Shown here piece by piece: positions 1 through 64,000 of a DNA stretch of 64,000 bases. Both the position numbers and the translations under genes were made by a program. The notes under the pieces were generated by a model. It had not been told where the DNA came from, made no database searches, and was given only the letters and a program-made list of their open reading frames with translations. The stretch is from Symbiodinium sp. CCMP2592 (taxonomy: Eukaryota > Sar > Dinophyceae > Suessiales > Symbiodiniaceae), in contig CAJNDT010005996.1 of assembly GCA_905221615.1 (NCBI GenBank), positions 293,501 through 357,500 of the forward strand, given 5' to 3'. Each line of letters opens with the position of its first letter. Position 1 is the first letter of the stretch.

Positions 1-591
1 ATCATGTAGGATGCATATTAAACGGACCCCAACATGAGGTACCAACAATTTTCGGACACTCCCATTGATCCTGAACTGACATCCGAGACTCGAAGCGCCA
101 ACAGCCGCAACTCCTAAAGCCCCGAGCCTACAACCTGAGGACTTAGTGCCTGGAACTGGTGCTTGATGTACAAGAAGCGGAAATGCGCTTCATCATCCCA
201 GCCTGCATGAACCCTGGGGATCGAAATAGCCAAAAAGCCTTATATAGTATGGTCTTTGGGCCTAAAAGCCTTAATAGATGAGTCCTTGGATCCCTAGGGG
301 AAGGCCGGAATCCAACGGAGCACAGGAAACCTTACACACCCGAGACTCACGCACACAGACAGACCCCCCATGGCTACAACAACTGAACACACCTAGGGCA
401 CAGACTGACAAACCCTGAAACCAGCTGCTCGATGTCAGAGGGTTCAGGGTCAAGGGTATATGGATTTCGAGCGTATAGTGTTCAGGGCGTCGTGTTCAGC
501 GATTTATGGTTCGAGGGGGCGTTGGGCCTGGGGGTTCTGTAGACACCTCTGTACTCCGTTTACACCCTGGCCCATACAGATTGTATCCATC
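1..591. other. No gene seen
   Basis: Mixed-composition sequence with stray telomere-like words. The open frames here are short and overlap on both strands without protein-like composition. Confidence 0.5.
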
Positions 592-674
592 TGGGTGGTT
601 GTCAGTACCCTAAACATTAGGTTCCGTATCATAACACGGACCCAGAAAGGGACCCTATTTTTGACAACCACCCA
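592..674. mobile_element. Foldback element, family B copy 1 (internally deleted)
   Basis: The left end reads TGGGTGGTTGTC and the right end is its reverse complement, GACAACCACCCA. Compared with the three other B copies the left arm lacks the stretch between GTTGTC and GTACCC, so the element is only 83 bp. Confidence 0.65.
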
Positions 675-3412
675 TCTACCAACTGACAGGGCCTCCCCTC
701 CGATGCCGGAGATCGGCCATTTCCTGTCCGTGGGGATTCGCAATTTTGGAGATTTAGGTTCTGGGATCTACAGGGATCAGGGCTTGTACTGTCTGGTTGT
801 TGGTAAGCTGGTCCCGAAAATGAGCTTGCAGAAACCTCTTCGAGGCAATATGGGTGCAGCCAAGCACATTCGCAAATCACATCTCTCCAGCAACAGCCAT
901 GAGGAACGTGATAACTGAAACTTCCAGTCATGTTCGATCGCAACAAGTCTGCAACAGGTGTCGAACAATTTTCCGACAAGCTTGTTAAATGCGTATAAGC
1001 GATGGTGCGGGAAGGAACAATCTCACCGAACAAACCAAAATCGAAGGCCTCCCATTTCCCGAACTCCTGTTTAAGGCATCTGCATGTCACATGCCCTTCA
1101 CTCCTCCTCGAGCTGCGCCAGTGCAGTCCGGATCTGCGCATTCAAGCCAGCGAGGTCGGCGGCATAGTCCTTACAATTATACTGTACCATGTTGTAAACA
1201 ATCATCATGTAGGAACAGGGTTTCGGGATCTGGAATATTGCATCGAAAGGGTCTCAAATAAATGAGAATAGTGTACGAGTGTCTCCTGGTTTTTGTCGTT
1301 ACACCTCGCGATCCAGATTGTCAACTCAGCAATTGCCTGCCGGAAAAAATATCCGGCTGGCTGATGATAATGTGGTCCCTGACGGATCCAAAATTACAAC
1401 CACGGGAAGCGCCACGCCATACACAGAAGTCCACAGCAATGCCTCTCTACGACCTACGCGCCCGACTGCATGGAAGGACCGATTGCATGGGTCCTCGTCG
1501 TCCGCTTGTTCCAGCATGAGGTCCTCCTCATCGCTAAGATCGCAACGGTCCTGGACACTTTCGGCCTCTGGGGTCTATCATGCCAGATCCGACCACACAA
1601 TAAGCAAAGCCTGTTCGGATCCGTGGGTAAGGCCCGTTGGGCTTGCCTTATTGATACAAAAAGGTGCCTGCACAAGCCTAGTGATACAACACTGTACAGG
1701 ACTGAACTGAACGAGGCAAGCTGCGGCACTTCAGCATGTCTATGACGTGTACCTTTGGCTGCACTCAAGCGAGCTTCGGCCAGAGTCGGTTTCTCTTCGT
1801 AGAGGCTCAACAGTCTGAACCGGAAAGTATGAACCGATCCCGGAGCCCACGGTCTTCTGAGAAATGCTTTTAAGCTGACTGCAAACCCCGCAACAATCAA
1901 TACCCCGTATACGTATACATCTGTATATAACTTGATGATACATTATATAAGTAAACTGTTTTTATAACACAGACAGAGCTACTGCCGAGCATGTGTTTAG
2001 TAGCACTTGGTGGCAGCCAGTCCTCCGGCTTTCGTTCGGTGGCCCAAGCATTCTCGGCGACCAACTCGCGCCCTGAAGGGTGGTGGGGAGACAGCAGCAG
2101 TGCAGTACATAAAACTGTATGCCTAAACTCTATAGCCCTGAAGCCTGCCCCCGCCCAGCCCCGGCTGATCCTGAACCCTCCAAATCGAAATAGGGCATAT
2201 CGAAGTTTCAGCACGAACCCCACAGACACAGCAATGCCGACTAGCTAAACTTTTAAACACCTGCGATGCACCAGCCTCCTTGGACTCATTCTGAACAAGA
2301 GCATCTTGACTTGTCCCTCTTCTTCAAAACGAAGGCTCCATAAGCTCGACAACGCAAGACAAGAGCAGTGTCGCCAGTATTGCTGGAAAAATCAACATCC
2401 TTCTTATGCCCCAACAGTTCTGCAGCTACTGCTAGTGCACGCGCCTCACGATTCCAAAACTACCAGCATGTCGCCTACTACTCGGCTTGAAACACTAGGT
2501 TGATCTCTCAAATCGAAGAGCAATCATAAAACCTCTTAATCCCTAAACCTTATAGTCTCTCACTAATTACATTTCCATACATATGATATCTGTATATATA
2601 CATATAACATATTCTACGAAAAAAGAACAATATAGGCATCCAGAATCTCCAAGAACCAAACTCACTATTTTGCATGCTGGGGCTCTTGCGGAGCTCTCCA
2701 CGCAGCCTGGCGCAGTCAGCTTCTGTGGCTGCAGCCTGGCGGTCTTCCGCGGTTTTCAGAGGCCTCGTAGGAGGAGGCAAACGGGTTTCTAACGAGGTAC
2801 AGAGCAATGATCTGTAGGTGTTTCTGAGGCTCTAGGTTATTAAACAGTTGATGGGATGCTATGAACTTTCGCTTACCGTCAAACCATTACGTACCAGTCT
2901 TGTAGGTGTTGATGGTAGTACCAGGGGCTGCGATGCTTTCCAAGGACTCGGGGAAGTACTGGAAGGTGCTTGGGTGCACTCAGGTGAACACTTAGCACTG
3001 CAAAGTGGGTTTGGGATGCCTGTGGTGTGAGGGTGCGAAGGAGTGTGTGACTGTGGATGTCGACTAATCAATCGGATCTGGACCGTTTTCTGGCTTTGGG
3101 TTCTGAAGCTTCAGAGATGCAACTCGCACAATTTGCAAGTCGGTCTCCTGTCCTCAGCCTTTCGATCGGTCGTGCCGAAGCCTATCGTTACCAACACGCA
3201 GCAACATGTCTGCATGATTGCATGGTTTTCTAAGATGAGACCGTCATACCAGGTTACCATGCAGAGCTAACTGAAAGCAGACATTCCTTGTAAATACCCT
3301 CCGCCTCCTGCGCAAGCTGGGGCGAAACGCCTGCTTCGCTGTCAAGGCATGCAAGAGGTGGTATGCGAACAGAACCTGAACTTCGACTTCTACTGCTGGT
3401 GGACAATTTTAC
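675..3412. other. No gene seen
   Basis: Several overlapping open frames of 60-170 codons occur on both strands. None has a recognisable motif, a consistent composition or a partner frame, so they are treated as chance. No strong repeat is seen. Confidence 0.45.
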
Positions 3413-3503
3413 CCCAAGGCCCCATAGTAGTTCCTTTTTTGGGGTTCATATTTCAGACTCCTATAAGGTAATCCCAACAAGGAACTACTTTGGGGCCTAT
3501 GGG
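3413..3503. mobile_element. Foldback element, family C copy 1
   Basis: Left arm CCCAAGGCCCCATAGTAGTT and right arm AACTACTTTGGGGCCTATGG are near-perfect reverse complements about 30 nt long. A second copy lies at 35,041-35,134. Confidence 0.7.
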
Positions 3504-5620
3504 TATGCACAAGCTGCAGCACCGACATCCTTGGCTCTCCCACAACACTGGCGCACCGTGTGCTACTCGTCTTTGCAGACATCTTCTCTGCTTACCTCTC
3601 ACATCAGAATGGCTACTACCTCGGCTTTGTGGGTGCTTTGGAGGGGACGTTAAGACCGTACACATGGCTTTGCAATGCCAATATGAGGGCGTATACGCCC
3701 TCGCAGCGCATGCTGCATCGACCCGAGCAACTGTCTTCAATGTTGAAGTCCACCACTCTCCCGAACCTTCGATCTTCAAACCCTTATCGGCTCAACTGTG
3801 CTCGGTCTCGAGATGCCGGGGCAGCAAACCTCTCAACCCCGAGCCGCAGATTCCGAGAAGTGCATGGGCCTACAGACAGTGGGCCTACATCCCTGCGCCC
3901 AGCACGACGACTTGATGTAGTTGTCGGAAACATGTTATTCGAACCCCCTTGTAGTCCCCACTGTCCTACCATGAAGACCACAACGAAATCCTTAGGCCTA
4001 GCTTCCCGACATCCCGCAGACTGCAGCTGACCGCCCCACCACCGTCCAACAAAGCTATTCTACACCCAAGCCGGTTTACTCAAAGCACGCCAAACTAACT
4101 TCAGAAGCTTTGCTAGAAGCTAAGCTTCATGAGTCTTGAGATCCGAACTGCCTCAGTCAAACTCTGAACTGTGCGCACCGAACATCGTTGAAGGGCGTAG
4201 CAAGTACCATAAATGCAAGTTCACGGGATCCGGGGCCTTGTAGCGCGGCACCAATCGTGCTCAGCACAGCTTGGAGGTCGACTGCCTGCGACCAGGAGCC
4301 GACGGCTTAGCGATCTATGACTATTTCTGTGCAAGGCGCAGCTTCGGCGTTTGAAGCTCTCCAAAACCCAATGAATCGTTAGCTAGTAGCTCGTCCAACT
4401 CTGGCAGGTCATTCGTATTCAGGAGCTCAAGTAGCTGGAAACCGGTTGAGGTCAGGCCACAAACAATACCCTGTGCAACTAGCAACAGTGACTGTAATAG
4501 TTTTAGTATGCTATCGTCATAGTAACAGGAAGACTAGTATTAGTGATACTTAGTAACAAGAATAGCCATAATACGGAACGTCATAGTGTAACAGGTAATG
4601 ATCGTAACAATCATTACTAAATCTCAACACCTCCCAGCCATGCAACGCCTGCTGCGGCGACTGGCGCAGCCGCGCTGCATCCCTCCGGCGAAGAGCAGCC
4701 AAGAGCTGTCGCAGCCCGGACACCTGCTTAAATCACGGTTTATGGTCCAAATCTAATTTTGGTGTGTACGTAACTAGGGCGTATCGGAATGATTATTGGG
4801 TTTACAGGGTTTAGTGGGCTTAGAAGGGGTTACAGTTCGGGTTTCGATCTGTGTTTGTCCCGGCGTGTCTGTGCTTGTTTCTGGTCTCCCTCTGCCACAG
4901 TAGCTCTGTCAGTATGTGATGCAGTACCACCGTCAATGCTTCTACGCGTACTGTCTTGTTGCTACTGTGATACCTAGAAACACCATGTTCCGATAGCGCA
5001 TACATGCGTATAAGGAGATGCCAACGCAGAGGAGTACAACTACAGTCACAGACAACGACTTCAGTGTGCATCACATGTACATGCACAGACATTCACATCT
5101 GCACATGCGGTTCCATTCACAAGCACACATGCTTGCATACATGCATAATTACATATGACCACACCTACAGACAAACCACAATGCCTATGCTCGTGCCACA
5201 GACAGATGGATATCGGGGGATTCAACATGCTCATAGCCAAGCAACACACAGAGACTGTCCCCGCTGTGAACTTCATCTCAGCATGGAGAGTGCTCTGCTT
5301 GTGGCTTCGGCTTCGAGCAAGGCATATGGCAACAGGCTGCAGACCTCACTGCCCCAGCCCCCAGCTCCGAAACAGAAGAAGCTCAGGAAGCTGCAGGCCT
5401 GCGACCAGACCTCGGCAGTTGCATCTGCTGCTGCCTGAGCATGGGAATAGCAAGGTCAACACAAGAAATGATGTTAAGGCTTTGGGGATGGCGGTACCGA
5501 TCATCGTCGGAATGGCAAAACATTAAGCATTCTTAAGCGCCCCAGCTGGTCGCGGACGGGAGTATCAACAGAAAGAACTGTCTAGTCTATGGCTCAACTT
5601 TTGGCTCACTCTATATCTGT
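3504..5620. other. No gene seen
   Basis: Unassigned sequence. At 4,480-4,625 it is AT-rich with repeated AGTAACA/ATAGTA words, and at 5,050-5,160 it is a loose CA/CATA-rich stretch. Open frames overlapping these are not protein-like. Confidence 0.45.
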
Positions 5621-5646
5621 ATATATATATATATATGTACACACAT

Positions 5647-5689
<43 letters not shown>

Positions 5690-5800
5690 CCCTATGGCTC
5701 CAGGGACCTTATTATTGGGTCCTTAAGGGGTCTAGGGCCCTAACTATGAGGTCCTTGGAAGGATAGGGTATATATATATATATATATATATACATACATA

Positions 5801-5876
<76 letters not shown>

Positions 5877-5880
5877 TACA
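5621..5880. repeat. TA dinucleotide microsatellite cluster
   Basis: Six or more pure TA runs, separated by short CATACA, GTACAC or GTA interruptions, occur at 5,621-5,685 and 5,769-5,880. They surround a unique stretch at 5,690-5,768. Apparent Tyr-Ile proteins over it are repeat translations. Confidence 0.9.
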
Positions 5881-7160
5881 CCTTTCCATGTTCATATCCA
5901 TGATACCTTCTGAAACAGGGCGCAAGTCCTAAGGCGCAATCGTGAGACCCTTGGCATCAAAGCACGTCTGAAAAAATGTCGTCCTGGCCATGGTTCTGAC
6001 CTCCACTCTTTCCCAAAGGCGTTCAGAAACCACCAGAACTCTCGTCCATATCCCTGGCACGGAATCCCTACGCGAAGCATTGCTGAAACCGCGAACGTTG
6101 CACAAAACTCAGAACCTAAACCCCTTATCTGCACAGCCTCAAAATGCAAATGATGAGCCTGCCTTCACTTCGGCTTCGAGATCAGCCCTGACAAGGAGCG
6201 ATCCATGGGATTTTCATTGAGGTGCTCGAATTACTCGCTCAGGGCTGGTATAGCGTTTGTGCTCCATAAGACACTTGGTATGTCGACTCTAGTTTCAGGG
6301 GCTTGTATGCGATACCTTTGTGAGTCATTAGAGGGACCTTCTGCCAGCTCCTACAGGAATGCAGCGAAATTTCGCAGGGCGGTGTGAAGGGAATTGCAGC
6401 TTCCTTCAGTTCAGGGCTTTGATTCAGGCTCTGGGACGTGGTGTTCGGCCCTTATGCGGGATTCGTATGTTCAGCTGGAGATGTACAATGTACGAAAAGC
6501 TCTGTCTTTTTCGTCAGCTCAGGGCTTACATAGCTTTTGAGGTGTATATAGATATAATTACACATCATTATACATATATATATATATATACATAGAGGTG
6601 GATGGTTAAGGGTCTGCTTCGCAGGGTTGAAGATTTGCGGAAACTGCAACTAACAAACTGAGGTTGCCGAAACCAGCTACCGCGTTCCGAAAATCGGGAA
6701 GTCGAATCAACATACCCGACCACTGACCTACAGTGACTACGGTGGCCCTCAATCGACCAGCTAAAGCCCATGTATTTAGATATACAGGCTTAGTGTCTGG
6801 ACGATATGACTTGCAACTGCTACAATGAGTTGCACGTCTTGATCTGAATTTCAAGCACAGCGCCATGTGGGGGCCTAGATATTTCGAAATGGGTTTTGGG
6901 GCATGCATAGACGACTGTACGACAGTAATGTTGCAGAACCTTAGGAATACCATGGAATACCATGGAATGGATAATCTATTTTGGGGGGGCCGAGTCCCTG
7001 GCCAAAGCCCCAGCTCAGCCACGGTCGTCGTTAGCTCCTCCTGTCTGCATGTGTGCGTCGTGATACAGGTGCTGTTGAGGGTGGCTTACGGTAAACATCA
7101 ATAAGAAGGTGTTGGGTATACGGACCCTAGTATAGATAGTTACATAGGGACAATAAAGGA
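5881..7160. other. No gene seen; one short TA run
   Basis: Unassigned sequence. A short TA run sits at 6,571-6,593. The imperfect direct repeat AATACCATGGAATACCATGG lies at 6,945-6,968. Confidence 0.45.
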
Positions 7161-7210
7161 TAGCTGCTGCTGCTGCTGCTGCTGCAGCTGCTACTACTAC
7201 TACTACAACA

Positions 7211-7249
<39 letters not shown>

Positions 7250-7253
7250 GCTG
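7161..7253. repeat. Trinucleotide repeat (CTG then CTA)
   Basis: CTG units (7,163-7,190) pass into ACT/CTA units up to about 7,253, with a final CTG pair. The poly-Ser frame over it is a repeat translation. Confidence 0.85.
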
Positions 7254-8952
7254 CTACCTTTACTAAGACTAGTACTAATGATTCCGAGTTCCCTATTAGG
7301 GATTTCCGTCCGTTGGTGTCTCAGAGCTCGAAGCTCTGGTACAGGCTCAAACACGGGGGTGTGTCGTCTTTTTTTTTGGGTTGTGAGTCTCAGGATGAGG
7401 ACGCACAGTTATACTACTCACCACCAGGTGGAGCCCGGTCAGAGGCATGGTGGTATCCACACAGGAGCTGCCTTCAAATTGTTCATATCACTGCCAATGA
7501 CCATGGAAGTGGACACGCACAACCCTGAACCTGCAAACCTGACATCCTCAACCTTCCAACCCTACAAGAAATTAGTTTGAACCGATCTTGCAACCACTGA
7601 CCCACTGCCTCCAGCCTTCGCGAATCCCGCTGCAAGCTTCGAGCCTCGATGGGTGGGTGGCACGGACGTGAGGGGCCCACATCGTATGAGGGTCCCGGCC
7701 AGGGCTCAGGTGGGATTGAGGTGTAGGGTTTAGTGTGCAGGGTTCTAAAGTAAGGCTCGCAGCGAGGCTTTGTTGTTCTAGATTAGCGCCTTTGCGGCTG
7801 TCGGAATTCGAACGGGGCCTATTGACGCATTATAGTTCACTATAGTCATTTGGGGAACCCCAAGGCACAACAGGCATGACCCTTGCGGTTATTCAGGCTC
7901 CTACGGCCTCTATGTGAGTCTAGCTTTAGTGTGCGGTCATTGTGTTGGAGTGGACTCGAAATGCAAAGGAGGGCTCTTCTTTCTTGATTTAGCAACGCAG
8001 TGTGCTTTTGGTGTTTACAGTTGGGGTTTAGGTCCCTGCACCAGGCCCAAGTTCAGTCATGAATAATGCTGCCAAAGCGCTTGCTCAATCCATTCATGTC
8101 GCTGCTGATGCAGCTTCGTTTGCTGCTTGTGGCTCTCAGCAGCCTGCATCAAACCAGCATGTCAATGTGTTCAGGACATTTCGGCTTCTCAGTATTCCGA
8201 TTCTAAATATTCACGAGGTCTGTTCAGATGGACCCCGGCGGTCAAGTTGAGCGTTCTCAGTACATGACATAAAACAGTCGAGCGTGGAACCGTCCGCAAC
8301 GCGGTCGTGGCTGTCGAATACTGTCAAAGACATGTGATATTTGCCGTGGTTCCCTGCCCGAGAGTACCTTCGAGAATCCGCGTGTGGGGCTTGTTGTGCA
8401 TCCAACTTGTCGGCAACCTCCATGTACCCATGCTGGGGTGCATGGCCTGATATGATCCCTCCGTCTTGACTTGAATCAGCTTGTCGATGTATGCGACGGT
8501 CCTAGACTCGGCATCAACACCTAGACCTAAACCGCCCGCAATCCGAGCAACGGTTTGAGTTGAGTTCCTGGCAACACTGCCATATGCCAAAGGTTTCGGG
8601 TACAGCAGTCATAAGCAATCCCAAAAACGCCCTCATGGCTGCGGCCGGTGAGCTGAAGCATCAGCCACAACTGAGCCGCTCTGTTTCAAAACATGTTAGA
8701 GCTGTACGTGCCTCGCATTAACAATACCTACAGGAAGCCTGCAAGCCGCCAACCAATCCCCTAGCCCGGTTCTCCATCATCGAATCGTCTCTGTACAAGT
8801 TCCTCAGACCAGACCCGGAACCCAAAGCCCGAACCTGGCCCAAATCGGCCCGAAACCCGTACTTAGCAACGCCAAAAAACTCCAAAAGCTCCTAAACCCC
8901 TAAACCATAAAAACTCCCAAACCCAAACCCTGCGGCACCCAAACCCGAAAAA
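7254..8952. other. No gene seen
   Basis: Unassigned sequence without a strong repeat. From 8,860 it takes on degenerate CCCTAAA-like words. Confidence 0.45.
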
Positions 8953-9005
8953 AGGGGCCTTCATAAATTAGCCAAAATAGTATAGGTAATTATTCAGGTC
9001 CCTAT
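8953..9005. mobile_element. Foldback element, family F copy 1 (short)
   Basis: The AGGGGCCTTCATAAATTA end and the TAATTATTCAGGTCCCTA end are reverse complements with a few mismatches. The centre keeps only AAATAGTATAGG, so this is an internally deleted F copy. Confidence 0.5.
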
Positions 9006-9202
9006 ACTGAGCCCTTAGAGTACCCCATATTAGGGGTAACCTACATGGTAGACCTTAGCCCTAAAGCTCCTGACCTGCTGGACTTTGCCCAGCTTCTCCA
9101 GAATCTCAGAGTCACGGGCACGTGCACTCGCCAAGGAGACCTCCGGCTGCGCTCTCTCTGGCATAAAAAGAAGATACATGCAGTCCTCTGTTCCCAATTA
9201 TA

Positions 9203-9306
9203 TGGGTGGTTGTCAAAATTATGGTCCCTTTTTGAGTACCCTAAATATTTAGTGCCGTATTATAATAGGGACCCCAAACAGGGACCCTAATATTGACAAC
9301 CACCCA
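9203..9306. mobile_element. Foldback element, family B copy 2
   Basis: 104 bp, TGGGTGGTTGTCAAAATTA at the left and its reverse complement at the right. The internal core is GTACCCTAAATATTTAGTGC. Confidence 0.8.
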
Positions 9307-9415
9307 CATGCAGGCCGTATAAGGGTCCCATGTTTACAAGTAGTATATACTTAGGTCCTAGAGTTGACCAAAACGGGACTAGAGTTCTTTCCCATAATAC
9401 CAGACTCCGAACGTA

Positions 9416-9516
9416 CAGTTGATGATATGAACCCTGCCTTGCCCATACTGAGGAAACTTCCATAATTTCCATCGTCCAGGGTCATGAAGGTAATGCAGGA
9501 TGTATATCATCAACCG
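9416..9516. mobile_element. Foldback element, family G copy 1
   Basis: Left end CAGTTGATGATATGAACCCT and right end AATGCAGGATGTATATCATC plus AACCG are reverse complements. It matches copies at 24,764 and 31,038. Confidence 0.75.
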
Positions 9517-11192
9517 CAGGGGGCTTCTAAGGGTCCCATGCTCCCAACTAGCACATGGCTTGGTCCTAAAGTAACCCCTATATACTGTAGTGTCTCGTCG
9601 CGCGCTGCTAGCAGTAGCAGTGGATGGCGGCATTTCGAATTCCGGCGTTTGGAACCAAGCTTCGGTGTCTGCTGATGGGCCTGCAAATCGGAATTGGAGA
9701 TGGTGGTTTCCTAATGCGACGCAAACTGCACCACAAAATACACCAGCAGCAACAGTCATTCCCTCCACCCTACAATCCCAAAGCCCTACAGTCCCTGAAT
9801 GGGCTGACTTCGCGCTCTTGAATCCGAAACCTTCGGCATGTCAAGCCGGCTGCAGGCCCCATGGCGCTGCGAATATCTAGGGTTTGCCAAGGTCGGGGGT
9901 GGAACGCTGAGGGGGAAGGGGTCTGTTTGCGGCGTCGCATCAGGTGACTACAGGACTGCAGACTTACACTTACCCCTAAACCCTAGACACTTCTTCCGGC
10001 CGTCTTGCTAGGGTTTTTGGGGGTTTCGAGTTGAAGGACTCAAGCTTTTTCAGGCGGTCGAGCGCGGGCTCTACACTGAAGAGTTTGAGAAGCTTGGGTT
10101 CAAGGTCTGGGGCCTCGGGCTGAGTTCAACTGGCCGAAAGCTTGTACTAAAGTCGCTTTGCAGACGCTGCAGGAAATCCTGCTCGGTACTGGGAAAAAGC
10201 TGCAAGCAGGTCAAAGCGATGTGGAGATCCCGGACTCTTCTTGGGACGCTGTGGCCTCGTGCCGTCCAGGCAGCTGCAATCCAAAACTCTTCTACTTCGA
10301 GGTTCACAGGTGACACCGGACCGTCCGCTTATCATCTCCGAGAACAGCTGTTGAATGCAGTTCACTACACACACCGTAATTACAACCTTTTCACTCACCC
10401 AAAATTGGACCCCTTCAGTCGGCACGTGACTCCAGAAAAGTGGATGCAAAGCCCAGCTACAAAACCACCTAGCAGCGAATCTTGGGGCAGGCAGCCTGTA
10501 AACCCCCGATGATGACTGCAATGTCCCTTAGACTTCATGAGTGCACACAACACATACAGTCAATATGGTCTTGAGTCTAGACTTTAGACCCTAAAGTCTA
10601 TGCCTGCTACCTTCTTTCGGCTGTACGGAATCTATGTATAGGGCCTAGGGCCCTCGTTGATGACGGCCGCACCGGGGCGCCGTGATGAGCCAAGGCAGCT
10701 TCCGTCGACTGTCGCGAAACCAGCACTGCAGTCTATTACTGTCATTATTATTACTATAATTACGATTATTACTATTGTTACAATATTACTACTATTACTA
10801 TTCTTATCTGACGAATGGATCCTTCAGAAGAGCAAAGTGTCTCCTTGACCCACTGTAAAGCTAAGCCGCCCAATGCTGCTAGAGGCGACAATTTGGCCAC
10901 TGACATCTATATAGACCACTTCATCCTGAGAGATACTCTCCTGAAGACACCTCAATGACGTTAACAAAGCCTGACTGACTAAACCGCCTGCTTTCGCTGA
11001 TCAGGTCTCTTTCTTATCATGTAGCCGCACCACACGAGTCTGTCAAGCGAAATATCATCAGCCAGTTTATGCTCCCCAGATTGGTGGCAGGGCGATGGAA
11101 AAAGCCCCTTCCAACCATCAGGATGTGCATCCTTATGCTGAGTTCCGGCCTCTACTTTGGTAGGATACTGACGCATAGCAAAGGAAACCATG
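9517..11192. other. No gene seen
   Basis: Unassigned sequence. An ATT/ACT-rich degenerate triplet stretch lies at 10,737-10,805. Open frames on both strands at 10,071-10,521 overlap each other and have no recognisable motif. Confidence 0.45.
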
Positions 11193-11307
11193 GGTAGGCT
11201 AGTAGTAGGTAGTGGTAGTGGTAGTGGTAGTGGTAGTAGTTGAAGTAGCGGCAGTAGTAGTAGTTGTAGTAGTAGCAGCAGTAGTAGCGGTGGTCGTCGT
11301 GATCCTG

Positions 11308-11374
<67 letters not shown>

Positions 11375-11525
11375 TGGTGGTGGTAGTGGTAGTGGTAGTG
11401 GTAGTGGTAGTGGTAGTGGTAGTGGTAGTGGTAGTGGTAGTAGTAGTAGTTGTAGTAGTAGTAGTAGTACTACTACTACTACTAGTTGTAGTCGTGGTAG
11501 TAGTCGTAGTACTACTACTACTACT

Positions 11526-11581
<56 letters not shown>

Positions 11582-11718
11582 TACTACTACTACTACTACT
11601 ACTACTGCTACTACTACTACTACTGCTACTGCCACTGCCACTACCACTACCACTACTACTCCTACTACTACTACTACCACCACTACTACTACTACTACTA
11701 CTACTGCTACTACTACTA

Positions 11719-11750
<32 letters not shown>

Positions 11751-11757
11751 ACTATTA
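11193..11757. repeat. Large triplet array that switches strand: AGT/GGT then ACT/GCT
   Basis: 11,193-11,467 is AGT/GGT units. At 11,468 the units become ACT, return briefly to GT-type units at 11,485-11,509, and from 11,510 to about 11,757 are ACT with ACC and GCT variants. AGT and ACT are reverse complements, so the two halves can form one hairpin with arms of about 250 bp. Frames of over 200 codons made of Val, Leu, Ser or Thr are repeat translations. Confidence 0.9.
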
Positions 11758-13254
11758 CTACGAGCAGCAGTAGCAGCCCGAGCCAGAAGCCAACCGGTGA
11801 CTACTAGCGCTAGCACCAGCCGTGGCAGCAGAGCAGCAGTAGTCGTCATTGTCGCACTCGCCGCCGTCGTAGCAGTTGACGCAATAATGAGTTCGAGAGT
11901 AAATCGTTAAGAAGCACGAACAACGAAATCAAAGGCTTGCACATAGAGCTGCAAATCGTGCTATCAACTCACGCTGAGTGGTTCCGCACAAGCTGGCATC
12001 CAACTGATCAGTGAAACAGGCGCAATATGGCAGGGCCAGTGCGCACCTAGGGAGACGATACCATTGTCAAGTGATCTGCTCTCAGCAACCGTTTGGCATG
12101 TCCATTCGGTATCTGATCTGCGACGGGAGTGGGAGAGACACCGAAGGCTCTAGTAGTTACATGCGCTCTTACATCCCAGCATGTTAAGTCATCAAAGGTT
12201 AGAGATTCGGCCGTATAGGACCCTGGCAACCACAATCAGTTTCATGAATGGGAGAAGCTCAGTCAGCACAGACGTATGCCGTCGGGCCGTCGGGTGGTAT
12301 GTAGCACGCATGCTTAGCTTACACGATGTTGACTGACCTGGTAGGCACTCCTCTAGCTGAGCCAACGGATTTTGCTTGCAGATGATGTCACTTGAAGCTA
12401 CTCCTCTGTCCAAGCCGTTGCTCTCACAAATGCCAGCCTTCGCGGAGGACAAACACTTCATTCAGCATGACAAGTACAGCACTACATGCCGCTCGCCTGT
12501 GCAAAAAAGGCGCAAAGATGCACCTCGATGAAAAAACACACAAGGTTTCAACTTGAATGTACCTACAAAATACTTATGGTTCACCCGAGCCCGTGTGCAA
12601 GAGAGTACAGGTGCCGGGAGTGTGTCAACAAGCAGGTCCAACACAGTACCTCGGAAGTCAACTCACACACCAGACACGGAACGAGACAAAAAGCACAGTC
12701 CGATGCAACACTGGCATCCACTAAAACTCTAAACCGTAAACCCAACAAGGTTACGTGGTGGCTGAGCCGACGGCCATGCGACATGAAGGATGCAAACTTG
12801 CTGTGAAATTGACAGGAAGATAGGACGCTGCCCCGAAACCCACCTTGATTCCTCAATCCTACGCCTGAACCCTCGCTACACCGGAAACCCGAAAGCCATC
12901 GAAAGACCTTGGGCAGAGGCGGCCTCCACCGGTCCCAACCTCCCGGCTGGAAAAGCGGCTTGGTCTAGCCTCCCGGAGCGATATTATGGGCTTTGGTATC
13001 TTAGGGGCTTTAGCGGATATGGGTAGAGGGTTTAAGGTCTTGGGGTTTATGTGGTTTAGCATTTACGGTTATGGTCTATAGGGTTTAATTTAAGGTTCAA
13101 GAGCTTTAGATGCATATTCTGGCTTTGAGTTTTAGGCACCAGATTTCCCCTCCTTTGCTTTGGTTAAGGATTCGGAGTTTCAGGTCCAGGGTTTAGCGGA
13201 GTAGAGGGGGAGACTGCAGCTTGATTCCACACTTCGTAGATCCAAGTGCCAATA
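11758..13254. other. No gene seen
   Basis: Unassigned sequence. From 13,010 degenerate TTTAGGG-like words appear. No open frame shows protein-family likeness. Confidence 0.45.
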
Positions 13255-13356
13255 TGGGTAGTTGTCAAAATTAGGGCCCCTTTTTGGGTACCCTAAATAT
13301 TCGGTGCCGTATGATATTAGGGATCCGAAAAGGGACCAACATTTTGCCAGCCACCT
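13255..13356. mobile_element. Foldback element, family B copy 3
   Basis: TGGGTAGTTGTCAAAATTAG at the left. The right end (ATTTTGCCAGCCACC) is more diverged than in copies 2 and 4. The core GTACCCTAAATATTCGGTGC is retained. Confidence 0.7.
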
Positions 13357-13867
13357 ATATAGTAGCTACTCAGTAGACATTTGGCCCCAAACGTATATCC
13401 TACTTGCTATCTTCTCAGCATCGCATGTGGCAGTTGCCGAACACGGTATGTGAATATATTTCGCTCAGCAGTGTAGATACACAGCTTCCCTGGGAAGGCA
13501 GCTGATCGCACGAGAAACTGCCATGGGGGCCATCATGGCACTCACAATCCCACATGTAATTTCACATCAACCGTGAAAACCCAACACATCAAGAACGTTC
13601 TAAGCCGGCATACCCGAGACCGGGTATAGAGTCCATGCTTTGGCCTTCGCTTTCACGTTTAGACGCTTATCTTCAGGCTTTACGGGTCTAGGCTTCAGGC
13701 CGAAGCCTCTTAGCAGTAGGGGACACGCTCTGAAGCTTTATAGTATACGGGCCTGTGGTCGGGATGTAGCCTGCATCGACTTACTTTAGAGCTTCATCCT
13801 TGAGCGAACGGGTCTTCATGACATTCACGGGGATTTCATTTTCGAGACTTGGGCCTTTTCTACTACA

Positions 13868-13979
13868 TAATGCAGGAACCTGATCAAGAAACCCTGGCCC
13901 TATAACCCCTAACATAGGAGGTTTTGTATATGAAACCATAAAAAAAGGGCCAAGGTTTCTTGATCAGGTTCCTACATTA
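13868..13979. mobile_element. Foldback element, family H
   Basis: The two arms, AGGAACCTGATCAAGAAACC at the left and GGTTTCTTGATCAGGTTCCT at the right, are exact reverse complements over this stretch and extend outward and inward with few mismatches. The ends (ATAATGCAGGA / TCCTACATTAC) resemble the TAATGCAGGA end of family G. Confidence 0.8.
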
Positions 13980-14036
13980 CTATAGTACCCTTATATAGAT
14001 CCCTTCCAGACCCCTTTAAAGGAACCCCAACAAAGG

Positions 14037-14065
14037 ACCCAGGGTTTCTTAATCAGGTTCCTACA
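14037..14065. mobile_element. Orphan third arm of family H
   Basis: TTTCTTAATCAGGTTCCTAC repeats the right arm of the H element 60-90 bp upstream, without a partner. It ends exactly where the family A element begins at 14,066. Confidence 0.65.
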
Positions 14066-14169
14066 TGGGGGTTTCCGAAAATAGGGGACCCGAATATAGC
14101 ACCCTAGATAGTAGGATCCTTATTACAAGGACCCCAGAATAAGGAGCCCTTAATTTTCGGAAACTCCCA
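14066..14169. mobile_element. Foldback element, family A copy 1
   Basis: TGGGGGTTTCCGAAAATAGG at the left and AATTTTCGGAAACTCCCA at the right. Core ACCCTAGATAGTAGGATCC. Confidence 0.8.
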
Positions 14170-14343
14170 CATTAAGCGGTCTCACCCAGGAGAGCTGCAA
14201 CTAGGACTTTCAGCTTTGCAGGCTGCCTCTGAAGCCCTGAAGCCCTACGATTTAGGGTTCAAGGTTTCGGGTTTAGGGTGCAGTGTCAGATTTAGTGTGC
14301 AAATCTTCCGGGCTCTGTAGAACGTATGGGGTTTGCGATTAAA

Positions 14344-14432
14344 CAAGGGGTCCAAGTAGTAGTATAGGATAAACTGTTGGGGCCCCAATACCTATTTAAG
14401 TAGCTACTATATTGGTACTCGGACCCTTTGGG
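14344..14432. mobile_element. Foldback element, family D-prime copy 1
   Basis: Left arm CAAGGGGTCCAAGTAGTAG, right arm GGTACTCGGACCCTTTGGG. Near twin of 18,868-18,957. Confidence 0.7.
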
Positions 14433-14480
14433 CTCCAGGAACCTTCCAAAAAACCCTACAGGACCCTTTGGGAGGACCGG

Positions 14481-14591
14481 TACTTGGAGGATCATGATAC
14501 CTAGTAAGTAAGGGTTATAGGTACCTTATTTGGGGTTATAAGTAATTAAACGGATCACAACTTTAGTTACCTTACTGTGATCCTTTAAGTA
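14481..14591. mobile_element. Foldback element, family E copy 5
   Basis: TACTTGGAGGATCATGATAC at the left and GTGATCCTTTAAGTA at the right. The inside carries GGGGTTATAAGTAATTA and AGTTACCTTA as in the other E copies. Confidence 0.65.
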
Positions 14592-16363
14592 TATAGGAAC
14601 GCTTATAGGAGCCCTTAAAGGACCTTAGATTGACAGTACCTATACTGAACTTAGAACCCTAGCCAAAATTATGATTTTAGCTGTTTCTTAGGGGTTATCA
14701 TAACCAGAAATTACAAATTATTTCTTCTAAGTACCCTAAGGTAGTACTTCTAGGTTTTTAGAGGCCCGGACTTGCCTTGCGCTCCTTCCGCCGTCTCGTT
14801 CTCGGGGGCAGGCGGCGCCGCGGAACCCTGTTGCCCTTCCTCACACAGGCGGGGGGGGAAGTTGGGTTTAGGGTTTATAGGGCTTATAGGGGTTTCTGAG
14901 TTTTTATAGGGTTTAGAGGGTTTATAGGGCTTATAGGGTTAACAGGGTTGCCCTTTTTGTCATACGGGGGAAAGTTGGGTCTGGGTTGCTGTGAAACCTG
15001 ATTCTCAAGAATTTCAGGGAGGCCCACCCCGGCTCAGGGCCCTAAACCCTCAACCCCGGGGTTCAGGGCTGCGAGGATTTGAGGTTACGTGTTCAAGAGT
15101 CGCAGTATTCGGGAAAGAGGGTTCGTGTGCGCAGGCAGCATAGGTGTGGCCTAGGCATTCAATCAACCTACTGACTCAAGCCCCAGCAACAGCTCAGATT
15201 CTAGTGTCATATAATCGGAACTAGAACATCTCACATTTGCTCGAAGCACTGAAGCACAAGCTTTGTCCCGTACTGCCATACCCTAAGAACGGCACCTTCG
15301 AGTCTGTTCGGATCACTACGTGGACAGATCCACGGAAGTCAGCCGGTGGCGTCTAGGACCGAGTCTAGGCAGACCGCAGTGTCCGACAAGGATCCGACAC
15401 CAAGCCCTAAACCCGAACTGTAAGCTGTTAGACCCACAGTTACAATAGCAGCAGCATTATAAACACGATTCCCAAGGAATAGTCAGCTGCTAGCTAAACC
15501 GTATACCGCTTCATACTCTCCTGCTTCCGTCCCCAGTCCTTCGTGAAAATGCGCGGCAGCGCACCCTTTTTCCTGGAGACGGTCTTCCTGGGCAACGCAA
15601 TGAAGCAAGTTAGGAAGGAATTTGAGGGGTTAGGAATGCTGAGGGTGATTCGGGGTTGAAAACTTGAGCCGGAATACTTGTAATGCTGCAGATAGGTGCA
15701 GGAGAGTAGCTGGAAGATTCCTGTACGTTTTCAGAGCACCAAAGAAGGCGCAACAGGGCTTTGGGATGCTGTGGAGCTTTTGGGATTTTGGTAGGGTGAG
15801 GTAGGGATTTAGCGATCGGGTTCAGCGGGGTTGACGAATCTCATCTAGGTCGTGACACCAGGTAACACATGTCTCTGCAAAGTACAGTGTGGGACCGACC
15901 CCCTTGCAAGATCGACAGCTGGAAACACAATCGCACAGCTCCTTCCTGCGGCACGTCATCACCTAATTCGTGCAATTCAACCGCTAATTCGACCGCAAAA
16001 TCGCCAACAAGTCGCACGTTAAACTCCAGGCCCTGACAGGTACTCTCAGAAGCCTAAAATGCCCTCTGGATCCTAGGTCCTAGAACAAAGAAGCCCTCCT
16101 GATATTCCTAACAGTCCTCATGTGGCCCTGGTAGACCCTAACCTAACCCTAATCTACCTCGAATGTCGAATATACTCTCATGACCGTACTCTATGGCCCT
16201 ACAGACCCTCAGATCACCCGCATCCACCACCAATAGGCTCCTAAGCATGACCGTGGCATCCCCAAACATTCTCCGAAAGTCCCAAATACACCCTAAACCC
16301 TGAACCCTGAACCTCAGACTCTAAATCTTAAACCCTGAACCCTAAACTCCATAAGCCGTAATA
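14592..16363. other. No gene seen; telomere-like patch and GC-rich patch
   Basis: 14,770-14,850 is GC-rich, and 14,874-14,950 is degenerate TTTAGGG/TTATAGGG repeats. The remainder is unassigned, with no open frame longer than chance. Confidence 0.5.
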
Positions 16364-16449
16364 CAGGGGCCTTAATAATTAGTATACGGGGTATACTATA
16401 CTATAGTAAGGAGCCTCAAAATGGTCTTGGTAATTATTTGGGCCCCTAT
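16364..16449. mobile_element. Foldback element, family F copy 2
   Basis: CAGGGGCCTTAATAATTA at the left and TAATTATTTGGGCCCCTA at the right, around GTATACTATACTATAGTAAGG. Confidence 0.65.
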
Positions 16450-16506
16450 ATTCTAGTAGCGTTATAGTAATCATCCCTTATAGTAGCCCTTATATAGACC
16501 TTTAAA

Positions 16507-16900
16507 GGAAACCCTGTTATTACTATAATGAGGTAATTATTACAAGGCCTCTATATCTACATGAATATTCTGGTTCTTTTTGTTCCTAGCTTTCTTGTAG
16601 TAGCCCTTAAAGACCCTTTGTAAGAACCCTTTAAAGGAACCCCATTATACACCCCACACCCCATAAACCATGATCTCCCGAGTTTTTCCCGAGCTTCGGG
16701 GCATAGACACCTTTATAGGGAACCCTGTTATTACTATAATATTATTACTATAATAGGGCAACTATTATAAGGCCCTATATCTATATGAATATCAGGATAT
16801 TCTTCCGAGCTTCCTTATAGTAGCCCTTAAAGACCCTTTGTAAGAACCCTTCAACCCCATAAACCGTAATATCCCGAGTTCCTTCCGAGCTTCGGGGCAT
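16507..16900. repeat. Tandem segmental duplication (about 190 bp, two copies)
   Basis: 16,507-16,704 and 16,718-16,900 share, in the same order, AACCCTGTTATTACTATAAT, CTATATCTAYATGAATAT, AGTAGCCCTTAAAGACCCTT and CGAGCTTCGGGGCAT. They differ by substitutions and indels, so the duplication is not recent. Confidence 0.8.
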
Positions 16901-16977
16901 CCTGGCGGATCTTCCTCCAGGTCTCGGTGTGCCCGTCCTGGCCCTGTAGCTGCCTCGGCTTGGGAGCTTCATGGGGT

Positions 16978-17345
16978 CATGGCTTTAAGGTTTTAGAGTT
17001 TAGGGGTTTAGGGATGATGATAATAGGGTTTGGGGTTTAGGGCTTTTCGGTTTTAGAGTTTAGGGGTTTAGGGACTATAGGGTTTCGGGCTTTAGAATTT
17101 AGATTGATGTTTAGGGATTGTAGGGTTTCGGATTTTTAGCGTTTAGGGGTTTGAGCATTTAGGGCTTTAGGGTTATAGGCTTTAGGGCTTTAGCTTTTGG
17201 GGCGTTGGGTTTATAGGCTGGGCTCTAGGGCATTCGAATTTTAGGGTCTAGGGCTCTGGGGATTACAAGGTTTAGGGTTTTCGAGTTTGAGCTTAGGTTG
17301 TAGGATTTCGGGTTTCGGGCTTACGGGTTTAGGGTCGGTTTCAAG
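16978..17345. repeat. Degenerate TTTAGGG telomere-like tract
   Basis: About 370 bp of TTTAGGG, TTTTAGGG, TTTCGGG and TTATAGGC variants, all G-rich on the plus strand. Confidence 0.8.
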
Positions 17346-17388
17346 ACCAAGTCCCCGCCTTTGCGCATGTATATAAGCATACATAGGA

Positions 17389-17389
<1 letters not shown>

Positions 17390-17421
<32 letters not shown>

Positions 17422-17463
17422 GTAGATAGTTGTACATGCATAAATGACCGCACACACACATAT

Positions 17464-17508
<45 letters not shown>

Positions 17509-17635
17509 TGTGACGTGTGTATATGTATACAGGTATCCCTTGTGTAAGTGTGCATACATAAATGTATGTATTATGTTTACATGTAGCTATACACATACAT
17601 GTAAATATCTATATATATATATATATATATTGATG
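17390..17635. repeat. TG and TA microsatellites
   Basis: TG/TA runs at 17,390-17,420, TA at 17,472-17,500 and 17,609-17,630, joined by ACATATA/CATACA-rich sequence. Tyr-Ile-Thr-His frames over it are repeat translations. Confidence 0.85.
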
Positions 17636-18247
17636 TGCGAACTGCTGTAGCCACTTATGTATGGACGGTCTGCTAGTTGCTGCGTTTTCTTCTGGTTGGT
17701 CATCATGGCTGTTAGTCAGAACAGCATGAGCATGCAACACATCGAAGTCAACACACAGGAACAATAGTAACAATACTACACACCAAACAATAGACATTGT
17801 CTGCTTAGTGTTCTTAGACCTTGCGACTAAAACGACGGCTCGCTCACGACGACGACTATTGCTACTTCTTCTTCCTCCTGTCGTCATCCTATTTATGTCT
17901 CTGAGCACTGCCTTTGCACAGCAATCACGCTCGTGAGGCTTGACATAAAACTTTGATTGTAGATCACGCATGCTGAACCCAGAAACCATACTCCCTACGG
18001 CCTAAATCCAAAGCCCTCAGCCCAAGATTCCCTTAGATCATAAACCCAAAACACATTACGCTCCCAAAGGGCTGATCCCTCCCCCCCTCCCCCCAGCCCC
18101 TTACACCCCTCTCAACAAAACTCTCTCACACACACACACACTCCTCAATTCTTCCAGCTGGGCAGCAACGTTGGGCCAGACTCTGCTTCGACCAGTTTAA
18201 CCTGCTTCAAACAACAAGGGGTCTGAAGGTTTGGGGCTCTGTACCAG
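17636..18247. other. No gene seen
   Basis: A minus-strand open frame at 17,609-17,989 begins within mixed sequence and ends in the TA repeat, and I cannot relate it to any family. A C-rich/CA patch lies at 18,078-18,143. Confidence 0.45.
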
Positions 18248-18354
18248 AGGGGCCTAGATAATTACTGGTACCAATACTATTTTGGGGGTTCCCTATTATA
18301 GCTATAGTTATAGTATAACGGGCCCTAAAACCCTAGCTATATTGTAGTGCCCTT
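18248..18354. mobile_element. Foldback element, family F copy 3 (diverged)
   Basis: AGGGGCCTAGATAATTA at the left. Internal TATTTTGGGGGTTCCCTATT and TAGTATAACGGGCCCTAAAA match the F core. The right end is worn. Confidence 0.5.
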
Positions 18355-18867
18355 ATAGATCCCTTATAGTAACCCTCATATAGAGCCCTTTGAAGGCCCC
18401 TACACTAGGCGAGGTAGAGCCCGGCGAGCATTCGGAAGCCCCCTCAACCAGCTTGGTTTGCGACGGGGCTCGGCTCGGGAAAAACAACATCGGATTCGGC
18501 AGCGTTTGCTTAGACCCCTGTAGGACCTATTTCTGGTTACTTCATTTCCGAGAAGGCATATGCACAGACAACAAGTAACAAGACTATGTTTGCAAACATT
18601 GGAAAACTCCTGCCTGGCATAGCTCCTCACCGTCGCTGGAGAGCAGGAGGAATCTGGGCTTTCGTGGATATCTAGAGTTTGGAATGTAGGGTCACCAAAG
18701 GGCCAAACGCTTCGGTGAGACGACGAATGCAAGCAGCGCATTGCGCTGGCTAAACGTGCCATGTTTGCTAGACTGCATTTACAAATGACCTTGTAGTGAA
18801 CGCTCCTGGCTGAGCAATGCTTCGTGGCACCGGGCTTTGAGGCCGCATGGTTTCTGTGGCACCGATT

Positions 18868-18957
18868 CCCAAAGGGTCCAAGTAGTAGTCTAGGATAAAC
18901 TTTTGGTGCCCAGATACCTATTCAGCAGCTACGATATTGGTACTTGGACCCTTTGGG
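18868..18957. mobile_element. Foldback element, family D-prime copy 2
   Basis: CCCAAAGGGTCCAAGTAGTA at the left and TACTTGGACCCTTTGGG at the right, 90 bp. Confidence 0.8.
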
Positions 18958-19687
18958 TTCTAGGAACCTTAAAAAAAAGCCCGAATGGACCGGTACAACA
19001 CTTATGCCAAGGCACTCCGGCGTCCCGGGGTTGGGTTCAGCAATTCGCATCTCCGCCTGGCGCTTGAGACGAAGCTCTCTGTCCGCAACCCTATCCCAGT
19101 ACAATCCTACACAATTGAATTAATAATCACAATCTTCATATAGAAGAAGAATCATAACCATACTAATCACAATAGTACTTAAGTAATAATCATCATGATA
19201 ATAATCAAAAATAATAGCAATGCTTTAGTAATTGTCGTGATCATGTTAAGAAGAAGGACCCCCGAGCCGGTCTTATCCTAGTCTGCGATGTTGCTAGCCT
19301 GTTGTGATGCAAGGCCATTACAACAAGAGCCTGCGGCATTATAGGCCAGCGTCCTGGCGATATGATTGATGCTATTGCACAGTCAGTGCCAAGCATGCTA
19401 AGGTGCTGCACCACTCTCCTCAACATCGCATAGAGTTTGCACACCGCAATACAGTATTTCACAGCGGCCAAAATGTTAGAACCCTCAGCACTGACACCCA
19501 CCTCGGGATCTTCCATGAACTTGACCTCCCCATTTTCCGAGATCAAGGCGATGGTCGTGTCCCCGTTCTCATCTTCCAGAAGCCATCTGCCCTCGAGCGT
19601 GGATACCATCAGGGCTCACCGGGAAGTTCCCATGCTACGCCCTGAGAAATTTCGAGCCGAGACCTGGCAAAGTTGCAATCACAGCTA
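18958..19687. other. No gene seen
   Basis: An AT-rich degenerate AAT/ATC stretch lies at 19,115-19,235. A minus-strand frame at 19,241-19,609 (122 codons) includes a short run reading RWLLEDENGDTTIALISENG that looks protein-like, but it has no motif I can name and is opposed by a plus-strand frame. Confidence 0.4.
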
Positions 19688-19796
19688 CCTGTAGTCTCCT
19701 TTGTAGTTCCTTGTTTTGGGGAACCAAATCCATATTAGAGGATCCTACCCATAAAACTGTTTAACAAAAGAAGGGAACTACAATGGAGACTACAGG
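19688..19796. mobile_element. Foldback element, family I
   Basis: CCTGTAGTCTCCTTTGTAGT at the left against ACTACAATGGAGACTACAGG at the right, one mismatch over 20 bp. The only full copy in the window. Confidence 0.8.
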
Positions 19797-21542
19797 CATA
19801 ATGGAAGCCTTGATAACGAAAAACTACTATATGATTCTAATGGTATTGAAGAATCACCATTCATCATTATCAAAATGACAAAAATAATGACACTATGAAT
19901 GCAAACACAGAAACAGCAGTACAGGAGTAGTCATCATACCACCCATATTGTTCGTAATAGTCATGATGAGAAAAATGAGCATAATAGCAATAACACGAAT
20001 ACCAATATTAGTCGGTATTCGCAGTAGTAATACCATTAACAGTACTGTTGCTGCTTCAGTACAACGGAGAAAGGGAAAGAATACCATGACTAATTTGCAT
20101 AGTAATAACGATGATCGCAATAGTGATCAGAATAGTCTTCATAGCCATCATCATGGCAATGACAACAAAATCCAAATACAAACAATAGTCACAAGAGCAG
20201 TAATAACAATAAGCATAGCAGCAGCCACAGCAACAGAGTTATGAGTGTAGGAGTTGGGTTTAGATGGGTTAAGGCTTCGGGTTTATGTAGTCTGGGGAAC
20301 CAACGAAGCTGCTCGCGCTTCCTTGCATAAAAAGATGCCAGAGGTCCACATGTAGGTGCTACTTGTGGTAATAATCAGGGTTGCCTTGCATGCTTGGTCT
20401 CATTTACCCATGTAGCAAACTTCTGTTGAAGTCAATACGAAAAAACGAGGAAACACAATGCAACCGGAGCCTTGCCCCTTCTCTCTTTTACAAATTTCCC
20501 GGCGAAACAGCAGACTTCAAGTTAAGGGCCCTTGGCTACAGTAGTGCGTTTCATGGCTTAGCGTTTATGACATCGGAACTCCGTGCCAAGTTGCCAGCTC
20601 TCTGTGCTCTAAAGCTCGGGAACCCACGACTCGAATAGGTTAACGCCTGACTGCGATTAAGGATGTTGGGACTAGGGTTTTAGCATCTCTTGCATGCACA
20701 TGGTGGTTGAGGGTATATGGTATACCCTTTCGGGGGGGAAGCTAAGAGCCAGTGGTCTCCTAACACAAAACGTGTCGTTGTTCCTGCTACTCGGTTTAAG
20801 CAAGAAGGCTCCCCAAACCCAAAGGGCAAAATGGTACTACTGGGAGGCCAAGGAAGGAGAACTGCCCCGGCCATCTTCCGCCAACCCCGAAATCTGGCTC
20901 TTTTCGCCGGTGGCTCCGCGAAGGTGTGACAAGCCCGCTCTCCCTGCAGATCCTTGGTTGGGGGTTTTGGGTATCTTGAGCCCAGGGCCTAGAAAGCTTA
21001 TAGACTTTGGGGTTAAGAGTTTCATTAGCATTCAGGGCTCAGGGTCATCGCAGTTAAGGCTGCAACCTACTCACATAGCATCTCTTAGCAGCTGTGCTGG
21101 GCCAATATTCGGCGAATGGACAGCTGCGATGATTCAGCCACGTCTAAACGGGTCGCTTATGTATGTAGCAGAGGGTATGCGGGGCTCCAGAACAAAAACA
21201 GTTCTGGCTACCCCGCAGCGTTTCGAAGCCCCACAACTCCACGTTCAATCTGATCATTCCAGGCTGCATGTTCTGGCTCTTGCTCGCCAGGATCCTAGAA
21301 CCTCCAACAAGGACTGCTAAACCCAAATACTGTAAACACTCCGTCCTACAGCCGTGTTCATCCCCCGTTCCCAGAGCCTTTAATTATGAGTCTGAAGTCC
21401 AAAACTGAAGTTCCGAGGGCCGAAAGCCCAGGACAAGATCTGTGGTTGGTCTTTGAAGTGACCAAGGAGAAAAAGTAGAAACCCTTTGCTTCATAATGGT
21501 TCTTTTAATGAACAGCTCAACGAAACAAAGGTACCAAAGTAT
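19797..21542. other. No gene supported
   Basis: 19,850-20,235 is degenerate AAT/AGT/ATC triplet-like sequence. A plus-strand frame of 208 codons at 20,694-21,320 has no recognised motif and runs through degenerate repeat words. Confidence 0.45.
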
Positions 21543-21650
21543 CCCAAAGGGTCCAAGTACCCAATAATCATGTACTCTCCCAAATATTAACCTACATAAC
21601 TACTATCCTAAACCCAAGTACCTGATTATTGGGTCCTTTGGACCCTTGGG
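21543..21650. mobile_element. Foldback element, family D-prime copy 3
   Basis: CCCAAAGGGTCCAAGTACCC at the left, with ACCCAATAATCA facing TGATTATTGGGT and a GGACCCTTGGG end on the right. Confidence 0.75.
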
Positions 21651-21798
21651 GTATGGTGCTCCAGAACCCAGGTGATGCTTCGACGGTTTGCCCTACTTCA
21701 AGAAATTCGGAGCAGCTTGCTCTGCTTCGAGCTGTTGGGAGCCGGTCGGGTTTTGGTTTCAGGTTTTAAGGGTGTCCGGCTTCAGCCTTTTAGGCTGC

Positions 21799-21920
21799 TA
21801 CTTGGAGGGGCAGGGGGCTTAGTATAAGTAGATTATAAGTAGGGTTATAAGTACCCTAGATGGAGTTACCCCAACTATAACCCTACTTATAACCTACTTA
21901 CTAAGTCCTCTGCCCAAGTA
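21799..21920. mobile_element. Foldback element, family E copy 4
   Basis: TACTTGGAGGGGCAGGGGGC / CTCTGCCCAAGTA ends with the internal TTATAAGTAGGGTTATAAG and its complement. Confidence 0.7.
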
Positions 21921-22459
21921 AGTTCTGGAGTTCCGGTGCCATTCTGCTACAGCGGGGGTAATTCGAATAATGGTTGTTTTGTGATCCCTGAGTCTTGCAG
22001 AGTACAACAGAACGACACAGGAAGACAGTCCTTTGAAACAAGCGCGCACATGGTAGGCCACAGAAGAAGGACTCTTGTTCATGCACTGCCTGTCACCATC
22101 TCCACCGTGAGGGGTCATCTGGCGGTGACACAATCGCTCAGACTTTGCTGGCATAGGGAAACACAGCCGTTAACTGTTAGAGTCTGAAGGCGCAGGTCTT
22201 TACAATAGCTCTGTACGGGCTCTGTACATGGAACCTTCCACAACATCCCTGACAAAGGCGACTAAGGTGCCGTCAGAGATGCGGACGCCTCCAAAACACG
22301 GCCGACCGCTGCGCAGAGCCTTCTGGGACAGGCCTGCAGAATTGTAGTTTCATGCCGGACTTAGCCGGATATATCATGACTTTGCAGGCGTAACCCATAA
22401 GTCGAACCGGCAGGGGTCTCTCCGCCAGCTATCACCGACGTGAAGTTCTATCACCCAGA
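21921..22459. other. 3' flank of the secreted-protein gene; nothing else seen
   Basis: Downstream side of the minus-strand gene. No repeat or RNA gene recognised. Confidence 0.4.
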
Positions 22460-23785
22460 TCAGGGCGATGTCCAGTAGGTTAACGGCAAGCGGTGGAAAT
22501 CGAACTTTGCACACAAGGCCGTCGCTATCTCGATAAGCTCGGCATGCTCATAGATGAAAGTCTGCACTTTCTTCTTGAAAGGTACGTATTTCAGGATTTC
22601 AACTATAGGACCCCCATTGGGATTTGCAAATGCCACAGCCTTACCATCCTGAATCCATTTCACATAGTATGTCTTGGTGGCGAACCCTCTGACTCCCCAT
22701 TTTTGCGGGGCAAAATAAAAGAGAGGTCGGTTTCGGGTCACAAATAAGTAGAAGCCTCCCGCGCCCGCAACTTTGTATTGTGGCAAATCTTCATTCAGAA
22801 CAACACCGTTCTGTGCTTTGGCCCAGTTGTACCAGGGCTGGATGGTATAGTCCTCGTTGTGTTGCCGGAAGTCGCGCCGGGCGCTGGCAGTGCAAAACGA
22901 CACCTGCCGGATCATGGACATGTGAAAAGGATCTGAATAGTCCAGGACCTGGATATCCTTGAACTCATTCACCAACTTGTTGTACACGGCCGTCATGGTG
23001 GGATTCACAAGGTTGCCGCTAGAGTCGTAGGGGTTAAACCGCAGCTGATACTCTTGCGTCTCAGTGAACTGGCCATTCGTAGGTACGACGCGGATCTGAT
23101 TGAACTTCACCTTCCAGCGAACACGCTCCACCAACTCAGCTAGGGAGGCTCCGGTGATGAGCCTGGGAATGTTCGGAAAGTAACTCGCCACTTCAGGCTT
23201 CACCTGAGAGGCTGGTGCTACAGTGGCGCATGTTGTGCCTGGATGGACAAACTCCATGTGTCCCGAGTCGATGTTGGGCAGCATGAAGGAAGACTGGCCG
23301 TTGCCGCCACCGGTGAGCCAGCCGTCGTCGTTGCTTTTGCAGAGGTATTGGTTACCTCGATCTTGGAGCCGATTGAAGTCAAACTTGGTTTGGTGAGTCA
23401 CACTGTTCAAGTTCGATGTAAGCACCTCCGGGTGTTGCCGTGACATGCTCATCCCAAAGAAGACCAGGCCCCAGGGTGCTCCAGGGATGACGTGGTGCTT
23501 GGAGCAGGGCTGGAAATCTGCATTGCACGTGTTGCTCTGGTTTGGGTTCCAGTTGGAACACAAGCAGGCACTCGGATCCTCCACAGGATATGCATACTCC
23601 GCATTGTTGTCTCCGTCTGCGGGGTTACAGTCACATGGTCCTTGTGCATCAGCACTAGTCTCACGGATCTGCATGAACGCCACATCCTCTTTGCTGCATG
23701 CCTCTGGAGGCAGCGCACGTCCAACACCGGATGCAGCTGCGATCACGAGGAAGAGAAATGCCATCCTTCGCAGGCAGCGATCCAT
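22460..23785 (-). CDS. Secreted cysteine-containing protein of unknown function, 441 residues
   Basis: Uninterrupted frame from ATG (23,785) to TGA (22,460), with an in-frame TAG directly before the ATG, so the frame is complete. Residues 8-24 (MAFLFLVIAAASGVGRA) follow a basic start and form a typical signal peptide; cleavage is likely near Ala24. Residues 30-94 hold seven cysteines (30, 51, 53, 74, 76, 87, 94), including CDC and CLC pairs, in an Asn/Asp/Pro-rich segment. The rest (about 95-441) is mixed, with few cysteines and no second hydrophobic span, which suggests a soluble exported or luminal protein. I do not recognise the family. The bases just before the ATG read CTGTAG, so an AG that could accept a spliced leader touches the start codon. 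A family A foldback element begins 7 bp upstream. The lack of introns would fit a retrogene, but no relict leader is seen next to it. Confidence 0.75.
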   Translation of the reverse strand: MDRCLRRMAFLFLVIAAASGVGRALPPEACSKEDVAFMQIRETSADAQGPCDCNPADGDNNAEYAYPVEDPSACLCSNWNPNQSNTCNADFQPCSKHHVIPGAPWGLVFFGMSMSRQHPEVLTSNLNSVTHQTKFDFNRLQDRGNQYLCKSNDDGWLTGGGNGQSSFMLPNIDSGHMEFVHPGTTCATVAPASQVKPEVASYFPNIPRLITGASLAELVERVRWKVKFNQIRVVPTNGQFTETQEYQLRFNPYDSSGNLVNPTMTAVYNKLVNEFKDIQVLDYSDPFHMSMIRQVSFCTASARRDFRQHNEDYTIQPWYNWAKAQNGVVLNEDLPQYKVAGAGGFYLFVTRNRPLFYFAPQKWGVRGFATKTYYVKWIQDGKAVAFANPNGGPIVEILKYVPFKKKVQTFIYEHAELIEIATALCAKFDFHRLPLTYWTSP

Positions 23786-23792
23786 CTACAGT

Positions 23793-23894
23793 TGGGAGTT
23801 TCCGAGAATAGGGAACTCTAATCTAGTACCCTAAATAGTAGGATCCTTTTTGTAAGGACCCCAAATAAGGTACCCCTATTTTCGGAAACTCCCA
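23793..23894. mobile_element. Foldback element, family A copy 2, abutting a gene start
   Basis: TGGGAGTTTCCGAGAATAGG and CCTATTTTCGGAAACTCCCA ends, core ACCCTAAATAGTAGGATCC. It occupies the position expected for the 5' UTR or promoter of the minus-strand gene ending at 23,785. Confidence 0.85.
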
Positions 23895-24374
23895 GTTGAG
23901 TTCGGGGCTTATAGGCTTCAAGAGAATGCAGGTCATAGGGTCATGTACGGGTGAGGCTTGATTTGAATGCAACCGAACGGCTCGTGCCATGTCCATTGGC
24001 CAAACAGCACTCAACGGCTTCAGCGACAACAGAACTTAAGCCGAACAACTCTGAGGTCATGGTCACCCCAACAAAACTAGCCTAGCTACAGTTATGCAGA
24101 TCTTCGAACTTTTCTTTGTGGGTGGACAGGAGGTGATTTACCACGGATATGTCAGGACCACATGCAGCATGTGCCTAGGGCTCATAGCCTTTGGACTTAC
24201 TCCCGTCCTCGAAATGCTCCCGCTGGGATTTGGTCGTGCCATGGCGCAACGAGTCTCTTGTGCTCGTTTGCGCGTCAAAACCCTGGGGTAATACAAGGGC
24301 TTTTGCCACTGTGTTCCGGCTTTGGCTCTTGAAATGTGCATCAGCAACCTGTGCCTATGCATTTAACGTAAAAG
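23895..24374. other. No gene seen
   Basis: Upstream flank of the secreted-protein gene beyond the foldback element. Short overlapping frames only. Confidence 0.4.
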
Positions 24375-24459
24375 CCAGAAAGTTGGAAAATGATTATCCT
24401 TACCCTTCTATGGTAAATTGTAGGGTATCCTACCATGAAACCATATTCCAACTTTCTGG
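24375..24459. mobile_element. Foldback element, family J
   Basis: CCAGAAAGTTGGAA faces TTCCAACTTTCTGG exactly, with an inner CTATGGTA/TACCATG pair. 85 bp, one copy. Confidence 0.7.
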
Positions 24460-24763
24460 AGTTTCCTACAAGTTAAGTGGGACGACAAAGAAGCCCCTGC
24501 GAAGCTGGCTCCTCAGCTGAAGACACACCATAGGATTCAAGCAGAGCATCTCTGAGAAGACAAGCTAGGAGCCATTTGCGATTGTAGCTACAAACAGCTT
24601 GCCGCTCAGCTACACCTTGTTTCGACAAGCATTCTAGCACCGTCAACTGCAAAATAAGTCTGACATCCGATACATGGAGGCGCCCCGACGCGAGGATCTG
24701 ATTGAAATAGCTGTTGGCATGACACTTAACATAATTATTTGCTCATGAGACTGTTCATAGATA
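24460..24763. other. No gene seen
   Basis: Unassigned sequence. Confidence 0.4.
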
Positions 24764-24875
24764 CGGCTGATGATAAAAATCCTGCAATACCGCATTACCC
24801 ATAAGGAAAACATACCATAATTCCCCTAGTTAGTTTCGGGTCCCTCAGGTCATGCAGGATTTATATCATTAACCG
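24764..24875. mobile_element. Foldback element, family G copy 2
   Basis: CGGCTGATGATAAAAATCCT at the left and ATGCAGGATTTATATCATTA plus ACCG at the right. Confidence 0.75.
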
Positions 24876-24963
24876 TAGCTCTAGGACTCTAGGCGGCAGG
24901 CCAGCGCCACTTCATGGTCTTATACTGCGCGGATGGTGCCGCCAATAGGTTCACGTGCCTAAA

Positions 24964-25064
24964 GTAGGAGCGTTAACTATACTCTATACTATTTTGGGTG
25001 GTTCCTTATTATATGTATAGTATAATGGGCCCCAAGACCATATTCGAATTACTTAGGCCCCTAT
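24964..25064. mobile_element. Foldback element, family F copy 4
   Basis: TATTTTGGGTGGTTCCTTAT, TAGTATAATGGGCCCCAAGA and the right end TTACTTAGGCCCCTATA match the F consensus. The left end is diverged. Confidence 0.6.
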
Positions 25065-26347
25065 ATTACTGCGCGTTGAACTACCATCCATCTGGCCCTC
25101 AAGGGCCTTAGGGTAGAGGCTTTCACCACTGGTCTTGGACGGTCTTGGATCCACGCAGCTCTGCAATCTTTATTGATGTCAACTTCATCTACACACCACC
25201 GTTCGATATGCCGGGTCAACCTGAGAAGCAAAAGCTTCCACGGCGCATGAACACCAGCGACTGTTTCTTGCCATGCAGCTTTCACCGTAGTAGACAGCAA
25301 CGCAACGAATTCTCTCCAATTTCCGGTCTTCACATTTAAACTCATATGTCAACTCTTAAGGCCTTGCCAAGCATCCCAGATCAGGTAGGCCGCCGGGGAC
25401 TCTCCACATCATGTTTGAGGATTGTCCTGACACTCTGTGAGAAGAACTGCATGAAAGTCTGCTGAAAGGGAACGGATGTTGGGTTTAGGGTTCATTTTGG
25501 GATTTAGGGCAAGAGGGCATCATGCACAGGTTCTCAAGCAATTCTGCCGGCGTCACGGCCGCTGTTAGACTGCCAAGAAATGCGATAAGCTTTACGTGAA
25601 AAGGTATGCCCTAACTTCACTAACGCAGCGGAGCGTGGAGGAACAGTTCCACAACCCTGGATCTCGAAAACCAAACCTGAAACTCTAAACCCGCACCCTT
25701 TTGCGCTATCCCGTTAACAGCTAATTCGCTAGCAAGTGTGCGGATGTTATGGGCCCAACTTCTTCCATTTCAGCTGGCACACCCTCAACCCTAAACCCTA
25801 AACCCATCTAAACCCTAAACCCCTAAACCCTAAACCCTCAGCAACTTTTCGATTTCAGCTGTCGCAAGCGATGAGGTCGCACCGATCAAGGCCAAGCCTG
25901 ATTTTGATCTGATCTGCGAAGGATCTACCCAGCCTGATGTGTATGTTGATTAAAAAAATGTGTGTACATATATATATATATATATAATTATAATATTAAA
26001 TAGACAGATACAAGCATACAGATAGAGGGAGGGACAGAGATAACCCACATCAAAAAGAAGCAGTTGTTTACTTATTTTTATCTTTGCACAGTTTATAACC
26101 CTTACGCAAGGTGATCAAGGCTGCTTTGCAACAAGCCGGCTCTGACGGTAAATAGGCATGCAACACGAGCAAATGCAGGGTCTAGCGGAGTTTGGGGCTT
26201 AACTTCTCCGGCCAAAAGTAGCAAGAGCTCCCTTTAAGTGGAGCTCCGAGAAAAACTAGCCCTGCGGTCCTAAAGCAAAGCAAGTTAGTGCTGGCTGGCT
26301 TTTCAGGTTATACGAAACCTGCTTCGGGAACCATGGTTTTATGGAAT
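25065..26347. other. No gene seen; telomere-like patch and TA run
   Basis: 25,781-25,840 is CCCTAAA-rich with near-perfect tandem units. A TA run lies at 25,968-25,986. The rest is unassigned. Confidence 0.5.
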
Positions 26348-26405
26348 TGGGAGTTTCAGAAACCCTGAACCGAACAGTAGGATCCTTAATATGAGTACCC
26401 CTAAA
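26348..26405. mobile_element. Half of a family A element
   Basis: TGGGAGTTTCAGAAACCCTG and the core AACAGTAGGATCCTTAATAT are present, but the right arm is missing. A family D element begins 13 bp later. Confidence 0.5.
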
Positions 26406-26417
26406 CAACCCTATAGG

Positions 26418-26515
26418 CCCTAAGGGTCCATGTACCCAAGTAGTAGATACTTTGGCCCCTTTGTAGGTACTTTGGGGCAAAAGTATATACTATTTGGGCA
26501 CATGGACCCTTAGGG
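26418..26515. mobile_element. Foldback element, family D copy 1
   Basis: CCCTAAGGGTCCATGTACCC at the left and GGGCACATGGACCCTTAGGG at the right, 98 bp. Confidence 0.8.
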
Positions 26516-26665
26516 CAAGGTAATAACCCCGTGTCGTTCGGCCTCAGCGGCTTAGGCATCAGTGCGACCTTCTCTCGGCGCTGGGCACGGATATCTTTTA
26601 GGATCATGGGGTCCTTAAGGGGTCCCTTTAAGGGATCTATAGGGGTACTATAAGGGTTTAGGGTC

Positions 26666-26790
26666 TACTTAAAGGATCATGGGACTTAGTAATTTGGGGT
26701 TATAAGTAAGGTAACTACAGTTATGATTACTTATAGCCCCAACTAAGGTACTTATAACCCTACTTACTAAGTCCCATGATCCTCCAAGTA
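26666..26790. mobile_element. Foldback element, family E copy 1
   Basis: TACTTAAAGGATCATGGGAC / GTCCCATGATCCTCCAAGTA ends, with GGGGTTATAAGTAAGGTAAC and its complement inside. Confidence 0.85.
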
Positions 26791-27310
26791 TCCTTGCCAG
26801 AGCACCAGGTGGGCGGTGACTCTGCATGCCAGCATGCAGCTAAACGTTAACAGTTGCAGGAACCCTGGTGCAAACGATGGTTTCTCACTGCCTAAAGCTC
26901 GGGGACTGCGGATAAGCCTTGGAGAAAAGCCCCGCAGACCCAACGAAAACACCTTAATGTCAACTTCCGCTTTGAGGTTCTGGGAGGTCCCCCGGGCTCT
27001 TGAAATCATCCGCACCTGGACTTTTCGTGTTCCATACAGACGGCGACCGAAGGGGTAGCGGGCAGCTGCATTTCCACATATAAACACACACACACACACA
27101 CACAAAACGCGGTTTGCAGCGTCCGCTCACATGCGCTTTCTACGAGTGGCAAGCAGCTCTTCAAACGGCTTGTATGATGCAAGCAGGCGCATGCTTGGTC
27201 TGCCTTCGTGGTGCCATGCTTGAGCCACGGGCAATAGATGGTGAAAAGTTCCACTCATGCGCAAAGACGTGCCTGTGTGTTTGGGTACTGCATAGCTGCA
27301 AATGCATGGG
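26791..27310. other. No gene seen; short CA run
   Basis: CA run at 27,086-27,104. Other sequence unassigned. Confidence 0.4.
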
Positions 27311-27760
<450 letters not shown>

Positions 27761-28744
27761 GAGATAGAGAGAGAAATATACGTACATGGTAACTTTGGTT
27801 AATGACTTGTGTCTGCGCGATTTTGGAGCGCAGCTTGCGCCAGTGCTCACATCTTCGGCGATGTACTCATCTCAGACACATGTAACGACCTGACAGCTCG
27901 GAGCCAAGCTCAGCACCAGGAGAGTACCAACTAGGCTGGCTGAAACCTTTGTCACGACAAGTGGACAACTGAATCGCAAAGACTGTAAAGGCCACAGACC
28001 AGCTCCTGTTTCTAGAAGCTCTGCCCCCGGCCTGGTTGACGGCGCTTGCAAGCTACTCGTCGCCTGTGCGCAGCCGCGCGATTTCGCCTTGGTCACATGC
28101 ATCTTGGATGGCACGAGCAGGTTTTTAGGGGCGTGGCTGCATGGATCTCGTCTACCTGGCTAGACGAGCATCAAGACGCTTTTTCCTTGTGCCATCATTA
28201 TAAAAGACCTTGGGACCTTGGAATTAAAAAGATTCGGCTCTCTGTGTGAAGCAAGCTGAAGGCTGTGAGTCAAGTCACAGGCTGCTGCGGCGACCAAAGA
28301 CTGGGTCACGCGACTCCTAAGCTCTCAAGCAACGGCAACCACAAATATCCCAGAGCCGAGAGTAAAGCGTCAATGCATCGCTCCAACAGATGCCGTGCAG
28401 ACAACCACAGTGAACGCGCATCTTGAGCATGGGCAGCCGGGCTGGAGGACTGTAGGCAAAACTGGGGAAGAGGCACTACGACCAGCTTCCATTGGCTCCA
28501 CAATAGTTGACCACATCCCTCTCACACCCCAACCCGCAAACCCCCAAGCCCTAAACTAAACCCCACCCAAAGGGCTACAGCTGAATAAGGAATCGCATCC
28601 ACCAGGTGAGGCTTACGAAAAACATGGAAGGCCAGCTTCCCTGTTTGCCCCTTCTTCTGAACCCAAGCTCCTCAAGAACCAGCCCGCGGCTCCCACCAAC
28701 AAAGGAAAATCATGTTACGAAAACCATATGTACAAAGATAGATG
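27761..28744. other. No gene seen
   Basis: Unassigned sequence. Frames at 28,046-28,249 (plus) and 28,306-28,503 (minus) have no recognisable motif. Confidence 0.4.
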
Positions 28745-28835
28745 TATGCATAACTGTATGTATGTATGTATGTATGTATGTGTGTATGTATGTGTATATT
28801 ATATACACATACATATATATATATATATATATATG
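28745..28835. repeat. TATG tetranucleotide then TA repeat
   Basis: TATG units at 28,755-28,800 run into CATA/TA repeats to about 28,835. Confidence 0.9.
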
Positions 28836-30743
28836 TATGGTATTCATATTTAAGTTTATGTCCACATGAGCTCGAAGCCGTGAATACGCCACAGTAAGGT
28901 CTGTTTCTGGAATGCCCAGGTGCAGCGATGGTGGCGGCCTTGCCTGGTTCGAGAGCCCAATCTTCGGTGTAACTACAGCTTACTCGCTGGAGCTCGTGCA
29001 ATTGATGTGGCAGCCGCCCTTGTTGGAGCAAATCTGCGAACAGCTTTTTAGCAGGAGACATCCAATACATAGCACAAGTGCTGAAGATGTGGTATCTGGG
29101 CTTCAAGCTGTGATTACTAGCACAGTATACCTATTGTGACCAGTGGAGTTTCTGGCGATAATAAAGATGACGATGCTGGTGACGGTGGTTGTCGTACTGG
29201 TGGTGCTGGTGGTGGTGGTCGTGGTGATGGCGGCAGGGGGCGCTGACAATAACGGTATTGACAGTGGCGACCGTGCCGGTAGTGAAGCTGTTACGGATGT
29301 CGGTGCTGATTGCGATGCTAATGGTAGTGAGTGTAAGGATGAGGATTGCAGCTGTGACGACGACGACAAAACTGAAAACGATGATGGTTCATTATGCTGA
29401 TGACTTTGACGATGACGGCCCACACTCAGGAAAACAATCTCACATGATCAGCCCATTGAGGCAACGAGGGCAGGGACGATGCTACTGTAGCACTTCAGAA
29501 ACGAAGCAGAGAGAATGCACAAGACTATTACAATACTAAAGTGATATGTGTGGCAACAAGGCTAAGCTGTATCATGAAACGCAACTGCACCATGAAACAC
29601 AGGCAGTACCGCTGTATTGCACAATAGCAATACCGACCAAAGCGCAAGCCACCGCCATCAGAGTAGTGCTTGTAAGCACGGCCAGGATAACTCTTACAGC
29701 TCCCATCACGAAAAGAAACTTCAGAAACTACCCCTCCAATCCCTCATCCCTGAAACACACAGAACTGTTCAAGCCAGAACTAACCTGCATGAAAGCTGCC
29801 GGCGACGCACCTCCAGTCAAGAAGGTGTCGTGTCCTCTTTTGAAACTCCGGGGTGTGCTGCTGTGTGAACGCTTTGACAACTATGTATAGAAGTACACTT
29901 CAAACATATGCTTATGCAAATCTCGCTTCGGATTCACCATGGCGGGTTCTGTAAAACAGCAGAGTCATGGATACCACCCTCAGCCGGCCATATGCCCCAT
30001 AGACCCCCAAGCCCGAAAGACATAGACGATCTCCGTCCCCACAAAGCCGTATACACCCCTAAACCCCCCAAAAATATAACATGTCACCTCACCCCGAAAA
30101 TTCGCTGACAAGGCCCGAGGCCTCGTTCGCAAGAATCTAGGCTTTGCGGGCTTAACATTAGATGTGTCTACTACATGAAAGGGACATTACAAAATAGGGT
30201 GTAGGTTGCAGGGTTTAGAGTTGAGCGGTTTCTATAAGGTCTAGGGACTTCTGAGATAGCTCGGGGTTGACGCGTACCTCACAGCTGCAAACACGCCACA
30301 CCTCCACAAGCTCAAGGTGCTCAGGCACTTTCATTTTGTTGAGTTGCCACATATGGAAATTCAGGGCCCAAGTTTGTACATGTATACATGTAAATCCATG
30401 GCACTAACCCTGTCAGCCACCTTAAACAGATGCCCGGCCTCGGATAAGCGGCTCGACTACTTTGGTGCGGAAATGCCTCAGGACAGATGACCCCTGATTT
30501 GCGTCTGGCAAGTCGGCCCCCTATGCGCACAGGTATTGATAGTCATGCACAGGCGGAATTGATTGATAGTCATGGGAAGATGAATCATGACACATATTCT
30601 ACAACACGTGCACTTGCAGCACTGGGGACTGTGGTCAGGACATTATATAGTGGCGACAGCGACAGTAGCCAGGAACTAAGCATGGATCCTAGGACTCACT
30701 GTCGCTGTCGTCGAAACCGCGACTACAGCATCCGGATCACTAA
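28836..30743. other. No gene supported
   Basis: 29,155-29,400 is degenerate GTG/GAT triplet-like sequence, so its Val- and Asp-rich frame is not evidence of a gene. 30,388-30,402 includes the palindrome TACATGTATACATGTA nearby. The rest is unassigned. Confidence 0.45.
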
Positions 30744-30927
30744 TGTAGGGGCCTTCATAAATTTTGAAGAGGTTTGGGGGTGCCGTATACGATAACTTTA
30801 ATAAGGAACCCACCCCCCCCAAAAAAAAAAAAAACAAATAGTATTGGTAGTTGTTTAGGCCCATTATACTATAACTACAATAAGGAACCCCCAAAAAAAA
30901 GTATGGGTAATTGTTTAGACCCCTATA
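30744..30927. mobile_element. Foldback element, family F copy 5 with two right halves
   Basis: One left end (GTAGGGGCCTTCATAAATTT) is followed by two successive F right halves. Each has ATAAGGAACC, a C/A homopolymer run, AGTATNGG and TTGTTTAGNCCC. The first carries long poly-C and poly-A runs. Confidence 0.65.
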
Positions 30928-31037
30928 TTGAACATCTCGAGCTCGGGCTTCGAAGTTCGAAGTTCGATGCCGAGCTTGGCTTAGCAGCCCGAGAACAAGA
31001 TGAATGTAGGAGCCGTACTGATAATTGCCTATACTAC

Positions 31038-31142
31038 TGTTGATGATATAATAGAAATCCTGCATTACCTTAAAGACCCTAAACTGTGAGAAATGTGTGA
31101 TATTCCTTATTATGGGTAATGCAGGATTTATATCATCAACCG
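31038..31142. mobile_element. Foldback element, family G copy 3
   Basis: GTTGATGATATAATAGAAAT at the left and AATGCAGGATTTATATCATC plus AACC at the right. An F element follows within 6 bp. Confidence 0.8.
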
Positions 31143-31147
31143 GAACC

Positions 31148-31224
31148 GTATTTTGGGGGTTCCTTGTTATAACTATAGTACAATGGGCCCCAAAACCCTA
31201 TTCAGCTTGTTAAGGCCCCTATAT
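31148..31224. mobile_element. Family F copy 6, left end missing
   Basis: TATTTTGGGGGTTCCTTGTT, AGTACAATGGGCCCCAAAAC and TTGTTAAGGCCCCTATATG match F. The left terminus is replaced by the G element. Confidence 0.6.
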
Positions 31225-31526
31225 GACAGCAACAGCACTCTTGGCTTCACATGCAGAGTACGGGAACCAACAATCTGGGCAAGCGCTGGCACTGAGCTCC
31301 CTGATTAAGACTCTGCACAGGCAGGTCCTGCCACAGGATCTTGGTGCCACTGTCTGAACTCCGTTCTCAAACATACTGTCCAGGCCTTGAGTTGCACTCC
31401 CAAGCTTTTCGGGATCTCACAACCACTGACACGCCATCCCCTCGTCCGGCCAAAGAGTGATTGAGTGGTGCCGACTGAGTGAGACAAGCTATTTCAGCCA
31501 GTATATTCTCATCTTGACTGATCCTA
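31225..31526. other. No gene seen
   Basis: Unassigned sequence. Confidence 0.4.
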
Positions 31527-31882
<356 letters not shown>

Positions 31883-32030
31883 GAACGTGACCTTTGCTCC
31901 TCGCCCATGAGGCAATGAATTCACAGGACGGCGTTGGCCAAGTGGCTGCTGAAAGAAGGGCATCCGCGTGAAAAACAGTGCAACAGAGCGAAGGCGTCCA
32001 GCCGCTTGGACCTCAAAGCTCGGAGAGGTG

Positions 32031-32157
32031 TACTTAAAGGGTCATGGGACTTCGTAAACGGGGTTATAAGTAAGGTAACTACAGTTTTCTCACTCATAAC
32101 CGCCATTAGGGCACTTGTAACCCTACGTGCTTACTAAGTCCCATGATCCTCCAAGTA
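32031..32157. mobile_element. Foldback element, family E copy 2
   Basis: TACTTAAAGGGTCATGGGAC / GTCCCATGATCCTCCAAGTA ends and internal GGGGTTATAAGTAAGGTAAC. Confidence 0.85.
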
Positions 32158-33740
32158 TGCTTACTGCAAATCAGTTGTCTTCGTAGGGTGAGACAACTCT
32201 CGGAGACGTTGACTCTAACAAAACGCCGACACAAAACCTAATATGAACAACTCACACCCTGTGCTGACTAATATAAGGGGACACTGTTGCTGCTTCTTCA
32301 GACACCCATACCGACAGAACGAGCCAAGGCACTGCAAGTTGCCTGCGCTGTGCGTCCATGGGTTCGCCTCTCGCAGCGGCCTCGTTCAAGGACAAAGGTA
32401 GGTTACTCCGAGTCGAGGTATGCGGTGAACGGATCGAAACCAAATTTTGAAATTAGGGTTTAGGGTTTAGGGTTTGTCGGGGTGTTAGGGTCCAGGGATG
32501 TCAACGTAGGAGTCAGCAGCCCACTCCGAAAGTTTGCTCACTGCTGTGCTTCTGGGTCTGAGTTGACTACACGACTGTAAGTATACAAGAAATCCGAAAT
32601 CCCAAACTGACTCTCCGCACTAGACCAGAAATCTAGGAAAAATCACAATTCCAATTTCCACAGATTCCAACGCACCACCTGAAAGACTTCAACCCTGGGC
32701 CGAAAACCTCTACATACCTCTTCCCTTAACCTCTTCTACCCTCGAAACGCGAAAGCCCTGGATCTCGGAGGTTGCAAAGCCAAGACTGAATCATATCCGC
32801 CCGTGCCTTCAGCTGTCTTGGTGAAGACTCTTCCAACGCTAAGTCCTGAAGTCGTTCAGGAGCTAAGGAGGGTTCAGGAATTGGGACTTCTGCTTGGCTT
32901 GTTTCTGTTGGTCATTTTGCTTTCTCTTCCCCTAATTGCCCGAATTGCCAGAAAGCAGAGGAGCCAAAAATACAGGAAATCCTGCATTGGGCTTTTCCCG
33001 TCATTGGGCTCAGGGCCGCACCAGCATCCTTGCTGTCATGGCTGTCTTCTACCGTTGCTTGCGTCGCTTTGCTGTGCTTCTGTTCTGTAGTCAGCTTACC
33101 CTACACTTTAAACCCGAAGTAGCGCTGCTTGCGTTCAATGATCCCTAAACCCTATAAGCACTAAAGTGTGCCCCTTTCGGCATAATCCCCAGCAGAAACA
33201 GGCAAGACCGGTTTCTCCAATGGGCCACAGGATCTATGGGATTTGGGCATACGGACTGCAAAGGGGGGGTACTGTAATATCTGTTAACTTGAGCGCAAAT
33301 TATCAAAACCCCAACTGTCCCGGACAGCAGTTGGTGGCGTAACAGTCCTGTAGTCGTTGCTGCCTCAACATGTGACCTTTCTGCCGAAAGCACCGCCAGC
33401 CTTACAAACCTGATGCTAGCCCTGAGGAGCTCGAAGCAACAAACTCGGATCAGGCTGCCCTCAATTCTCAAACAGTACAGGACAAGACACATCAAAACCA
33501 AACAATGCAATACTATGCTAGAAGAAACTGTCCATTACAATAAAGCCTAGCTTCGCGGATGCTATGTCGGCTGCAAACGGCATCGCTGCCGTCCCACTGC
33601 ACTTCGACGACGCTAGGAGCCAGAACACCTGAGCGAAGGCCATCGATCGTTGGCGACAACAAGAACAGCAGCAGATCAAAGGTGCTGCAGTTGCCGAGCA
33701 AAGCTAACATCGTCATTCTCATCTCCACCGTCACCTCATC
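32158..33740. other. No gene supported; short telomere-like patch
   Basis: TTTAGGG units at 32,452-32,475. A plus-strand frame from 32,803 to 33,090 contains one hydrophobic stretch but starts only at GTG and has no family likeness. Confidence 0.4.
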
Positions 33741-33765
33741 TATATATATATATATATATATGTAT
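33741..33765. repeat. TA dinucleotide run
   Basis: About 11 TA units. Confidence 0.9.
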
Positions 33766-35040
33766 AATCGCAGTGGTTCTGAAGTTGACAACGGATCTAC
33801 TATAATGGTCACGCCCTCCGTCCGCAGCAGCGCAGTAGCTAAATGATCAGCATTGTGTGCTTGAGCACAATCACGATATTGACAGGCCACTGGTGCTGGA
33901 ATCTACGCCAGAACCATCTTGAAGAACGCAGCGATCATCATCGTCATCGGAATCAGCACAGCCATTGCCGTCGTCATGATTGCCAAGAACTCCTGCACGA
34001 TAGTCCACAACAGCATCATGACACCTTGATCTTTTCGCTTCTTCAGCAATCTCCCCATCTGCACCGTAACCCACAGTATCAACACAACCGTCACCATTGT
34101 CATCCTAGAAGCCATGTATTGTGTTGCTCCCCTCATCGTCGACATCGCAAGTAACGACCACGACCCGAGCAGCGGCATCATGATGATCGCGGCTGTCATC
34201 AAGCCAACTCATATGCAACCGACAGTGCCTTGCATAAGTAAGCTACAGCATAGACACCCCACTGCGCCCGTCTCCTTTGAAAAACCAGCTACGTTCAGCT
34301 GAACATCCGTCCAAGCCAAGAACCTAGCAACGTCAAAACAACCAGACGAACTGCGTGAAATGGTCTCCACATGTGTGGCTTAGTATGTATGTGCGGATGT
34401 GGTTGAAGGGTCTTGGTGTCAACAAGGAGAACGGTTACAGAAACGAACATTCGCCGTTTGATCCCTGGTGCCTCAGTTACCTGATCCTTTTCGATGCAGA
34501 ATGTGCCTGTCATGAGAGGCAAAGACATGTCAAGTGAGGCACGACCAGGCGTCATTGCTTCATTCCGAAGCCCTGGTTCAACATTTTACGTGCATCGAGA
34601 TCTCGACCGGATAAAGTCTCCAGCTGCCGCACGGTACTTCCACACACCCATGGCCAAGCAAAGACAGGATTCAGGCGTTTCGCGTTTATGAGTCGTGTGG
34701 CTTTGCGCATACTGCGGTCCAAAGTTCAACGGAAACCTTTTTCACCACACGACAGCGCTATCCTTGCAAGGCTTATGCTGCCGGTATCATCTGAGTGAAG
34801 TCAGTTTGTGTCAGTCTGCCAACCACACAGACTCTCTATGGTTTAAAGTTTAGGGATATGGGTTTGGTTTAGGGTTTATAAGTCCGCAACCCGAAACCTC
34901 AAGACAAGTCTGCGACCTCATTGGGCGGCCCCACGTAGCACGTGGCCCGTGTGTCCCGCAGGCAGAGTTCGACCGAGACCCAGGAAGCCAATGAGCCGGG
35001 AGGTCCTGCAGCACAGGGTTGAGGGTTTTGTGACTGAATT
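33766..35040. other. No gene supported
   Basis: 33,930-34,205 is degenerate CAT/ATC/CAC triplet-like sequence. This explains the Met/Ile- and His-rich frames on both strands. Confidence 0.45.
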
Positions 35041-35134
35041 TACCCACAGGCCCCAACGTAGTTCCTTTTTGGGATTACCTTATAGGATTCAACATATGAA
35101 CCCCAAAAAGGAACTACTTTGGGGCCTTAGGGTA
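35041..35134. mobile_element. Foldback element, family C copy 2
   Basis: CAGGCCCCAACGTAGTTCCT at the left and AGGAACTACTTTGGGGCCTT at the right, with outer TACCC/GGGTA. Confidence 0.8.
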
Positions 35135-35233
35135 GGCGGGTTTAGGTGTAGGTCTGGGGCTTGTGGGTCTAGAGTTCGGCAGCTCCAAGCTCATAGGCTT
35201 GCGGTCTTTTGATATCTAACCCCGCCTCCTCTC

Positions 35234-35362
35234 TACTTAAAGGATCATTGGACTTAGTAATTGGGGTTATAAGTAAGGTAACTATAGTTATAATTAGTCA
35301 AAACCCCAGTTAAGTTAAGGTACTTGTAGCCCGACTTACTGGGTCCCATGATCCTCCAAGTA
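35234..35362. mobile_element. Foldback element, family E copy 3
   Basis: TACTTAAAGGATCATTGGAC / GTCCCATGATCCTCCAAGTA ends, internal GGGGTTATAAGTAAGGTAAC. Confidence 0.85.
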
Positions 35363-36184
35363 TTGCTACTTTGACTAAGCCTTCAACCCCATGAGGGTTG
35401 ACGGTTTTGTTAGCTATGCACAACTGAAGCGACTTCATGCAGAGCCATCATCTGTCCATCTGTTCTTTGAAGATTGAACATTCCAGGTGTGGAAGAAGGT
35501 CGGAATAAAGCCCGGGAGTGTCACTGAAGACCGCTGCGACAGGAAGCAAGAGTGTTCGAACATCAAGGGACCACGTAGAGTCCAGCAGCAAGGATAGGTA
35601 AGCCTTGGAAGCATAGCCTGTTGAGCAATTGAGGAGGCGATGATGGTCAAGGTGAAGATGTCAGTGTGCTGCAAATCATGGAAGGCGGTGAGCTGCATTG
35701 CTTTCTATTGGCCCACTTTTCCGTACCAAGGATGACCGCTGCTTTCGAATTTCTTTAGGACAAGAAGGCAGTGAAGGCAGTCCAGAGTGGACCGGGGTCG
35801 GCTTGGAGGATATTTGAAGGGGTTCTTTTATGAGTGAAATGAGAGTATCTGCTATGGCGGAGCATCTCCCGAACCTGCAATGGTATGAGAGTATCGAACC
35901 TAATTGCCTGTGTTCCGATGACGAAGAACCACGACCGGGCCAGAGCCCAACAAATCTTGTGGAAAACAGCGCTATCTTAGCCATGCGGCAACGAGCCGGC
36001 CCAGCCACTCTAAGGCCATCATGGAAAAAAACAGCACCCTTGTCCCCCAACCCCAAACCCCGAACCTTCAAACCCCAAGAGCACGGCGTCCTCCGTCGAA
36101 TATCACTGCGCGCGGCGACCTGTGGAGGCCAACAGGCAGCCGGCGTGTGGATCGAAACAGGGCTTGTAATTTGCCGATGATGTT
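35363..36184. other. No gene supported
   Basis: Opposed frames at 35,676-36,236 (minus, 186 codons) and 35,830-36,180 (plus, 116 codons) overlap almost entirely. Neither shows a motif I can name. Confidence 0.4.
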
Positions 36185-36315
36185 GCCCAAAGGGTCCAAG
36201 TAACAATATAGTAGCTACTGGATATTTCGGTCCCAAAGCATATACTACGCTATACTATGCTATACTATACTATGCTATACTATGATGCTGACTAGACTAC
36301 CTGGACCCCTCGGGC
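36185..36315. mobile_element. Foldback element, family D-prime copy 4, with TATAC insert
   Basis: GCCCAAAGGGTCCAAGTA at the left and CTGGACCCCTCGGGC at the right. The centre has expanded into CTATACTATG repeats (36,238-36,285). Confidence 0.6.
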
Positions 36316-37262
36316 AAAAGCAGCAGAGTAAGCGCTGATGAACAGCCTGATTCCTAGCTGTCAAGGACATTGTGGCATCACCGCCACAAGCCTTGTCCCG
36401 CATCCTAAGACTATGGTATAGTATGATATATTCTAGTAGGCTATAGTATATTTGCTGTATGTAGTATGTTACAGTATATCGAATAAAAATATTATTGTAG
36501 CATGACAGCCCAATGACATGCCGATCTTCGACATGCTTCACAACGCTACGGACGCTATCGCCCAGCATCAACGGTCATGCAGCGAGTGTGCGACCCAGGA
36601 CCTCGAGTAAGAAGCCAGACCACTAAGTACTGCCGCTAAGCAGACTCGACTCCCAAAAGCCTGCTCCAAACGTAACATGTTGTTAGCAACAGCCATTGAA
36701 AAGGTAGCTGGAAAAGCGATTGATTCTGAGACGCCGCAAGCCTAGGCCCTTCCAGGACAGCCAAAGACACATGAAAACCCCCGGCCTGAAATGCCAAACA
36801 TCGCTGCACCATGGAACCCCTAAACCTAGCACCCCACCTTAGAAACCCTTCCGATTCCTCGCGCCTTGATCCCCTCCTTAAAGGAGGACGATGCTGGGGC
36901 CTCCGTGTCCTCCCAGAGCCTCAGAGACAGGGCGTCGAGGCAAGGCATACTAGGTTGGGCGTCTAGCATTATGAGAAAAAACTCTATAGTCCCGTTTTGG
37001 CCATGATTCGGAGTTCGGTATAGCCCAAAACCGCAAGCCCCTAAACCCTAAACCGTCTTCTTGCAACCCAGGCCACACCCTCGCCTCGATAAAGAGTGAT
37101 TCTGCCATCTCCGGACGTAACTCTGCCAGGGCCTGCCAGGTAAACAAATTGAAGCCTGAACCCGGAGCTCGGGTCCAAACAAGAAGTCCCCATATCTTGA
37201 AGTCTGAACAAGCACCCGGAACTAGGGCCTTGAACAGGATTTATGATGCAGTTATGCTGACG
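36316..37262. other. No gene seen
   Basis: A loose TATAGTAT-rich stretch lies at 36,411-36,490. Otherwise unassigned. Confidence 0.4.
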
Positions 37263-37305
37263 AGGGTTAGGGTTGAGGGTTGAGGGGTTTAGGGTTTAGG
37301 GTTTT
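37263..37305. repeat. TTTAGGG telomere-like patch
   Basis: GGGTTAGGGTT/GGGTTTAGGG units, G-rich on the plus strand. Confidence 0.8.
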
Positions 37306-37641
37306 ATAAGGTATCGGGCCATCGGTGGAACGTTGACGCCTCGGTTTGCATGCATGCGTTTCTGGCGCTGTGGAAGCCGATTCCGAAGAGCCCCAGATGT
37401 TCGTTCACGCGTACTGGGGTCTAGTGTTTACCTGGACCCCAAAAAACCTACCCTTCTAGGGGTTCCCTGTTATGATGCCCTTATACAAGCCCCTAAAAAA
37501 GTGGGTTATTCGGGGTTAAGGTATGGCATAGGGTGTTCAGGGCCTTGATCGTTGGAAAAAGGTCTTGGTGTATGTTGTAGCTAGTTACAATGAGGAACCC
37601 CTACATAGTATACAGAACTAGTAATTCTTAAGGCTTCTACA
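37306..37641. other. No gene seen
   Basis: Contains family F-like words near 37,570-37,620 (GAGGAACCCC, TAGTATACA) that are too worn to delimit. Confidence 0.35.
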
Positions 37642-37744
37642 TGGGTGGTTGTCGAAATTCTGGTCCCTTTTTGGGTACCCTAAACATTAGGTGCCGTATT
37701 ACAATACGGACCCAAAAAGGGATCTTAATTTTGACAACCACCCT
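37642..37744. mobile_element. Foldback element, family B copy 4
   Basis: TGGGTGGTTGTCGAAATTC / AATTTTGACAACCACCC ends, core GTACCCTAAACATTAGGTGC. A telomere-like array begins at its right end. Confidence 0.85.
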
Positions 37745-37850
37745 CAAGACCCTGAGCCCTAAACCCTAAGCCCTAAACCCTAAAACCATAAACCCTAAAC
37801 CCTGAGCCCTAAACCCTAAACCCTGAGCCCTAAACCCCAAGCCCTAATTC
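37745..37850. repeat. CCCTAAA telomere-like array
   Basis: About 14 units of CCCTAAA, CCCTAAG or CCCTGAG, C-rich on the plus strand, directly after a family B element. Confidence 0.85.
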
Positions 37851-37952
37851 TTAAGGCTTCCATATTGGGATTGCAGGCTGCAGGCCTTCTTGGCCTCGAG
37901 AGCCCATCCTTGGATTGGTCTTTTCTCGCACATACGAAGCCGGGATGCGGCC

Positions 37953-38031
37953 GTTTAGGGTTTAGGGTTTGTAGGGTTTAGGGTTTAGGGTATACCATTC
38001 TAGGAAGACCCCAAACCCTAAACCCTGAACC
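37953..38031. repeat. Inverted pair of telomere-like arrays
   Basis: TTTAGGG units (37,953-37,990) are followed after about 20 bp by CCCTAAA units (38,010-38,031), so the strand sense flips. Confidence 0.75.
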
Positions 38032-41000
38032 CAAGGCAGTTCAGTATTGTTCCGATAGCGAAGGGTGTGCAGGGAAATTCACAGTTTTCAAAAGACCCTA
38101 AGACCACTCATCAGTAGGTGCCTCTCTCACAGGAATGTAGACATCACGGGAAGGTTAGTTGGAAGACAGGAGAGTGTACCGAAGCATTCTACAACTCCCG
38201 GAATTGACGTGCACAGACATCTCAATCTTACAGAGTCTCACATGAACGATCTTACAGAGCCTCACATGAAAGAGATGTCTGATGTCTGCGCATCCTACCG
38301 AACAACAGTGCCTTGACGCCCCAGGCTTATGTTTGTGACGAGTCTCTGTATGCTTCAGCCGCACCACGCACAGCAGGTCGGTTGTGATCCTCAGAGCAAG
38401 GAATCCTTCCGAGGAGTAGGCTGCCAACAGGTCCGCATTTTCGCAAACTCCGAATTATTCAGCTTTGGTTCAAGCCAAAGAAACACTGTACAGCGGCCTC
38501 AATCAGCCTGAATGCAGAGTTGAATGCAGAGTAACTGGATTGAACAGCAACCATTACTTACTTTCAAACCAGGAACAGCCATCTACTACTGAAATGAAAG
38601 CCTCGTAGTACAAATTATCGGCCATCAAGGTGCCGTCACTGCGAGGCCCTCAGACAATCGGAAGCCTTCCGTGCAGCCGAACTCCAGTGATTCCTTTGCG
38701 GAATGGGGGCAAGGCCGCCTAAGCCGGAGCTGTATTAGATTATAAACTAGTACAGTATATTATGGTATATTCTAGTGTCTTATACTATTTTGTGTCTTAT
38801 GCTATATTATGCATGCACTACCTGTCCCTACCTGCTGAAGCCCTAATCAATCTGACTGCCATCCTGCCGACACATCTGCCTGCATACGTGCATGTATGCA
38901 TAAGTAAGTAAGCAAGTAAGTAGGTAAGGAAGTAAGTGAACATACATACATGCGCACACACACATACAGCATACATACACACTATGCTGAAGGTGCTTCA
39001 AGACAAGAACTGACATCGCAGGTGGTCACTGTGGAGTCTGGTACTTCCTCCTCCATGAACAACATACAAGTACAGAGGACCTGCTCCAGGGGTAAGAGCG
39101 ATGTTTTACGACTCCTTCAAAACGGCGAGTAATTCAGAAAAAAAATCCAAACTCTGTATTGTTAAGAGAACAAGTTGTGAGAGCACCACTACAACAAAAC
39201 ACTAGAAGCACAGAGTAACAACTTCCTGAACATGGCCAGAGCTTCCTGGACGATCTGGAGCAAGGCAACCGCGGGCAGCCCCACGACTACACCAGGCATC
39301 ATCTCTTCCTCGGCTCATCTTCGCAATGATGCAGGTTTAACTCTCAGCACGGCGGCGGTACAAAGACCGCTCCTTGATGACCTATCTGGTGGTGGCAGTG
39401 GTGGTGTTGGTAGTGGTGTGGTGGTGGTGGTGGCTCTGGCTCTGGCCGTGCTGGTGGTCGTCGTCCCCGCCTCGTCGTTCCAGCAGGAGTTGTAAGAAGT
39501 AGTGACGACAACTTTCACTACCACCGCAGTTTTCACATGCAGCTTCTTTCTAAGAATGGGCCATCTACCCATACCTGCACACCTAGCACATGACTTCCTG
39601 CAGCTATATCCGAAAGCTGACATATATGGCCTCAACACCGGCAGGTTGCCACGAGTCACAACACTAACTAGCTTCCGACATCTCAGCGACTGTGGTAGCT
39701 TCGCACGAGTCTGCAGAAGAGCCACCGCCGTTGCATAGCTGTGATGTTCGTCATACCCGCAGATACCAGAAAAAAAGGCAAAAGGCGAAGCATTGGAAAC
39801 TCAGAGTTCCTTGACAAGGTGTAGCATCCCTTTCTTTCCGAATCCTTGCCGAAGAACCATGTGTCAAGCCAATGAAGGTTTGGGAACATCTTCGAACAAG
39901 GCCCCTGACTGACACACAGCGAAGTTTAATTTAGAAAAGCTCTTAGACCACAAACACAACCTAAACAAAGAATAACACGAGTCGCTAAGCGTTTCGGGCA
40001 GCCGCATCTGAATGCTGCCCCTTGCAGGTGTAGGCTTAGGACCACCGCATTCGAGGTGCTTGTCTTCTTCCTGAAGATCTGCTGCACTCTAGTAATCTGC
40101 TGTGATCCGGCGTGTACCAAGATGGCTGAAAGGAACTTCAACCCCAAACCCTGAACCCTAGAAATTTTCGATCCCTCGACACCCTCACTCCTGAGCCCCG
40201 GAACCCCGACCCCTGAACCAGCAAACCCCTTAGAGCCTTTATGCAACTCCTAAACCCTGCATCCCAAAACTCCTAAAGCTTTAATCCCCTAACCCTGAAC
40301 CCCTAAGATTTATGAACCCTAAACCTCTAAACCGTAAACCACAGCCTACAACACCACCATAGCACTTGCGAAGGATCCAGGTCTTCCCTCGTCAGCCAGA
40401 GCTCGTCTCGCTTCATGAGCTCCTGATTTGGAGCTTCTTTGAAACTTTAGGGCTTGATTCGGGCTTAAGGTTTGGAGGCCGCTTTTCTTAAGGGTCTAGA
40501 TGAAGGGCCCCAGCTTTTTGAAACTCTCGTTGAAGAGATAGTACTTTAAAAAAAGCTGCTCAGCTGCTGCTCTTGCTTCGTAGCCCGAACCCCTCTAAGA
40601 CTTGCAAGCCCTTAGCCCTCAACCGCAACAGAATCCCAGGGCTCCAACTACTTAAACCCGCAGGTTACGAGTCCTGCTAGGTCTTGTTTTTTGCAGGGTT
40701 TAGGGCTTGGGGCTTAGGGATTTATGTTATCCAATAACCCAGTATTCAGGCAACTGGATCCCTGTAGCGGAATGCTTGAATGAAGGCTCTCTTCCAGCGA
40801 GGTAGCAGCGCAGGAAAAAGGCCTCCATCAAGCTCTCCAGGTCCGGAACCTGGCGTTGAGACTCGTGTGCTGGGGGTTTAAGCTTTCATTACGCCTTGGG
40901 GGCTGTAGGGCTGTTACAGCAAGCTTTTGGAGTTCTTGGCTTCACCATTTGGCGTATGCATCTTGCCAAGATAGGTCGGAATCATCAAGCAAAACTACAA

Positions 41001-41440
41001 GCCTGCTGATGATCTCATGCTGATGAGTTCAAGGTTTAAATGGTTCATGATCGTGGCTTACAGGGATCCAACGGGCTGTTAGTCCTGCCTGGTAAAGCGG
41101 CAGATACTCCTGAAGCGAGGCAGAGATCTGAACGGCCACAGCCACTGCAGAATATGGGAATCAGGATTTCGGGGATTTCTAAGTCTTGCGCTTACGGATG
41201 TCTGACGACATTGAACAACTTCGGGCAACAGAAGCTCTGAGATATTGGGCCGCATCCACCTCGACGAGAAGAAGGCGTCTCTAACTACACAAACCCAGAA
41301 CCGACGAAACGATGCGTGCCTTTAAAAACATGCCATTACGGATGCTAGTGCGGTCAGTACGATCCCGAATCCCCAAACCTATCACCTTCCCGTATACAAG
41401 CTTAGCTTGGCAGCTTTCGAAAGTAGCACTCAAAATATAG
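38032..41440. other. No gene supported; several small repeats
   Basis: A 24-bp direct repeat (ATCTTACAGAGNCTCACATG) occurs twice at 38,222-38,272. AAGT units lie at 38,903-38,938, a CA-rich patch at 38,940-38,985, GGT/GTG triplets at 39,388-39,450 and degenerate CCCTAAA words at 40,139-40,345. No frame is protein-like. Confidence 0.45.
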
Positions 41441-42482
41441 GGGCATTGAATAGTTATAACTGAACTAGGGCTTGTGAAGTGTATTGTAGTATATGTCTGT
41501 GGCTACTATAGTCCCATGTTACCTTGAGCGCAGATCGAGAAGCTATACAACGCAACAACTCTGACATTCGATAAGCTCCGTCTGAGAACCAGCGGCTTTC
41601 TTACTTAATTTCAGGGTAGCTCACCTTTGGTTTAGAGGTGCAGCTCAGTCGGCAGTGTCACCTGAAGAACTAAATCTTAATGCTTCCGTGTCTTGGGCGC
41701 CTAGTCGAGGGTCACACCAGTGCCGAACCTTCGGAAACCAACACGGAACTGGCCCAACACCCAAAAGCCCGCCTAACCCTGAACTACCCTAGCCGTAGCC
41801 TTCTGCGATACCCCCTAGGTCGTTAAATCCTACCAACTCCGTGCTCGAGATCTGAGCAAAATCGCCAAGAAGTAGCACAGCGTTCCTTGAAGGGATCCTT
41901 TTTTGGGCGCCATTTTAAGAGCTACTATACGGATTGTTCTGATGATATCAATCAGAAGAGGCTTCCATGGAGAGGTCCTTTTAATTTCAGGTTGCTATAC
42001 CGGCTCAAAATCAGGGTTCTTTGGTATAGGGGCCTTGATAGTTAGAATGGGGTTTCGGGGTATATTATGGTATCGTAAAGCAAGAGGCCCAAAGGACTCA
42101 CGTTGATATGTATTCCGGCTTCTATGCTGAACCCTGAACGCTAAAAGACCACAAGCCCCAATTCCGAATACAGGGGTCTCAATAGTTGCCAATTCTGATT
42201 ACCTAGGATTCCTCATCGGTATACTTGTTGGCATTCCCCAACACCTTCTGCTTGAAACCAGCTAATTATAGCAAAGCCCCTATATTCAGTGTCCTGCCTT
42301 TTCGGGTTCCGGCACGGGCTCTGTGGCCAACAATGGCTCCGCAGCTGCATTCCGCCACGGTTGAGACCAAAGATCCACGCAGAGCTCCTGGAAGAGGTTG
42401 GGGGGTGCAGGCCTGCAAAATTAGAATAGGCTTCCCTTTAAAGGGCTCTTACCTATAAAGGATCTACAAGGGTACTATAAGA
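41441..42482. other. No gene; worn family F pieces
   Basis: TATAGGGGCCTTGATAGTTA at 42,026, ACAGGGGTCTCAATAGTTG at 42,173 and AATTATAGCAAAGCCCCTAT at 42,264 look like F ends, scattered and undelimitable. Confidence 0.4.
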
Positions 42483-42578
42483 TAGGGGCCTTGATAATTA
42501 GAATGGAGTTTTGGGGGCCCATTATATTTGAATGTAAAAACCCCCAAACTAGTATAAATAATCATCAAGGCCCCCATA
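42483..42578. mobile_element. Foldback element, family F copy 7
   Basis: TAGGGGCCTTGATAATTAGA at the left and AAATAATCATCAAGGCCCCC at the right. Confidence 0.8.
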
Positions 42579-43494
42579 GCAAGACTTTCGGATCTCAAGT
42601 TTCGGAGCGGTGGGAGTTGAGGGTCTGGGATGTAGGGTTTGGATGACTATGGGTTACGGGCGTGCGGCTGTTATGGGTGGCTCTACTTTCAGGATGCTGA
42701 CGTAATGTAACGCATTGGATTACAGGTTGCTTCAGCTGACATGTGGAAAGCAACTTGCAACCGAAGCGCCCGCATCCAGTCCGGAAAAATCATGCACATA
42801 CTCCACCAGCACCTGAACAATCGACAAGCTTGCAAACAGAAAGCCATAAGTCTTCATTTTAGACCTGCTGTGTAACACCTCCGTATGCTGCGAGCTCTCG
42901 CCAGGCGGCAGCACAAACACAGCGCATGATCTGTGAGATCTAGCAGGACATAGCTCCGTCTCCAGAACGCTCACGACTCGCAAGACAATTATAATTCACT
43001 TCCGCCAGTTGTGTAATTCGCAACGAATCATGACTAGAGCTGACGAATACCAGGGACTCTCCATTACGATGAGGCACCTGAAGCAACTAACCCATGTCTC
43101 CCATCCCAGCCATCCAGACGGAAGTTCTTTTGGGAGTGTGAGTAATCAGTCGTTCTTCCGAATGCTTCACAGAGCAAACTCCGACCTGCCCTGTCTTCAT
43201 CCTAACACCAACAATCATGAAGGATGGTAGTACAGGCCTCAGGTCAGCTCTAGACTCGGTATTATATAAGACTGTCGCCACAAGCAAGCTGCAAGACAAC
43301 ATTCTTAAAGAACCAGAGCAGCAAACCAAGGCACACTGCCAGAGGTACACCGCAAAGAACGCAAAGAGCTGCAAGCAGCAGCATGCCTGACACAAGTCAG
43401 GCCATGGGCAGCGAGACTCCTAATGTTGAATGCTTGGTCATCTGCATGTTCAGCGGAGTCCGTCAGTATCATGGTCACAGCTAGTGATATTTGC
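42579..43494. other. No gene seen
   Basis: Unassigned sequence with opposed short frames. Confidence 0.4.
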
Positions 43495-43760
43495 AGCCAT
43501 GATAGCAGTAGCAACAGCCGCAGCAGTAGTAGTAGCAGCAGTAGCAGCAGCGGCAGCAGCAGTGGCAGCAGCAGCAGTAGCAGCAGCAGTAGCAGCAGTA
43601 GCGGTGGCAGCATTAGCAGGAGCAGGAGCAAGACCGGGAGTAGGAGTAGGAGTAGCAGCAATGGTGGTGGTGGTAGTCGTAGTAGTGGTAGCAGTGGTAC
43701 AGGAGTCGCCGTAGTAGCAGTACTAGGAGTAGCGGTTGCAGTTCGAGTAAGAGCGTAGTA
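43495..43760. repeat. AGC/AGT imperfect trinucleotide array
   Basis: AGC, AGT and GGC units, then GGT/AGT, with many interruptions. Ser, Ala and Leu runs on both strands are repeat translations. Confidence 0.85.
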
Positions 43761-45817
43761 GGAGGTGGAGGAGGATGAGCAGCAGCAGTCCGTCCAAGCT
43801 GTCACTGTACTGAGCTGACCGTCGAGCCCTGACGCCGCGTATGAAGGCTTATGAATAGGGGCCGTGCTAGATTTGGTGCCTAAACAAACGGCATCCTGAG
43901 CGAAGACAGGACAACTGTCGAGGGCCTCGAATCGTGCAACCAAGATATGGGGTCTAGGCAGTATTTACGGTTTGCGAAAGAGTCAGCTCTGGAACACGAT
44001 GCATGGGCAGCAGCTCCAGGCTGTGTTAGCCCCAAAACCGATCGAGATCCATTGCCTCAACCGTAAGCCGTGAGGCACAAACCAGAACTTAGCAACTCAA
44101 TCTCGAAACGCTGTCACTCGCATCTCCAGCCTGAGCCCTTAAAACCGAAAGTAAAAGGAAAACATCTTGAGCTTACAAAAAGGTTTTGGTTTTAGGCAGA
44201 AACGCAAGATACATGTTCAATCCCAGCAGCTGTAGTGCCCGAGCATAGCCGCGATAACGCCCATCAACAATGACGAGCCTCAGCGAGGTTCTTGCTCGCA
44301 ACACCCATGGTCCAAAGGTCCACGAGCCGGAATTCAAAAGAGCACAGCTCACACGTGTGTTCTTGCTTCGTCTGGTCCTGATCAGTCGTAGCGTTGCGCT
44401 TTCAATTGTTTACAAGGACTCGAAGCGGTTGAAAAAGGTCAGACATTCGTGAGTGACAACAAGTGGATGAACCTCACACTTCTAGAGATGCAGAATATCC
44501 GCAATCAGCGAATAGCCAAAAAAACAGCAAGCAACACAACACGACAGTGCCGGCTTTGAGCCACGTATCCGGACAGCAGGGCCGCAATGTCCACGAGGGA
44601 GGCATCTCGGTTGCCACGGGCCTCGCCAGCAGATTAGAGTCCGCAGTTTGCTTCTCAGCTCCAGCTGTAAGCCTGAATAAAGCCAGTAAGCCCTAAACTT
44701 GGCCCTAAACCCTGTGGTCTCAGATGGATCTGGCACCTGCAGGCTCTTCTCGGATATACTTGAACCTGAGACCTGCGGAAGTTTCAACTGTGCCCCTAGC
44801 ATAGCAAAGTATATTGTAGTATACATTCTATTACACTATACTGTATCATACAATCTTAAAGTGAACTGTGACTGAATATGCGCCCCTGCCCAATGCCCCG
44901 CCAGCACCGGGATCAGCAGCATCGACCCGACGCACGCCAGAGATGCCAGCTCAGTCGAGTTGCTGACATAATCGTGGATCCTCGCTGTTGAGGGCTGAGG
45001 GTTCTGGGTTTAGTGCGTTTGGGCTTAGGACCAGCTTAGGACGAGCTTAGGACTTCGGCTAGAATTAAGGCTTGGCTGGGATTCGGCTTAGGGTCTCAAC
45101 TTAGGGCAAGGTTGGGATGCAAGGAAACCAGGAAGAGAACCAGAAGACGGGCATTCCTTTACGACTTTACGATTCCTAGTTTCCTCTGTAATCTAGCCTG
45201 AACTTAATCGGTTGTTCAGTACATGTTAACTCGTGGCCTTTGCTGTCATTAGTAATTATAGCGGCCCACTCAAGTTATGCATAGTTGCTCAATCGCCCGA
45301 ACTCGTTCATGCTCGAAGAAACCTGGCTTATTGCCCTTCATGTGTCCGCGAAGACCTCTCCAGTGACGATGCTGTTGTTGTGCACGCTGCCGATCTTCTT
45401 TACACGGGGCTTGTGCAGTTTCCGCAGCACTACGAAGGAGGACGGAAGACAGGCTAACAGCCCCAAAGTAAAACAAGCGGACAGGACACCAAACTGCCTG
45501 AAGCCATGTCGGGGAGATTCCAGGAGCGGTTCAGAAACAGGTCGAAGTAAGCGCACCAAGCGGGAAATGGAGTGGCTTAGACCTGACTCCGGAACTTGAA
45601 CTTGGGTACACTCTAGCATAAAGTCTACAGCCTGTGAGCTCTACGCTTGGCAAATCCCAGGCGCAGCAGCGAGAACAAGGAACTTAATGCCAGAATGATG
45701 ACCGTGGCCACCGTCATAACCAAGACAGATGCGAAGAACCTGGCATGGAAGCTCTTCTAGAAATGCAGTCGCTTCTGGGGCCACGAGGGCACACTTGAGG
45801 AAAGTTTCGTCATGTTA
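43761..45817. other. No gene seen
   Basis: Unassigned sequence. GCTTAGGAC direct repeats at 45,022-45,055 and loose TATAGTAT words near 44,815-44,860. Confidence 0.4.
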
Positions 45818-45926
45818 CCCTAAGGGTCCATGTACCCAAATAGTATATACTTTGGCCCCAAAGTACCCACATAGGAACTACATTAAGGCCAAAGTATCCA
45901 CAATTTGGGTGCATGGACCCTTAGGG
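45818..45926. mobile_element. Foldback element, family D copy 2
   Basis: CCCTAAGGGTCCATGTACCC / GGGTGCATGGACCCTTAGGG ends. Confidence 0.85.
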
Positions 45927-47437
45927 TTAAAGTCATCCCCAGGTAAAGCCGAAACCAGCAGAGCCCCCGGAAGTCGGAGGGATGCGAAAGGCTTGCAGCC
46001 CCTGCTACGAGGATGCTGTAGCCCTTTTCTAGAAGGCGTTTGGGCATTGAGGTTTTATGGTGGCTGATATGATATCAGACTCGAGCATCGTATGTATGGC
46101 GATGAAGCTTCGAGAATGCGAGGGTCCAGAGTGTAGCAGGCTAAGAGTCGAAAAAGAAAGGCTCGGGAGGACAACTCAAGCACTGTGTGAAATATCTGTA
46201 CGATTTATGCAACATGTGTATGCGAATGCATGTGTACATATACATATGTATATATGTGTTTTGGTGTCTGTTTGTTGGTTTAGGTATTTCTATACCTGTT
46301 TATTTATTAATCCCTTTACAGGAACCCCTATAAAATCTTTAAGGAACCGTAACTTCAGCTCTAGCCAGGTGGCAGGGTGGCAAGCAGGTAGCCAATCATC
46401 TGGCCGATGGCATCCTGCCTTGGATGGTCGCTGCTTCGCTTAGATATCGGTTTAGGCCTTGGGGCGTATAAGGCATGAACTGAACTGCTCCTGGAAATTG
46501 ACGCAAGTAGCGAACCTAGCGCTGAATTGTAAGAACCCTTCCTCCAAAAAAAACTCGACCACGGTTCGAGCCCCTCCCCTAACACGAATCGCGGCGCAGC
46601 CATATTGAAAAACCCGCTGTGTAGTCCATGGCGAAGCGACTACGCGGAGCAGGCCAGGGGAAGGGAAACAACAGTAGCTCAGTGCACTATGATTTGGTCT
46701 CAAACTACTTCGAAAAAACAGTCTGGTTAACATCTACTGGCTCAGTTTCTAAATCTGCTGCAGGTAGTGCGGCATGACTGCCAGAAAGACAGACAAGTCC
46801 AAGTTTTGCCTCTCATGCTTCTCCCTGCACGGGGGTTCATGTTTGAGCTTGGGCTTCAGGAGTTCACGAGGTTGCTTCCTGGGGTTTGGCCAATGGACCA
46901 GTAGAGCCGAAGTCACTGCTTCTTAGGATTTGGCTGTTGGGTTGCCGGATCCGGTTTATAATTAGGGTTTAGGGCTTAGGGGCTTCGGGTTTGGGGCCAG
47001 GGGGCTTGGACTTACCGACTAGCTATAGTTAGGGGAGGCAGGAGGGAGGTCACAAATGCGCCATCTTGAGCCTCAGTTAGCTGGACGGTAGAATGCAGTG
47101 AGATCTGTTGTTGCTGAGCCTGCGCATAAGTTCAGGGTCAAGGGTTTTGTTTAAGGCTGAACAGGGTTTCGGGCTTGGCGCTAAGAGGGTGGGTGCATGC
47201 AAACTCATTCCAGCAGCAACCGTATGCACAGGGTAGTATGTTTGCTCTCTGGGAACACGTGTTAGGACAACTGAGGCCAGCTTTTGCAGCGGGAACCCGT
47301 TTTGAGCCGAAATCCTAGACCTTGTCAGTTTCCGTGAACACTAACCTTTGACAGGCACCGACTGTTCCGGTTGCGTAACGATGAAGTGGGGCCAAGGACT
47401 TCATCCGTGCGTTACTTTCAGCCCCCAGTACAACTGA
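45927..47437. other. No gene seen
   Basis: Unassigned sequence. Degenerate TTTAGGG words at 46,960-47,000. Confidence 0.4.
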
Positions 47438-47548
47438 TATAGGGGCCTCAATGATTGCTTTACAAACGGAACAGGGTTTTGGGGCCCATTGTACTGTAGT
47501 TATAATAAGGAACACCAAAAGAGTATAGTTAACTATTTAGTCCCTATA
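47438..47548. mobile_element. Foldback element, family F copy 8
   Basis: TATAGGGGCCTCAATGATTG / GTTAACTATTTAGTCCCTAT ends, core GGGTTTTGGGGCCCATTGTA. Confidence 0.75.
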
Positions 47549-47734
47549 AAAACTGGACCATTACCCTGAGCGATGGGAAGTATCGAACGGTTATTCAAAG
47601 CGCGAGATTGGGAGGATGTGCCTGTCGTGAAGCCATGTAAACTGAAAGTCATTAGCAACACTGCCCCAAATTCCTTGCAGAGAAAGTTTACATAAGTACG
47701 CGCATACATGCACTCATGCCTACGCACACACAAT

Positions 47735-47771
<37 letters not shown>

Positions 47772-47918
47772 AGTCGGCAAGACAACTAGGATATCAGGCC
47801 AGGGTAACTAGGATACCGACTTGGAGAGATTCTGAGCTATTCCTTCCAGCCTTTGGAACCAACATCCCTGGGTTTTTTCTTTGAGAACTTCAAGGCCTAT
47901 ATCTCCCACTGCAGTGCA
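47549..47918. other. No gene; TA run
   Basis: A TA run of about 17 units at 47,737-47,769. Otherwise unassigned. Confidence 0.5.
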
Positions 47919-48185
47919 ATTACGAGCCTACACGAGAGGGGGGCCTTACGACACGACGACGACGACGAAAACGACGGCTATACTGACGACACGAGGAACC
48001 TGGAACCCCAAGGCTTGTAGGACTGTGTGACTGTACGAGGAACCTGGAACCCCAAGGCCTGTAGGACTGTGTGACTGTTTGTTACTACAGTACAAGTACG
48101 AGCCTACACGAAAGGGGGCCGGCTACACTGACGACACGAGGAACCTGGAACCCCAAGACCTGTAGGACTGTGTGACTGTTTGTTA
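47919..48185. repeat. Tandem/segmental duplication with GACTGT units
   Basis: ACGAGGAACCTGGAACCCCA followed by a GTAGGACTGTGTGACTGT tail occurs three times (from 47,991, 48,035 and 48,136). The lead-in TACGAGCCTACACGA also occurs twice (47,920 and 48,092). Confidence 0.85.
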
Positions 48186-48407
48186 AAACATACCCAGGGC
48201 TTTCGACAACAATACAGAGCCTGAAACCAGAGGTCTTTTCACCACATCAGGCTTCCCTGGTTGTTGTCTGTCAGTGCAAAATAATTTCGAACAACAGTCT
48301 TCAGTCAGTCATGTAGTCCACAGTTCACAACCTGTTGTTGCTGTAGGATTGTGGACTGTAAGAATGCAGGACTGTGGACTGTAAGACTGAAGGCCTGCCA
48401 GACTGAA

Positions 48408-48668
48408 TTAGTCCAGCCACTCTGCATAGAGGCCGGACCTGGTTTTGTAGACATACCACATCTTTTCCCACCTTCTAATTGAAAACTCCATCCTCGGTGT
48501 CACTGGTGGGTCCCCTGGTGGAGTCGACTGTGAGTCACCGTGCATGAGGAGCACCTTGGAGCGAAAGTACACGTTTGTGGCCTGAAACTGCTTAACCAGT
48601 CGCATACGCTTAGCCAGTCGGGTTGCCATTTTGTCAGATACCCCCTCCTCTTGAGAATCTGTCTCCAT
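48408..48668 (-). CDS. Last exon or small gene with WEK/KTR domain, copy 2 (86 residues)
   Basis: Frame from ATG (48,668) to TAA (48,408). The product is basic in the middle, with KMATRLAKRMRLVKQFQ near residues 13-29. It then has PPVTPR (about 54-59), RRWEK (about 65-69) and YKTRSGLYA (about 74-82). The order of these blocks repeats that of the exons at 49,277-49,631, so it is a diverged second copy of the same domain. It could be a stand-alone small gene or the terminal exon of the preceding minus-strand gene; the upstream side has no decisive splice signal. Family not recognised. Confidence 0.45.
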   Translation of the reverse strand: METDSQEEGVSDKMATRLAKRMRLVKQFQATNVYFRSKVLLMHGDSQSTPPGDPPVTPRMEFSIRRWEKMWYVYKTRSGLYAEWLD

Positions 48669-49276
48669 GGCATTGACAGGCAGTGGAACTGAGGACCGGG
48701 AGATAAGCTAGTGTGCTATGAGCAAAAAGCAGCAGAAACAGTACAATATGTACAGGTCTTTGTGTAGTCTACCAGTCTCGCAGTCCAACTATCATGATAC
48801 AGGCTACCCAGTCTGTTATTCTGCGGTAGTTAATGGACTGTGAGACTGTGAGACTGCACTGCCTGAAGACTCGTTGCAACATACACAGACCACATCTGTC
48901 ATACTTTTGAAATCTTGTCTCATAAATTTGTCATTGTGCAGTAGAGCTTGTCAGTCTTGCAGTTGAAAAGTCTGGTTCAACAGATTGATTGTCTAGGACT
49001 GTAGAGGACTGCAAGACTGACTGTACTCCATGCCCACCACACAAGACAGTCAGTCTGTATGCGTGTGGCTATTGTACATGGGTCCCAAATACAGTTCAAA
49101 GTCCTTGGGCCACAAATATGAATCTCCTCTTCAGCAGTCAGTCTGGCAGTGCAAAACCAACACAAAGAAAACACACAACAGCTTGTTCTCAATCTTGGGA
49201 CTGTAGACTGTGGGACTGCCAGAGTGTGAGACTGCAGAGGGAAGTAATCAGTCCTGCATGCACTGGGCATACTCAC
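48669..49276 (-). other. Probable intron or spacer with GACTGT clusters
   Basis: Between the two WEK/KTR copies. The 119-codon frame here is mostly non-coding in composition. An apparent GTGAGT donor for the upstream exon lies at its high-coordinate edge (49,271-49,276). Confidence 0.4.
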
Positions 49277-49631
49277 GTAGTCTGGTCTTGAAGACAAAAA
49301 ACTGTTTCTCCCAATCTCTCTTTGACATGTCCTCAATATCTCGTGGTGTCACCGGAGGACTGAGGGGACCAGGTCCAGACTTGTTGTTGTTCGAGTTCAT
49401 ATTGTTCGAGTTTATGTTGCCATAGTTCTCTTAAAGAGAACTATGGCAACATAAACTCGAACAATATGAACTCGAACAACAACAAGTCTCTTTGGCAGCT
49501 ATTTTGGCCACATTCGATTTGGCGAGGTGATACATGTCGGTCTGCTTGAGATTGTTGAGCACTCTGCGTCTCTTGGACACCCTCTCACAGTGTGTGAGTA
49601 CCTTGCTGTCAAAAGGTACATCTCCGTCCAT
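49277..49631 (-). CDS. Two exons with WEK/KTR domain, copy 1
   Basis: From an ATG at 49,631 a frame reads a basic segment (VSKRRRVLNNLKQTDMYHLA) up to about 49,495. After a frame change, a second segment begins near 49,488: NYGNINSNNMNSNNNKSG, then PPVTPRDIEDMSKRDWEKQF, ending FKTRLR before GTGAGT at 49,276. The blocks KR-rich, PPVTPR, RxWEK and KTR occur in the same order in the copy at 48,408-48,668. The Asn/Ser-rich piece is encoded by the right-hand arm of the perfect palindrome at 49,377-49,489 as read on the minus strand. A TAA lies in frame just before it and is preceded by GTTCTCTTTAAG, which would serve as a 3' splice site. Boundaries are approximate; function unknown. Confidence 0.45.
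49377..49489. repeat. Perfect inverted repeat, two 56-bp arms, one-base centre
   Basis: Arms 49,377-49,432 and 49,434-49,489 are exact reverse complements over all 56 bp around the single base at 49,433 (CTCTTAAAGAG at the centre). The flanking bases do not pair. The structure spans the junction of an apparent minus-strand intron end and the Asn/Ser-rich exon. Confidence 0.95.
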
Positions 49632-49833
49632 TGCGCCAGGAACTGTGAGACAGTGGGACAGTCTGAAGTCAGAAGCCAAAAAAACTGCTGGGAGGACTAT
49701 ATTCAGGGCCAGGTAAGTTTCTATGCGTACAAGGTGTCAGTGTTAGGCAGGCCCCCAGTCCAGAATGTAGTCTCTTCAGGTGCAGTCCCGCAGTCCCACT
49801 GTCCACAGTGTGGACAGTCCGACTGTGGGACTG

Positions 49834-50100
49834 CATATTGATTGAATCTTCCAAAACAAACAGCTTGATCCTCATGCAAAAAGATTTAATGCACTGAGAC
49901 GCGAAGCACAAACACTTCAGAAGTCGACGTGCAAGTTCCTGCTTGACATCATCTGCCATCAAATTGCCACTACCCATCCAGTCCAGCTTGATGGCTGTCC
50001 AGCACAGCAGCTGACAGGCCATTGTCACAGAGGAGCCAATACTCAAGGCGATTGTGAAGTCATCAGGTGGTGCTTGGAAGCAGACTGTTGGACACTGCAG
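49834..50100 (-). CDS. Exon of unrecognised protein
   Basis: Open frame on the minus strand from about 50,100 to 49,834, reading CFQAPPDDFTIALSIGSSVT, then WTAIKLDWMGSGNLMADDVK and a hydrophobic/cysteine-containing RLLKCLCFASQCIKSF up to LFVLEDSINMQ. Both edges run into GACTGT-type sequence, which suggests intron borders. The composition (balanced charges, Trp, Asp-Asp) looks protein-like. No family recognised. Confidence 0.35.
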
Positions 50101-50209
50101 CTGCTGAAGAATGCTCGGGACTGTTGGCCTGTGTGACTGCATGTCCTGGTGTCCATTGGTGTGGCCAGTGGAAATGCACTTCGAGGGGGTATTTGTCTGT
50201 CTCTGCACC

Positions 50210-50623
50210 TCAAGTCACCAAGAATCGCTGAATATTGTCTCTGATGCCACGCAGAGGCGGTGCACCTTTCACATGTGAAATCTCAGCAAGACCCGGCTGC
50301 CACAATCGAAGCTTGAGGACTGTGGGAGATGAATATGGACCCGCCCCAGTTTTGTAATTTTGCACATCAGGGTAGAACTGCTCATGTTCTGTCGACTCAG
50401 TGAATCCCAAACATGAGGAGCAGTCCAGCAAGAGGCCTCGAAGGGCCGCACCAGGAAGTTCACCCTGCTCTCGAGTTGCAACCTTTCCAGAAAGCCACTC
50501 ACAAACATCTGTGTAAAGAGCACGGCCATCAGGACCTTTGTGGTCAATCTCAGATTTCAACAGTGCCATTGCCTGCTGAAAAAGTGTATGCATAGAAGCA
50601 TGTGCCGCATTGTCCTCTGCCAT
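50210..50623 (-). CDS. Exon of unrecognised protein, possible N-terminus
   Basis: Begins at ATG 50,623 (MAEDNAAHASMHTLFQQAMA), preceded by a CTGCAG acceptor-like site. It runs about 137 codons through an acidic and helical first part, DVCEWLSGKVATREQGEL, a CSSCLGF stretch and a basic end LAEISHVKGAPPLRGIRDNI. A stop follows at 50,210, but a GTGACT after the codons for RFL could be a donor instead. It may continue into the exon at 49,834-50,100. Function unknown. Confidence 0.45.
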   Translation of the reverse strand: MAEDNAAHASMHTLFQQAMALLKSEIDHKGPDGRALYTDVCEWLSGKVATREQGELPGAALRGLLLDCSSCLGFTESTEHEQFYPDVQNYKTGAGPYSSPTVLKLRLWQPGLAEISHVKGAPPLRGIRDNIQRFLVT

Positions 50624-51281
50624 GCTGCCTGCAGGACAGTAGGACTGCCTGCCTGACACTGAGCAAAATGCTCTGCATGACCAAGCAGTTCAAATCAACA
50701 TTGCAGCTTCACTGACTCTGGCAACAAGAAAAATGAAAAGCAGCGCACAGTTTGGCATTGTTGGTCTTTTCACACAGTGTACACCACTTTCACTTCATCC
50801 CAGTGAGACACATGCTGCGCTTGGCCACAATACCTCATCCAAGTAACCACAAGAATTCTGCAACAACTTACTACAGTACACAGGACCTTCAATCATGGTG
50901 AAGTATTTCTAGGGCGCCCTGCCCTGCCTACCAACTGTTGCTATCCAACAGCCAGAGGTCAAGGTTCAGGAAACACAGCCAATTAAAGATCAAATTATTC
51001 TGTACCTAAGCCTCCCATACACAAGACAGCTACAGTCTCTGGACTGTCTGACTGTGAGACCGAGAGGCAAACACAGATTCCCCATGAAAAGTGCTCAGCA
51101 ACTTCATGCCGACACACATGGTCAGACTGCAAACTTCCACACTGTCGTACACAAAGAGCAACAAAACTGCATGGCCCCAGGCTGCAATCAAAGCTGGTAG
51201 CTGACTGTTAGCCTGTGGGACTGCCGGACGGCCCAAAGACCCTGGCCAATCTTCTTACCGACTTTTAGCCTGTGGGACTGC
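50624..51281 (-). other. Intergenic or intron sequence, no exon recognised
   Basis: Unique sequence with GACTGT clusters at 51,037-51,060 and 51,203-51,275 (CTGTGGGACTGC repeated). Confidence 0.4.
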
Positions 51282-52491
51282 TCAAAGACCCTTCTCAATC
51301 TTCCTGTCGTCGAGCTCCTGCTGGAAGAACATCCGAGCATCCTCTGCAGTACGTGTCGGAGTGAAGACAGAGTACCACAGACGCTCATTGGCCTCGCTCC
51401 AGTCACTCTTTTGGATCATCTTGTAAAAGGACATGCGCTTGACGAGCCAAGTCTTCAAGCCTTTGTCAGAGCGCTTTGCTTCTGGACGGCGCCGCCCAGC
51501 AAAGGTGCTCTTCTTCGGCCACGACTTGTGCTGTTTGGAGTCAAGACTGTCATTGTCGGAGTCAGTCTCACCATCATCATCGTCGTCCTTGGCATCCTCG
51601 TCCTTGGCATCCTCGTCCTTGGCAACCTCGTCCTTTGCATCCTTCTTGTTGTGATCATCCCGGGAGTGTGCGACTGCAGGACTGTCGGACTGCAAGCCTG
51701 CATCTGGGGTCTGTGGGGCTGCTGCTGGGCTTTGGAGCTCAGCAGATGTGCCAGAGGATGCAAGTTCGACACTCTCAGCGGCATCGAGCTTTTGCACGGT
51801 TGGGTTTCTCAGATCGGCATCAGGATCTGCACATCGTGCAGCAGGACGCTTGTTCGTGCTCTTTGCTGCCGCCGGCCTCTTCATGGTAGAAGCAGCGCGC
51901 TTCTGAGGCGCAGCCTTGCCCTTGGTCTCTGGAGCTGTCGGACTGTTGGACTGCTTGCCAGAGCCCCCCTTGCCACGGCCTTTGCCACCCTTGCCACCAG
52001 CTTTGCCACCCTGCCACCGCCTTTGCCGCCCTTGCCACGGCCCCCCTTACCATGACGAGCCTGTGCCAAAGCAGCAGCCTGTGCCTTGGCTTCTGCTTTG
52101 ATCTTGTTCCTCTCTTCTCTGGCTGCCGATTTCCGATAATCCACACTCAGGCCATGAGTGGGGTCGGACAGTGGGCCTGCTGTGTCACGAGCAGACTGTG
52201 GGCCTGTGTGACTGTCAGACTGTGGGCCTGTGTGACTGTCAGACTGTGGGGTCAAGCTTGCCCATGGCCTTCAATTTGCTGCTCTCCAGCAGTCAGCTTC
52301 CCATCAAGTTCGACATACAGTTCTTTTTTAGACACCACAGACTTCTTTTGCCCTTCCCGTTCCTTCCTCAGCTCAGCTGGGGACGGGATAGGATCCTGGA
52401 AAAGAGCTTTGCGAGGATTTGGTGAAGGAGTGACGACTGATGAGGAGCTCAAACTTCGCAAGACAGACGGCTGCTCTTCCACTGATGCTTC
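51282..52491 (-). CDS. Charged, lysine/alanine- and Gly-Lys-rich protein, probably multi-exon
   Basis: Three coding-looking segments lie in three different minus-strand frames. (1) 52,491-52,252: Ser-rich then PSPAELRKEREGQKKSVVSK and a Lys/Glu stretch. (2) About 52,150-52,010: SAAREERNKIKAEAKAQAAA leading into Gly-Lys repeats. (3) 52,000-51,282: Gly-Lys repeats, MKRPAAAKSTNKRPAARC, an acidic five-residue repeat (AKDED, 51,586-51,645), then KTWLVKRMSFYKMIQKSDW and a stop. Segments 1 and 2 can be separated by an intron starting with a non-canonical GC (GGCAAGCTTG at about 52,250). Segments 2 and 3 change frame inside the Gly-Lys repeat, by splicing or by a one-base loss. Lys-Arg-Pro-Ala runs are, from memory, common in dinoflagellate proteins. 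Basic and acidic blocks suggest a nuclear or RNA/DNA-associated protein (inference). The plus-strand frames of 214 and 282 codons here are antisense shadows. Confidence 0.5.
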
Positions 52492-52713
52492 CCTGGCTGA
52501 GGGGCACCACATCAGCCATACAACCACCAAACATGGCCGGAAACTACTACAGTGTAGAGAGCTACAGTCAAGGGGAACAAAACTACCAAAAAGTGTCTGT
52601 AGGGGCACCATCACAATGCATCAGAGAGTGGCAGCCAAGTGCAAGAACTGCTTGGCACAGCATCATTGTTGCACATCACAGACAAATCACATAATGCTGC
52701 GCAAGCCAAAATT

Positions 52714-53897
52714 CTATGAGGCCCATGGGTCCGATTCAGAACCACATGTCTCAATGCCAAGCTGGGCAGACTCAGTCTCAAACTGTTTCTGCATCTTGGT
52801 TTTACCAGCTGGTTTCTTAAAAACCTTCATGGCTGTTTTCTTCTGTACAGTCCTCTTTGCTGCATGTTTCTTCTTTACAACTCTCTGTACACGCCTGTGA
52901 GACTGTGGGCCTGTTTCTGGCTCAAACTCGCCCCAAGGATCAGACCCTGCAGCGGACGTTGCCCGCCGGACTGTAGGGATTGTCGGCTGTGGGACTGTAG
53001 GGACTGTAGGGGCTGTAGAGACTGTAGAGACTGCAGGCCTGTTGCAAAACTCCTGCCAGGCCTTGAAGATGGCCTCTCCCATTGCAGCCGGATACAGACC
53101 ACTGCCTTTGAGGTCGTCTTTGCCAGTCTTGGCCACGGTGCCATCTTCAAATTCTTTGGACTTCATGAGTAGAAGATGATCTGAACATGTGCACTGCCGA
53201 ATAGCATTTTTCATCCACTGCCCAGGAGCCATGAACTTGTAGACTTTCTTGTATGTGGGTCTGTCATCCACATATGCACACTCGGCAGATAAAAAATTCA
53301 ACTTGCAATCAGGCACTTCAGACAGTCGCTCAATGTGCCCTTTCAGGAATGAGAACATAGTGGAATTCACCGGGTTCTCAAAGATGATGTGGCGAGTCCC
53401 CTTGCTACACCGAGCGCCAAGAAGACAAAAGACAGTCCTTGGGTTGGCCCCTACACGTATTTCCCAACCAATTGTGACAGACGAGACAAGACATCTCTAT
53501 TGCTTGCAAGTATCTGGCCATCAGGTTTCCTGCTCGGACTTTTGGGTTCTCTAGATCACCAGCAAAATTACCCTTCTTCCTCTTTGTCCAATGAATACAA
53601 GGGAATGAGAACGAGCTGCAGCCCGGTGCCAAACAAAGCAGAGTGCCTGCTTTCCTGAGTCAACAAAACAGACAAAACAGATGAAGAGTGTATCCCTGAT
53701 TCTGGACAGACAAGTCTCAAACGAAGAACCATCTTCACAGCTTGGAAGAAACCATGTGCTGTCAATACATCTGACTGGTGGCTGTTGGTGTAATCAAAAC
53801 TGTCGGCGGCCAGACCTGCACGATGTGCAGCTTTCACAATTGCTGTGGACACACTGAAGATCTCCACGACATCGAGATCACGGGCCTGTTCTGTCAT
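52714..53897 (-). CDS. Cytosine-C5-methyltransferase-like protein, three segments in three frames
   Basis: Read on the minus strand. (1) From ATG 53,897: MTEQARDLDVVEIFSVSTAI, then VKAAHRAGLAADSF to about 53,715. This resembles motif I of C5 methyltransferases (F-x-G-x-G), but the glycines are replaced (FSVST). (2) 53,654-53,513: KAGTLLCLAPGCSSFSFPCI and VRAGNLMA; the APGCSS stretch sits where a catalytic Pro-Cys motif is expected. (3) About 53,440-52,714: RHIIFENPVNSTMFSFLKG (an ENP motif comparable to motif VI), KEFEDGTVAKTGKDDLKG, then LYPAAMGEAIFKAW. A repeat-derived Pro-Thr-Val linker and a Lys-rich tail (VVKKKHAAKRTVQKKTAMK) ending in SDPWAS and a stop follow. The gaps of about 60-75 bp between segments must be spliced out or mark frameshifts. 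The altered motif I argues against normal AdoMet binding. Family assignment is from motif order only; it may be a pseudogene. Confidence 0.5.
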
Positions 53898-53911
53898 TGT
53901 TGGCACTTCCA

Positions 53912-53968
53912 GAATTTCAAGGACTGTCCAGCAAACAATGAATTTCAAGGACTGTCCAGCCAAACAAT
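53912..53968 (+). repeat. Tandem duplication of a 28/29-bp unit
   Basis: GAATTTCAAGGACTGTCCAG plus CAAACAAT (53,912-53,939) is repeated at 53,940-53,968 with one added C. It lies just upstream of the ATG at 53,897 on the minus strand. Confidence 0.9.
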
Positions 53969-54159
53969 GAAATGCTACAAGCAAGAGCCACATCTCGCCG
54001 AAACATGGTTCTCTAAGCTACTTCTCTACGGACAGATGGCCTGCTGGACTGCAAGCCTGCTTCTTGAGCACAGGAGACCAAGAACCATGGTGATGTGCTT
54101 TTCAGACAGATGCTGTAACCACAGTATAGGCCTGCAAATGGTTTTTGTTCACTGTCCGA

Positions 54160-54305
54160 AGTTGATCATCAGCTGCCAGGAGCTACTCAACAGCATTGGT
54201 CTCTGCCGGGCCAGACAGTGAGACTGTCAGGTCGACAGACACATCTCAGCAGCGTTTAAAGCGTACCATCAGGTTCCAGCAACTACTCGGCAGTATTGGA
54301 AGCTG
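54160..54305. repeat. Diverged direct repeat flanking a GACTGT cluster
   Basis: GATCATCAGCTGCCAGGAGC-TACTCAACAGCATTGG (from 54,163) and TACCATCAGGTTCCAGCAAC-TACTCGGCAGTATTGG (from 54,264) align over about 36 bp. Between them lies CAGACAGTGAGACTGTCAGG. Confidence 0.65.
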
Positions 54306-54648
54306 CGCATGTCCTTCTGGCATCATTCTGAAAACACGTGGGGGCCTGGCTCAGAAATGAAAGATGATACACGACATATTTTCGATCCATCATCAAAGCA
54401 TTGAGTGCCTGGGCTGCTCTGGGCAGCATGTACTTGCCAGCACACAAATCTGCCAACATGCCATATGTCTTCAACTGTGCCTCAGTCAGAGGGACCATTG
54501 CATGAACAGCTCGAGGGCTTGAGTCCCTGATGCGAGAAAGACGTTCTGCAGAGGCTACCAGCAAAGGTGGTTGACTGAGAAGCAAGTCCCTGACATACAA
54601 CTTCACACAAATGTAGACAGAATGAGGTTCGACACTCTTATCCAGCAT
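54283..54648 (-). CDS. Exon of unrecognised protein upstream of the methyltransferase-like segments
   Basis: From ATG 54,648 the frame reads MLDKSVEPHSVYICVKLYVR, then LLLSQPPLLVASAERLSRIR, AMVPLTEAQLKTYGMLADLC and ALMMDRKYVVYHLSFL before a stop at 54,283. Composition is protein-like, with even charge and no simple repeat. It may be the first coding exon of the gene that continues at 53,897 or a separate small gene. Its upstream side (54,670 onward) is tandem repeat. Function unknown. Confidence 0.4.
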   Translation of the reverse strand: MLDKSVEPHSVYICVKLYVRDLLLSQPPLLVASAERLSRIRDSSPRAVHAMVPLTEAQLKTYGMLADLCAGKYMLPRAAQALNALMMDRKYVVYHLSFLSQAPTCFQNDARRTCAASNTAE

Positions 54649-54699
54649 GTTCCGGTGCCTCACAGACAAGCAGTCCCTTTAAACTGTAGACCCTACCAT

Positions 54700-55013
54700 A
54701 TCTTGTAAGCGCCCAAAACCTTCAACTCCTAGACCCAAACAAACCCAAAACCCTACGATACCTAGTAAACTCTTGCACCTAAACTCCTAGACCCAAACAA
54801 ACCCAAAACCCTACAATACCTAGTAAACTCTTGCACCTAAACTCCTAGTCCCAAACAAACCCAAAACCCTACGATACCTAGTAAACTCTTGCACCTAAAC
54901 CCCCAGACCCAAACCAAACAAACCCAAAACCTTACCATACCTAATAAACTCTTACACCTAATAAACAAACCCAAAACCCTACAATACCTGCCTAATACAC
55001 TCTTACACCTAGA
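54700..55013. repeat. 58-bp tandem array, about five copies
   Basis: CCCTACRATACCTAGTAAAC recurs at 54,751, 54,809 and 54,867 (58-bp spacing), then with variants at 54,930 and 54,977. Each unit also has CTCTTGCACCTAAACTCCTA and CCCAAACAAACCCAAAA. It borders the minus-strand exon ending at 54,648 on one side and a family A element on the other. Confidence 0.85.
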
Positions 55014-55125
55014 TGGGAGTTTCCGAAAATTAGGGGTAGCTTATTTAGGGGTCCGGGTCCTTATAATAAGGATACTGTTATATTAGGGTACTATACAGGG
55101 ATTCCCTAATTTTCGGAAACTCCCA
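55014..55125. mobile_element. Foldback element, family A copy 3
   Basis: TGGGAGTTTCCGAAAATTAG / CTAATTTTCGGAAACTCCCA ends. It starts exactly where the 58-bp array stops. Core GTCCTTATAATAAGGAT is inverted relative to copies 1 and 2. Confidence 0.85.
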
Positions 55126-55429
55126 ATTACCAAACGAGGGGCCTAGACTCTAAACCCTTACTAAACCTAACACCCCCACCCCCCAACCCCGGCCTTCGCA
55201 GGCCGGGCACAGCGGCTGCCGCCGCACCAGCAGCGCCGATGTGATGTTGATGATGGTGATGATGATGATGGTGAAAGTAATATATCATGAAGGACAATGA
55301 TGATGATGATGATGATTAAATATAACTAGATATTATATGATGACTGAAAGCCCTTGAGCCTGAAAATCTAAGGTCTCAATTAAGTAAACCCCCCAACTTA
55401 AACCCTGGAGTCTTGCTTTAGGGTTTGGG
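55126..55429. repeat. C-rich sequence and GAT trinucleotide repeat
   Basis: GATGAT/GGTGAT units at 55,235-55,320. The rest is degenerate telomere-like words. Confidence 0.6.
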
Positions 55430-56211
55430 GTTTTAGATTTGGGCTCTCGGGTTCAGGTTTTATGTATTAAAGCCCCGATCTTAAACCCTAATGGTCTTAA
55501 ATCCCTGGGGGGTCTTAGCTTTAGGGTTGGAGGCTTTAGGGTATGAGGGTTTTAGGTATTCAAGCCCCCCAACTTAAACCCTAATGGTCTTAAAACCCTG
55601 GAGGTCTTGCTTTAGGGTTAGAAGCTTTAGGGTATTAGGGTTTTAGGTATTAAACCAACCCTAATGGTCTTAAAACCCTGGCGGTTTGGCTGTAGGGTTA
55701 GGGGCTTTAGGGTTTTAGGTATTAAATCCCCCAACTTAAACCCGAACGGTCTTGAAACCCTGAGGGTCTGGCTGTAGGGTTAGGGGCTTTAGGGTTTTAG
55801 GTACTAAAGCCCCCAACTTAAACCGCAATGGTCTTAAAACCCTGGGGGTCTGGCTGTAGGGTTAGGGCTTTAGGGACCGAACCGACACAGAAAGCCCAGG
55901 AACAGGGATGACCATCAGGAAGAAGGTACAGCATGTCATGGCATGGACGGCTGCGGTTCTCACATTAGCAAAAAGGGGTTTAGGCTTTAGTACATAAGTT
56001 TTAGGGTTTGGGGTTTTAGATTTGGGCTTTTATGGGTTAGGGTTTTATGTATTATAGCCCCCAACTTAAACCCTAATGGTCTTAAAACCCTGGGGGTCTG
56101 GCTGTAGGGTTCGGGGCTTTAGGGTTTTAGGTATTAAAGCCCCCAACTTAAACCCTAATGGACTTAAAAACCTTTTGGTTTGGCCTTTAGGGTTTGGGGT
56201 TTTAAGCTTAG
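55430..56211. repeat. About 82-bp tandem array, seven copies, with one interruption
   Basis: ATGGTCTTAAAACCCTGGGG and GGGTTTTAGGTATTAAAGCC recur. ATGGTCTTA starts at 55,491, 55,584, 55,664, about 55,744, 55,828, 56,076 and (as ATGGACTTA) 56,158. An unrelated stretch at 55,877-55,965 interrupts. Each unit has AAACCCT on one side and TAGGGTT on the other, so each monomer can fold back. Confidence 0.85.
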
Positions 56212-56280
56212 AACTGGTATCCTAGTTAGGTTTGCTTGGTATCCTAGTCCTTCTGCCTACTCCTTATACATATATGTATA

Positions 56281-56321
<41 letters not shown>

Positions 56322-56530
56322 GTTTGTGTACTACATACACAGATATGGAGAGAACAGCGGAAGAGAGTGGGAGAGAGCCAAAGAGAAAGATAATTACGAA
56401 GCCCTGCTCTGAGACGCTAAGAACTTTCAGTTCCAGGGTCCTTATTCGGAGCCTCAGGCGCGAGGCGTCCCTCCACGGATGTTTTTCACCCGGATCTCCT
56501 CCGAATCGATGTTGATGGCCTCCACGACTT
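56212..56530. repeat. TA run and unassigned sequence
   Basis: TA units at 56,283-56,313, followed by GAGA/ACAG-rich unique sequence with no gene seen. Confidence 0.7.
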
Positions 56531-56641
56531 ACCCTACGGGTCCATATACCCAAATAGTAGATACTTCGGCCTTGATGTAGTTCCTATATAGGTACTCTGG
56601 GGCTAAAGTCTGTATCATGTGGGTACATGGACCCTTAGGGT
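56531..56641. mobile_element. Foldback element, family D copy 3
   Basis: ACCCTACGGGTCCATATACC / GGGTACATGGACCCTTAGGG ends. Confidence 0.8.
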
Positions 56642-57682
56642 TAGGGCTTCTTGAAGGCACGGGGCCCTCGAAACCTGCAACCCGAAACCCTCTAAGCCGA
56701 TAAATCCTGTAACGGCAAGCCAGAAACTCCATTTTAAATGGGCGCTAGGCGTTATGATTGTTTTAGGTTTCTGTTTTTGTTGTTAATCATAACTATTATT
56801 GTTACTCTTGTTATGCTGCTGGGCATGATGGGCCAAAGAAGAGAACAGCTGCAAGATCTCGCTCACCCCAACCTCACCCTGCCAATCTCTTGTGGTTCGG
56901 GTCTGTGACACGGCACACACATCAGCATTACGAAATTTGGAGAGGGAGGCTGAAAGCTAGACAGCTGACAAAGTAGCGCCTCAGCGAACTTTTCAGCCAC
57001 CAGACGCTTGAATGTGTCCTGCACCGAGCAGCGTTGGGTAGTTCACCCTGGAAAACCTCGTCGGACCCGGCAAAATCCGAAGACCCGGACAAAGCGTGAC
57101 AACATAAACGTGTGAGTCGCAATTGAAAGCAAGCAGCCCTTCACCTTCGCCCAATCCCTGCAAATAAAGGGTGCTGGAAGTCACACCTGCTTTCCAGACG
57201 TTTATCCCACCCTCCTGGTCACCGATCGTGGATTGGCGAAGACCCGCCATGCGCACCTGCCCAGATGGCTTGGAGCCTCCTGGTGATCCCCTAAACCCAC
57301 AACCTCTATACCCCCGCACCCCGTAACCGCGACTCGGAAGGCCACAGCCCAGGTCGTGATTTGGAGCTACGGGGAAGGAATTTGGAAGCAGGATGGCAAT
57401 CTAAAGCCCGGCGAGCGAAGATCGAACCTCAAGCCAAATTGAAACCTTAAGCCCCGAAATAACCTTACCAGGACCCCCAAAAAACCCTGTAATAGAGCCC
57501 TTATGGACCCTAATAGCCGGCATTTAGGGTATATGCCGGGCTAGTTGAGGGGTCTGGTAATGAGTAACTAGCCATATAGTGCACAAGTTTGCGGAATTGC
57601 GCTGCCTTGCCTTTTACGGGTCGAAAGCCGACTTCGTGTTAGAGCCGGATTGCATTGAAGCCCCTCACCCTAAACCTTAATG
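56642..57682. other. No gene seen
   Basis: Opposed minus-strand frames at 56,928-57,319 overlap in two phases without recognisable motif. Confidence 0.4.
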
Positions 57683-57782
57683 TAGGGGCCTCAATAATTT
57701 GAATAGGGTTTGGGGGTCCATTATGCTATAAGCATAAGAAGGAACCCCACAAAAATAGTATACATAATTATTGATGCCCCTA
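57683..57782. mobile_element. Foldback element, family F copy 9
   Basis: TAGGGGCCTCAATAATTTGA / ATAATTATTGATGCCCCTA ends, core GGGTTTGGGGGTCCATTATG. One of the best-preserved F copies. Confidence 0.85.
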
Positions 57783-59280
57783 TATATTAAACCCTAAAGC
57801 CCAGCCGGGCCTTCACGGGCTTGGGCTGATGTTGGTCAAGGAGTGCCATGGCCGCGGCCACCCGGGCGGGCCACTCCTCAGGCGATCCGATTGCTGCGGG
57901 GCCTTGGGACGGCCTTGGGGTTTAGGGCTCAAGATCTGAGAATTTTGGTGTACACAGCGTGAGTTCGAAGTCAAAACCCCCAAGTACTGGAAGAAAGAAA
58001 ACAACGAAACCTTAAGTTCGGGTGGTTTGGACTCCCCCAGGAAGCTGGGATGTGACTGTTGAGTTCGGGATGGAGGTTCGGGGGCTAGGGGGGTATGCAT
58101 GTGTTCACTCTGATATAGTACACTCTGATATAGTACTGGCTTACATGAGCCAGAAGACTATGAGTATGTCGAACCATCCACGAAATTGACGGGCAGCAGG
58201 ATTGTCAATTCCAGCATTCCGAGCAAGCCATCTCAAGCCAGGGACAGCTTGCGCATAGGCAGACCTGAACTCGACAAACAGACCGTTCCGAACCGAACCC
58301 TAACTGCAGAATCGTCAATCATGCGAGCAAAGAAACAACGAACTGCAACTTGCGAACCTCGGCCCCTCAACACACCACGCCGTGCCACCCTGAGCCAAAA
58401 GCAACTGATCAAGTTCTACATGAGTGCTACGAATCAGAAACATGTTCAACAACAGGTTGACAGGAACAACTGAAACCTCAAGCGCTCAACCAATGCCGTA
58501 AACCCTGCAAGCCCTGGAGTCCTTAGCCTTAAGCCCAACATCCCCAGAAATACCTAAAGCCCGAAAGCCAACCAAACCTCTTCAACCTTACGGCCTAAAA
58601 CACAGTAAAGTCCTTTGTCACACCCCTATCAAATCTTCAAAAGACACTTCTCAGGCCCCAGCCCCTAAACCCCCAAATCCCCACCCCGCCAAGAAGGCTC
58701 ACCTCGTCTTCCTCCGATGGCGACTCCTCGGAGCTTTCGAAACCGGAGCCCGCCTCCTGTCGCCAAGCCTGGCTTGCTGCGGGTTGATCGATTTTGCGAA
58801 GAGTTTCGGGTGTAGGGCTTAGGGGTTTCGGGTTTAGATCAATTTCCCCCCCATGCGGGGCGAAATTCGGGGTTCAGGGTTGCTGCATGAGTTTTGGATT
58901 TCTTTGTGGGGTTGATCGTTTCTTTACGTCTGACTGCAGGGCTTCAGGGCTCTGGCTTACAGGACGCTGGGGCTGGTTGCACGGCGCATTGAGGGTCTGG
59001 GCTTTAGGTCTTCAGCGAAAATCTGGAATTCAATACCGTGCCACCCAATTGCCAGTTCGACCATTCAAGGTCTGGTAGCTGCTAACTGCTAATTTTGCTC
59101 GTGCTGCTGCCTGTGCTACTGCTCCCACTGCTGCAAGGTTCGGCTTTGCTGATGCTACCACGGGTCCACAACTGCTTCGACTGCAGCTCTGCCTCGCTAC
59201 CAATACTACGAAGACAACTACTGCTACTGCGGTGGCTGCTGCTTCTCTCAACACACATAATCTAACATCTGTCTATGTGT
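57783..59280. other. No gene seen
   Basis: ACTCTGATATAGTA is repeated in tandem at 58,107-58,136. 58,480-58,690 is degenerate CCCTAAA/CCTGAA-rich sequence. A frame at 58,186-58,473 (plus, 95 codons) has no family likeness. Confidence 0.4.
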
Positions 59281-59307
59281 AAATATATATATATATGCTT
59301 CTATACA

Positions 59308-59343
<36 letters not shown>

Positions 59344-59380
59344 GCATACACACACACACGCACCTATATACATACATAAT
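59281..59380. repeat. TA and CA microsatellites
   Basis: TA runs at 59,283-59,296, 59,307-59,342 and a CA run at 59,350-59,360. Confidence 0.85.
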
Positions 59381-59697
59381 ATATAGTCTGCCCTGAACCC
59401 AAAGCCGCTTAATTAAACTGGTGGAGATCACACGCCTCTTTCTCGGCTTGGAGCCTTTCCACGAGAGGCTCTTCCAGCGGCAGCTGCGGGGGCCAGGGCC
59501 TCGCCGAGGGCTCAAACATTTCAAAAAAGGCGCATGCCGCGCGACTTCTCAGTTGCAAGCCTAGCCATTTTCAAGGTGATCGGCGGGACTCGACTGGCAG
59601 CACAAACACGGAGACTTCAGTGCTGTTGGCCGCAATATCTAAGAATAACAAACTCCTGAAGCCCTAAAGCCCTTCCCAAACCCTGAACCCGAAAACC
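59381..59697. other. No gene seen
   Basis: Unassigned sequence. Confidence 0.4.
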
Positions 59698-59815
59698 ATA
59701 TATATATATATGTATTATAGAGACATAGATCTGTGTACATACGTATATACAAATACATAAACATAGTTATATATATGTATATGTATATATTTATATATAT
59801 GTGTACACATATAGG

Positions 59816-59850
<35 letters not shown>

Positions 59851-59880
59851 CATATATATATATATAGATAGATAGATAGT
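59698..59880. repeat. TA/GATA microsatellite cluster
   Basis: TA runs at 59,698-59,711, 59,768-59,800 and 59,820-59,866, then GATA units to about 59,878. Confidence 0.85.
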
Positions 59881-60255
59881 ATGTACACGTATGTATACAG
59901 AATGCAGAACCCTGAAGCCCTAGAGCGCTTTCGTGATCGCCAGGTGGCCCCTCTCGCCGTGCTGCCGTGGCCAAAGACCGCTCGCGTCGGTCGGCTGCCA
60001 GGCTGTTGCGGCGTCCGAGCCTCCATAGTAACGCTTATAAGTTTGTGTTGGTAAGCCTAATCGCACGTGTGTGTATATACATATGTGTAATATAGAGAGA
60101 TTGAGTTGTCCATTTATGTGTTTACATCTATTCATCTATTTATTGACTGTGTTATCTGTAGTTTTCGGGACTAGGTTCTGATTTTGTGGGGTGGAAGTGG
60201 TTTCGCTGTGGCCTCGCTATGAACACACCGGGCAGCGGCTGGCAGGGGTGGGCAA
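59881..60255. other. No gene seen
   Basis: Unassigned sequence upstream of the hairpin and spliced-leader-like site. Confidence 0.4.
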
Positions 60256-60298
60256 AGGCAAAAACGAATTAGAGTCAGACTCGAGTTCGTTTTTGCCT
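60256..60298. repeat. Strong hairpin: 13-bp plus 5-bp nested inverted repeat
   Basis: AGGCAAAAACGAA (60,256-60,268) and TTCGTTTTTGCCT (60,286-60,298) are exact reverse complements. Inside them GAGTC-A-GACTC (60,272-60,282) is a second exact stem. The two stems are separated by matched 3-nt internal loops. It ends 10 bp before the spliced-leader-like sequence. Confidence 0.9.
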
Positions 60299-60308
60299 GA
60301 GGGCAGAT

Positions 60309-60330
60309 ACCGTGGCCATTTTGGCTCCAG
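60309..60330 (+). ncRNA. Dinoflagellate spliced-leader-like sequence with 5' splice site
   Basis: From 60,309 the bases read ACCGTGGCCATTTTGGCTCC then AG. Against the known 22-nt dinoflagellate leader this matches at 20 positions; the differences are G for A at position 6 and C for A at position 20. The ATTTTGG core (the Sm-like site in this leader) is intact. The next bases are GTACATG, so a donor GT sits exactly where an SL RNA gene would have its splice site. This could be a diverged SL RNA gene, a pseudogene, or a relict leader from a retroposed mRNA. The retained GT argues for an SL RNA-type origin. No coding frame follows immediately. Confidence 0.6.
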
Positions 60331-62619
60331 GTACATGCTGTGTCCAGATAAGAACGTGGTTAAGAACCTCAGCCTCCCCTATCTACTCAGCCAGCCAAAC
60401 CAGAGGTAAATGGACAATTAGAACCTTAGGGTAGGTTACTCTCGCGTGATGGGGTTCTATGCAGGGATTTCACCGTACAGTAACCCTCATGGTAGCCTTC
60501 ATAGCAACCCCGACCGTAGCCCTTGGGGGTTCTTGAGAATGGAATCTGCACGACGCCAGGGCATTCAGTTGGACGCTGATACCGGCAGCGCATGTTGCAG
60601 CAACTGCGTCTCCTCCCCAGTCAGCAAAACTCTTAGTCTGTGCGGTTTCATGCATGCAGCCGGCGGCTGTCGCGTTGCTATGATGCTTATGTGCACATCG
60701 GTGTGCTCTTGTGCTTCTTTGATTGTGTGGTTTGGCTCCTGTGTCACCTGAGCTTGTGTATATTTGACGGAACTCCTTTGAGGCCGCTGCCATCGGGGGT
60801 CGCGTTACATGTCTTCCACATGCTGTTGACGCTGCGACCACATGGCAGATATCTCCATTGAGAACCGTCCAACTGCAACCCATGTAATGATCGTACCACT
60901 AGTCATCTTATCTCCGAAAACCCATGGAAGGGACATGAAACAAGCCATACCGTTGTACCCTAAAGATCTACAAGGCCCAGCATTGTTCAACTGTCTCGTT
61001 TGAGGTCCATGGTCTCCAGATACCGTTCAAAACTATAGCCCGTCCGCACTTCCTCCGAGAGGCGGGGGCCGCGGCATCAGCAGAAATTTTATCAGAAGAC
61101 CCCACCATTCACCACATGTAGAAGATACACCCAAGTCAAGACCCCCTTTCAACACCCTAAGCCCCGTAAATCTCAAAGCTGCATGCGAGAAGCCCCAGCT
61201 TCTGCTCCGCCCAGGTGCCTGTCAGAAGGCCTTAGTTCGTTTAAAGAGATGCCGGCACGGCCCGATACCCCTTAATTATTCCTGAATTCTTGTAGAGCCT
61301 CCACAGTGTCTCCTGGCTTCGTATACAACTTTGTGAGGTTCCGGGTTTAAGGGCGCGAATGACTTGTTGATTAAGTGACACCTTAAATTGCCTTGTATCA
61401 TGGAAAACCTCTATCGATCAAAGAAGAGTTCGCGCATCCAGCCAAGAAGTGGCTTCAGGGTTTGGATTTGGGACATAGGGGACACGGCTTAGGGCCGATG
61501 AGATCTAGGGAGCTAAGCCCTATAAACACTAGTCGGGAAACTGAGTGCTGGATGGGAAGACAATGTGAATCCATAGTTCGTTCGCCATCGGAATCGAATC
61601 TCTGAAGCGTCGTGAAACACTCAGTCAAAACCCGACGGCTCTGTAGTAAGATGCTGAAACACCAGGAGGAAGATGTTCTGGAAACAGACCGACCGAAGAA
61701 CAACTACCCGCCCGAAACATGCAACTTTGGGCAAACTCGTTAAACTCACAGACCAGGATCGCTGACCACAGTCAAGAGTGTACATGGCATATGCTCACCG
61801 AGACAAGAACGACCTACCCACCAGCTACCCTAAACCAAGCCCGGCCCCTAACTTCCTAGATCAGTTCTTTTTCGGAACATGAATACACTTTGATAGCCAT
61901 TTGTATCCTCATGCATATTAACCCACAGCTCGTAGACGCAGAAACCCCGGCGCACTGAGCTTTCAGGCTCGATGGCATCTCCGTGCCATCGGCTGAAGGC
62001 ACAGCCAAACTCTCGGCGAGGAGTCGAAAGGCAGTGACACTCTCTGCCAAGCTCTTACCTTGCGGCGTTTCCGGGCGTTGACGGCCCGTGAAGCACTTCG
62101 TGGGTTTGTTATGCTGCTTTTGATGTTTCAGAACTGAGGCCTTACATGAGTTCAAGGGTTGTAGCTTTAGAAGCAAGGAGCCTAAACGATTTCAGCTTTT
62201 AGGGGCCAAAGCCTGTAGTAGATTTGGAAGGCTAAGCTTGCGCGCTACCTGAGTCATGTGTTGGAAGGTTATGGGCAGGTCGAAGCTTTGCTGAAGGGTT
62301 GCGTACTTGTGATATCAAGCAGGCCGCAGAACGTCTTGGTTGCACACATCTGTCATTGGATGTCCATTTCGGTCTCGTCTCGGACGATCAGTCTTTGGGG
62401 CGAGGCCTCCAACTAAAGCCTTAAACCCTTTAAAGTTCAAAGCCCAAAGCCTACACCCTAACAGCCTGAAGCCCCAAAACCCCACAACCCTACGACCCCA
62501 GACCCTGAGTTATGGGGTTAGATCCAAGCCTCGATGTAAGAGTCAGGGTTTTGGGATTATTCGGCTCAGGGCTTAAGGCTCGGGGTTTGGGGATTAGGGT
62601 TTGCCAGCAACGGTCATGT
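60331..62619. other. No gene supported
   Basis: 60,380-60,400 (CTCCCCTATCTACTCAG) resembles a pyrimidine tract with an AG acceptor 55-70 bp after the leader-like site. Frames at 60,446-60,883 overlap on both strands. The remainder is unassigned. Confidence 0.4.
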
Positions 62620-62707
62620 GAGGGGCCTTACTTATATAATTATACTATAATAATAAGTCTAATAAGGAACCCCCAAAAAACCCTACTCTAATTATCGAGG
62701 CCCCTAC
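62620..62707. mobile_element. Foldback element, family F copy 10
   Basis: GAGGGGCCTTACTTATATAA / CTAATTATCGAGGCCCCTAC ends, with AATAAGGAACCCCCAAAAAA inside. Confidence 0.7.
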
Positions 62708-63197
62708 ATTACGAGAAAACTTTAGTCACAACTCGAAATTACTAAAAGCTGCCCCGTGTCCTGCTGTCGAGTGGCATTCCTCACGAAGCGCGGTCTGGCA
62801 CGACTCAAGCTCAGCGCGCTTCTCCGGACTCACCTGGCCAATAATGAATTGCGCCCGTTGCGCTTCACTTGGGATTTCTTGTTCAAGTTGCTGGCAGCTT
62901 GGGCCAGTAGCAGTCAGGATCGCGGATAGCGGAACCATTCACACTAGCTCTCTCCGCTCAGGGCCCCACCCTACTTCTGCCCCCCATCTGCCTCCCCACC
63001 CCCACAGACACACACCCTTGCACTAGACGCTGTAGTAGACTCTGGTCCTTCCCGAAAACCCTAACACCAACCCACCCCAAGGCCCGAGAATCCCCAGGAG
63101 CACACTCGCCCAAACAATAAGGGTTCCTTTAAAAGGGTTCCTTAAAGGGATCTATAATTAAGGGATCTATAAGGGTTCCATAAAGGGTTTAGGGTTT
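62708..63197. other. No gene seen
   Basis: Unassigned sequence. From 63,120 short CCTTAAAGGGATCTATAAGG-type words that also surround other foldback elements. Confidence 0.4.
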
Positions 63198-63300
63198 AGG
63201 GAGTTTCCGAAGATAAGGGGTACCTTGTTTTGGGGTCCTCACGATAAGGATTCTACTATTTAGGGTACTCTGTTGGATCCCCTATTTTCGGAAACTCCCA
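63198..63300. mobile_element. Foldback element, family A copy 4
   Basis: AGGGAGTTTCCGAAGATAAG / CCTATTTTCGGAAACTCCCA ends, with GGATTCTACTATTTAGGGTA inside (core in inverted orientation). A telomere-like unit runs directly into its left end. Confidence 0.8.
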
Positions 63301-63531
63301 CATGGACGCTGAAACCCTAAGCCCTTCTAGAACCCTTGTATATAGATCCCTTAAGGGACCCCTGATGGTACCCCTTAAAGGAACGATATTATCCCTAAAC
63401 CCTGAACCCTTTATAGGACCCTTCGGGATGGGAAGCCTTCCTTCACGATAGTGATTCCTTTAAGGACCCTAAACCCTAAAACCCTAAACCCTAAACCTTA
63501 AACCCTAAACCCTATTTAAACCCTACCTTTA
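63301..63531. repeat. CCCTTAAAGG words and CCCTAAA telomere-like array
   Basis: 63,463-63,531 has about eight CCCTAAA/CCCTAAAACC units, C-rich on the plus strand. Confidence 0.75.
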
Positions 63532-63742
63532 GAGGAACCCTGTGGTCCCCTATTGAAGCCTCCTCCTCGAGGACCTGGAGTTGGTGAACAAAGTCCCCTG
63601 CTTCCTCGGCACACCTGGGTGTTGTCGGACAGCTGAGAGCACAGGGTTTCGGGTTTGGCCCCGGGAATGGGTTTGGGGTTTCGGGTTTAGGGTTTCAGGT
63701 TTAAGGTTTCGGGTTTAGGGAGTTTAGGCTTTAGGGTAGGAT
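63532..63742. repeat. TTTAGGG/TTTCGGG telomere-like array
   Basis: 63,640-63,742 is TTTCGGG, TTTAGGG and TTTGGGG units in the opposite strand sense to the array before it. Confidence 0.75.
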
Positions 63743-64000
63743 TTCGAGAAAGTTTGGATCGGAGATTCAGGGTGCCACGGACATCCGGCGCCGGGGCTTC
63801 AGGATGCAATAAGTGCAGAGAGGTGTCCACATTATGCATGCTGCGCCTGGACATCTCTTCGCAACGCAGAGGTTATCGGTTAGTTATTGTCCCGCCAACA
63901 AATTTTTCGAATTGCATGCCAGAAACTGACTCGAAACTTGACCAACATGCAAGAACGCATACAGCATCTGCGGATTGCGCAAAGCCGTACAGATAAGCAC
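63743..64000. other. No gene seen
   Basis: Unassigned sequence at the window edge. An 80-codon frame from 63,754 has no recognisable motif. Confidence 0.35.

Follow-up and report, generated by a model that had tools for sequence, protein, structure and literature searches.

Foldback elements in the window

The short foldback sequences scattered through the 64,000-nucleotide stretch of Symbiodinium DNA analyzed here (the window) are miniature inverted-repeat transposable elements (MITEs), i.e., short nonautonomous DNA transposons, and of several kinds, a reading to which we give a probability of about 0.9. They have inverted ends, duplication lengths that go with the family, four clean empty sites, high copy number, and a scarcity in coding DNA, and we infer that they are mobilized in trans by several types of transposase. 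As such, they belong to a known kind of element, ordinary MITEs, although the families themselves were not found described: no paper on them emerged from the literature searched, which did not extend to Repbase or most subscription journals.

Short length and terminal inverted repeats were recovered by foldback scan, clustering, and family alignment. The window contains 34 ungapped foldbacks with a score of at least 14, versus 0 in each of five first-order shuffles; among the 34, ten or eleven consist of simple or telomere-like sequence (AT, TAG, or TTTAGGG repeats) and are nonelements. A profile search of the window returned 39 nonredundant copies from seven of the ten profiled families (12 copies of family J, 7 of F, 5 each of A and B, 4 of B2, and 3 each of C and D), 31 of which are full length. 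Adding the copies of I and G, plus a solo palindrome, brings the coverage to 4,208 bp, or 6.6% of the window, in keeping with the original prediction of about 40 elements occupying roughly 6% of it, and the copies within families align end to end, as had been described. Whether the predicted minimum of ten families is reached varies with the joining rule: the rule used yields nine plus the solo palindrome, and D-like and F-like copies (e.g., 19688–19796 and 18868–18957) could be split off as further families. Across the window and 20 sample regions, 143 hairpins with spans of 55 to 200 bp form 40 single-linkage clusters, 17 of which have two or more members (some clusters being nonelements). 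No mobilizing gene had been visible, and the 10 frames scanned out of 83 in the window (stop to stop, at least 110 amino acids) gave no Pfam match at an E value of 0.01. The observation of hairpin repeats is confirmed as real.

Families and their target-site duplications

Duplications were scored on copies found by profile, not on copies picked as hairpins, and a fixed length per family was found for B, B2, C, F, and H (the p-values are uncorrected for the many offsets and lengths tried).

(i) Families with 2-bp duplications. Family A (CTTGGAGG ends) has a 2-bp duplication in 16 of 26 copies, 13 of them TA. Its window copies at 14483–14588 (+), 26668–26788 (−), 32033–32155 (−), and 35236–35360 (−), the last three full length, are flanked by TA on both sides; a fifth, found by profile search at 21801–21914 (+), has one decayed end. 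Family C (CGGTTGATGA ends) has such duplications in 12 of 21 copies (TA in 8, AA in 3, and TT in 1) and is represented by full copies at 9417–9516 (+; profile search) and 24764–24875 (+; TA on both sides), plus a copy lying within J-like sequence with an unclean junction at 31038–31142 (−; profile and empty-site searches). Family D (CCCATAGGC ends) has a TA duplication in 8 of 14 copies; full copies at 3412–3503 (+) and 35043–35132 (−) have TA on both sides, and a D-like copy with CCTGTAGTCTCC ends lies at 19688–19796 (−; foldback scan and profile search). Family L perhaps has a 2-bp duplication, which rests, like those of A and D, on a self-complementary TA or CTAG. Since TA is its own reverse complement, the TA of families A and D could belong to the inverted end; for family C, a true duplication is favored by the empty sites and the occurrence of AA pairs.

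(ii) Family F, with 3-bp duplications. Ten of 20 copies of family F (CCCTAAGGGTCC ends) have a 3-bp duplication, mostly of A/T and in 4 cases TTA or TAA. Full copies at 45818–45926 (−) and 56532–56640 (+) are flanked by TTA, and none is seen around the full copy at 26418–26515 (+; AGG/CAA). F-like copies were found by profile search at 14355–14432 (+; partial), 21543–21651 (−), and 36186–36314 (−), and by both foldback scan and profile search at 18868–18957 (−; CCCAAAGGGTCC ends).

(iii) Families with 4-bp duplications. These occur in 6 of 18 copies of family B (GGGAGTTTCC ends) and in 10 of 17 of family B2 (GGGTGGTTGTC ends), and are often ATAT. Window copies of B comprise a weak, partial profile match at 6–63 (+) and full copies at 14067–14168 (+; ACAT, within a family I end), 23794–23893 (+; AGTT), 55015–55124 (−; AGAT/AATT, no exact duplication), and 63199–63299 (−; no exact duplication). 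Those of B2 are an internally shortened copy at 593–673 (+; exact duplication ATCT) and full copies at 9204–9305 (+; flanks ATAT/ACAT), 13256–13355 (+; profile search), and 37643–37743 (+; ACAT/TCAA, no duplication seen). The B copy at 23794–23893 lies 8 bp from the first codon of a frame on the opposite strand (22460–23785, −).

(iv) Family H, with 8-bp duplications, shows the full length in 5 of 7 copies and a 6-bp core of it in all 7.

(v) Families E, G, I, and J showed no firm duplication among the copies scored. Family J (AGGGGCCT ends) was found by profile search at 16365–16447 (+), 18248–18335 (−; partial), 24966–25062 (−), 30747–30862 (+), 37540–37637 (+), 42028–42122 (+), 42484–42574 (+), 47441–47544 (+), and 62622–62705 (−; partial), with a full copy at 57684–57781 (+) recovered by foldback scan as well. 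Two further partial copies form the outer part (30858–30924, +; foldback scan and profile search) and the opposite side (31149–31220, −; profile search) of a nested composite. The remaining elements have no strand assigned: the foldback scan located a family I copy (TAATGCAGGAACCTG ends) at 13868–13979, the unsplit relative of a second, partial copy at 14023–14066 that is interrupted by a family B element, and a family G core (CCAGAAAGTTGG) at 24375–24459; the solo perfect palindrome, for which no family was found, occupies 49377–49489.

The share of copies with an exact duplication runs from one-third in B to less than three-quarters in H, and we attribute the missing duplications to the age of the copies, whose median divergence from consensus ranges from 0.08 (C) to 0.23 (A and B).

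Empty sites

Four nested insertions are clean, each having an uninterrupted relative in which the duplicated bases occur once, and involve only families B, B2, and C: a B2 element in sample locus L008 (ATAT), C elements in sample loci L012 and L017 (both TA), and, in the window, the B element in the family I end (ACAT). Of 120 joined-flank queries, 7 returned an uninterrupted relative; three of the seven are clean, and one is the L008 insertion recounted under B. An H element in L017 was matched to its relative by a gapped alignment, in which an 8-bp duplication, CTTATCAC, can be made out by eye. The two remaining cases, an E element in sample locus L025 and a C element in the window, are not clean. 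The search filtered low complexity of the TTTAGGG type, and the unfiltered matches listed were almost all repeats of this sort.

Copy number and genomic location

A search of the 1.1-Gb genome for the peridinin-chlorophyll protein family gave 143 matches, in agreement with the predicted dinoflagellate host. One 23-base end of family C has 9,664 exact matches genome-wide and one 21-base end of family F has 2,464, with 0 for reversed controls (two matches can come from one element); the occurrence of each family only once or twice, named in the original prediction as the outcome that would speak against it, is contradicted by these counts. Family B2 has 1,841 first-look candidates, 40 of which were scored. 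High copy number is, thus, a genome-wide result for B2, C, and F and a sample result for the other families. A rough extrapolation from a 200-kb sample (20 regions on 14 contigs, all drawn from contigs with a B2 match) gives several hundred thousand hairpin transposons in the genome. The elements are scarce in coding DNA and gather in noncoding DNA: 132 lie in 204 kb of regions that are <10% coding and 6 in 50 kb of regions that are at least 30% coding, and element density correlates negatively with coding share (Spearman, −0.69; 21 regions).

Mobilization and known MITE superfamilies

The likeness to miniature inverted-repeat transposons proposed originally is upheld by the family-specific duplications and the empty sites. 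Transposases acting in trans on the inverted ends would have cut out and pasted in the elements, and duplication length suggests at least four kinds: one producing 2-bp, mostly TA, duplications (A, C, D, and perhaps L) and others producing duplications of 3 bp (F), 4 bp (B and B2), and 8 bp (H). Inserted copies would then decay by ordinary mutation and accumulate in noncoding DNA. Candidate sources exist in the genome in the form of at least 150 DDE_1 matches (150 scored of 218 candidates), 10 DDE_3 matches, and 5 hAT-dimerization (PF05699) matches, none of them tied to the ends of any family.

An 8-bp duplication is typical of hAT elements, and family H shares this and inverted ends with hAT-type MITEs, although its ends presumably differ from the usual hAT ends and none of the five dimerization matches is linked to it. 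Family F resembles Tourist (PIF/Harbinger) elements in its 3-bp duplication, inverted ends, and length of ~109 bp but differs in that TTA or TAA accounts for only 4 of its 10 exact duplications; no PIF/Harbinger partner for this family was found, an exon-by-exon search of the genome giving 0 matches to DDE_Tnp_4 (PF13359). Families A, C, and D, whose ends we take not to be Stowaway ends, are like Stowaway (Tc1/mariner) elements in being ~90 to 125 bp long with inverted ends and mostly TA at the insertion, whereas family C also uses AA and TT, and the DDE_1 and DDE_3 matches have no link to the ends of these three families. A TA duplication is given for Stowaway in PMC12595863, which describes plant MITEs as favoring genic regions; in contrast, the elements here thin out where coding is dense.

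Shared interiors and arm symmetry

Different ends combined with similar lengths and interiors had been considered unusual for MITEs. Thirteen of 45 pairs of family consensuses are indeed more alike than first-order shuffles (p < 0.05, uncorrected for the pairs tried, with ~2 expected; the shuffles do not preserve the palindrome), but the other 32 do not stand out. Five pairs have a z score of >4: the sister families B and B2, C and E (over ~52 bp), C and D, B and J, and D and J. Consensuses of the eight families folded range from −36 to −76 kcal/mol, those of E and F being paired almost throughout.

In E (20; shuffle mean, 7.8; maximum, 17) and F (22; mean, 10.2; maximum, 20), the two arms have more symmetric changes than any of 500 shuffles, and in D (21; mean, 9.3) the number equals the shuffle maximum; B and J are not above the shuffle mean, and C, B2, and H fall within the shuffle range. 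(These results do not extend to A, for which 6 of 30 copies were usable and misregistered, or to L, with 0 of 8 copies usable, and the alignments of B and B2 have cross-family copies in common.) Close copies were also compared in pairs, which are not independent. In B (416 one-sided versus 0 symmetric differences), B2 (563 versus 5), F (62 versus 0), and H (30 versus 1), nearly every arm difference affects a single arm, which indicates that individual hairpins decay. One-sided differences also predominate in C (444 versus 87 symmetric), D (60 versus 9), and E (95 versus 29), where the symmetric differences nevertheless surpass the independent expectation (19.5 in C, 9.5 in E, and 2.1 in D).

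Two observations are left partly unexplained by the MITE reading: the interior pieces shared between families with different ends, and the symmetric end differences in close copies of C, D, and E. One tentative and, on balance, unlikely proposal is that, in an active source lineage, replication or repair transfers a change in one arm to the opposite arm, which would be possible because the elements are palindromic over nearly their whole length. Both ends would stay matched while drifting, one core could acquire new pairs of ends, and the core could pass from one transposase to another.

Alternative explanations

That the foldbacks arose by chance or from simple sequence, as the AT, TAG, and TTTAGGG repeats among them might suggest, has next to no chance of being correct: 189 filtered foldbacks occur in 264 kb versus 3, 5, and 8 in second-order nulls (approximate values, with the simplicity filter applied to unshuffled letters and the telomere filter omitted), and the family-wise alignments and genome-wide counts already refute it. 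The idea of a single, distinct dinoflagellate class of hairpin repeats, spread by a hairpin-based route without transposase, draws on the similar lengths across families, the folds of their consensuses, and the interior pieces common to some families. We consider it highly improbable because duplications of 2, 3, 4, and 8 bp, each specific to its families, are the trace of staggered cuts by different transposases and point to several such enzymes and not to one hairpin class; the single distinct class of the original prediction is, therefore, unsupported. Selection might instead keep the hairpins, e.g., as small-RNA precursors or structural signals, which is compatible with their being MITEs. 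The excess symmetric changes in E and F (with the tie in D) and between close copies of C, E, and D would fit, but the unremarkable values for B, J, C, B2, and H against shuffles and the prevalence of one-sided differences between close copies make the prospect remote.

Introners, transposons that land in an exon and create a new intron of exactly their own size, warrant closer comparison, since the anatomy of B and B2 (4-bp duplications, inverted ends, and lengths of ~100 to 115 bp) is that of the Symbiodinium microadriaticum introner, which is reported to have 4-bp duplications, inverted ends, and a length of 115 bp by coordinates (PMC9860276); the likeness is one of anatomy. Dinoflagellate introners are also attributed to Roy et al. 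2023 in a review (PMC11453091). Moreover, a test for coding-like frames across joined flanks gave its top score to a B copy within a kinesin locus (L038), where the joined flanks stay open. Yet none of 159 elements (those of 237 copies that are full length with enough flank) scored >2 in this test, compared with 7.2% of random points (n = 2,901) and 68% of points within coding stretches (n = 1,071), and 3 of 159 scored >0, compared with 13.9% and 88%, respectively; the control points come from the 25 loci holding elements, and the coding-stretch control is to some extent circular, since its stretches were themselves delimited with this codon model. With 0 of 159 sites resembling a split exon, the elements are, in the main, not introners, and we regard this explanation as very unlikely. 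In the kinesin locus, three elements lie inside introns and not flush with exons (by our own reading of the exons), nor was any copy seen flush with exons elsewhere, unlike S. microadriaticum introners. Two intron-sized gaps in the kinesin gene (115 and 118 bp) show no evident foldbacks by eye. Introners are enriched in genes according to PMC9860276, whereas these elements are not. The introner elements of Amoebophrya, as presented in PMC7789003, resemble ours in having inverted repeats (8 to 20 nt), direct repeats (3 to 5 nt), and a hairpin fold but are defined as introns, which the elements here are not.

Implications

Because MITEs make up ~6% of the window and, on the rough estimate above, number several hundred thousand genome-wide, hairpin transposons are a large ingredient of the noncoding DNA of this dinoflagellate. 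If changes are indeed copied from arm to arm, this would explain how families such as C and E have different ends but shared interior pieces and why copies of C, D, and E differ at both ends with the interior little changed, and would reveal a way for a very small transposon to switch transposases. Nonautonomous elements of this kind are the presumed source of introners, and with the elements mostly outside exons, the step from MITE to introner becomes testable within one genome.

Abundance and families of foldback elements

The peridinin-chlorophyll protein family is matched 143 times in the genome (1,098,105,373 bases in 5,383 contigs), which identifies the host as a peridinin dinoflagellate; the genes of this family form long tandem arrays (G000:C1035, C2391, and C722, G000 denoting the genome as a whole). 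The window occupies G000:C5134:293501–357500, and its GC content is 0.45 to 0.50 per 4-kb stretch. An ungapped scan of the window recovered 34 foldbacks scoring ≥14, versus none in five shuffles, with simple or telomere-like repeats making up ten or eleven of the 34. Across 264 kb, consisting of the window and 20 regions of 10 kb, filtered foldbacks numbered 189 (31 in the window) versus 3, 5, and 8 in second-order nulls, and their span distribution has its maximum at 90 to 120 bp. Single-linkage clustering of the 143 with spans of 55 to 200 bp gave 40 clusters. The largest have 20, 16, 13, 13, 12, and 11 members, and some clusters are simple or tandem sequence and not elements.

A profile search with ten families over 356,864 bases returned 237 nonredundant copies, including partial ones. 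The window holds 39 copies from seven families (31 at full length); adding a solo palindrome and the elements of families I and G brings the coverage to 4,208 bp (6.6%). The original prediction of about 40 short foldback elements is borne out. Two families were counted genome-wide by an exact end: a 23-base end of family C has 4,890 + 4,774 exact matches and a 21-base end of family F has 1,207 + 1,257, with none for either reversed control. Among 100 C-end matches listed, nine facing pairs occur, all but one of them at 101 bp and the other at 103 bp. The 20 sample regions (200 kb) contain 117 hairpins of span 55 to 200 bp; scaled up, the genome would hold several hundred thousand, an order-of-magnitude figure because regional density varies between 0 and 1.4 per kb. 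Most copies are old. Their median divergence from the consensus is lowest in C (0.08) and D (0.12), intermediate in E, F, and H (about 0.16) and in B2, the sister of B (0.20), and highest in A and B (0.23); the sets of B and B2 overlap. A few close copies exist, with the best mutual identity reaching 1.00 in D.

Other repeats also occur in the window. A perfect 113-bp palindrome at 49377–49489 (56-bp arms, 1-base loop) joined no sample cluster and may represent either an element or a fold-back in the assembly. A (TAG)n array abuts a (TAC)n array at 11200–11772, giving inverted arms of ~275 bp at 80%. Degenerate telomere-like TTTAGGG/CCCTAAA arrays lie dispersed in noncoding DNA, at 37749–37991, at 63466–63737, and at several sample loci. 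Tandem arrays with periods of 47 to 63 and 82 to 162 flank a family B element on both sides (54724–56204).

Insertion sites and candidate mobilizers

The letters on either side were compared for all copies lacking no more than a few bases. Duplications are of 2 bp in A (16 of 26; TA in 13) and C (12 of 21; TA in 8, AA in 3, TT in 1), TA in D (8 of 14), 3 bp in F (10 of 20), 4 bp in B (6 of 18) and B2 (10 of 17), 8 bp in H (5 of 7), and CTAG in L (5 of 8). Because both strands read alike, the TA or CTAG of A, D, and L may be part of the inverted end, a possibility that does not apply to the AA pairs of C or to the 3-, 4-, and 8-bp duplications. No duplication length stands out in E, G, I, and J; in one family E copy (sampled locus L025:5818–5926), the direct repeat on the two sides measures 19 bp, which greatly exceeds the duplications in the other families.

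Searches with the joined flanks of 120 insertions returned seven rows with an uninterrupted relative. Clean empty sites were found for B2 in locus L008 (duplication ATAT) and for C in loci L012 and L017 (TA in both). An H copy in L017 has, by eye, CTTATCAC on both sides, and its uninterrupted relative aligns with gaps. At window positions 14067–14168, a B copy splits the end of a family I element, with ACAT on either side, and the unsplit form of that end is present in the neighboring I copy. On a plain reading, the elements were very probably inserted at staggered cuts by several transposases.

An exon-by-exon search of the whole genome for transposase domains yielded 10 matches to DDE_3, 5 to the hAT dimerization domain, at least 150 to DDE_1 (150 scored from 218 candidates), and none to DDE_Tnp_4. 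Many of the DDE_1 matches stand in tandem arrays; these transposase-like genes, mostly with open frames, can form regular ones, as at C5152:403713–429246, with a spacing of about 6.3 kb. The 441-codon ATG-start frame at window 22460–23785 (minus strand) has no Pfam match at E 0.01; a family B element lies 8 bp upstream of its start.

Relation to coding DNA and to known element types

Coding fractions were estimated with a codon model for which kinesin-locus frames supplied 9,642 training codons. Regions that are <10% coding carry 132 elements per 204 kb, those that are ≥30% coding carry 6 per 50 kb, and the single intermediate region carries 5 per 10 kb; the window (0.41 per kb) ranks below 11 of the 14 other regions in the <10% class. 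Introners, transposons that make a new element-sized intron on landing in an exon, are a rival identity, and one with a 4-bp duplication, similar in anatomy to B and B2, is reported from Symbiodinium microadriaticum (PMC9860276). None of 159 full elements has a coding-like frame scoring >2 across its joined flanks (versus 7.2% of random points, n = 2,901, and 68% of points in coding stretches, n = 1,071), and only three score >0 (versus 13.9% and 88%). Of these three, the highest score belongs to a B copy in the kinesin locus L038, where, as we read the locus, two B copies and another hairpin lie inside introns and are not flush with exons. Given the rarity of such frames and the placement of the L038 elements, we mostly reject the introner reading: in the main, the elements are not introners.

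Folding the consensus sequences of eight families gave energies between −36 and −76 kcal/mol; E and F pair along nearly their whole length. Compared with 500 shuffled-arm sets, symmetric arm changes exceed every shuffle in E and F, equal the maximum in D, lie over the mean but inside the range in C, B2, and H, and are not above shuffled arms in B and J. Between copies with close interiors, one-sided and symmetric differences stand at 416:0 in B, 563:5 in B2, 62:0 in F, 30:1 in H, 444:87 in C, 60:9 in D, and 95:29 in E, the symmetric class surpassing independent expectation in the last three (19.5, 2.1, and 9.5, respectively). Between distant copies, symmetric differences are above expectation in F (184 versus 80.9), D (115 versus 27.9), H (52 versus 11.4), and E (23 versus 4.8), show a small excess in C (4 versus 1.9; nine pairs), and are below it in B (62 versus 309) and B2 (192 versus 243.7). 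From these counts, it follows that hairpins decay after insertion and that the source lineages of several families carry matched ends, as is expected of the subfamilies of any source lineage. Consensus pairs are more alike than shuffles in 13 of 45 comparisons (uncorrected P < 0.05), five with z > 4 (B-B2, C-E, C-D, B-J, and D-J); C-E scores 44 against a null maximum of 28, over about 52 bp. Such interiors, common to families with different ends, are not fully explained. End-switching, the boldest of the readings, in which a change in one arm is copied to the other such that one core gains new end pairs, would account for them, an explanation that we consider improbable.

According to a review (PMC12595863), MITE duplications are generally 2 to 9 bp and A/T rich (TA in Stowaway, TWA in Tourist), and MITEs constitute 0.06 to 10% of plant genomes; by these ranges, the anatomy of the elements and their 6.6% share fall inside what is known for MITEs. 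The same review states a genic preference for plant MITEs, whereas the elements here are scarcer where coding DNA is dense. In the literature searched, which did not extend to Repbase or most subscription papers, we found no paper on these families. Overall, the elements are real and abundant and belong to an already known kind, the MITEs, of which these families are new.
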